Positions 1 to 40,169 of a DNA stretch of 40,169 nt are shown here, piece after piece; the stretch's first letter is position 1; each line of letters opens with the position of its first letter. Origin of the DNA: Turicibacter sp. GTDB taxonomy: Bacteria > Bacillota_I > Bacilli_A > MOL361 > Turicibacteraceae. The stretch spans positions 1 to 40,169 of the forward strand of contig WRGF01000212.1 of NCBI GenBank assembly GCA_009787345.1, read 5' to 3'. The position numbers and the translations under genes are program-made. Under the pieces are notes generated by a model. That model made no database searches and had not been told where the DNA came from. It saw only the letters and a list, made by a program, of their open reading frames with translations.

Positions 1-24
1 TCTCCTCTCCTCTCCTCTCCTCTC
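1..24. repeat. TCTCC pentanucleotide tandem repeat
   Basis: Almost five copies of TCTCC run from the window edge to about position 24 and may continue upstream. They lie directly before a TATATT hexamer at 26-31 and about 40 bp before the start codon of the beta-helix protein. A repeat at this place could change the spacing of promoter elements when copies are gained or lost. The repeat itself is seen; the promoter role is inferred. Confidence 0.75.
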
Positions 25-63
25 ATATATTTTAAAGAATTTGTCAAGGGGAGGGCGAAAATT

Positions 64-1812
64 ATGGCGGATATTACGACGTTTTCAGGGTTGCAGACGG
101 CTTGCCAGGCGAGCGGGACATATACCATCGGTGGGAATATTGCGTTTACGGGGAGCATTGTGATTCCAGCGGGGCTTACCATCAACCTTTCCAGTGATGG
201 GGGACCATTTACTTTATCCTCAACCACAGCCAATCAAAGGCATTTTACGGTGGATGGCACGTTGGAATTAGGAAACATTGTGCTAGATGGCGGAACTACT
301 GGTGGTGGGATTTCCGTAGATTCAGGGGGGAGCCTTACACTAAATTCGGGGAGCACTCTGCAAAACTGTTACAACACAGGGAATGGGGGAGCAGTCCTTC
401 TTAGTGGAAATGGTTCGTTGACGGCTACAGGGACGATTTTTAGCCATAATACTGGTCTTATTGGAGGAGCGATTTCGTCAACGAACTCTACAAATGATTT
501 AAGCAACGTTACTGTTGATAGCAATCAGGCAACTACCACAGCTTTTGGGGGTGGTGGGCTTTATATCACCGGTGGGACTTTAACAATGGATAGTTCTACG
601 ATTTCCAACAATACGGCGACCTCTCCTAATGGAACGGGAGGAGGGCTCTTGTTCAAACAAGGTTCTGCTACTTTATCAAATTCCGATATTACTGGTAATC
701 AGGCGACTTTGGGAGGGGGATGTGTATTTTGGCAATCCCAAGTCAATCTGGTAGATTGCCACGTAGACGGTAATAGCGCTACTTCAAATATTGGCGGTTG
801 TAGTTTTAACCAAGGGTCAGTGGTAACGGTAACGGGTGGGAGTGTCAGCAACAACATGGCAGGAAATATATGCGGTGGGATTTTATTAGGGGGGAGCAGT
901 GCAGGGCCGGCGGGAGTTGGCAATGTCCTTACTATGGATAATGTTTTAGTTAGCCAAAACACATCAGTTCAGGGAGGAGGAATGGCTATTTTCTCAGCCA
1001 ATGTCAATAATACCTTGACTGCTACGGACGCGACATTCGATTCCAACCAAGCAACAAATTACGGTGGAGGGATATTGGTGAATTCTACGACTACAGCAAC
1101 ATCGGTGGCAACGGTCAGTTTGCAGTCGGGATGTGCGGTCACTAATAATACTTCCTCCATTGGTGGCGGGATTGACAATTCAGCAGGCACCTTAAATGTT
1201 TCAGATACCGTTATTTCAGGCAACACAGCGACTTCACACGGCGGTGGGATTTATACAAATGATGTGCTGAACCTGACTAATGCAACTCTGACCGAAAATA
1301 CTGCCACTTCGAACGGTGGAGGGCTATATGCTCTTGGAAATGCCAATGTTACGATGATAGGTGCTCAAATTAATAATAACTCCGCCGTAAATGGGGCTGG
1401 TTATTATGTCAATGCAGGTTCACTAACTGCCGATTCGGCGACTACGGTGAACTCTAATACCGCCAGTTCCAATGGTGGAGGCGGGTACGTGGCAAGCAAC
1501 GGAACACTTTATAACAAAGGGGCGGGCTATGCGTCCAACGTTGCCGGTAATGGCGGTGGCCTCTACGTCGCAGGCGGGAAGGGCTACGTTTACGGAAGCA
1601 CCGTCACCGAAAACACCACATCCGCCAACGGAGGCGGAATTTATATAGACACCTCCAGTTTCGTATTCTCCAAAGGGCTGACCCTCACCCACAATAAGTC
1701 CAGGCTCGGCAAAGGTGGGGGAGCCTACGTCCTGGGTCAGTTCATCACCGCCGAGGTAGAAATCCACTACAATTCGGCTGCGGTCTGTGGTGGCGGGGTT
1801 TGTGTGGAATAA
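64..1812 (+). CDS. Pmp-like right-handed beta-helix repeat protein
   Basis: A 582-residue protein made almost wholly of short Gly/Asn/Thr/Ser-rich repeats. The recurring unit is a GGG(I/L/A) turn followed about 10-20 residues later by an N-N-T-A or S-N-T-A step, for example SGNTATSHGGGIYTND. This pattern is typical of polymorphic-outer-membrane-protein (Pmp) repeats that fold as a right-handed parallel beta-helix. The ATG at 64 follows AAGGGGAGGG with about 9 bases of spacing. I see no signal peptide, LPXTG motif or C-terminal anchor, so export is not supported by the sequence. The C-terminus has two nearby cysteines (CGGGVC). The last ~300 bases look more GC-rich than the rest, which may reflect a mosaic origin. 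An adhesin or surface-filament role is a guess from the fold. Confidence 0.8.
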   Translation: MADITTFSGLQTACQASGTYTIGGNIAFTGSIVIPAGLTINLSSDGGPFTLSSTTANQRHFTVDGTLELGNIVLDGGTTGGGISVDSGGSLTLNSGSTLQNCYNTGNGGAVLLSGNGSLTATGTIFSHNTGLIGGAISSTNSTNDLSNVTVDSNQATTTAFGGGGLYITGGTLTMDSSTISNNTATSPNGTGGGLLFKQGSATLSNSDITGNQATLGGGCVFWQSQVNLVDCHVDGNSATSNIGGCSFNQGSVVTVTGGSVSNNMAGNICGGILLGGSSAGPAGVGNVLTMDNVLVSQNTSVQGGGMAIFSANVNNTLTATDATFDSNQATNYGGGILVNSTTTATSVATVSLQSGCAVTNNTSSIGGGIDNSAGTLNVSDTVISGNTATSHGGGIYTNDVLNLTNATLTENTATSNGGGLYALGNANVTMIGAQINNNSAVNGAGYYVNAGSLTADSATTVNSNTASSNGGGGYVASNGTLYNKGAGYASNVAGNGGGLYVAGGKGYVYGSTVTENTTSANGGGIYIDTSSFVFSKGLTLTHNKSRLGKGGGAYVLGQFITAEVEIHYNSAAVCGGGVCVE

Positions 1813-1910
1813 AAAAATTTCCGAAGGCTTTGTTGGCTTTGGAAAAAGAGTGATAATTTTCTGCCTTGATTGAAACTTCCACTATCATTCACCCGAAATT
1901 TTATAGAAAT

Positions 1911-1939
1911 TTGACAAATGCCACCCCTTGCGATAACAT
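1911..1939 (+). promoter_or_regulatory. sigma-A type promoter for the lipoprotein gene
   Basis: A perfect TTGACA -35 hexamer (1911-1916) is followed after 17 bases by TAACAT (1934-1939). Transcription would begin near 1946, about 30 bases before the lipoprotein start at 1975. It lies in the 160-base gap after the beta-helix gene, which has no convincing terminator. Confidence 0.7.
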
Positions 1940-1974
1940 TATATTTAGATTTTGATAGCATCGGAGGTAGTGGA

Positions 1975-2502
1975 ATGATGAAAAAATTTGGTATGCTTTT
2001 AAGTTTGGCAATGGTGTTGATAATGGCAGCATGTGGTGGCACAGCCGGTGGCAATTCGGAAGCAGAAAAGGTTGAAAGCGACGCAACTGCCCAGCAAATC
2101 ATGGAGCGCATTGAAGCCCGCCTTGAAGAAGAAGGCAATGGCATCCGGTTTATGGATACAGATATGTCGGCAATGGAGGATAGCCTGTCACCGCTCATTA
2201 CCCAGCATTTTGACAGCGCAGACATCGAGTCCGGGGAAATCCGCCAAGCCATGATGATGGTCCATTCCGACTTGATTATGGTCATCCGTGCCAAAGACAC
2301 AGCGGCGGCAGAGCGTGTACGGGAATCCTTTGACAAAGTCCACGAGGACCAAGTCGCCACCTGGTCCATCTACTTGCAAGACCAATACGAATTTGTGGAA
2401 AATGCCATCATCGAACAACGTGGGGTATTCCTGCTTTATGCCGTCACCGAACACGCAGAAGCAGTCAGGGAATCCTTTGAAGACAGTATCCTAGCAGATT
2501 AA
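1975..2502 (+). CDS. DUF4358-type lipoprotein
   Basis: The product is 175 residues from the ATG at 1975, chosen because GGAGG lies 7 bases upstream and because translation then begins with MMKK, a hydrophobic stretch and the lipobox LIMAAC. An earlier in-frame start at 1918 would precede the predicted transcription start. The mature part is acidic and helical, with a conserved-looking stretch on the pattern VRESF-KV-EDQVATW and a later Y-FVENAII segment, typical of DUF4358 lipoproteins. In Firmicutes these often sit beside MBOAT and DHHW genes, as here. The role is unknown; it may be a membrane-tethered partner of the acylation machinery encoded next. A hairpin terminator separates it from the MBOAT gene. 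Confidence 0.75.
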   Translation: MMKKFGMLLSLAMVLIMAACGGTAGGNSEAEKVESDATAQQIMERIEARLEEEGNGIRFMDTDMSAMEDSLSPLITQHFDSADIESGEIRQAMMMVHSDLIMVIRAKDTAAAERVRESFDKVHEDQVATWSIYLQDQYEFVENAIIEQRGVFLLYAVTEHAEAVRESFEDSILAD

Positions 2503-2515
2503 AACCAATAACGGG

Positions 2516-2553
2516 GGATGTGCTTTTGCCATGGGCAAGGGACATCCTTTTTT
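2516..2553 (+). terminator. intrinsic terminator or attenuator between lipoprotein and MBOAT genes
   Basis: GGATGT at 2516 pairs with ACATCC ending at 2547, with an inner TTTGCC/GGCAA pairing, and six T residues follow. It lies between two genes that look functionally linked, so it probably lowers rather than abolishes read-through. It also argues against translation starting at the in-frame codon at 2520. Confidence 0.7.
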
Positions 2554-2570
2554 ACGCATGGAGTGATGAT

Positions 2571-3956
2571 ATGGTATTCAGCAGCCTCGTTTTCCTGTTT
2601 GCCTTCTTTCCCATAACCCTTTTCCTTTATTACCTTTCCCCAAGGAAACTGCGGAACCTGGTGCTTTTTTTAGCGAGCCTTGCCTTTTACGCATGGGGGG
2701 AACCCGTTTATATTTTATTGATGTTGTTTTCCACAGTCAGTGATTATTTCCATGGCATGTTCATTGAAAAATATCGCCATAAAAAGCGGGTGGCGAAGCT
2801 GTTGCTGGCCTCTGCCATGGTTATCAACCTCTCTATGCTTCTGTATTTTAAATACGTTGACTTTTTCCTCATCAATATCAACCACGCATTCGGGTGGAAT
2901 TTTCCTTTGATGCACTTGGCGCTCCCCATCGGGATTTCCTTTTACACGTTTCAGACCATGTCTTATAGCATCGACATTTACCGTGGGGATGCCAAAGTTG
3001 CCAAAAACATCATTGATTTTGGAGCATATGTCGCCATGTTCCCCCAACTGATTGCAGGCCCCATCGTCCGCTATCAGGACGTAGCCGACCAACTGGCACA
3101 TCGCCAGGAAAACTGGCGGCAATTTACCCAAGGTGTCCGCCGGTTTATTGTGGGATTGGGCAAGAAAGTCATCCTCGCCAACAACATCGGAGCCTTATGG
3201 AGCCGGATACTGGGTTCCGACATGTCCCAGTTAAGCGTCCTTGGGGCATGGATGGGGCTGATTGCCTTCGGGCTTCAGATTTACTTGGACTTCTCCGCCT
3301 ACTCCGACATGGCCATCGGCCTCGCCAAAATGTTCGGGATAGAGTTCTTGGAAAACTTCAATTATCCCTACATCTCCCAAAGCATTACGGAATTTTGGCG
3401 GCGGTGGCACATCTCCCTCGGCATTTGGTTTCGGGACTACGTCTACATCCCCCTTGGGGGCAACCGAAAAGGCAGGGGACGGATGTACCTCAACATATTC
3501 ATCGTCTGGTTCCTCACCGGTTTTTGGCATGGCTCCAGCTGGAACTTCATTTTATGGGGACTGTACTTTTGCATCATCCTCATGTTGGAAAAAACTTTCT
3601 TATTGAAGGCGCTAAAAAAAGTCCCCCCGATTTTTCGCCACATCTACGTCCTGTTTTTAGTGCTCATTAGCTGGGGACTATTTGCCTTTGAAGATTTTAC
3701 TGCCCTGGGGGCCTATTTTCGGGTCATGTTCGGGGCAGCCCCTCTCCTAAACAACGTGGACATTTATCTCCTATTAGGGAATGCCCTCCTCTTTATTGCC
3801 TGCTTCATCGCCTCCACCCCGCTCATGTCTGGCTGGGCACGCAGGCTAACATTTTCCTGGGTCCTTGAACCTCTCTTTGCGCTGACAGTTTTAGTGGTTT
3901 CCACCGCCTATTTGGTGGATTCCTCCTACAACCCGTTTCTTTATTTCAGATTTTAA
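2571..3956 (+). CDS. MBOAT family membrane-bound O-acyltransferase (AlgI/DltB-like)
   Basis: A 461-residue polytopic membrane protein of the MBOAT family, which moves acyl groups, often acetyl, onto surface polysaccharides or other polymers. It has many hydrophobic segments from the N-terminus on. The two family histidines are visible: H280 in WRRWHISLG and H320 in TGFWHGSSW, plus the linked FRDYVYIPLGGNR motif. The ATG at 2571 follows GGAGTGAT; the earlier in-frame start at 2520 lies inside a terminator hairpin and would add a non-conserved leader. Length is usual for the AlgI group. It is followed by a DHHW/AlgX-like gene with only a few bases between, so the two are cotranscribed and probably act as membrane transporter and extracytoplasmic transferase. 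The substrate polymer is not evident; no alginate or dlt genes are in view. Confidence 0.93.
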   Translation: MVFSSLVFLFAFFPITLFLYYLSPRKLRNLVLFLASLAFYAWGEPVYILLMLFSTVSDYFHGMFIEKYRHKKRVAKLLLASAMVINLSMLLYFKYVDFFLININHAFGWNFPLMHLALPIGISFYTFQTMSYSIDIYRGDAKVAKNIIDFGAYVAMFPQLIAGPIVRYQDVADQLAHRQENWRQFTQGVRRFIVGLGKKVILANNIGALWSRILGSDMSQLSVLGAWMGLIAFGLQIYLDFSAYSDMAIGLAKMFGIEFLENFNYPYISQSITEFWRRWHISLGIWFRDYVYIPLGGNRKGRGRMYLNIFIVWFLTGFWHGSSWNFILWGLYFCIILMLEKTFLLKALKKVPPIFRHIYVLFLVLISWGLFAFEDFTALGAYFRVMFGAAPLLNNVDIYLLLGNALLFIACFIASTPLMSGWARRLTFSWVLEPLFALTVLVVSTAYLVDSSYNPFLYFRF

Positions 3957-3968
3957 GGGGTGCGGCCA

Positions 3969-5090
3969 ATGACTAAAAAGGCTGATTTTTTGGTAAATGC
4001 TATTTTCCTTCCCTTCATTTTAATACTGGCTTTAGCGAACGCCCTATCACCTGATGAAGCCATTTCGGAGCTTGAAAACCGGTCCCTCCAGCAACTTCCG
4101 GTTTTTAGCTGGGAACGGGTCCAAAGCGGTGCATTCATGAAAGATTTCGAAACCTACATGACCGACCAATTCATCGGCAAGCCTTGGTGGGTAGGACTAA
4201 AGTCAGACGTCCAACGTTTAGTCCTTGGGCAACGTGAAAATAATGGGATCTACTTTGGGGACAATGATTTCTTGTTGGAAGCATTCCTAGACGAAGGGAG
4301 GCATTTTGATCGCAACCTGGAATTATTGAATGCCTTCGGGGAACGGTTGCCAAACCTGCCGGTGACCATTATGCTCGTTCCAACCGCTGTCAAAGTGTTT
4401 GAGCATTATTTGCCCCCATTTGCTCCCGTTTTGGATCAGTCTCTCCTCATAGAACGCGCGAAATCCATGCTCAGGTTGCCGTTTCTTGATGTTTATGGTA
4501 CGTTGAGCGAGCACACTCAGGATTACATTTATTTTCGCACCGACCATCATTGGACCATGCGGGGGGCTTACCTTGCGTATTTGGAATTGATGCAGGCCTG
4601 GGGCATGGAGCCCTATACGGATTACCAGCTCCAAACCGTGTCCGACAACTTTTTTGGCACCTACTTCGCCCAGGCTAATAATTTTCGCATTCCCCCTGAT
4701 TCAATCGAAGTTTTCGTCCCCAACAGGGAATTGCAGCTCACTTTGCAGCGTTCGGGGGATGACACACCCCGGGAAGGTATCTTTGCCAGCGAATTCCTCC
4801 AAAAACGGGATCAATACTCCTTCTTCTTAGGCGGCGTAGACGGGCTCATGGTTATCAGGGGAAATGCCGGCACCGGAAAAAAACTCTTGGTCATCAAAGA
4901 TTCCTACGCCCACAACTTCGTCCCCTTCCTCACCCAACACTTCGATGAAATCCACCTGATTGACCTGCGTTTTTACAACCAGCCATTATACCCCTACATC
5001 GAATCCACCGGCTTCGACCAAGCCCTTTTCCTCTATAACCTCTCCAGCTTCGGCGGCGACCCAAGCTTGATACGGATTGAAGGGGGATAG
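3969..5090 (+). CDS. DHHW family protein (AlgX/AlgJ-like SGNH acyltransferase)
   Basis: A 373-residue protein with an N-terminal membrane anchor (about residues 8-27) and an outside domain. The family signature DHHWTMRGAY is at residues 192-201 and the KDS motif (VIKDSYAHNF) places the likely nucleophile at Ser312. These are hallmarks of AlgX/AlgJ-like SGNH proteins that complete O-acetylation outside the membrane using acyl groups supplied by an MBOAT partner, which is the gene just upstream. The start is ATG 3969, eight bases after AAGGGG; the in-frame GTG at 3960 is part of that binding site and is less likely. A short hairpin with T-run follows the stop. Confidence 0.88.
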   Translation: MTKKADFLVNAIFLPFILILALANALSPDEAISELENRSLQQLPVFSWERVQSGAFMKDFETYMTDQFIGKPWWVGLKSDVQRLVLGQRENNGIYFGDNDFLLEAFLDEGRHFDRNLELLNAFGERLPNLPVTIMLVPTAVKVFEHYLPPFAPVLDQSLLIERAKSMLRLPFLDVYGTLSEHTQDYIYFRTDHHWTMRGAYLAYLELMQAWGMEPYTDYQLQTVSDNFFGTYFAQANNFRIPPDSIEVFVPNRELQLTLQRSGDDTPREGIFASEFLQKRDQYSFFLGGVDGLMVIRGNAGTGKKLLVIKDSYAHNFVPFLTQHFDEIHLIDLRFYNQPLYPYIESTGFDQALFLYNLSSFGGDPSLIRIEGG

Positions 5091-5095
5091 CCACA

Positions 5096-5131
5096 AAAAA
5101 GTGAGATTACCAACAGGAAAACCCACTTTTT
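5096..5131 (+). terminator. probable intrinsic terminator after the MBOAT-DHHW operon
   Basis: AAAAAGTG at 5096 pairs with CACTTTTT ending at 5131, around a 20-base loop that starts just after the DHHW stop codon. The stem is short and A/T-rich, so strength is uncertain. Confidence 0.5.
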
Positions 5132-5283
5132 CAGTTAAATCTAATTCTTTGGCACTTAAATCCATGTCCATTTTCAAGAAATTAATGCTCATGATTGGGA
5201 TCCACCCTAATTTTTCGTCAAGAAAAAGCGGACACCTGAAATGTCAACTTTCAATTAATGAAATTGTTTTATAGCATGTCGCA

Positions 5284-5759
5284 TCACAGTGAGGTGATGT
5301 AGAGCCCTTCGCATTCTGCTTCGTCCTGTAAGACGACTTTGACCAGTTTGCTAGCGATGTCCACACGGTAGAAACAGTTGGCTTTGATTTCTTTGAAGGG
5401 TTCGTTTTTTTCCTAGTAGAAGTCCAATGTTTCGCCAGGTTGAAGCGGTAGGCCGCCCCCGCTTTGAACTGGCCCTCTGAGTTTTTCCTAACCTCCCATA
5501 GCGCTTTAGGCAGTTCGGCCATGATTTGTGCGGTCAGTTCCCCATTATGGATGCCCGCCGATAAGTATAGGTGCTGGATCAACTGGGCACGAGTGTTTTG
5601 TTATTTCATGTGTTTCATCCCTAGCTGAAACAGGCACGTTTGTTGGTAAGCCGTGTAAGGCAAATGCAAATAATTAGGCGTGTAGGCGAGGTAGTGCTGG
5701 ACTAGGACTCTGTAAATGATGGAATTTTTGTTGTAATTGTTTTTGACATATGGTAACAT
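5284..5759 (-). pseudogene. broken small ORF divergent from an XRE regulator remnant
   Basis: Reading the minus strand from an ATG at 5759 gives an amphipathic, Tyr-rich protein of about 158 codons, ending ...GLYITSL with a stop at 5284-5286. It is interrupted by an in-frame TAA after GMKHMK (about codon 53) and by a frameshift after the FNLAKHW segment, with a further stop soon after. The frames join into a plausible single protein, so this is a decayed gene and not chance. I do not recognise the family. Its start lies about 22 bp from that of the broken XRE regulator on the other strand, which suggests a former divergent pair in a mobile element. Confidence 0.55.
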
Positions 5760-5781
5760 TCACTTGCGGGAGGTGTTGGCA

Positions 5782-6281
5782 ATGGATAACGTTGAGGTAA
5801 AGATGAACCGGATGTAGGAACTGCGGGAGGCCATGGGGCTGTCTTTGACGGAATTGGAAAAAAGACAGGCATCAAATGCCCGACCCTTTATAGCTAGGAA
5901 CAGTACCGCAGGAGCCCGCGGGATGTGAACCTCCGCACCCTGGCCGATTTCTTTCAGGTGAGCCGAAGTTACCTGCTTGGGCAATCCGATGACCGCGAGG
6001 CACGGGTGCTATGGATGGAAAATCCCGCCCCAATTCAAAAAGCGGTTCCCGATTCCCAAATGGGAGCCCTGTTGGATGCCGTGGCGGATCCTAAGCTTGC
6101 GGGCATCCTGAAGAGGCAGTCCCATCTTTTGAAGGTGTCGGATTTGGAAACCATCATGAAATTCGACCATGAATGCCGGATGATCGCCCTCCCCCGAATC
6201 CGATCGGGAACCGTTGGTCAAAACCCTTATTATGTCACGGGAATTCTCATAAGGGATGCTTCCAAAAAAGAGGATGTTTAA
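5782..6281 (+). pseudogene. degenerate XRE-family transcriptional regulator
   Basis: An ATG at 5782 follows GGGAGG and begins MDNVEVKMNRM, then a TAG, then a helix-turn-helix typical of Cro/CI repressors (ELREAMGLSLTELEKKTGI), a second interruption and frameshift near 5860-5900, and finally an open stretch from NLRTLADFFQVSRSYLLGQ to DASKKEDV with stop at 6281. The joined product of about 165 residues has the usual repressor layout of N-terminal HTH plus C-terminal tail. With the recombinase fragments downstream it looks like the regulator of a lost prophage or integrative element. Confidence 0.75.
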
Positions 6282-6370
6282 GCATGAAATCCCAATCAAT
6301 ACCTGTCAAATGGGGACACTAACCTTGAAGCCTTTTGTTTTTCCGGGACGCAAAAACGAGGGATTTTTTT

Positions 6371-7389
6371 ATGAGTGAAAAAGTGAAAGCCAACAGCAAG
6401 CAGATTGGAATTTACGAGAAATTTACCCTGAAAGACGGCAAAACCAGCTTCAAGAAACAACTTCACTTAGGAATTGATGTTGCCACGGACAAGGAGGTGG
6501 TGACTGCAGTGTCCGCCAAGTCTTTCGCCGAATTGAAAGAGAAATCGCGGCATACAAGCGGGAGTCTTTTAAACTAGGAACACAGCGGGGAGCAATGAGC
6601 CTGCCAGGACGTTTGGGGAAGTAGCCATGGCGTATCAGGCGTGGTATTTGCCGACGGTGAAGGTTAACACGCAACACGGCGTAAAAGGCATGTTTAGAAA
6701 TTACATTACGCCTGCTTTTGGGTATAACCGGATGGATAAGATAACCCCATTTATATGTCAGTAAGTAACGACAGGTTGGAGAAATGATGCTATAAATGGG
6801 ACAGGTGGAAATTGCAGATAGGGAATAATGGCAAGTTTTGTGAAAAAGTTTTTAGGTTTGCCCAGAGTGTGGGGGGAGAAGGAGAATCCCATGGAGAACC
6901 AGCCCCCTTTAAAGTCGAAGCTAAGAAAAGGACTCTTAGATGCTTTGCCGAGGATGAGGTGGGAGAATTCCTAGAAGGGTTGAAATCTCATGGGTCTGAT
7001 GGTAATGGAACGATTTCGGACGTTGCCATAATGGCGATTTTAAAGAATTGACAGACCTGCCAGGAACAAATCTTCTTCACCTACGTATGGCTAAGCTAGC
7101 CTATTTTTTTCCCACGATTTAGGGGAAAAGCCCATTTATCATGGGCGAGGATATATAGAATCGTTAAAGTTATATGCCAATTGCGGGGTGCCCGATATTG
7201 GGCCTCATGGCTTGAGGAATACCCGTGTCGCCAGGCTACTCAGCAAAGGTGCTTCCAACGTTACCATCAAGGGTGGCTAGGACATACGAAGCTGACGATG
7301 CCTATGATATTTATGGGCATCTTTTTGAACGGGCGGAAGAGGAAGTCCTTAAAAAACTGATGGATTACCACTCGGCGCAATCACGCTAA
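6371..7389 (+). pseudogene. degenerate tyrosine recombinase (phage/ICE-type integrase)
   Basis: Pieces of one integrase in several frames. From ATG 6371: an N-terminal arm-binding domain (IYEKFTLKDGKTSFKKQLHL, then SAKSFAELKEK). Near 6618-6760: the core-binding domain (FGEVAMAYQAWYLPTVKVNT ... FRNYITPAFGYNRMDKIT). Near 6900-6985: a segment resembling the start of the catalytic domain (RTLRCFAEDEVGEFLEG). Near 7200-7389: the catalytic end, with the GPHGLRNTR arginine, GWLGHTKL histidine and YDIYGHLFERAEEE tyrosine, then a stop at 7389. Stops and shifts break it at several points and the middle is too short for a complete catalytic domain. Intact relatives are about 370-400 residues. It cannot be active. 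Confidence 0.8.
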
Positions 7390-7499
7390 GAGTCTTTTAT
7401 AAAAAGCAGGTCAAGCTGGGGAAGCAAGACGAGGCTATTTTTTAACGGCTGATGGGTAAGCTATCCCCTTGACAGGTGCTCCGATCGGGGGTTGCATTC

Positions 7500-7703
7500 C
7501 GACGGCGGGCCAAGGGTCTGGGACTGATTAACATACCTTCATACCCTCCGCCATTCCCATGCTTCCCACCTCATCAACACATACAAATCCTAGAACGCTT
7601 GAGACACGAGCCCATCACAACCACCCTCGATATTTACAACCACCTCCCCAAAAGAAACGACAGCCAATTAATGGACCTTTTGGCCACTTACGACGGTCAT
7701 TAG
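7500..7703 (+). pseudogene. C-terminal fragment of a second tyrosine recombinase
   Basis: In one frame HTLRHSHASHLINTY (from about 7540) carries the catalytic arginine region; after a stop and frameshift the next frame reads LERLRHEPITTTLDIYNHLP with the catalytic tyrosine, ending at 7703. This is the last ~65 residues of an integrase unlike the one just upstream, so at least two different elements inserted and decayed here. No N-terminal part was seen. Confidence 0.7.
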
Positions 7704-7840
7704 ATAAAAAGGTAGTTAAACCATAAAATTATAAATTCACTCCAGAGAAATCATAGGTATTACAACATCGAGAGGTTAAGAATACTCTTTTGTCGGAAAA
7801 AACCGGATATTTGTGAGAGATAAAAGAAAGCAGGTGACTT

Positions 7841-8872
7841 ATGAAAGTTGCGGATTTTGATTTTCATTTACCAGAGGAACTCATCGCCCAGACCCCTCTG
7901 AAAAAGCGGGACGCTTCCCGTCTGATGGTGGTGGACGTGGCTAGGCAAAATATCACCCATGAGGTGTTTTCAAATATTGCCTCGTATTTTAATGCTGGGG
8001 ACACCCTTATTTTGAACGATACGAAAGTGATGCCCGCCAGATTGATAGGCGTGAAGCCAGAGACGAATGCTTCCATAGAGGTGCTCTTGCTAAAGCAAGA
8101 AGAGGGTGACCGCTGGGAAACCCTGGTCAAACCCGCCAGACGCATAAAAGAAGGTACCGTTGTGGAATTTGGCGATGGCCGCCTGAAAGCCACTTGCGTA
8201 AGGGTCGCCGATGAAGGCATCCGTTCCTTTGAATTTTCCTATGAAGGGATTTTTTATGAGGTGCTGGATTCCCTTGGTGAAATGCCGCTGCCCCCATACA
8301 TTACGGAAAAACTCGCTGACCGTGACCGCTACCAAACCGTTTATGGCAAGGAAATCGGTTCAGCGGCCGCCTCTACTGCCGGCCTTCATTTTACAGAGGA
8401 GCTCCTCGATGCCATTCGAAGCAAAGGTGTAAACATAGCATTCATGACCCTGCATATTGGCCTTGGGACTTTTCGCCCGGTAAAAGTGGATGACATTTTG
8501 GACCATGAAATGCATTCGGAATATTATCAGGTATCGGAAGAAACAGCAGACCTTCTCAACCAGACGAGGGAAAATGGCGGCCGTATCATCACTTGCGGGA
8601 CCAGTGCGACAAGGACTCTTGAAACCATCGTCCATGCCAATGGCAAGTTTGTGGCAAGCGTCGGTTGGACGGATATTTTTATTTACCCGGGCTTCGAATT
8701 TAAAGCCATCGACGGGATGATAACCAATTTCCATTTGCCGAAATCCACCCTGATTATGATGATTTCAGCCCTCGCCGGCAAGGAATTCATCATGGACGCC
8801 TACCAAAAAGCCATCGCTGAAAAATACCGCTTCTTCAGCTTCGGGGATGCGATGTTCATTCGGTTAAAATAA
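7841..8872 (+). CDS. queA: S-adenosylmethionine:tRNA ribosyltransferase-isomerase
   Basis: A 343-residue cytosolic enzyme that transfers and isomerises the ribosyl moiety of S-adenosylmethionine onto preQ1 at the wobble base of GUN-anticodon tRNAs, giving epoxyqueuosine. It has the standard start ([19 protein letters not shown]), the [11 protein letters not shown] motif, GEMPLPPYI, and the strongly conserved [10 protein letters not shown] and [10 protein letters not shown] motifs, with the usual length. The ATG at 7841 follows AGGTG. It is normally linked to tgt; here tgt lies over 4 kb downstream with an insert between. The stop codon is embedded in a perfect palindromic terminator. About 137 bases upstream of the gene show no clear promoter. 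Confidence 0.97.
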
Positions 8873-8910
8873 AAAAGACCGTGAAATCTTAAGATTTCAC
8901 GGTCTTTTTT
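8871..8910. terminator. bidirectional intrinsic terminator, perfect 40-bp palindrome
   Basis: Two perfect 20-base arms meet without a spacer: A6-GACC-GTGAAATCTT and its exact complement ending in T6. It ends queA on the plus strand and the regulator/pheromone transcript on the minus strand. The stop codons of both flanking genes overlap its ends. Confidence 0.95.
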
Positions 8911-9031
8911 AGATAATTTCAACAGGAAGCGTATCTGGAAAATAATCTCTGTCATCTTGAGGATTAGTAATTCCGTAAGGTACAAGTAGAGCAAAGTAAA
9001 GTAAGACAAGTAGTGTGTTTTTAATTTTCAT
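8909..9031 (-). CDS. exported signalling-peptide precursor (PapR-like pheromone)
   Basis: A 40-residue ORF, too short for routine gene calling. It has Lys at positions 3 and 5, a hydrophobic stretch (LLVLLYFALLVPYGI) that can direct export, then a polar tail NPQDDRDYFPDTLPVEII. Its ATG overlaps the regulator's stop as ATGA, and GGAGG near the regulator's end lies about 9-10 bases upstream, so the two are translationally coupled. Small exported peptides encoded right after a TPR regulator are the hallmark of RRNPP quorum sensing (PlcR-PapR, NprR-NprX, Rap-Phr). The tail end TLPVEII resembles PapR's mature ADLPFEF. The mature form would be cut outside, re-imported and bound by the regulator's TPR domain. 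The exact active peptide is not known. Confidence 0.75.
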   Translation of the reverse strand: MKIKNTLLVLLYFALLVPYGITNPQDDRDYFPDTLPVEII

Positions 9032-10278
9032 AATTGTAATTCCTCCAGTTTCATAAAATATTCTGTTGCGTTCTTAAAGTTTTTTTGACGAGCATGGTAT
9101 TTGGCTAAAAAATTATAGATATATTTTAGCATGCGGATATCTTTTTTGGATACAAAATAATCATAAGAGTCACTAAGATAATACTCGGAGCTGAATTTGT
9201 CACCCTTGTATAAGGCGAGTTCCGCCTTATAACTTTGAATAGCCATCTTGTCCTCTTTGATTAATGGAAAACTATCCGATTGAGAAATATATTTATCAGC
9301 TTCATCGAATTGATTAAGCCGAAGAGACGTGACGATTAAGGAACGAAGGGTGCCACCTCTGCTTTTTGAAGACACTGCCATCTCATAGGCCTTTATATGA
9401 TAGCTTAGAGCTTCTTCATAATTTCCTAATTGACTTGACATAACCCCTTTATTTTGGTAAATCAGTAATAATAATTCCTTATCGTCATTACTAAGTGCAA
9501 TTTTTTCAATTTCACTAAATATAGAAATAGCCTTTTTGTGAAGATTTAGCCGTCTATGGGATATCGCCCAATAGATTCCAAAATCACATGAAATTTTTTC
9601 ATCGTTAAATTCTTCTACCCTTCCTTTGAGATGAAATAATTTCTCATATCCGTCTTCGTACCGCTGTTGTTTCATGATAAAGGAAATAGTTCGGATTTTA
9701 TTAATTAATATTTGTTTTTTGTCTTTTAATAGTGAACTTAATTCAACGGACATCTTTTCTCCGCTAGAATATTTTCCCTCGTAATTAAATTTTTCAATAA
9801 GGTAGCATAATTTCAGACAAGTTTCAAAATCAGAAGATTCTTTTTTCACTTCAGCTTCGTAATAGAAATTTAAGAAGCTACTTTCTAATTCGATGGCTTT
9901 TTCATATTCACCTGTTCTGTAGTGACAAGTTACTAAAAATAACTTTGTATAGAATTCCTGCTCAATATGATACAGGGGAGTCTTCTCCAATGTAGTTACA
10001 GTGTTTTTAAGGCATATCAGTTCATTTCTTAAGTAATATTCGAGTCCGCCATTTAAGCATTCCGAAACTTTTTCATTTTCGATAGGATTTATTAAATAAT
10101 TAGGATTAAGGTTGAGAACTTTTGAAAAAGCTTCGACATCCCCCTCTTGTAATCTCCTTCTCCCGTTTTCCCAATGTCCAACAGTTGTTTTTGAAACATT
10201 TAAATAATCAGCTAATTGTTTTTGGGTCAATTTATTTTGTTTTCTAATTAGTTTGATTCGTTCTGCTACATCGTTCAA
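9028..10278 (-). CDS. PlcR-like (RRNPP) transcriptional regulator, HTH plus TPR
   Basis: A 416-residue cytosolic regulator: an XRE-type helix-turn-helix in residues ~4-55 (QKQLADYLNVSKTTVGHWEN) and then helical TPR-like repeats to the end, such as GNYEEALSYHIKAYEMA and the last pair ending FKNATEYFMKLEELQL. This is the layout of PlcR, NprR and Rgg-like regulators that bind a re-imported peptide. The chosen start is TTG 10278, 8 bases after GGAGG; an in-frame GTG at 10287 is inside that binding site. The pheromone-like gene follows with a 4-base stop/start overlap. A perfect 18-bp palindrome just upstream suggests autoregulation. The gene is AT-rich compared with queA and tgt, as are its divergent neighbours, suggesting that the block was acquired. 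A paralogue lies at the right end of the window. Confidence 0.88.
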   Translation of the reverse strand: MNDVAERIKLIRKQNKLTQKQLADYLNVSKTTVGHWENGRRRLQEGDVEAFSKVLNLNPNYLINPIENEKVSECLNGGLEYYLRNELICLKNTVTTLEKTPLYHIEQEFYTKLFLVTCHYRTGEYEKAIELESSFLNFYYEAEVKKESSDFETCLKLCYLIEKFNYEGKYSSGEKMSVELSSLLKDKKQILINKIRTISFIMKQQRYEDGYEKLFHLKGRVEEFNDEKISCDFGIYWAISHRRLNLHKKAISIFSEIEKIALSNDDKELLLLIYQNKGVMSSQLGNYEEALSYHIKAYEMAVSSKSRGGTLRSLIVTSLRLNQFDEADKYISQSDSFPLIKEDKMAIQSYKAELALYKGDKFSSEYYLSDSYDYFVSKKDIRMLKYIYNFLAKYHARQKNFKNATEYFMKLEELQL

Positions 10279-10304
10279 TCTTCGCACCTCCCTTTGTCCA
10301 GCGT

Positions 10305-10322
10305 GGTTATAATTTTATAACC
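10305..10322. promoter_or_regulatory. perfect 18-bp palindrome, candidate operator
   Basis: GGTTATAA-TT-TTATAACC, with perfect 8-base arms, lies 26 bp before the regulator's start codon. On the minus strand it contains TATAAA, which could be the -10 element of the regulator's own promoter with TTGCTT 16 bases upstream. Binding here would give autoregulation. It is not the known PlcR box (TATGNAN4TNCATA), and I saw no second copy at the divergent promoter. Confidence 0.55.
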
Positions 10323-10455
10323 GAAATTGAAACAAAAGCAACAAAAAAAAGAGATTTTACAAAAATAATACATTTTGGTTAGGGAATATATTTTCTGCAA
10401 AAAATAACGAAAAAAATGTCGAATCATGTCATGGCCTACAAGTGCTAGGATTCTA

Positions 10456-10485
10456 TTGCAGTCTTTCTGGTTCCCGTGTTATTAT
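10456..10485 (+). promoter_or_regulatory. candidate promoter for the small exported protein gene
   Basis: TTGCAG (10456-10461) and TATTAT (10480-10485) are 18 bases apart in the 298-base gap between divergent genes, giving a leader of about 85 bases. The rest of the gap is AT-rich and includes a direct repeat of ATGTC near 10418-10430 but no other clear signal. Confidence 0.45.
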
Positions 10486-10576
10486 CATTTCACACCACAT
10501 CTCTTTACATAGGGAGAACAGAATAATTATACTGATTATCTGAGTGGTGAATAAAAATTAAAGGGGGAAATCTTAT

Positions 10577-10969
10577 ATGCAAGAAGTAAATCAACCATTA
10601 ATCGAAGGATTGGCTACATCCTTCAAGTTATTATCCAAGATAGCCGCTACTTTAACGGCTGTGTTCTTACTTGGATTGTACCTTGTGCCGACAGGTAGTG
10701 TAATTCATGCTTCTATTCGAAATGAGCCGGTTCTTACAAATGCTCTGCTAACTCAGACTCGCGAGGTAACACGTTTTTTTGCAACAAATGCTTCGATTCC
10801 AGCTACGATTCACTATAACAATAATGGTTGGAGTGGGATTTTAAACCGAATTTCTATTAACACAGGAACTGGGAATTTAGTTGTGAGATTTTCTGGTACG
10901 GTTCGTCCAAATGGAGGAGGCGCATGTACTCCTAGTGGTTCACAAGTAAATATCTGTCGATTACCATAG
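10577..10969 (+). CDS. small exported protein of unknown function
   Basis: A 130-residue product with a strong binding site (AAAGGGGG). After a 20-residue leader comes a hydrophobic segment (about 21-40, AATLTAVFLLGLYLVP) and a possible signal peptidase site after VIHA. The ~85-residue remainder is Asn/Thr/Gly-rich, contains HYNNNGWSGILNRIS and VVRFSGTVRPNGGG, and has two cysteines near the C-terminus that could form a disulphide. I do not recognise the family. It is divergent from the pheromone-controlled regulator and is followed by a stem-loop and an orphan permease. That arrangement resembles a secreted effector or bacteriocin with a membrane partner, but the sequence alone does not prove it. 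Confidence 0.7.
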   Translation: MQEVNQPLIEGLATSFKLLSKIAATLTAVFLLGLYLVPTGSVIHASIRNEPVLTNALLTQTREVTRFFATNASIPATIHYNNNGWSGILNRISINTGTGNLVVRFSGTVRPNGGGACTPSGSQVNICRLP

Positions 10970-10996
10970 GTCTTCTCATTATAAGTTCATATCCAT

Positions 10997-11034
10997 TATT
11001 GCCGAAAGTAAACTCTGTCTTTCTTTCGGCAATA
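10997..11034 (+). other. intergenic stem-loop between exported-protein and permease genes
   Basis: TATTGCCGAAAG at 10997 pairs over 12 bases with CTTTCGGCAATA ending at 11034, with a 14-base loop. What follows is ATTATTATAG, a weak U-tract, so it may be a leaky terminator or a stabilising 3' end that lets the small gene be expressed more than the permease. Confidence 0.7.
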
Positions 11035-11058
11035 TTATTATAGTGAGGAGGTGATTTT

Positions 11059-12705
11059 ATGGGGGCTGTCAAAAGAAGTGTGCTATATTTAATCCGTAAT
11101 CCTTGGAAAGGATTTACATTATGTAGTATGACTTTTATTTTGGGTATTTTAAGCGTTGGAGCAGTTTCTATCCAACGTGCGGTGGAGAGTACGGAGCAAA
11201 ATTTACATCGTACATTACCTCCACTAGTCACAATTGGTTTTGATGGGAATGCACACATATCCCTTTTTGGCAATCCTCTGACGGGCGAAGAGGGGTCACA
11301 TCATGGCTCTGTTAATTACAATGAACTGCAATTAACACACGAGAAGGTTTACAAAATTGCCTCTCATCCTTCAGTGGTGGGATATGACTTTTCATTAAAT
11401 ACAGTTTTGTATTCTTCTGAATTGAGGCGTTTTTCGTTGTATGGAACTTACGATGGGTTAAGAACCTCTTTTATGACTGAACCGTATTCTGATTATAGTC
11501 GAATATCTATCAAGGGAATTTCTACTCCTGAATTTTTAGACCTGAATTCGGGGAAGATTGAAATTGTAGATGGCCGAGGATTTAGGGAAGAAGAAATGTC
11601 CATAATAAAAGAAGTTCACCCTATTTTGATGTCGGCTTTCAACGCAAATATCCATCATTTAGAAGTTGGGTCAATTTTTACTATGGCGAATATCTTTCTA
11701 AGTATGAATCCCGACATTCCTTTTGTAGAACGATTTCAAGAGGAAAACAGAGTGCTTTGGAATGAATACACTTTTAAAGTTATAGGACTTTTCGATGTTC
11801 CAAGAATGCGGGAAGAAGAGTTGAGATTTGGGGTGGAAGGGCACGGAAGAGAAATGGAATTGTTAGGGGAATTGTTGAATCGAATTTATATACCCTCTTA
11901 TTTGGCGAATAATTTTCATCGTCAAGCACTTGACATTCAGGTTCAAGAATTATATCGATATTGGAGTGTCATTCCGATGAAGACTGAAAGGGTAAGTTGG
12001 GATAACATAATTTTCGTATTGAGTCATCCTAAATACCTTCTGGAGTTCCAAAGTTTTGCTCGAGAAATCCTCCCCCCTGTTTATGATATGGTAGACCTTT
12101 CTTTTGCTTATAGTCATCTTGTTGGCATGGTAGAATCTGCGTCGGGACAATTGACCCTTTTTTTTACCGTTGCTATTGGTGCAGTGGCAGTAGTAATGTT
12201 TCTCATTGTACTTATTTACTTAAAAGACAGGAAAAAGGAATATGCTATTTACTTGGCATTGGGATGTAAAAGAAGCCTGCTTTATATTCAAACTTTATTT
12301 GAATTGTTACTTCCGAGTATAATAGCGTTGGTTTTAGCAATAGCAGTAGGGGATTATAGCATGGCGAGGGTTTCTTCAGCAATGGTAATGCAGGAATATA
12401 TACACCAAAAAAACGAATTGGAAATAAATCCCAATTTTATCACCATATCTCAGAGGGAAACGCAAAATACGACTCATCTTGTGACATTTTATACCCAACA
12501 TGTTGGAGAAAGTCTGATGTGGTTTGTACCTCCTGCAAAATTGGATGATTTAACAGCCGCTTTTGACCTTTCTCTAACAACTAATGAAGTTATAAATTTT
12601 TTTATAATGAACATAACGGGTATATTTCTGGCAGCATCAGTTTCTATGGTTTACATTTCGATTGTTAATCCTAAAAAACTTCTTGCCGACGGAAGAAACG
12701 GCTAA
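11059..12705 (+). CDS. FtsX-like/MacB-like ABC transporter permease, orphan
   Basis: A 548-residue membrane protein with one N-terminal segment (about 18-40), a large extracytoplasmic domain (~45-355), and three C-terminal segments (about 362-388, 403-428 and 510-533). The first C-terminal segment is followed by DRKKEYAIYLALGCKRS, the typical cytosolic loop of FtsX/MacB permeases. These transporters need an ATPase; none is encoded nearby, so it must borrow one or act without. The binding site GAGGAGGTGATTTT is excellent. It is probably cotranscribed with the small exported protein through a stem-loop. A role in handling or tolerating that protein is an inference from position. The gene is AT-rich like the regulator. 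Confidence 0.8.
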   Translation: MGAVKRSVLYLIRNPWKGFTLCSMTFILGILSVGAVSIQRAVESTEQNLHRTLPPLVTIGFDGNAHISLFGNPLTGEEGSHHGSVNYNELQLTHEKVYKIASHPSVVGYDFSLNTVLYSSELRRFSLYGTYDGLRTSFMTEPYSDYSRISIKGISTPEFLDLNSGKIEIVDGRGFREEEMSIIKEVHPILMSAFNANIHHLEVGSIFTMANIFLSMNPDIPFVERFQEENRVLWNEYTFKVIGLFDVPRMREEELRFGVEGHGREMELLGELLNRIYIPSYLANNFHRQALDIQVQELYRYWSVIPMKTERVSWDNIIFVLSHPKYLLEFQSFAREILPPVYDMVDLSFAYSHLVGMVESASGQLTLFFTVAIGAVAVVMFLIVLIYLKDRKKEYAIYLALGCKRSLLYIQTLFELLLPSIIALVLAIAVGDYSMARVSSAMVMQEYIHQKNELEINPNFITISQRETQNTTHLVTFYTQHVGESLMWFVPPAKLDDLTAAFDLSLTTNEVINFFIMNITGIFLAASVSMVYISIVNPKKLLADGRNG

Positions 12706-12727
12706 TATAATTTTTGTGGTAAATCTG

Positions 12728-12759
12728 AAGCCTAGGAATAAATGTCCTCGGCTTTTTTT
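12728..12759 (+). terminator. intrinsic terminator after the permease gene
   Basis: AAGCC-TA-GGA pairs with TCC-TC-GGCTT around a 7-base loop and is followed by seven T residues. Confidence 0.85.
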
Positions 12760-12903
12760 GCATTATTGAGGAATTTATGTTAAAATTCAGAGAGAGTATC
12801 CTAAACCGAGGCGGTTAAACATGTCTCTAAAAAAATACATTGCGAATTGGATTTAATTCGGGTAGTTTGGGTATCAAAACACTCGAATGTGATGCCGATG
12901 TAA

Positions 12904-13104
12904 ATGGAAAGGCGGGGGACTGACCCGTTAAGGCAACAAGATTTTGGGTGCCCCTACGGACGAGAGCAAAAGAATTATGATTTGGAAGGCGATCTGGCAG
13001 ATGTCTTTTTCGTCGTGCTCTCACTTTGCAGGGTAACAAATATTGACCTTTTTACAGCGTTTAAAAACAAGGAGCTCAGGAACTCCCAAAGAACCTGGAA
13101 ATAA
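12904..13104 (+). pseudogene. remnant of a MazG-like nucleotide pyrophosphohydrolase
   Basis: Only the C-terminal part is readable: DLEGDLADVFFVVLSL ... NIDLFTAFKNKELRNSQRTW, matching the E-x-x-D helix and following helix of short MazG-like enzymes (usually 100-115 residues). Upstream, 12820-12900 is interrupted in all frames and the N-terminal metal-binding E-x-x-E helix was not found. The family call rests on a short pattern. The rest of the 470-base gap between the permease and tgt holds no other gene I can support; a weak inverted repeat (GGTCAA/TTGGCC, about 13121-13152) lies before the tgt binding site. Confidence 0.4.
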
Positions 13105-14304
<1,200 letters not shown>

Positions 14305-14307
14305 AAC

Positions 14308-14357
14308 ATGATTGATTTTGTCGTAAATCCGGCAAAGTCAATCATTTTTTTTTTTTT
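14308..14357 (+). terminator. intrinsic terminator after tgt
   Basis: ATGATTGATTTTGTCG pairs almost fully with CCGGCAAAGTCAATCAT across a short loop, followed by 14 T residues. It isolates tgt from the downstream cassette. Confidence 0.9.
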
Positions 14358-14372
14358 TAGGAAGCGTTTTCC
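14358..14372. promoter_or_regulatory. cre-like inverted repeat (possible CcpA site)
   Basis: AGGAAGCGTTTTCCT matches the core of the catabolite-repression element (AAGCGTTTTC) with mismatches at the outer positions. It lies right after the tgt terminator and about 285 bp before the first cassette gene. If functional it would tie cassette A to carbon supply. Single occurrence, so modest confidence. Confidence 0.4.
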
Positions 14373-14432
14373 TGGGGTTTTGTGGGCTGTAATGAGAATT
14401 TTTCCATTATGTGGGAATAGACTGTCAGTATA

Positions 14433-14580
14433 GGATTTTCTTGAAAGTCGAAAGCCATCACACATTTGCAAAATGTGGGGAGACTTTAAGCCTCATCCTG
14501 GAATCTAGTTCTAGCCGCTACTGCGGGCTGAAAGATTGGCCATCCAGGTCGCCACCTCTGGGAAATCCACCCAGCTGTGA
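14433..14580 (+). other. possible structured leader before cassette A
   Basis: The 298 bases between the tgt terminator and the vWA gene contain no supportable ORF but several nested inverted repeats: AAAGTC...GACTTT (14433-14478) enclosing CACATTT-GCA-AAATGTG; CCTGG...CCAGG (14489-14541) enclosing AGCCGC/GCGGGCT; then CTGGG...CCCAG (14559-14575). This may be a folded 5' leader. I could not match it to a riboswitch class I know, including c-di-GMP-I, cobalamin and T-box. Confidence 0.35.
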
Positions 14581-14655
14581 CGCCCTATCTGGCACAACTT
14601 TCATCCCTACGTGAACGAGCGGCTTCCACTTTTTATGAAAGGAGAAGAAAAGCAT

Positions 14656-16812
14656 ATGTCCAAAAAGACAAAATCTCTTTTGCTTGCAGTATTTGCCCTG
14701 GCGGCATTATTTTTTCGGACGGGCCTTATCGAAGCCAGCCCGGGGAGTACCCATGAAAAATCACGGATTATCAATGTGGTAATGGATGACTCCTGGTCGA
14801 TGGTCATTGGCGGGGAAATCAGTATGCCGGGAACCAATGGCACCCCTTTGACACGCTGGGCCCAGGCACGGTACTCGCTGATGGTGCTTGCGGGGATGTT
14901 AGGTGAAAATGACACCCTCAATATTTATTACCTCAACGATTGGAGCCATAGCAGGAGCCGGCAGCCCATTACGATTTTAGGGGCTTCACCGGCGCAGGAG
15001 CGGATTGATTCGGTCCGTTCGTACATTCCCTTTAGCGGCGGCACACCTGTGGATGCCCTAAAAGCAGCGGCCAGCGACTTAAAGTCAGCCAATGCAGATG
15101 GGCTGTACCTGGTCATCATTTCCGATGGGAAGTTTGACAATGGGGGAAGGGCCCAGGAGCTGGTCGATGAAATTCGCGGGAGCGCCCCACAAAACCAAGA
15201 GGTTATTTTCCTAGGGATTGGGGATGATGCGCCTAAGGTTGAAGGCGGGTTTAGTGCCAGCGACCATGGGAATGAAATCCTGGACCAAATCGTCCACATC
15301 GGGAACCTCATTTTTGGCCGCCTCAAACTGCCGGAAGGTTTCATTGAAAACCAGTCGTTTGACACCGGCGATGTGGGGATGGGGCGCTTGATTGTCTTTG
15401 CCCAGGGCGAGGGGGTACGGATTAACGGGCTGACCAATAATGGTACCTTGATTTCCCCGATCCAAAAAACAGTGTTGCCCACACCCGAGCCTAAGGAAGC
15501 TGCCCGCCATTTGGCAAATGACCCGTCCTTGGCTGATATTTTGACCGATGCCCAATTATCGGGCGCCATTGCCGAGTTCACCAACATCGAACCGGGACAA
15601 GTTTCCTTGGATATCGAAAATGCCACCCAAGTCAGCTTTTACTACGAGCCGGACTTCGAGGTAGGCCTTCAACTGACCCATCTCAAAACGGGTGAGGTGT
15701 TCAATTCCCAAATCCAGGACCATCCGCTCATTGCCGGGGATTACCTCGTTGAATTTGGCCCTGTGGACGCTTCAGGGAATTTCATCCGCTCCCCACTCCT
15801 TGGGAATGATGCTACGGAACCAGAGTTATTGGAAAGTACTTTTAGGGCAGGCGATTGGACGCAGTCCATGGTGGAAAGTGGCAGCGAGATCCACATTCCC
15901 GCCGGGCTCTTGCAAGTGGAGGTCAGGCAATTATTCCTGGATAGGTACGAAAAAGTCGTCAGCCTGCCAACGGATAGCGTCGGGTTTACCATCCTGGAGG
16001 GCTCGTTATTGATTAGCCCCATAGACAGCCCAACCTTCAATGTCCGCGACTTGGCGGATGCCCAGACATTCAGGTTAAGGATAAGCAACGAGGATGGCAG
16101 GGACCTGTCCCAAAGTGATTGGGATAACTTAGAAACCCCCATCATCACCAGCCCTCAAAATATTGGGCTCACTGCCCAAAAGACTTCCGAATTAGGGATT
16201 GTCGAAGTCACCGCCACTGCCCCCCACGGGAATATTTTCAGGGCGGACACCGGCGAGATTGCTTACAGCGTCAACGCCGTCATCGGCAAAGGGCAGGAAA
16301 ATGCCCGCTTCGGAGAGTTTGACGACAACTTCACCATCACCGACACCATCGGGGCAGGCGAACGCCTCACCCATTGGCTGAAAGGGAATTGGTGGATTCC
16401 AACCATCGCCCTCCTCGGCGGCACATGGGGAATCGCCAAGTTAAGGCAACCGAAGCTGCCACGAAAATTCGCAAGGAATGATGGGTTTATTGAATCGCCA
16501 AATGGTCAAAAAAGCCCGGTTAAATCAAAAATCAAGATTAAAAACAAATGGAAAAACATCCTTTGGCCATTCGCCCCCCAAGAAATCAGCTTTACCCCTT
16601 TTGAAGGCGGTGGGATGACACTATTGGCTACCAGTCCATCAAGGATGAAAAAACTTAAAATCAAAGAACACCAAAAATTTACCAGGAAAAAAGGTGAATG
16701 GAAAATTGGGGGAGGGGCTCCAGAACCCGATAAGGACGGAAGTCTTTTCATCTGGGTGGGGGACAAGATTATCAGGACAGAGGACGGGGAAATCCGTTCA
16801 AATACATTATAA
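14656..16812 (+). CDS. cassette A: exported von Willebrand A protein with C-terminal anchor
   Basis: The product is 718 residues from ATG 14656, which follows AAAGGAG and begins MSKKTKSLLL, a clear signal peptide ending near IEA-S. The vWA domain follows at once with a complete metal site: D44-x-S46-x-S48 (DDSWS), T130 (SGGTPV) and D157 (ISDG). A beta-rich middle region extends to about residue 575, then one membrane segment (~579-597, WWIPTIALLGGTWGI) and a basic ~115-residue tail. The predicted layout is metal-dependent ligand binding outside and tail inside. The tubulin-like gene starts 15 bases after its stop. vWA proteins are reported partners of bacterial Tubulin_2-type proteins. The copy B paralogue (27297) keeps all these features. 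The ligand is unknown. Confidence 0.88.
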   Translation: MSKKTKSLLLAVFALAALFFRTGLIEASPGSTHEKSRIINVVMDDSWSMVIGGEISMPGTNGTPLTRWAQARYSLMVLAGMLGENDTLNIYYLNDWSHSRSRQPITILGASPAQERIDSVRSYIPFSGGTPVDALKAAASDLKSANADGLYLVIISDGKFDNGGRAQELVDEIRGSAPQNQEVIFLGIGDDAPKVEGGFSASDHGNEILDQIVHIGNLIFGRLKLPEGFIENQSFDTGDVGMGRLIVFAQGEGVRINGLTNNGTLISPIQKTVLPTPEPKEAARHLANDPSLADILTDAQLSGAIAEFTNIEPGQVSLDIENATQVSFYYEPDFEVGLQLTHLKTGEVFNSQIQDHPLIAGDYLVEFGPVDASGNFIRSPLLGNDATEPELLESTFRAGDWTQSMVESGSEIHIPAGLLQVEVRQLFLDRYEKVVSLPTDSVGFTILEGSLLISPIDSPTFNVRDLADAQTFRLRISNEDGRDLSQSDWDNLETPIITSPQNIGLTAQKTSELGIVEVTATAPHGNIFRADTGEIAYSVNAVIGKGQENARFGEFDDNFTITDTIGAGERLTHWLKGNWWIPTIALLGGTWGIAKLRQPKLPRKFARNDGFIESPNGQKSPVKSKIKIKNKWKNILWPFAPQEISFTPFEGGGMTLLATSPSRMKKLKIKEHQKFTRKKGEWKIGGGAPEPDKDGSLFIWVGDKIIRTEDGEIRSNTL

Positions 16813-16827
16813 CAAGGAGTGATTCAA

Positions 16828-19800
16828 ATGGCAGTAGCGCCAACGTTGTTAGTAGGTTTAGGGGGGACGGGGTCGGATATTTTGAACCGCGTCAGCTCGC
16901 TCTTGAATGAGGAGCAAAAAAATAAAGTATCCTTTTGCATCTTGGATACGGATGTCAACGAATTGGCGGAAATCAAGGAAAAGAACCCGGACATCAACAT
17001 TATCCAGACGTCGGCCAATTCGACGGTGGGGGAGTACCTGTCGCTGGACCGCAATGCCCTTGACAACTGGTTCCCGGTCAACCAGATCTTAAACCGTAAA
17101 GCTTTGACGGAGGGTGCTGGCCAAGTACGGGCGATTTCTCGCCTGGCCTTTGACGCGGTGATTAAACGTGACGGGATGGAAGAACTTCACAACGCCGTTG
17201 ACAAGTTATTTAAATTAACCAACTCAGACAAGCAGCAGGCGCTTCGCGTCGTCATCGTATCGTCATTGGCGGGTGGAACGGGTTCAGGGATTTTGCTTCC
17301 CACAGCCCTTTACATTAAAAAATACCTAAAATCCAGGTTTCCCCAATTAAGTTGCATTACCCGTGGCTTTTTCATCCTTCCAGAAGTGTTCTTCGATGTC
17401 ATCAAAGGAAATGCTGAACGGGACAACCTGCGCTGCAACGCTTATGCAACCCTTCGGGAATTGGATGCCTTCTTGATGAAGGGGGACGGGTCTTTGGCGA
17501 AAAAATACCATGACCATGTGAAATTGTCCTTTCCTAAGTCCAACTCCACCCATTACGAGGAAATCAACGAAATGCCCTATGATTATTGCTTCTTGTTTGA
17601 CTCTGTCAACATCGATGGGAAAACCATGTCCTCCTTCCCCCAATACAAGGAACATGCGGCGAACTGTATTTATGCCCAAAGCATCGGCCCGATGAATAAG
17701 CGTTCCAACTCCTCAGAGGACAATACCATCCGTGAAATTGCCAAGCAGGGTGGGCGAAACCGTTATGCAGCAGCCGGCTCCGCCGTCTTAAAATACCCAT
17801 GGCAAGACATTCGGGACTACATCGCATACCAATGGGCAAAAGAGTGTATTTCCAGCCAGTGGCTGCGGTTTGACAATGAACTCAACAACATCCGTAAAGC
17901 CAATATTGATTTAAGGGCAGCGGGTCATTACATTAAAGATACGGACCGGGGCGACGAGTATGTCCAGGTCATCGAAAGCCAAAAGGCAGCGGATATCCCC
18001 TTTGCGAAATTCATTGCCAACCAATTGGAAAAAAGGATGACCAAGGGGAAGTCTTGGGGACACAGGACCAGGATTATATCCGTGGGCTTGGGACTTTTGT
18101 GGATGGTCAACTGCTGAAAAAAGTCAACATCAGTGGCATCCAAAAACTTGAAGGCGGGCGCTCGGATTTAACGGAGGATTCCGATGGGGATGAGTACGCT
18201 GACTTCTTCAAAAAAATGGAACGCAATTACAAGGATATGCCAAGCCGTTCTCAAGAAGCGGGCAAGAGCATTGCCTACTCCTTGTTCAATTCGGAAAACC
18301 AGTCGCTGCTTCATGCTAAAAATACCCAAAATTTTGAAACGTACTTGCGGACACAGGATGGGAAGATGATGCACCCCAATACCATCCGTTTTATGGTTTA
18401 TAAGACGAAGGCGTTGTTGCTGGAAACCAAGAAGAAACTGGAATCAGAAATCCGTGAACATCATGACTTCTTAAAAGCACAAAAGCACAACCTGTTTGTT
18501 GAATTTGTGAACCCAAAAAGCGATGACAAGGACGAAAAGCCGACCGCTGATTTGGTGCGTGGAATCAACACCAAGAAAAAGAAGAACGCAGAAAAACTGT
18601 CTGACTTGAAGCAAAAATATGGGAAATACCTGGAATGGACAGAGGAGCTGTCCAAGGCTATCGTCCTTAACGAAGTGTATGGGGAAGCCAACAATTACCT
18701 GGATAAAATCGCCAATTCCTTTGAGCGGTTCTTCACCAGCTTTGGCCAAAACGTGGAACAGATTGAGTTTTTATCTTATGAATTAAAAAACCGTTACAGT
18801 AATGTCAAAGGCTCTGCCACCCATTACGTATGCGCAAGCCCTGAATGCATTGGCAAGATTTCGGACGAAGCGCCATATATGGGATCGCAGTTTGAACTGG
18901 ACAACAACCTGGTCGAAAAAATTTACCAACGGGTCCGGGAATATGCCATGTACAATGCCAAGGACAAGACCATGGATTTCTTCGACCGCCTTTTCACCCA
19001 GGATATTTTAGGGTATTTCAAGGAACAGGTCATGAGCCAATATGGCAGCCAGGTCAAGATGGACATCATTGATGCCCTGAAAAAAGAGGTTGAGCTGACC
19101 GAAGGCGAAAGAAACGTGGAAGCCCAGTACAAATACGCCCAAAAGCTTTTGGATTCATCCAAATTATTGGCAAAGCCTTTCCTTGAACTGCCAAGGATTG
19201 AAACCGTCCAGCCGATTATGGCCTGTACTTACAACAAGGCGCTGGAAAAAAGCAATGACCCGCACCGAACCGAATTTATTAGAAGGCAGCTGGATGATTA
19301 TGGGGCAGTCCCTACGGAAAATGAAGTGGATGAGCACACGATTTTATTTTATCAGGCGCTATACTCCATCAAGGCAAGCTCCCTTTCCAAGTTCGCCCCT
19401 CCCCTTAAAACCCAGACCAGCGAGCATATGGAAGGGTCATACAGCCGGGCTTACTGGGAACTTATCCATCAGTTGAAACCTGGAAAAAGTGCCAAGCCGA
19501 TTATTACGCCACACATCCATAAGGATTGGCATTTATTGAACCGGATGCCGGACATTGACGAGTCCTCCCAGACGAAAACCCAGATGGGTATTTATACAGC
19601 GGTCTTTAGGGGGCTTATTGAGGGCAAAATCGAGTTCATGCCATTAAATGATGGCATCAACGTTTACCGCTACTCTGGAAGCCATCCCATTGAGCTTAAA
19701 GTATCCAATGGGACGCCTTGCGACCATTTCTACGAAGTGTTTGATGCCTTCAGCTTGAATCAGGAACTGGTGGCAAATACCATGGAATCGGTCAATGACG

Positions 19801-20324
19801 ATTTTGAACGGACCAAAGTCGGCCACAAGGAGTTCTCCTTCAAGGAAACGCCTTTATGCAAGCGACTGGAAAAATTCATGCTCAACGAATTGGTGCAGGT
19901 GTATAAAGCCGAGGACTACCTGTTCCAAAAAGATGGTGAAGTGGTCAACTCGATTTTCGACATCCCATTATTTTACCGGATTTCCGGGCGCAGCATTGTG
20001 GAAGCCAAAGAAGGCATCGACATCCTAAGTGCCATTTTAACTGAAATCCGCCATGTGGTGGAGGAAAGCGAAACCGAGGAATACATCGACCAGGTGTTTG
20101 TCCAGTTCATCGTGTCCCAGTTTGAAATCTTTGAAGCCAACATTGCCGGCTATTACTTGGGCCATCTGAAAGAAACGTGGATGGACAGCTACTTGGATAC
20201 CGTCCTTCACACCATCGTGGAACACATCAAGGACAAGCCCGGCAACGAAGCCCGCAAATTCAGGCTCCATGTCGAGGACTACATTGAGAAACATAAGAAA
20301 CAGGCATTGGAGCACCGCAAATAG
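16828..20324 (+). pseudogene. cassette A: tubulin/FtsZ-superfamily protein, interrupted by one-base frameshift
   Basis: From ATG 16828 (8 bases after AAGGAG) the frame begins APTLLVGLGGTGSDILNRV and carries the tubulin-signature loop AGGTGSGI (GGTGSG at 149-154), typical of Tubulin_2-type proteins; it then stops at 18117. A second frame, open from 18054 to 20324, continues the same protein. The break is at an A6 run (18029-18034): one extra A gives EKKDDQGEVLGTQDQDY, matching DKRDDQGEKIGTKDQDY in intact copy B. The restored length is 1165 residues against 1168. Both halves remain otherwise open and well conserved, so the lesion is recent, switchable or a sequencing error. If real, the product is a ~430-residue GTPase head. 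The part after residue ~400 is helical and of unknown role. Confidence 0.85.
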
Positions 20325-20345
20325 TTATATGCTAGGAGGCAGGCC

Positions 20346-22319
20346 ATGCATACCGTCATGATGCTAAACAACGAAGCCTTGGACTTGTATCGGGACCACT
20401 CCTTCCTCTTTCACCCTTTTAAAAAAGATTTGGATATATGCCCCATCAACGAAGGCAAAGACCGCTTTGATGAGATATTCCCCGGACTTCAGGATATGAT
20501 TTACGGAAAAGGCCCCTGGAGGGCCTTTGTCTTTGTTGCAGATGATGTGAAGGATATCCCCGCCAAGGCAGATACCCTGAATCCATTTGACTTTTCTAAA
20601 GGCGTGCAGACATCCATCATGGAAGAGAGCAAGGAAAGCCTGATACGATTAACCCACCATTTAGGAGGGTTTCCGGCAAAAAATACTTACGAATTTGAAA
20701 AATACTATTATTACCTCAACCGGCAAGGGGAGGAAGTGCGGGTCGACGAACAGGACTTGATGATCCGCCACGAAGCCTTGGGGCACGGCGCACTCATACA
20801 GAGCAAATACGAGCAGACCCAGCTGGACGCCATCGAACAAGCCAGCCATTTGATTGATAAGTATGACGAGTTGGTGAACAAGCCCACGGAAATTTACCTA
20901 ATCAAGCTGCGGATGCCACACCGGCATTTGAGCCATTCAGGGAAATTGCAGCCTGCCACCACGCCTGAGAAGGATGATTTTTCAGCGGCGAACCATTACC
21001 CGCCCAACTGCCGGTTCCTCGCTTATGACTTGGACCGCATCACGAAATACAACCAAAGTTCCCAGTTTTTCCAGTTTTGGCTCAGTGTCCTCACCTTGGC
21101 CCACAACGAATTTACGTCCAGCATCTTCAAAGCCAACGAACTTTATAATTTCAAGTGCCAGTGGAACAAGGAAAAACTGGGGTCGCTCTTTAGCCAAAAA
21201 CTTTCCCAAAACGAGGCGCTCATCTGGCAGATTACCGAAACCCTGAACCGTCCCAAGGTGTCTGCCGATATTTATGGCGACGAGCTGATCGAGGAGGAAA
21301 AGGTGGCCGTCGGCTACAAGCGGATGGACGAAGCCAAAGCCAAAATCGACACGAAACAGTACAGCTATGCTAAGGAAGTACCTGCTTTGGACACTGCCAC
21401 ATTGGAAAGCCAGGTATCAGGCTCCCTTAAAATCCTGAGGCGCCAGTTGATGGAGCCTAGGCGCAAGGTGGCCGACACCGCTAAGGACACCCGCATGAGG
21501 TTCCGCCAATTTTTAGGCACCCGTTTCGAACTGGACGGGTTTCAAAAAGAAGATGTCAAAACCAAGCTTTCAAAGCTTCAGGAACAGGTTTTCAGCGAGA
21601 TGCACATCCATTATTTATACGATGATGGGTTCACCGAAGAGCTGGCCCAGACGAAAAATGAAGTTAGGGAAGATTTTCGGTACCGGTTATTCTCCACCAC
21701 GGTATGGGGGCTGATTGGGACTATCCTTGCCACCGTCATTTTAGCGTTTCTCATCATCTTCCTCAACGGGGACAACCCACAGGAAACGTTGCTAGAAGCC
21801 GCCATTACTTTAGCAGTCACCGGGCTTGCCATGGTGGGGGTCATTTTCCTTCACCGGCGGATGGCGCGGCAGCGGGTGGACGACTACAACCTCCACGTTA
21901 AAGAAGTGTACCAAAACATCGCCCACGAAACCAAGGCGGTCGAGGACCGGATGGAAGATATTTTCAATTATATGCGGTACCATCACATTCTAACTGGCAA
22001 GGATGAAACCATCGGGGAGAGCCAGCAACTGGATTTCAACCTGAAGCATTATTTGGCAAGGCTGAAACAGTTCAACGCACGGCTTGAAACCCTCGGGAAA
22101 GAACTCCAGCTGCCCATTAAAAACCACCCGGTTTACGAGCTATGCATGGATTTCGACCCACAGGTGCCAGTGGAGGAAAGCCCGCTGTTTTATCTGAATT
22201 CAAATAAAATCACCGAAGTCGCCATGCCAAACCAGGAATTTTCCCTGAAGCTTCCTTATGAGGGCATCGAAGGCATGGACATCCAAAAACTTAACGACTT
22301 ACGATTGGGGGGGCAATAG
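20346..22319 (+). CDS. cassette A: two-pass membrane protein of unknown family
   Basis: A 657-residue protein whose ATG at 20346 follows AGGAGG. It opens with a conserved cytosolic domain (HTVMMLNNEALDLY, FPGLQDMIYGKGPWRAFVF, LGGFPAKNTYEFEKYYYY), then a helical, coiled-coil-like region (~300-450), two close membrane segments (~452-472 and ~482-502) and a C-terminal helical/beta domain ending YEGIEGMDIQ. I do not recognise the family. Both copies place it between the tubulin-like gene and the large membrane protein, and it overlaps the next gene's GTG by one base, so it is probably an obligate part of the complex. With both ends cytosolic it could be the membrane receptor for the tubulin. Confidence 0.85.
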   Translation: MHTVMMLNNEALDLYRDHSFLFHPFKKDLDICPINEGKDRFDEIFPGLQDMIYGKGPWRAFVFVADDVKDIPAKADTLNPFDFSKGVQTSIMEESKESLIRLTHHLGGFPAKNTYEFEKYYYYLNRQGEEVRVDEQDLMIRHEALGHGALIQSKYEQTQLDAIEQASHLIDKYDELVNKPTEIYLIKLRMPHRHLSHSGKLQPATTPEKDDFSAANHYPPNCRFLAYDLDRITKYNQSSQFFQFWLSVLTLAHNEFTSSIFKANELYNFKCQWNKEKLGSLFSQKLSQNEALIWQITETLNRPKVSADIYGDELIEEEKVAVGYKRMDEAKAKIDTKQYSYAKEVPALDTATLESQVSGSLKILRRQLMEPRRKVADTAKDTRMRFRQFLGTRFELDGFQKEDVKTKLSKLQEQVFSEMHIHYLYDDGFTEELAQTKNEVREDFRYRLFSTTVWGLIGTILATVILAFLIIFLNGDNPQETLLEAAITLAVTGLAMVGVIFLHRRMARQRVDDYNLHVKEVYQNIAHETKAVEDRMEDIFNYMRYHHILTGKDETIGESQQLDFNLKHYLARLKQFNARLETLGKELQLPIKNHPVYELCMDFDPQVPVEESPLFYLNSNKITEVAMPNQEFSLKLPYEGIEGMDIQKLNDLRLGGQ

Positions 22320-25300
22320 TGCCAGGATTAACGCTACAGCAACAACTACTTGTATTCATCGTACTCTTTTCCCTTTTCTGCCTCGCCGCCATTAGCATTT
22401 GGGGGCTCAACCGCGAAAAACTGACCAGATACAGGCAACATTCCTTTATCCTGCCCACCTTTTTATTCTTGTTGGTTATGGTCATCGGCTATAGCATTTC
22501 CTACGAACGGCTATTGGAATTGACCCGGATATACCTGAACCTTCAGGACTTTGAGGGCGGGTTCATCGAGGGATTGGGGCTATTCATTGCCTTCTTTCCC
22601 TATTTGGTGTTCATGCTACAAAAGAGTGCGTTTTTGAAACGGCATCCTATTAGGACTTGGCTCGGTGTATTGTTTCTAATCACAACCCTTGCAGTAGGTG
22701 CCTTGTATGGCCCGGTTTATCGGCAGGCTGTCACGGGGACAAACCCACCTGCCAACCCGTACCTATATACCTTCTTGTCCATCGGTGAAGTCGTCCTAAG
22801 GGTGTTCGGGGCGGCTGCCGCCATTGTCGCAACCATTGCCCTCCTTCATGGGCTCATCTGTCTCATCCTATCCAAGTGGATTAAAAAAGGACCGGAGGGA
22901 CGCTACCCTGTCGGCTACAAAAGCTTCCTTCTGGATACCTTTTACCAAGGGGAAGAATGCCAGAAAAGCCCTGGTTATTTGGACTATGCCATCCGGGAGC
23001 AATACGGGGAAATCAAGAATTTCCTCCTTGAGCCTTTGCCTTATTTGAACAAGTCCAAGATGGGGATAATACTTCGGATGGTTTATTGGCTATCGAAGCC
23101 TTACCGGTTGATGATCATCCTATTCGGCGGGTTATTGGCGTGGCAGGTTGCATTTGTGGATATGGGCAACATACGTTTCTTGATGTTTGCTTTCGTTGCC
23201 ATCATCCTCGTAGGGGAAATATATGGCTTTTTAAGCGGCGATTCCAAAACTGGGGAAAAAATAGCAGAAATCCCAGACTCGGTTGAGAAAGATTTTGAGG
23301 CGTTTTATCGGGATTTGAAGCAGCATTTTGACCGGTATATGTTTCATGCCCGCCGGATTGACGGGATGGATGCCCGGGTGCCGCAGCCTGATGAGGAGAA
23401 TATCAACCTTAAAGGCTTGCCGGACGAGAAGTTTTCCCAAAAGGCGGCTCATGAGTTTTACCCGGAATATGAAACTTTTGCCCAGGAACTGAAGGACAGC
23501 CATAAGCTTCAAGACCAGATTTTGGGGAATTTTTTCAAGCAGATGCCAGACCTGGATTTGGGATATGCCCAGATGACCCGCAAAGTTTTTGATGGGGAAA
23601 GCACCCTTGTCCTCAACCCGTTCTTTATGGATTTGACGGACTATTTGGTAGTGCCGCTGCTCAAGCAGTTGATGGACAACCATAATGTGTTGGTCATTGG
23701 CGGGCGGGCATCCCAAGATGAGGAACTGAAAAACTGGATGCGTTCAACCATTTGGAAGATGATGGGGACGGACCAGTATTTCACCACGGATTACTTAGGG
23801 GAGGGCAATACCGCAGCTCCCCCGAATATCGGAATCCTCCGGGCCAACCAGGTGAACCATTTCAAGCTGATTGCCGGGCAGCGGGAGTTCTTGAAAAAAG
23901 TGGGGCTGATTATTTTGGTGGAGCCATCGAGGCAGATTACCATGAACCAGCTGTCCTTAAACATCATCGCCAATTATTGTTCGGATGAGCGGGTAGTGGT
24001 CGCCATGGACCGGCCTGTGGATGGGCTGTTGGACAACCTGAGCCACACCTTAAACGTGCGTATGAAGGAGGTCAGCGCCCTTCAACAAAATACCAATCCC
24101 CTGACCTATACCGTCGTTTACAATGCCAGCAACAAAAAGGACATGCACCAGCGGGTGATGGAAAATGTGTTCCGTTATCTCGGCGGCGGGACCGAAGTGT
24201 TTTCCTTGGCACAGCGCCACCATTTAGGGGAAGTCACTTGGCTTGGGGACAAGAAATTCCCCATTGTGGACATGAAATGGATTGCCGGCCAGTATTACCA
24301 AAGCATCGCCGATGTTGCCGGGCTTCCTCACACCCAGTATTTGGTGGAAAAAGAGCTGACCATGGACCCGTCCTTATGGAAGCTTAGGAAAAAGCCTCGG
24401 CGGGTCTTGGTGGTGGAGGACGAGTTCAACAACATGTTCGATATCCGCGAGCTTTACCGTTCCCGGGCGACCGAGATTTGCAGCCTGAACATCTTTAGCA
24501 GCAACTACATGATGCGGGACTATATGCTAAAAAATCCTGACCTTTTTTTGAAGGACAAGAAGGCGGTCCCCACCATTATCAATGACTTTGAATATTCCCC
24601 ACGCAACTTATTCATCAAAATCATGGTCAGGTTGCTAGTAGGCCCATTGAGGGAACTTGAAATCAGTGACGAGTTTTTAGCCATCCACCGTGAAGGGGAG
24701 GACATTGTCAAACTGTTAGGGGTACTCTCAAGGAGGTATCTCGACATTGGCCATCAAATCCACTTCACCCGTTATAAAAAAGACGAAGTCAATTATCAAA
24801 AAAACTGCTACGATGAGGTGTCTTATATCGCCTTGGGGGAACATGACTCAGACGTCCAAGAAGCCATCCGCCGCAAATTCTCGGCTTCCAACCTCATTGT
24901 GGAGGACTTGGCAAGGGAGAAAAACTACCTGGGGTCGTACCTTCATAACCAGGTTTACCAAATGATGCTCCCGACCCAGTTTTTGACCTATTCGGGGAAA
25001 TATTATCAGGTGGATTATGTCAACCAGGACTTTGACGTGCTCCTAAAACGAAGCAGCGAGTACATCCACCAACGGCTCTTTTACCGCCAAAAACGAAACT
25101 ACACCCTGGCGTTTTCCGATTCAAAAATCAAGTTGGAAGCGGACAAGAAAAATCCCCATTATAAAAACTGGGAAGTCGGCAGCTTCAAATTCCCAGAGGC
25201 AAGGGCCGGATTTGACCATCGCAACCGCACCCTTGGGGATTTGAAAATAACGGTGGAATCCGCCCGAATCGAAGTGCAGACGGAAGGGTATTACCAACTG

Positions 25301-27049
25301 AACGATTACGGGAACCTTGCCACTGGGATGTTCGTGAAACTGGACAGCGTCCCGAAACGGACCTATCTCCATAAAGATGTTTTAAGGCTGGAATTTGAGG
25401 GGCTTTCCCACCAGCAACGGGGCCTCTTGGCCCTCCTCCTTGGGGAATTATTCCAATCCACCATGCCCCAGACCTGCGATTTCATCGGGGTGGGAAGCCC
25501 GAATGCTAAGGTGCCCAAACCCTTAGAAGGTGCCCTATATAAAGTCGATTCGGTCTTTCAGCCCGATGATGAGGGCGTCTACATCATCGAAGACAGCGAA
25601 ATCGACCTTGGCATCATCTCAAGTACTGCCCGCAACATCAGCCGATTCCTGGAGATCATCACGGATTACCTCATTTGGTACCGGGAAGAGCAGGGTGTCC
25701 AGACAACTTCCCAAAACGAAGAAAAAGTTGAGGAAGCCATTTCCGAGGAACCAGTGGAAGCAGCAGAAATTCCAAAAGAAGAACCTGTTGCATTGAAACT
25801 ATTGGCAAAAGCCGAGGCTTCGAAACTGTTGGAAGATGCTAAGGTGGAAGAAGTCGAAGCAGACATGGGAGAATCTACGGGAACCACTGGGGAAGAACCA
25901 AGCGAAGCCAACGAACCGGACGAAATGGCTGATGGCATTGAGGAATCGCCCGAATCCACTGTGGAAGAGGAATTCGAAACCGAGGAACCAACGGAAACTG
26001 CTGAGGGCATGGAGGAGTTGCCGGAAGGCAGCAGGGAACCCGACGGAGAATCCGTGGAATCACTGGAAGATGGCGGTGAAGCCAAGCCCGAGGTTGAGGG
26101 GGTTCCAGAATCCGATGGCGAAGCAGAACCCGATGAAGAACCCACTGAATCACTGGAAGTTGATGGAGAAGCCGAACCCGAAGCTGAAGGGTCACAGGAA
26201 TCCGATGATGAAGTTGAGCCCAAAGTTGATGAGGCGCCGGAAGCCGATGTTGAAAATGATTTCGAAGTTGTTGGAGAAGCTGAACCCGAAATCGAGAGTT
26301 CATCAGAACCAAATGGGGAAGCTTTTGAATCTATGGAAGCTGTCGCAAGTGTTGAACCAGAAATTGAAGGGTCACCAGAAACCGATGGCGAAACAGGAAT
26401 TGAAGCATTGGAAGTATTGGAATCCGATGCAGAACCCGTCGTAACCTTAGAATCTGTAATCGAAGCCGAAGAAGTGTCTGAAGGGGATGCCGAAGCAGTT
26501 TCCGAAGGGGTGGAACCATCCGAATCCACGACCGGGGATGAACCACAGGATGAAAATCCAGCAGATGAAAAATTGCCAGTGGCTGATGGGGAGGAACCTG
26601 TCAGAAAAGGCTGGTGGGCTAAATCCCGTGAAAAGCGTGCGGCTAAAAAGGCTTTGAAGCCGAAGAAGGAAAAGCCGAGCAAGAAGAAGAAAACTAAAGA
26701 TACAGACGCACAAGAAACGGAAGAAACTGAAGTGTTAGGGGAAAAACCTAAAAAAAGCTGGATTCCTAAGTTTAAAAAGCGTGCACCTAAGTTGGAAGAA
26801 GCGGAAAATCTGGAAGGATTGGAAGCAGAAACGTTGGATGAAACTGTGGAAAAATCCCAGCAAGAGGGGCCGTCCGATGAGGAGTTCAACGAAGCCTTGA
26901 AAAAGTTCAATGACTTCTTGTTATTTGGCTCCTCGGATGAGGTGTATGGGAAAGAATTGCACCAATCAATCGAGGAACTTATCCAGTATTTGCAAAAGTT
27001 CCAATTTTCCAATAACAACATGACCACTGCAAGGAAGAAGGAACGATAA
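22319..27049 (+). CDS. cassette A: very large multi-pass membrane protein with acidic repeat tail
   Basis: A 1576-residue protein from GTG 22319, after a G-rich binding site. Hydrophobic segments fill the first ~310 residues (about six, beginning QQLLVFIVLFSLFCLAAISI). A long soluble core (~320-1115) shared with copy B contains VLVIGGRASQDE (457), MDRPVDGLLDNLSHT, IVDMKWIAGQYY, VVEDEFNNMFD, MLPTQFLTYSGKYYQVD and YIIEDSEIDLGIISS. I do not recognise the core. Residues ~1120-1427 are a Glu/Pro/Ser-rich imperfect repeat (EAEPEAEGS-ESD type); next comes a Lys-rich stretch (KKALKPKKEKPSKKKK), then a short conserved C-terminus (DFLLFGSSDEVYGKELHQSI) also present in copy B. The acidic part is therefore an expansion inside a conserved frame. 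Confidence 0.85.
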   Translation: MPGLTLQQQLLVFIVLFSLFCLAAISIWGLNREKLTRYRQHSFILPTFLFLLVMVIGYSISYERLLELTRIYLNLQDFEGGFIEGLGLFIAFFPYLVFMLQKSAFLKRHPIRTWLGVLFLITTLAVGALYGPVYRQAVTGTNPPANPYLYTFLSIGEVVLRVFGAAAAIVATIALLHGLICLILSKWIKKGPEGRYPVGYKSFLLDTFYQGEECQKSPGYLDYAIREQYGEIKNFLLEPLPYLNKSKMGIILRMVYWLSKPYRLMIILFGGLLAWQVAFVDMGNIRFLMFAFVAIILVGEIYGFLSGDSKTGEKIAEIPDSVEKDFEAFYRDLKQHFDRYMFHARRIDGMDARVPQPDEENINLKGLPDEKFSQKAAHEFYPEYETFAQELKDSHKLQDQILGNFFKQMPDLDLGYAQMTRKVFDGESTLVLNPFFMDLTDYLVVPLLKQLMDNHNVLVIGGRASQDEELKNWMRSTIWKMMGTDQYFTTDYLGEGNTAAPPNIGILRANQVNHFKLIAGQREFLKKVGLIILVEPSRQITMNQLSLNIIANYCSDERVVVAMDRPVDGLLDNLSHTLNVRMKEVSALQQNTNPLTYTVVYNASNKKDMHQRVMENVFRYLGGGTEVFSLAQRHHLGEVTWLGDKKFPIVDMKWIAGQYYQSIADVAGLPHTQYLVEKELTMDPSLWKLRKKPRRVLVVEDEFNNMFDIRELYRSRATEICSLNIFSSNYMMRDYMLKNPDLFLKDKKAVPTIINDFEYSPRNLFIKIMVRLLVGPLRELEISDEFLAIHREGEDIVKLLGVLSRRYLDIGHQIHFTRYKKDEVNYQKNCYDEVSYIALGEHDSDVQEAIRRKFSASNLIVEDLAREKNYLGSYLHNQVYQMMLPTQFLTYSGKYYQVDYVNQDFDVLLKRSSEYIHQRLFYRQKRNYTLAFSDSKIKLEADKKNPHYKNWEVGSFKFPEARAGFDHRNRTLGDLKITVESARIEVQTEGYYQLNDYGNLATGMFVKLDSVPKRTYLHKDVLRLEFEGLSHQQRGLLALLLGELFQSTMPQTCDFIGVGSPNAKVPKPLEGALYKVDSVFQPDDEGVYIIEDSEIDLGIISSTARNISRFLEIITDYLIWYREEQGVQTTSQNEEKVEEAISEEPVEAAEIPKEEPVALKLLAKAEASKLLEDAKVEEVEADMGESTGTTGEEPSEANEPDEMADGIEESPESTVEEEFETEEPTETAEGMEELPEGSREPDGESVESLEDGGEAKPEVEGVPESDGEAEPDEEPTESLEVDGEAEPEAEGSQESDDEVEPKVDEAPEADVENDFEVVGEAEPEIESSSEPNGEAFESMEAVASVEPEIEGSPETDGETGIEALEVLESDAEPVVTLESVIEAEEVSEGDAEAVSEGVEPSESTTGDEPQDENPADEKLPVADGEEPVRKGWWAKSREKRAAKKALKPKKEKPSKKKKTKDTDAQETEETEVLGEKPKKSWIPKFKKRAPKLEEAENLEGLEAETLDETVEKSQQEGPSDEEFNEALKKFNDFLLFGSSDEVYGKELHQSIEELIQYLQKFQFSNNNMTTARKKER
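25960..26460 (+). repeat. imperfect acidic-protein-coding repeat
   Basis: Degenerate repeats built on GAAGCCGAACCC-like and GAATCCGATGG-like words encode (D/E)GEAEPE-EG--ESDGE units about 20-30 residues long. The stretch is strongly purine-biased on the plus strand, which also creates a long spurious ORF on the minus strand. Confidence 0.7.
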
Positions 27050-27057
27050 CCGAAAAC

Positions 27058-27090
27058 CCCAGGTAGCCTCGAGCTGAACCTGGGTTTTTT
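27058..27090 (+). terminator. intrinsic terminator ending cassette A
   Basis: CCCAGGT pairs with ACCTGGG around a 13-base loop, followed by six T residues, nine bases after the stop of the large membrane protein. It separates the two cassettes into distinct transcription units. Confidence 0.9.
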
Positions 27091-27210
27091 GGCTTTTTCC
27101 CGTGATTCCAACTGAACCTTGGAGTTTCCCGTTCAAAATAGGGAATAGTAGTAGCAGAAATCCACAAAATCCTTACGGCTTAAGGCTGATTTTTCCGTCT
27201 GGCGGGGTGA

Positions 27211-27240
27211 AAGTTTCGAAAAGCCTATATTTTCACTACT
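27211..27240. promoter_or_regulatory. inverted repeat upstream of cassette B
   Basis: GTGAAA...TTTCAC with 18 bases between, enclosing TTTCGAAA and a TATATT that could be a -10 element. It lies in the 247-base gap between cassettes, roughly 60 bp before the vWA start. No convincing -35 was found. Candidate only. Confidence 0.3.
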
Positions 27241-27296
27241 GATGATGGTAAAATTGAAGGAGAATTGTTGAAAAAGCGTAGAAAGTGGGGAAACCT

Positions 27297-29462
27297 ATGT
27301 TTAAGATAAAACGCATTTTGCTGATGCTTGGGATTGGAATGCTTGCTTTGGTGGTTTATGGAGGGAAAGTGGGGAACATTCAGGCACAGGGGACTGCCGC
27401 TCCCGATATTTCCCGGGCAATCCATGTGGTGATGGATGATTCCTGGTCCATGGTGATGGGAGGCGGCGTGCTAATGCCATCCACTGATGGGAACGCTCTG
27501 ACCAGGTGGGCGCAGGCACGTTATGCGCTGATGACATTGGCGGGGATGCTTGGTGAACATGATGAGCTGAATATTTACTATTTGAACGAATGGGGGCAAA
27601 ATGGGAATCAGGAACGCATCCATATCAGTGGGGCCGACCCTTCCCAGCAACGGGTGGAAACGGTGCGAAACCATATTCCCCATAGCGGCGGGACGCCGGT
27701 TTATGCGTTGCGGGCGGCAGCGACGGATTTAAGGGAAGAGGAAGCCGACGAACTTTATTTGCTGATAATATCAGATGGGCAGTTTGACGCAGGGGACATT
27801 GCCCAATCCGAAGTGGATGCCATCAACGAGGCGGCGCCTGAGAACCAACGGACGATTTTCCTCGGGATTGGCGACGATGCCCCGGACATTGAAGGGGGAT
27901 TTTGGGTACCCGATGGCGGAAATGAAATTTTAGACCAGATTGTGACGCTTGGTAACCACATCTTTGGAAGGCTAGAGCTTCCCAGTGGGCATTCCCAAAA
28001 CAACTCCTTTGATACAGGAAGCGTCGCCATCGACCGGTTGATTGTTTTTGCCCAAGGGGAAGGGGTGCGCATCAACAGCCTTGAAAATAATGGGATTACC
28101 ATGAGGCCTGGGGTGACGACAAATTTGCCGACACCCCGCCCCGAGGAAGCCGCGCGCCATCTCGCCAATAGCCCAGGCGTAAATGATATTCGGACGGACA
28201 ATCAACTGGCAGGGGCAATCGCCGAATTTACAGGGATTAATGCAGGTCAAGTGATTTTGGATATAGAAAATGCTAGCGAAGTCAGTTTTTATTTTGAACC
28301 GGCTTTTGAGATTGGCCTCCAGCTGACCCATCTGGCTACGGGGGAAATCTTTAATTCCATGAGCCCGACTCCGCTAATTGCCGGGGAGTACCAAGTGGAA
28401 TTTGGGCCTATGGATTCGGAGGGCAACTTTATCCGTTCGCCCCTTTTGGGCAACGACCGTGAAGAACCCGAACTGTTGGAAAGCACCTTCTGGACGGCGG
28501 GCTGGTCGAAGGAGATGGTGGAAAATGGCAGCCGGGTAAACATCCCCTCAGGGCTTTTGCAGGTGCAAATCCGGCAGGCTTATTTGGACCGGTTTGAAAA
28601 GACGGTCAGCCTGCCAACCGATAGCGAAGGCTTTCAGATTTTTGAAGGGGCGCTGACCATCCAGCCACTGGGCAACCCGGCATTTGATGTGCGGGACCTT
28701 GCGCAGGGGCAGTCCTTTCAAGTCGCCATCACCAATCAGGATGGCACGGCGCTGACACGGGAAAACTGGGATAACCTGACTGCCTTGACCGTTTCCAGCC
28801 CTAAGGATATCCAGCTGGATATTGAAAAAACCGCTGAAGTGGGGATTGCTGAAATTACGGCATCCGCCTTTCATGGGAATATTTTCAGGACTGCCACCGA
28901 TGACATCCCTTATGAAGTCACCGCCCTGTTGACCAATCAGGAGGGGGAAGCCCGCTTTGGGACGATGGCGGAAACGTTCCACATCCAAGATACCCTGACG
29001 TTTTGGGAGCATTTTTGGCACTGGCTGCAAAACAACTGGTTGCTGGCACTACTAGGGATTTTAGTCCTGATTTGGTTGATTGCCAAGCTGCGCCAAAAGC
29101 GCTTGCCCAAAATAAAGCCGTCCCAGTCCAGTTTCTCCACCAACCTTTATGGGTCGGATAAAATCCAAATCAAATCCACCTACACCCCCCATAAGTGGAA
29201 AAACATGCTAAATGCTTTTGCCCCGCAAACGGCGGCTTATCGGCCATGGCCGGGTGGGAATACGTTCCAATTGGTAGCGACAGGAACCAACCGGTTATGG
29301 GTCAAAAATGGGAAAACCTTTTGCCGGGACAACACACGTTGGGAAGTCAACGGGCAGATGTGCCAGTTAAACGATAAAGACAAAAAATTCTACGTCAGCA
29401 AAAATGACCAGATCAAATACACAGATACGGTGAAAGAACGGATTTACATCAATACACTTTAG
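27297..29462 (+). CDS. cassette B: exported von Willebrand A protein with C-terminal anchor
   Basis: A 721-residue paralogue of the cassette A protein at 14656, from ATG 27297 after GTGGGG (an in-frame GTG lies 12 bases earlier). Signal peptide: FKIKRILLMLGIGMLALVV, probably cut near IQA-Q. The metal site is complete: DDSWS at 47-51, SGGTPV and ISDG. The middle region, single membrane segment (NNWLLALLGILVLIWLIAKL) and tail (KWKNMLNAFAPQ) line up with copy A from end to end. The tubulin-like gene follows after a 14-base gap. Strong similarity across the whole length shows that the cassette was duplicated as a unit; whether the two sense different ligands is unknown. Confidence 0.88.
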   Translation: MFKIKRILLMLGIGMLALVVYGGKVGNIQAQGTAAPDISRAIHVVMDDSWSMVMGGGVLMPSTDGNALTRWAQARYALMTLAGMLGEHDELNIYYLNEWGQNGNQERIHISGADPSQQRVETVRNHIPHSGGTPVYALRAAATDLREEEADELYLLIISDGQFDAGDIAQSEVDAINEAAPENQRTIFLGIGDDAPDIEGGFWVPDGGNEILDQIVTLGNHIFGRLELPSGHSQNNSFDTGSVAIDRLIVFAQGEGVRINSLENNGITMRPGVTTNLPTPRPEEAARHLANSPGVNDIRTDNQLAGAIAEFTGINAGQVILDIENASEVSFYFEPAFEIGLQLTHLATGEIFNSMSPTPLIAGEYQVEFGPMDSEGNFIRSPLLGNDREEPELLESTFWTAGWSKEMVENGSRVNIPSGLLQVQIRQAYLDRFEKTVSLPTDSEGFQIFEGALTIQPLGNPAFDVRDLAQGQSFQVAITNQDGTALTRENWDNLTALTVSSPKDIQLDIEKTAEVGIAEITASAFHGNIFRTATDDIPYEVTALLTNQEGEARFGTMAETFHIQDTLTFWEHFWHWLQNNWLLALLGILVLIWLIAKLRQKRLPKIKPSQSSFSTNLYGSDKIQIKSTYTPHKWKNMLNAFAPQTAAYRPWPGGNTFQLVATGTNRLWVKNGKTFCRDNTRWEVNGQMCQLNDKDKKFYVSKNDQIKYTDTVKERIYINTL

Positions 29463-29476
29463 AGGAGTGAGCCATT

Positions 29477-32400
29477 ATGTCAGTAGCACCAACCTTATTA
29501 GTCGGTCTCGGCGGGACAGGGTCCGATATTTTAAACCGGGTCAGCGCCTTGCTTAACGAAGGGCAAAAACAAAAAGTTTCCATTTGCGTCTTGGATACGG
29601 ATGTGAACGAACTTTCCGACATCAAAAACCGCAACCCAAAAATCCAGACCATCCAGACCTCAGCCAATTCAACGGTGGGGGAGTACCTTTCTTTAGACCG
29701 CAGTGCCCTTGACGAATGGTTCCCGGTCAACCAGATTTTAAACCGAAAAACCCTCACAGAAGGTGCCGGGCAAGTCCGTGCCATTTCAAGGTTGGCATTC
29801 GATGCAGTCCTTCGAAACGATGGGATGGAGCCTTTGCATAAAGCCGTGGACGAGTTGTTCAAGCTTGAAAGTTCCGGCAAGCAGCAGGCCCTTCGGGTCG
29901 TCATCGTTTCTTCATTGGCAGGTGGGACCGGGTCGGGGATTATCCTGCCTACCGCCATGTACATTAAAAAATATTTGAAATCCAGGTTTCCCCAACTTAG
30001 CAGCATTACCCGGGGGTTCTTTATTTTGCCGGAAGTATTCTTCGATGTCATCAAGGGCAAAGCGGAGCGGGACAATTTGCGGGTGAATGCCTATGCGACT
30101 CTTCGTGAGCTGGATGCGTTCCTCATGAAAGGGGACGGGTCTTTGGCTTCCAAGTATGAAGAAAGCGTGCGGCTGAAGTTCCCGAAATCAAACTCCAATG
30201 ATTATGAGGAAGTCAATGAGATGCCTTATGATTATTGCTTCTTATTTGATTCCATCAACATCGACGGAAAAACCATGTCCTCTTTTAACCAGTACAAGGA
30301 ACATGCCGCCAACTGCATTTATGCCCAAAGCATCGGGCCGATGAATAAGCGTTCCAACTCATCCGAGGATAATACCATCCGGGAAATTGCCAAACAGGGC
30401 GGGCGCAACCGTTATGCGGCAGCAGGCTCCGCCGTCTTAAAGTACCCATGGGAAGATGTGCGGGACTTTATTGCCCTGAAATGGGCACAGGAAAACATCT
30501 CCAGCCAGTGGCTGCGCTTTGACCATGAAATCATGGAAAAACGAAAGGCCAATGCCGAGCTTCGTTCCAAAGGGCATTACATCAAGGACATGGACCGGGG
30601 GAAAGCCTACATTGATTCCGTCGAGAGCCAAAAAGCCTCGGGCATCCACTTCGCCGGGTTCGTTTCCGGGCAGATGGATAAGCGGGACGACCAAGGGGAA
30701 AAAATCGGGACGAAAGACCAGGACTATTTGATGGCCTTGCAGCAATTCGTTTCCCGCCACACGGCTGATGACATCAGCGGCACCGATAAGCTTCGCATGG
30801 AACTTGAAAACCTAAGTAGCGAATCAGAAGGCAGTGACTATGCCGACATGTTTGAACGCCTGGAGCAAAATTACAAGAAAATGAAAATCCGGGCCGAGGA
30901 ATCAGGGAAAAGCAAAGCTTATTCGCTGTTTAATTCCGACCATAACGGGCTATTGGTGGAACGTCAACCCCAGCATTTTGAAACGTATTTGCGGACGACC
31001 GATGGCAAGTTCATGCATCCCAATAGCATCCGCTACATGATTTATAAAACAAAGGAACTCCTGGATGGAAAGTGCCAACAGCTGCAAACCGAAATCGACA
31101 GCCTGACCCAAACCCTTGATAGGCAGCGGACGGCCTTGTTCCAAGACTTTGTGGATGTGAGAAGAAGCGGCGATTTGGACGCAAGCCCGGATTTGCTACG
31201 AAGCGACACGTTCAAGCATAAAGGGTTTTTCGGGCGCAAAAACCGCCAAAAACTGGAGGAACTAAAGGAATCCTACCGCCAGAAATATTTGTACTGGACA
31301 GATGACCTTGCCCAAAAACTGGTCATGCTACCGGTCATTCTGGAAGCCATTGATTATTTGGATAAAATCGCAAGTTCCTTCGAAAACTTCTTTACCCGTT
31401 TTGAGAATGATGTGCAAAAGCTGGATTATCAGTCCTATGACATCAAGACCCGCTACAACAATGTCAAAGGGGCAGCCACCCATTATGTGTGCGCCAACCA
31501 AAAGTGTATCGAGAAAATCTATGAGGACACACCATATATGGGTTCTCATTTCGAGCTGGACACGGAACTGGTCACAGAAATCTATGGCCAGGTGCGGGAG
31601 TATGCCCTCCTCAATGAAAAAGAGCGGAATGAGGACTTCTTCGACCGATTATTCGATCGGGGCATCTTAGGCTACTTTAAAAAGCAAGTGATGCAGCAGC
31701 ATGGTTCCAAAGTAAAAATGGACATCATCGACGCCTTGAAAAAAGAAGTGGAGCTCACGGAAAACGAACGGAGCCAAGATCAGCAGTTTTTATATGCTAA
31801 AACCATCATCGATGGGGCAAAGGAGTTGGCCAAGCCGTTTTTGGAATTGCCGAGGTTTGAATCCACCCAGCCCATCGTGGCCTGCACCTACAATATTGCA
31901 TTGGAAAAAAGCAACGACCCTCAGCGAACGGCCTTCATCAACCAGGAGCTCAACGATTACGGGGCGGTGCCGACGGAGTCAGAAGTGGACGAGCACACCA
32001 TCCTGTTTTACCAGGCGCTTTATTCCATCAAGGCAAGTTCTTTATCAAAGTTTGCCCCGGCAGTGAAAACCACCACCAGCGAACATCAGGACGGTGCTTA
32101 TAGCCGTGCTTACTGGGAACTGGTCCATCAGCTGAAGCCCGGAAAAGGCAACAAACCGATTATTACCCCGCATATCCACAGGGAGTGGCATTTGATGAAC
32201 CGGATGCCGGACATTGATGAAACAGCACAAGCCAAAGCCCAGACACGGCTTTATAAAGCGGTATTCCGTGGGTTGATGGAGAAAAAAATCGAGTTCATCC
32301 CGCTGAACGATGGCATGAACATTTACCGTTATTCCGGCAGCCGCCCGGTGGAACTGAAAGTTTCCAACAACACCCCTTGCGACCATTTTTACGAGGTGTT

Positions 32401-32983
32401 CGATGCGTTCCAGCTGAACCAGGACCTGATCAGCAACACCATGGACGCTGTGGAGGACGATTTCAGCCGCGCCAAATTTGCGGATAAGGACTTTGCCTTC
32501 AAGCAAACACCATTGTTTAAAGGGATTGCCGCCTTCCGCTTATCGGAACTGGATGTGGTTTATAAAGCCCAGCCGTATCTTTACCAAGAAAATGGGGCGG
32601 TTGTCAATTCCATCTTTGACATCCCCATGTTTTACCGGGTTTCCGGGCGCAACTTGGTGGAGCCCGAGGAGGGCATTGAAATCCTAAATGCCATTTTGGA
32701 AGAAACTTACCGGGTGGTGGAGGAAAGCGAACCTGCGGAGTATGTGGACCAGGTTTATGCCGAGTTTTTGTCCGGCCAATTCTGGATTTTCGAGCAAAAC
32801 ATCCAAAAGTATTATTTGGACCACTTGCAAGAACCATGGGTGGACAGCTATTTGGATACCGTCCTTCACACCATTGTTGAAAAACTGAAGGAAGTCCAGG
32901 GAAGCGTCGCCGAAACCATGCGAAAACATGTCCACGCCCAATTGACCGACCTGAAACATACGGCATTGGAGCGTCGGAAGTAA
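29477..32983 (+). CDS. cassette B: intact tubulin/FtsZ-superfamily protein (Tubulin_2 type)
   Basis: A 1168-residue uninterrupted protein, ATG 29477 after GAGGAGTGA. The N-terminus (PTLLVGLGGTGSDILNRVSA) and the GGTGSG loop at about 149-154 are the nucleotide-binding signatures of the superfamily. A conserved block QTSANSTVGEYLSLDRSALD and later HAANCIYAQSIGPMNKRSNS are shared with copy A. After the ~400-residue GTPase-like region comes a long helical part with a paired cysteine motif (CANQKC) and a basic end (ALERRK). Such proteins far exceed FtsZ (about 380) and tubulin (about 450) in length. Whether it polymerises is unknown. It is very likely a nucleotide-dependent switch or filament acting at the membrane with its three cassette partners. 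Confidence 0.88.
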   Translation: MSVAPTLLVGLGGTGSDILNRVSALLNEGQKQKVSICVLDTDVNELSDIKNRNPKIQTIQTSANSTVGEYLSLDRSALDEWFPVNQILNRKTLTEGAGQVRAISRLAFDAVLRNDGMEPLHKAVDELFKLESSGKQQALRVVIVSSLAGGTGSGIILPTAMYIKKYLKSRFPQLSSITRGFFILPEVFFDVIKGKAERDNLRVNAYATLRELDAFLMKGDGSLASKYEESVRLKFPKSNSNDYEEVNEMPYDYCFLFDSINIDGKTMSSFNQYKEHAANCIYAQSIGPMNKRSNSSEDNTIREIAKQGGRNRYAAAGSAVLKYPWEDVRDFIALKWAQENISSQWLRFDHEIMEKRKANAELRSKGHYIKDMDRGKAYIDSVESQKASGIHFAGFVSGQMDKRDDQGEKIGTKDQDYLMALQQFVSRHTADDISGTDKLRMELENLSSESEGSDYADMFERLEQNYKKMKIRAEESGKSKAYSLFNSDHNGLLVERQPQHFETYLRTTDGKFMHPNSIRYMIYKTKELLDGKCQQLQTEIDSLTQTLDRQRTALFQDFVDVRRSGDLDASPDLLRSDTFKHKGFFGRKNRQKLEELKESYRQKYLYWTDDLAQKLVMLPVILEAIDYLDKIASSFENFFTRFENDVQKLDYQSYDIKTRYNNVKGAATHYVCANQKCIEKIYEDTPYMGSHFELDTELVTEIYGQVREYALLNEKERNEDFFDRLFDRGILGYFKKQVMQQHGSKVKMDIIDALKKEVELTENERSQDQQFLYAKTIIDGAKELAKPFLELPRFESTQPIVACTYNIALEKSNDPQRTAFINQELNDYGAVPTESEVDEHTILFYQALYSIKASSLSKFAPAVKTTTSEHQDGAYSRAYWELVHQLKPGKGNKPIITPHIHREWHLMNRMPDIDETAQAKAQTRLYKAVFRGLMEKKIEFIPLNDGMNIYRYSGSRPVELKVSNNTPCDHFYEVFDAFQLNQDLISNTMDAVEDDFSRAKFADKDFAFKQTPLFKGIAAFRLSELDVVYKAQPYLYQENGAVVNSIFDIPMFYRVSGRNLVEPEEGIEILNAILEETYRVVEESEPAEYVDQVYAEFLSGQFWIFEQNIQKYYLDHLQEPWVDSYLDTVLHTIVEKLKEVQGSVAETMRKHVHAQLTDLKHTALERRK

Positions 32984-33010
32984 CATCACTTAAACAAACA
33001 GGGGGTAGCC

Positions 33011-34972
33011 ATGCACACCGTTTTATTGTTAAACATTGAAGCACAAAAATTGTATGACGCAAATGCCTTCCTGTTTGCCCCTTTTGCAAAAGGCATCAGC
33101 ATTTGCCGGGTGGATGAAACATCGGAAAACCCTGATGGGATGTTTCCGGGGCTCATGGACCAAGTCAATGGGAAAGGTCCCTGGCGGGCATTTGTCTTTG
33201 CCACGGAAGCCTTGCCAGCTGTTGCCCAAAAAGTTGAAGGGGATAACCCCTTTGATTTTGCGAAAGGGGAACCCTTTTCCCCAAGCAGCGAAAGCCCAGA
33301 GCCTTTCATCCGCATGACCCATTATTTAGGCGGTTTCCCCGCGAAGAACACTTATGACTTCGAGGAGTATTACTATTATGTGGACCGTGAAGGCGTGCGG
33401 GTCATCGGCGATGAAAGCGACCCGGTTTTTCGGGCGGAGGCCCTGGAAGTCGGGGTGCCCATCCAAAAAAGCTATGAAAAAAGGCAATTGGAATCTGTTG
33501 GCGGGCTCAGGGAATTGATTAATAAATACGATGCCTTAGCCAATAAGCCAGCGGAAATCTACTTGGTCAAATTAAGGGTGGCGGGAGCAGGGAACGGCCT
33601 GGTTTTACCAGAAGTCCCTGATACGGTCGCAAGTCCCCTCAAACCAACTTTTGTGGGGAGCAACCATTATCCGCGAAAATGCCGTTTCCTTGTTTTTGAT
33701 TTGCACCGTTTGAATGCTCTTAACGAGGGTTCACAAATGTTCCAGTTTTGGATGAGCCTGTTGACATTGGCCAGCAACGATTTCAATCCCAGTTTGTTTT
33801 CCACCGATGCCCTTTACCGGTTCAAATGCCAGTTGGACCCAAAACAACTGCAAGAAATGTTTGCTGACAAGCTATCCATCAACCAAGGGGTGGCAGCCCA
33901 GGCCAGGCAATTTTTGAAGCGTCCCCAACTCGTGTCTGATGAATATGGGGAAGAACGGATCCCATGGGAGCGGGTGACCATTTCTTATGACCGGTTGGAC
34001 CAAAAACTGAGCCGGGTCGATGTGCAGCAATATGGCTGGGCCAAGGAAATCCCAGCCTTAGATGTAAGGGTGCTGGAAGGCCAGGTGGAGCATTCCATCA
34101 AGGAACTGAAACACCAACTGAAAGAACCCCGGCGAAAAATTGCCAACATGGCTAAAATCACCCGGCAACGGAAGGAAGAACTGTTGAAATCAGAAACGCT
34201 CCTAGACGAAGCCCAGGCAGTGGATTTACAGGAAGGAATGGATTCCCTTAAGGAAAGCCTGTTGGGGGAAATCGCCATCCGCTACTTGTATGACAACAGC
34301 TTTACCCAAGAACTGGTTGGGAAAAAGGATGCCATCAAGTCCCAGATGTCCAAAAGGACGTTTTCCACCCATCACCACTATTTGACCGGTTTTATAATGG
34401 CAACGGTGCTGATTTCCTTTTTGATTATCTTCCTGCACACGGAACACGCAGGCGACATGGTTTTGGGACTATTAACAGTGGTGGGGACTTGTATTTTCTC
34501 CCTGCTGGCGGTGGCACTTTATCACCGGAAAATGACCCGGCGCTTGGTGAATGGCTATAATGGGGATATATCGGCGATTTACGCCAGGGTTTCCTCTGAA
34601 ACCAGTCAAATCAAGGAAAGGTTGGAGCAGGTCCTCAATTACCAGCATTATCAGCATTTGGTCCAGTACCGGCAGTCCTCCCACAACATTGCAAAGCTGG
34701 AGGATTTTAACTTGAGGCAGTATGTAGCGAAATTGGATGCTTTTAACGAACAGCTTCGGGACTTGGGACGGGAAATGAATCTGGAGCTTGCCACCCATGC
34801 GGCCTATGATAATGCCATTTATTTTGACCCGGACGCGTCAGAGCAGTCCGATGGGGTCTTTTATTTCAAGCCCAATGGGGTCACAAAAATCCACATGCCC
34901 AACCAGGCGATGGCTTGGACGATTCCTTATGACGGGATTATTGGGATGGAAATAGAGAAGGAGGGGCCGTAG
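33011..34972 (+). CDS. cassette B: two-pass membrane protein of unknown family
   Basis: A 653-residue paralogue of the protein at 20346. ATG 33011 follows GGGGG. Shared landmarks are the start HTVLLLNIEAQKLY, FPGLMDQVNGKGPWRAFVF, the LGGFPAKNTYDFEEYYYY block, EPRRK in the helical region, two central membrane segments (HYLTGFIMATVLISFLIIFL and a second from VLGLLTVVGT), and the end MPNQ....IPYDGIIGM. It has diverged more from copy A than the tubulin-like proteins have. Only two bases separate its stop from the GTG of the next gene. The function is not known. Confidence 0.85.
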   Translation: MHTVLLLNIEAQKLYDANAFLFAPFAKGISICRVDETSENPDGMFPGLMDQVNGKGPWRAFVFATEALPAVAQKVEGDNPFDFAKGEPFSPSSESPEPFIRMTHYLGGFPAKNTYDFEEYYYYVDREGVRVIGDESDPVFRAEALEVGVPIQKSYEKRQLESVGGLRELINKYDALANKPAEIYLVKLRVAGAGNGLVLPEVPDTVASPLKPTFVGSNHYPRKCRFLVFDLHRLNALNEGSQMFQFWMSLLTLASNDFNPSLFSTDALYRFKCQLDPKQLQEMFADKLSINQGVAAQARQFLKRPQLVSDEYGEERIPWERVTISYDRLDQKLSRVDVQQYGWAKEIPALDVRVLEGQVEHSIKELKHQLKEPRRKIANMAKITRQRKEELLKSETLLDEAQAVDLQEGMDSLKESLLGEIAIRYLYDNSFTQELVGKKDAIKSQMSKRTFSTHHHYLTGFIMATVLISFLIIFLHTEHAGDMVLGLLTVVGTCIFSLLAVALYHRKMTRRLVNGYNGDISAIYARVSSETSQIKERLEQVLNYQHYQHLVQYRQSSHNIAKLEDFNLRQYVAKLDAFNEQLRDLGREMNLELATHAAYDNAIYFDPDASEQSDGVFYFKPNGVTKIHMPNQAMAWTIPYDGIIGMEIEKEGP

Positions 34973-34974
34973 CC

Positions 34975-37900
34975 GTGCAAGAGCAATCCATACAACGCCA
35001 ACTGATGATTTTCCTTGTCATCTTCATCTTGTTTTGCCTGTCGGTGATGGCCATTTGGTCGTTGAACCATGAAAAAAGCCAGCGCTACAAACAGCACCGC
35101 TTCCTCCACCCCACCTTTTTGTTCATTTTTGGGTTTTCTGCCCTGTACAGCCGTATCTTCACTGCCCTAATGGAAAATGCCCAACAGCTTTTGGACTTGC
35201 CGCCCGGTCATGACCTGAACTTTTACCTGACCATCTTTTTGGCATTCGCGCCCTATTTATTGTTCATCGGCATGAAGCTGGTCTACCTGCGCCCGAAAAA
35301 TCCCATCAAAGGCTTCCTTGCCTTCACCTTTACCTCCCTTTTAATGGCGGGATTATTGGTTTTCCCCCTGCTTAATATGTTCCGAAACATCCCGGCAACT
35401 GCTGGCAATCCCTACTTATTTACCGGTCTGAGCCTGCTCGCTTCCCTGTTTTTATTCTTGCTGACGGTCATCTTCGGCAAATCCCATCAAGGGAGCTATC
35501 CCGCAGGCTACAAAAACTTTATTTTAGACCGTTTTTACGAGCCTTGGGAAAATGCTGATGAGCCGGGTATTTGGAACTATTACTTGAAGGAACCCTTTGG
35601 CGAGTTCGGGAATATCCTTCTGGACCCGCTCCCTTATGGCAATTTGGGCGGCCTTGAAAATGCCATCTACTGGTTGGTCAAACCGTACCGCCTGTTGACC
35701 ATTGCCTTCGGGGTGCTCATTGCCTACACCATCGCCTTTGACAACATGGATTTCATCCGCTTCCACATGTTTTCCTTTATCGCCGTCCTGTCCATCGGGG
35801 AAGTTTATGGCTTTTTAAGCGGTGACACCGTGCCTGTGGATGATGGGGTGAAAAACGATGCTGAAGCCATCCTTGATTTTGAAAAATTTCATGAAGGGCT
35901 ATCCGATAAATTTAAGGAGTACACCTTCCATGAAGCCATTCAAATGGAGGGGACGGGGGAGCATGAATCCAAAGACGTTGAAGTATTTTTGCAGGGGTTA
36001 AGGGAAAGCGAGCCGATTTTGGCCAATTATTTCAGCCAGCTGGGGGAGTTTGACTTGGGGTATGCCAAAATGAGCCGCAAAATCTATGGCGGGCAGAGCA
36101 CCCTCGTCTTGAACCCGTTCTTTCGGGATTTGAGCCCTTACCTCCTGTTGCCCCTGACCAAGCAACTTTTGGATTCCAAGAACGTGTTGGTTATCGGCGG
36201 GCGGGCTTCCCAAGACGAGGCCCTCAATGAATGGCTTCGGGAATTGGTGTGGAAAATCATGGGGACCGACCAGTATTTTGAAACGGGGTTTTTGGAGGAG
36301 AACCAGGAGCGAAAGCCCCACATCGGGATTTTACGGGCCAATGACATCCATGATTTCAACCTGGTTTCCAGGCAACGGGAGTTTTTGTCCAAGGTGGAAT
36401 TTATCCTCATGGTGGAACCGTCCCGCCAAGTGACCACAAACCAGGTGCCACTTAATATTATCGCCGGATACTGCTCCCCCAAAAAAACCGTCCTTGCCAT
36501 GGACCGCCCGGTGGATGGGCTGTTGGATAATTTAAGCCACACCATGGCTGTGCGCCTGCAAGAAGTGAGCGCCCTTCAGCAAACCACCGAGCCCAAAACC
36601 TTCATCCATATTTTTGATGGGAATGCCAAGGACATGCACCAACAGATTTTGCCCCATATTTCCCGGTATTTGGGAAGCGGGACCGCTGTTTTCTCCATGG
36701 CCCAGAAATTCAGCTTGGGGAAGGTGGACTGGGTCAGCGACAAGAATTTCCCGGTGGTGGACATGAAATGGATTGCCGGGCAGTATTATAAAAACATCGC
36801 CAAGTATGCCGGAAAGCCCCAATCCCAGTTCCTGGTGGAAAACCAGTTGCAGCCGGACACCGCCCTTTGGGACCTGGCCTGCGAGGAAAACCGGGTGCTG
36901 GTCATCGAGGACGAGTTCAATAATATGTTCGACCTAGTGGGGCTTTTCAGTACCCGCGCCCAAAACCTGTGCAGCCTTAACGTCATCAGCGGCAATTACC
37001 TCATGCGGGATTACATGCTGAAAAACAGCCAGGTATTTTATGGCGACAAAAAGGCCATCCCGACGCTGATCAACGACTTTGTGTATTCCCGAAGGAACCT
37101 GTTGTTCAAGCTGATGATGCAACTGTCCGCCGGGAAGGTGAGGGAGTCCAACATCAAGCAGGATTTGGAAGCCCTTGGCGGGGAATCCCATGATGCCATC
37201 GAAACGCTTTATGCCCTTGCAAGGGATTACCTCCCTGCTAACGACACCCTGGAATTTCAGCGGGAATACTTGGATGAAATCAATCTGAAACAGCACCGCT
37301 ATGAAAAAATAGGGTACATTGTAATGCCCCTTCCTAGCCAACAGGGAGAAATCAAGCAGCCCTTCACGAAAAAATTCTCCCTGTCGTATTTGATTGTGGA
37401 GGACATGGCCCATGGGGTGGATTACGTTGGCTCCATGCTTTATAACCAGGTGTACCAGCAGATGCTGCCGACCCAGTTCATCACGTATTCCGGGAAATAT
37501 TATCAGGTGGACCAGGTGAACCGGGACTTGAATGTGATGTTGAAACGAAGCAGCGAGTACATCAACCAGCGGCTTTATTACCGTCAGGCGAGGGAGTATT
37601 TCGTCGGGGAATTGGCCGATAGCCAGCAACGGACGTTGGGTGACCTGAAGATTTCCATCGCCACCGCATCTGAGGTCAAGGTCAGGACGAAGGGCTACTA
37701 TCAGCTGAAGGACTTGGGCGACATGGCTTCGAGTCTGTTTGTCCAGTTGGGCTCCGAACCAGAAGTGCCATTGGCAGAAGTTTCGGAAGCCGGGTTGCCC
37801 GCAGCAGATGGGCGGGTGCCTGATAGGGTTTACCTCCACAAAGAAATCCTGCGCCTGGAATTTCCCGGCATGAAGGATGAACTCCGCTCCCTGTTCGTGG

Positions 37901-38484
37901 TGCTTTTGGGCGAATTGTTCAAGTCCACCATGCCCCAAACCCACGGTTATCTTGGGGTGGTTGCCCCGAACCTCTCTTATGGCGAACTTTTTGAAGGAGT
38001 TTGCTATAACCTCCAGACCACAGCCGAAGGCGACACCGGCATTTACATCATCGAGGACAGCGAAATCGACCTGGGAATGATTTCAAGCGTTTCCAGAAAT
38101 CTCAGTCGCCTGCTGGAAATTATCACCGACTACTTGATTTGGTATCTGGGGGAAAAGAATGCTCCTGCCACCAAGGTACTGGAAACACCGGCTGAAAGCC
38201 TCCCAGAAAATGATGGGGAGCCTGTTGAAGAAGAATCCCCAAAACCAAGGGGCTTCTTCCGCAAAAGAAAAGCTGTTATAGAAGCCCCGCCCCAGATGGA
38301 AAAAGCACCCATCCCAAATCCCTTTGACCATCAATTCAGCGACTACCTTCTATTCGGTCATTCCGAGGAAGAGCATGGGGCAGCATTGAACCAAAACATA
38401 AAAGATTTAGTCACGTATTTGCAGCAGTTCCAATTTGAGGAAAACAACCTCACCTCCGCACGGGGGAAAAAAGAAGCCGGATAA
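34975..38484 (+). CDS. cassette B: large multi-pass membrane protein, short-tail form
   Basis: A 1169-residue protein from GTG 34975, after GGAGGGG. It has the N-terminal membrane region (QLMIFLVIFILFCLSVMAIW onward) and the same soluble core as copy A: VLVIGGRASQDE (404), MDRPVDGLLDNLSHT, VVDMKWIAGQYY, VIEDEFNNMFD, MLPTQFITYSGKYYQVD and YIIEDSEIDLGMISS. Where copy A has ~300 acidic residues, this protein has about 45 (SLPENDGEPVEEESP then PRGFFRKRK) before the shared end DYLLFGHSEEEHG. This shows that the core and C-terminal motif are the essential parts. No known domain was recognised. The region from VLVIGGR to ILMVEPSRQ looks like alternating beta strands and helices and could be an NTPase-like fold, but no clear Walker A is present. 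Confidence 0.85.
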   Translation: MQEQSIQRQLMIFLVIFILFCLSVMAIWSLNHEKSQRYKQHRFLHPTFLFIFGFSALYSRIFTALMENAQQLLDLPPGHDLNFYLTIFLAFAPYLLFIGMKLVYLRPKNPIKGFLAFTFTSLLMAGLLVFPLLNMFRNIPATAGNPYLFTGLSLLASLFLFLLTVIFGKSHQGSYPAGYKNFILDRFYEPWENADEPGIWNYYLKEPFGEFGNILLDPLPYGNLGGLENAIYWLVKPYRLLTIAFGVLIAYTIAFDNMDFIRFHMFSFIAVLSIGEVYGFLSGDTVPVDDGVKNDAEAILDFEKFHEGLSDKFKEYTFHEAIQMEGTGEHESKDVEVFLQGLRESEPILANYFSQLGEFDLGYAKMSRKIYGGQSTLVLNPFFRDLSPYLLLPLTKQLLDSKNVLVIGGRASQDEALNEWLRELVWKIMGTDQYFETGFLEENQERKPHIGILRANDIHDFNLVSRQREFLSKVEFILMVEPSRQVTTNQVPLNIIAGYCSPKKTVLAMDRPVDGLLDNLSHTMAVRLQEVSALQQTTEPKTFIHIFDGNAKDMHQQILPHISRYLGSGTAVFSMAQKFSLGKVDWVSDKNFPVVDMKWIAGQYYKNIAKYAGKPQSQFLVENQLQPDTALWDLACEENRVLVIEDEFNNMFDLVGLFSTRAQNLCSLNVISGNYLMRDYMLKNSQVFYGDKKAIPTLINDFVYSRRNLLFKLMMQLSAGKVRESNIKQDLEALGGESHDAIETLYALARDYLPANDTLEFQREYLDEINLKQHRYEKIGYIVMPLPSQQGEIKQPFTKKFSLSYLIVEDMAHGVDYVGSMLYNQVYQQMLPTQFITYSGKYYQVDQVNRDLNVMLKRSSEYINQRLYYRQAREYFVGELADSQQRTLGDLKISIATASEVKVRTKGYYQLKDLGDMASSLFVQLGSEPEVPLAEVSEAGLPAADGRVPDRVYLHKEILRLEFPGMKDELRSLFVVLLGELFKSTMPQTHGYLGVVAPNLSYGELFEGVCYNLQTTAEGDTGIYIIEDSEIDLGMISSVSRNLSRLLEIITDYLIWYLGEKNAPATKVLETPAESLPENDGEPVEEESPKPRGFFRKRKAVIEAPPQMEKAPIPNPFDHQFSDYLLFGHSEEEHGAALNQNIKDLVTYLQQFQFEENNLTSARGKKEAG

Positions 38485-38525
38485 CCCAGAAAAACTTTGG
38501 GATTAATCGGCTTCTTTAATTTTGA
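38471..38525 (+). terminator. intrinsic terminator ending cassette B
   Basis: AAGAAGCCG (38471-38479) pairs with CGGCTTCTT (38508-38516), with an inner CCCA/TGGG pairing, followed by TAATTTT. The stem includes the last codons of the large membrane protein. Confidence 0.75.
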
Positions 38526-38610
38526 TGGCGAGGGCGCCTTTGAGAAAACGCTTGCTTTTATGGTCGTTTTTTGAGATAATAGGGGTAACAAATGGAAAAG
38601 AGGGACGAGC

Positions 38611-39171
38611 ATGAACTTATCAAAAACCGAAGTGAACCAATTTTATAAAATCTGGCTGACCCTGCTGTGGCGGGTAAATGAAAAGCACCAAATCATCGAG
38701 GGTTTTGCCAAGCCGGAATTGGTTGATGGGGAATATACCAATCCTGAAACGGGGACGGCCATCCGCAATGCGCTATGGAAAAACCCAACTTGGATCGAGG
38801 ACATCGTGAAAGAAGATAACGAGTGGTTTGACGAGGAAGAAAAAGCCATCCTTTTAAGTTGGCGAAAGCACTACAAGCCCAACAACTACTTGGTCATGGA
38901 ATACCGTGATGAGCACACCATCTTTGTCAGTGGCGAACCCAACCGCCAACTTGCCCTATATGGGGTAGTCGGCTTAGCAGACCCGCTGAAAACCTTGCTG
39001 AACAACAAAATAGCTGTCATCAAAACCGTCTTGCTCCCCTTCAAGGACAAAATCGTTTTCGATTCCCATTTGGAGCTGAACCTAGAAGCCTCCAAGGCGC
39101 CCGGGCTTGGGAATTTGAAGAACCAGTACCCAGCGTTGAAACGCAATGTCAGGACGAAAACCCAGTTTTAG
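38611..39171 (+). CDS. uncharacterised 186-residue cytosolic protein
   Basis: ATG 38611 follows AGAGGGACGAGC. It has no signal peptide or membrane segment. It starts with a helical part (NQFYKIWLTLLWRVNEKHQI) and includes YTNPETGTAIRNALWKNPTW, an acidic helix (NEWFDEEEKAILLSWRKHY) and a C-terminal beta-rich part about maintaining YLVMEY-DEHTIFV and LLPFKDKIVFDS. The C-terminus is basic. I do not recognise the family. It stands alone between two hairpins, so its position after cassette B is not strong evidence of a shared role. Confidence 0.75.
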   Translation: MNLSKTEVNQFYKIWLTLLWRVNEKHQIIEGFAKPELVDGEYTNPETGTAIRNALWKNPTWIEDIVKEDNEWFDEEEKAILLSWRKHYKPNNYLVMEYRDEHTIFVSGEPNRQLALYGVVGLADPLKTLLNNKIAVIKTVLLPFKDKIVFDSHLELNLEASKAPGLGNLKNQYPALKRNVRTKTQF

Positions 39172-39181
39172 CCTGATTAAA

Positions 39182-39226
39182 AGGCAGCCAAGAGCGGGAG
39201 AAAACCGTTCCCGCTATTGGCTGCCT
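39182..39226. terminator. strong inverted repeat, possible bidirectional terminator
   Basis: AGGCAGCCAA-AGCGGGA pairs with TCCCGCT-TTGGCTGCCT over about 17 bases around a short loop, 11 bases after the stop at 39171. There is no U-tract on the plus strand; the minus strand has a short TTTT after the stem. It probably ends transcription or protects a 3' end. Confidence 0.55.
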
Positions 39227-39251
39227 GTGACAAAAAAATCTTGAAATATTG

Positions 39252-39303
39252 AAAAAAGCCGTTACAGTGTTGGAAGTCATTCCAATGTTGCAACGGCTTT
39301 TTT
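39252..39303. terminator. bidirectional intrinsic terminator after the second pheromone-like gene
   Basis: AAAAAAGCCGTT pairs with AACGGCTTTTTT, with a further imperfect inner stem ending TTGGAA/TTCCAA around a GTCA loop. On the minus strand it lies 8 bases beyond the stop of the pheromone-like gene. The arrangement repeats that seen at 8871-8910. Confidence 0.85.
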
Positions 39304-39310
39304 CGTCATA

Positions 39311-39463
39311 TCAATCAGTTAGTAAAATCTCGGTGTTAGTAGGAGTTTCGATGACCCGTGGTCTTACCCAGTCATCATCACTTAAAGGGTTAATCCCTAC
39401 GATGAGTACCATGATAAATACACTTGAAAAAATTCGTAACGCAAACAGTTTGTTTTGCTTCAT
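39311..39463 (-). CDS. second exported signalling-peptide precursor
   Basis: A 50-residue ORF on the minus strand. Lys2 and Lys5 precede a hydrophobic stretch (LRIFSSVFIMVLIVGI), then a polar tail NPLSDDDWVRPRVIETPTN ending TEILLTD. Its ATG overlaps the stop of the upstream TPR regulator as ATGA, exactly as for the 40-residue gene at 8909-9031, and a GGGAG-like site lies just upstream. The two peptides share the pattern hydrophobic stretch, GI(T)NP, two or three Asp, aromatic residue, then a variable end. This suggests one pheromone family with different specificities. The active peptide is probably from the variable end, which is inference. Confidence 0.72.
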   Translation of the reverse strand: MKQNKLFALRIFSSVFIMVLIVGINPLSDDDWVRPRVIETPTNTEILLTD

Positions 39464-40169
39464 AACTTCAACTCCCGTTCTTTTTTATAGAAAAAGGTTG
39501 CCATTTTATAGTCCTCTTTCTCTGTATGATAATCAGCGAGATAACCATAAATATAAGCTAAGTCCCGTTGGTGATTATTTGTTGAATAGTATTCGATTGC
39601 GGTATCCAAGTATTTTTGATGGAGGTGGAAATCACCCAGATATAAAGCTAATTGTGCTCTTAAATTGATTAGTGCCACTTCTTCTTTTTCGGAGAAAGGA
39701 TGCTCATTTGTGAATGCCAGGTAAGCCCTAGCTTCAACCAAATTTTTAAGCTGGAGATGGCAACTAATCAGCGAAATAAGGAGTGGGCCGTATCGAATGG
39801 AGCCTTTTACTAGTTCGAGTCCTTTTTTATGGTATTCAATTGCCTTCTCGTATTCCTGTAACTGAGAATATATTCTCCCTTTATTTTGAAAAGCCATCGC
39901 TAGGCGCATAGACAAATTATTTTTTGTGGCAATTATTTCTAATGTGTCCAAGGTATCTAAAGCATTGGAGTGGAGGTTAAGTCGGCTGAATAGTAAAAAT
40001 TCATAAGAAAGACATTCTGCCAGTAAAGCGGGTTCGTGAAGTGATGCCAAAGATTTCTTAGTTTGAATCAATTGAAGGTACCCGTCATTTAGCTTATTTT
40101 GTTGAAGCAGAAAATAAGCCAGGGTTAATTCCACTGCAAGCCTCTGCGTTTCATCAGCTACTAACAATA
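39460..40169 (-). CDS. second PlcR-like TPR regulator, C-terminal part (cut by window edge)
   Basis: At least 235 residues of TPR-type helices are visible, including QEYEKAIEYHKKGLELV and the end DYKMATFFYKKERELKL; the gene enters from the right edge, so the helix-turn-helix is outside the window. It aligns with the C-terminal half of the regulator at 9028-10278 (compare YIYGYLADYH with YIYNFLAKYH), making the two paralogues. The pheromone-like gene follows with a 4-base overlap. Like the first module it is AT-rich compared with the genes between them. Confidence 0.85.
   Translation of the reverse strand, partial: LLVADETQRLAVELTLAYFLLQQNKLNDGYLQLIQTKKSLASLHEPALLAECLSYEFLLFSRLNLHSNALDTLDTLEIIATKNNLSMRLAMAFQNKGRIYSQLQEYEKAIEYHKKGLELVKGSIRYGPLLISLISCHLQLKNLVEARAYLAFTNEHPFSEKEEVALINLRAQLALYLGDFHLHQKYLDTAIEYYSTNNHQRDLAYIYGYLADYHTEKEDYKMATFFYKKERELKL

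What the first reader, a model, noticed from the sequence alone, without database searches (positions are those of the whole stretch)
14656..38484. Tandem duplication of a four-gene tubulin/vWA membrane system
Two consecutive cassettes of about 12.4 and 11.2 kb have the same order: exported vWA protein, ~1165-residue tubulin-like protein, two-pass membrane protein, very large membrane protein. All four pairs align over nearly their full length. A vWA-linked FtsZ-like family was proposed as a membrane-remodelling system (Makarova and Koonin), but the two membrane partners here are not ones I can place in that description, and tandem copies would let the cell build two related or mixed machines. 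This would be a trans-envelope device with a metal-dependent adhesion domain outside and a tubulin-type GTPase inside.
Basis: partly seen in the sequence, partly recalled or inferred. Interest (0 to 1): 0.88.

Follow-up and report, generated by a model that had tools for sequence, protein, structure and literature searches.

The report
Tubulin–vWA–pseudohelicase membrane module, duplicated
Two neighbouring copies of a conserved bacterial four-gene set lie here; it combines an exported adhesion-type protein, a tubulin-like GTPase and two membrane proteins, and the largest is predicted to be a DNA-helicase fold that has lost its catalytic motifs and is anchored in the membrane.

Summary
Two tandem cassettes (14656–27049 and 27297–38484) have the order vWA / Tubulin_2 / two-TM protein / large multi-TM protein, and all four pairs are homologous. 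Corrections: the tubulin of cassette 1 is split by a single-base frameshift near a six-A run at about 18025, and its large protein carries an extra ~390-residue acidic tail. The four-gene order is a real module. It recurs, single copy, in about 30 Clostridia, Treponema and Erysipelotrichaceae loci. A survey anchored on the large protein found the module in 8 of 8 positive Lachnospiraceae genomes. New anatomy: AlphaFold2 plus Foldseek make the large protein a membrane-anchored MrfA/DUF1998-type SF2 helicase fold (E 6e-18) without helicase motifs. Elsewhere it ends in, or sits beside, a zinc finger plus HExTH metallopeptidase. Both window copies stop just before that domain, and none was found in this genome. 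In five other genomes the module is followed by an EccC/EssC-like ATPase and helical-hairpin proteins, some carrying or adjoining toxin-type domains. The tubulin/vWA core belongs to the FtsZl1 systems of Makarova and Koonin; the pseudohelicase, peptidase and ATPase links were not found in the papers searched. The duplication is specific to this lineage. Function is inferred: an envelope complex passing an outside vWA signal to variable inner output modules.

The parts
14656..16812 (+). vWA1: exported (signal peptide) MIDAS vWA protein, beta-rich ectodomain, C-terminal membrane anchor and basic inner tail (718 aa)
16828..18117 (+). tub1, N-terminal part: Tubulin_2 GTPase domain; reading frame breaks near 18025 at a six-A run
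18054..20324 (+). tub1, C-terminal part (coiled-coil/helical) in a different frame; as conserved as copy 2 (15 versus 14 of 57 otherwise invariant columns changed)
20346..22319 (+). mem1: two-TM protein, alpha/beta N domain, long coiled coil around a TM hairpin (657 aa)
22319..27049 (+). big1: multi-TM N-terminus, MrfA/DUF1998-like degenerate SF2 helicase fold, Glu-rich tail (1576 aa); ends at the linker that precedes the metallopeptidase in relatives
   Evidence: (copy 2 model)
27297..29462 (+). vWA2 (721 aa)
29477..32983 (+). tub2: intact Tubulin_2 protein (1168 aa)
33011..34972 (+). mem2 (653 aa), AlphaFold2 model pLDDT 79
34975..38484 (+). big2 (1169 aa): six or seven TM segments, then degenerate MrfA-like helicase plus MZB-like region; peptidase domain missing

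Best explanation
Each cassette encodes one cell-envelope complex. Outside, a signal-peptide-bearing vWA protein (intact MIDAS) hangs from the membrane by one C-terminal helix. Inside, a long FtsZl1/Tubulin_2 GTPase assembles at the membrane face, held by the two-TM coiled-coil protein. The largest subunit is a membrane-anchored scaffold built from an MrfA/DUF1998 SF2-helicase fold that has lost its catalytic motifs. In most relatives that scaffold carries a zinc finger plus HExTH...E metallopeptidase, and in some the next genes add an EccC/EssC-like ATPase with helical-hairpin cargo, or an exported transglutaminase-like protein. I read the four proteins as an outside-in core (vWA contact or metal state, then tubulin GTPase state, then scaffold) onto which lineages bolt different outputs: proteolysis, export or wall modification. 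In this genome the core was acquired or kept without the peptidase output and then duplicated in tandem. SHOWN: gene order and its conservation, Tubulin_2, vWA/MIDAS, topology by hydropathy, duplication. PREDICTED by structure model: helicase fold. INFERRED: complex formation, signal direction and outputs.
For: Four-gene order conserved in nearly every locus whose contig allows it, and in 8/8 large-protein-positive Lachnospiraceae genomes of 299 sampled. Foldseek best match MrfA 6znp E 6e-18, 6znq 3.5e-15, over ~770 columns, on model regions with pLDDT mostly 80-95. No P-loop at the beta-loop-alpha site, replaced in most members by NPF[YF]xDL. Peptidase fused in 21 large proteins and a separate next gene in L006/L031, L030 and L085. 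EccC/EssC-like ATPase (NCBIfam EccCa 5e-21, EssC 1e-19) and hairpin family: intact ATPase and strong hairpin matches in the same 5 of 22 genomes. Transglutaminase-like fifth gene in six loci plus L087.
Against: No interaction data. The output modules (peptidase, ATPase with hairpins) were not found in the window genome, so the function here cannot be read from them. The TM-scores to MrfA are moderate (0.35 by query, 0.52-0.55 by target). The two-TM protein has no recognisable fold match. Cassette 1 may be partly broken.
Confidence: 0.42

Rival explanations
1. The module is the membrane core of a type VII-like export machine: the soluble EccC/EssC-like ATPase docks on it and sends out hairpin-tagged effectors; the window copies are a version that lost or outsources the motor.
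For: ATPase directly downstream of the large-protein gene in L021, L022, L025, L036 and L039, with N-terminal fragments in L026, L028 and L083; ~100-aa hairpins, two of them fused to further C-terminal domains and one locus with a Gln_amidase toxin domain next door; strong hairpin matches only in the five genomes with the intact ATPase; apart from G493, these genomes show no second ATPase of EssC length.
Against: Most modules lack the ATPase and hairpins, as does the window genome; hairpin similarity to WXG100 is weak (E 0.02-0.09); the ATPase has no TM segment by hydropathy, and PADLOC also relates it to defence ATPases such as mad8.
Confidence: 0.22
2. A conflict or cell-suicide surveillance system of the kind Kaur et al. 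2020 describe for GTPase/tubulin/vWA operons: vWA senses, tubulin amplifies by assembly, and the peptidase or linked effectors act.
For: Sparse, patchy distribution (8/299 Lachnospiraceae, 2/392 genomes of the window's phylum); TIR-domain and ion-channel-like neighbours in several loci, named by eye; the tubulin family is shared with GAP1-N2-like systems such as L010/L011.
Against: No GTPase or GAP1 gene in the cassettes, no detectable relation of the two-TM protein to the gene that follows tubulin in L010, no PADLOC match for the window proteins.
Confidence: 0.2
3. General membrane remodelling or vesicle formation by an FtsZl1 filament, as first proposed by Makarova and Koonin.
For: Family membership of the tubulin and the membrane proteins in the operon.
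Against: Nothing in the partners (pseudohelicase, peptidase, ATPase, transglutaminase-like) points to lipid work; the idea rests on family analogy.
Confidence: 0.1
4. In this genome the locus is a decaying relic: peptidase lost, one tubulin frameshifted.
For: Frameshift; no peptidase domain found anywhere in the genome.
Against: All other frames are open; dN/dS about 0.08-0.16 where it can be computed (dS near saturation); the part of tub1 behind the frameshift is as conserved as tub2. The frameshift may be an assembly error in a 221-contig draft.
Confidence: 0.12

Closest known systems
FtsZl1/vWA systems (Makarova and Koonin 2010, PMC2875224)
   Same: Tubulin_2 N-domain with long helical C-terminus, adjacent vWA protein, lineage-specific membrane partners
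   Different: The paper names OmpA-like, kinase and GTPase partners; none is in this cassette. Pseudohelicase, peptidase and ATPase links are not in the parts of its main text that I read (its supplementary file of lineage-specific families was not open to me)
GAP1-N2 GTPase/tubulin/vWA conflict systems (Kaur et al. 2020, PMC7159879)
   Same: Tubulin plus vWA genes in Firmicutes, vWA outside the membrane
   Different: Those have zinc-ribbon GTPases and GAP1, two tubulins and a YtkA-fused vWA in one operon; the window cassettes have none of the GTPase/GAP1 parts. L010/L011 look like that type and differ in gene content
MrfA/YprA DUF1998 helicases (PDB 6znp; YprA-family defence systems, PMC12458937)
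   Same: Predicted fold of the large protein, from the first RecA-like domain through the DUF1998/MZB-like region
   Different: Here membrane-anchored, no helicase motifs, no four-cysteine cluster in the window copies, C-terminal zinc finger plus metallopeptidase in relatives instead of a nuclease
Type VII secretion systems T7SSa-j (Garrett et al. 2024, PMC11217815)
   Same: In a subset of relatives: EccC/EssC-like ATPase and small helical hairpins with linked toxin domains
   Different: No tubulin in any described subtype; ATPase here without TM or recognised FHA; no YukD-like or EssB-like gene noticed; absent from the window genome

Membership tests
FtsZl1 / Tubulin_2 (vWA-linked) systems | N-terminal Tubulin_2 domain with GTP-binding glycine loop | tested here: met
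   PF13809 E 3e-59 over residues 7-339; AGGTGSG loop in the translation
FtsZl1 / Tubulin_2 (vWA-linked) systems | Neighbouring vWA-domain protein with MIDAS | tested here: met
FtsZl1 / Tubulin_2 (vWA-linked) systems | GTP-dependent assembly | not testable with these tools
   needs biochemistry
GAP1-N2 GTPase/tubulin system | Zinc-ribbon TRAFAC GTPase and GAP1 in the operon | tested here: not met
   No such gene in either cassette or flanks; it is not filed here
MrfA/YprA (DUF1998) helicase family | Same overall fold | tested here: met
   Foldseek E 6e-18, prob 1.00, on a predicted model
MrfA/YprA (DUF1998) helicase family | Helicase motifs I (GKT), II (DExH), VI and a recognisable MZB sequence domain | tested here: not met
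   No P-loop; EPS at the motif II site in the consensus of 25 rows; no Pfam MZB match listed for the 25 members. Motif II and VI placement is by eye against recalled MrfA features. It is a helicase fold, not an active helicase
Type VII secretion | EccC/EssC ATPase in the locus | tested here: not met
   Only weak FtsK-type matches elsewhere in the window genome; met in 5 other genomes
Type VII secretion | WXG100 / helical-hairpin protein | tested here: not met
   No member of the hairpin family in the window genome; canonical WXG100 was not searched genome-wide; weak WXG100-like hairpins in 5 others
Known anti-phage systems | Match to a PADLOC model | tested here: not met
   0 matches for the four window proteins

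The most novel reading that the evidence does not exclude
The tubulin-vWA-two-TM-pseudohelicase module is the envelope core of a previously undescribed export or effector machine in which a tubulin GTPase and a dead, membrane-anchored helicase replace the usual secretion-channel scaffold, with peptidase, EccC-type ATPase or transglutaminase-like parts as interchangeable outputs. In the window lineage it runs as two paralogous cores without a peptidase.
Probability: 0.25. Interest if true: 0.88.

Novelty: new variant of a known kind. Interest (0 to 1): 0.7.

Why it matters
FtsZl1/vWA systems were noticed in 2010, and I found no experimental study of them in the papers searched. This work defines a fixed four-gene core with its order kept across several phyla, gives the largest subunit a predicted fold (a motif-less MrfA-type helicase in the membrane) and exposes exchangeable output modules. 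That turns a vague 'membrane remodelling' guess into specific tests: a peptidase, an export ATPase with candidate cargo, and a natural duplication without the peptidase. A helicase fold used as a membrane scaffold next to a tubulin would surprise specialists of both fields.

Tried and rejected
Scan of genome contigs with the two-row large-protein alignment: no relatives; repeated with tubulin, 30 loci. Viral contigs: none. PDB sequence search with vWA, two-TM, large-protein and tubulin profiles: nothing usable. Pfam and NCBIfam on the two membrane proteins: only sub-threshold noise. DA1-like peptidase (PF12315) as the name of the C-terminal domain: considered because of the zinc-finger plus HExxH layout recalled from memory, but no match over cut-off, so it is called only a zinc-finger metallopeptidase. 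Programmed frameshifting in tub1: rejected as the default because the full-length orthologues are single frames and the site is not a canonical -1 heptamer in register; transcriptional slippage or an assembly error is not excluded. Kaur-type GAP1-N2 system: rejected for gene content. Fold of the two-TM protein: only generic long-helix matches.

Full report
OBSERVATION. The window is one contig (C212, 40,169 bases, 47% GC) of a 3.1-Mb, 221-contig draft. Two cassettes follow tgt: vWA1 14656–16812, tub1 16828–20324, mem1 20346–22319, big1 22319–27049; then vWA2 27297–29462, tub2 29477–32983, mem2 33011–34972, big2 34975–38484. Pair identities are 54, 80/60, 42 and 46%. The one clear error is that tub1 is not a single gene as assembled: two overlapping frames meet near a six-A run at about 18025. 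Behind the break tub1 has changed 15 of 57 columns that are invariant in 27 orthologues, tub2 14; before it, 10 of 129 in both. The frameshift is therefore recent, bypassed, or an assembly error.

THE MODULE IS REAL. Pfam Tubulin_2 matches at 3e-59. A tubulin-anchored scan returned 30 loci, mostly Clostridia, with Treponema, Erysipelotrichaceae and MAGs labelled Proteobacteria. Order vWA–tub–mem–big is kept wherever the contig is long enough; one exception, L038, has no recognised third and fourth genes downstream. None of 7 same-family genomes has a Tubulin_2 protein. In the five genomes of genus g3, tgt is followed directly by yajC, so the cassettes are a gain in this lineage, or a loss in its sisters.

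DUPLICATION. In the tubulin and large-protein trees the two window copies are sisters with support 100 on a long stem (FastTree only; the frameshifted copy entered with X at the break). No other locus shows a second cassette within the fetched flanks. dN/dS is 0.08–0.16 where dS can be computed, but dS is near saturation. The duplication is old and both copies have been under constraint.

ANATOMY OF THE PARTNERS. vWA: signal peptide, MIDAS residues invariant in 29 sequences, C-terminal membrane helix (clear in copy 2, weaker in copy 1), basic inner tail. mem: AlphaFold2 pLDDT 79 with an alpha/beta N domain, a TM hairpin at 457–501 and long coiled coils; no PDB match below E 0.02. big: AlphaFold2 mean pLDDT 72, but mostly 80–95 in 361–720 and 820–1065. 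Foldseek against the PDB gives MrfA (DUF1998 helicase) first: 6znp E 6e-18, 6znq 3.5e-15, then Brr2 and Hel308. At the beta-loop-alpha site of the P-loop the members lack GK[ST]; most read NPF[YF]xDL, and the motif II site reads EPS in the family consensus (placed by eye). The protein is thus a predicted helicase fold without the catalytic motifs. No Pfam MZB match is listed for any member, so this rests on structure prediction.

THE MISSING DOMAIN. In 21 orthologues the large protein ends in CDFC...C..C plus HE[LM]TH...EGM, a zinc finger with a metallopeptidase-like active site; in L006/L031, L030 and L085 it is the next gene. Both window copies end at the same short linker, aligned with YLxFG...TxAR of the others, just before the zinc finger. 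A profile of the domain finds nothing in the genome (best E 0.74). The simplest history is loss before duplication.

OUTPUT MODULES IN RELATIVES. Directly after the large-protein gene five genomes carry a ~1,160-aa FtsK-type ATPase whose best NCBIfam matches are EccCa (5e-21), EssC (1e-19) and EccCb. It has no TM segment by hydropathy. Behind it lie ~100-aa helical proteins with weak WXG100 similarity, two fused to further C-terminal domains, one beside a Gln_amidase toxin domain. Over 22 genomes the strong hairpin matches and the intact ATPase fall in the same five genomes. Six other loci, and more distantly L087, have an exported transglutaminase-like protein there. TIR-domain-like proteins and ion-channel-like membrane proteins follow in several loci (named by eye).

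KNOWN OR NEW. The tubulin/vWA core is the FtsZl1 family of PMC2875224. PMC7159879 describes tubulin/vWA/GTPase/GAP1 systems; L010/L011 look like that kind and differ in gene content. PMC11217815 describes T7SS subtypes a–j without any tubulin, and PMC12458937 surveys YprA-family helicases without mention of tubulin, vWA or transmembrane members. I found no paper that joins these parts; only open-licence full texts were searched. I call it a new variant of a known kind.

MECHANISM. Shown: genes, order, conservation, domains by profile, topology by hydropathy. Predicted: helicase fold. Inferred: that the four proteins form one envelope complex, that the vWA state is passed inwards through the tubulin to the scaffold, and that peptidase, ATPase and transglutaminase-like modules are alternative outputs. 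For the window genome, in which neither the peptidase nor the ATPase-hairpin module was found, the end effect stays open; my best guess is a sensing or anchoring complex present in two paralogous forms.

Noticed in passing
window 18000-18060: Single-base frameshift at a six-A run splits tub1; the downstream part is still well conserved. Could be an assembly error, a fresh mutation, or slippage.
   Followed up: partly
window 9028-10287 (-) and 39460-40167 (-): Two homologous genes, an HTH-TPR regulator and a TPR-type fragment that runs off the contig end (32% identity, E 2e-37), flank the two-cassette island on the same strand; they may regulate it or mark an inserted block.
   Followed up: partly
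window 9028-14304: Regulator, a small protein and an FtsX-like permease (11059-12705) lie between queA and tgt, genes that are adjacent in the five same-family genomes of genus g3.
   Followed up: no
L010 and L011: Two genomes of the same class carry a different tubulin/vWA operon with zinc-ribbon GTPase-like proteins, resembling the GAP1-N2 systems of Kaur et al. 2020.
   Followed up: partly
L056, L057, L058, L059, L060: EccC/EssC-like soluble ATPase followed by a hairpin family (consensus YAVNEEGV...LGPH) with linked toxin-type domains: a possible undescribed type VII-like cargo family.
   Followed up: partly
L028, L030, L056, L059, L061, L084: Membrane proteins with TrkA-like or ion-channel-like features and TIR-domain-like proteins cluster near the module (named by eye).
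   Followed up: no
window 1-5090: A repeat-rich surface-type protein at the contig edge, then what looks like an MBOAT acyltransferase with an AlgX/DltD-like partner (2520-5090); named by eye from the translation only.
   Followed up: no
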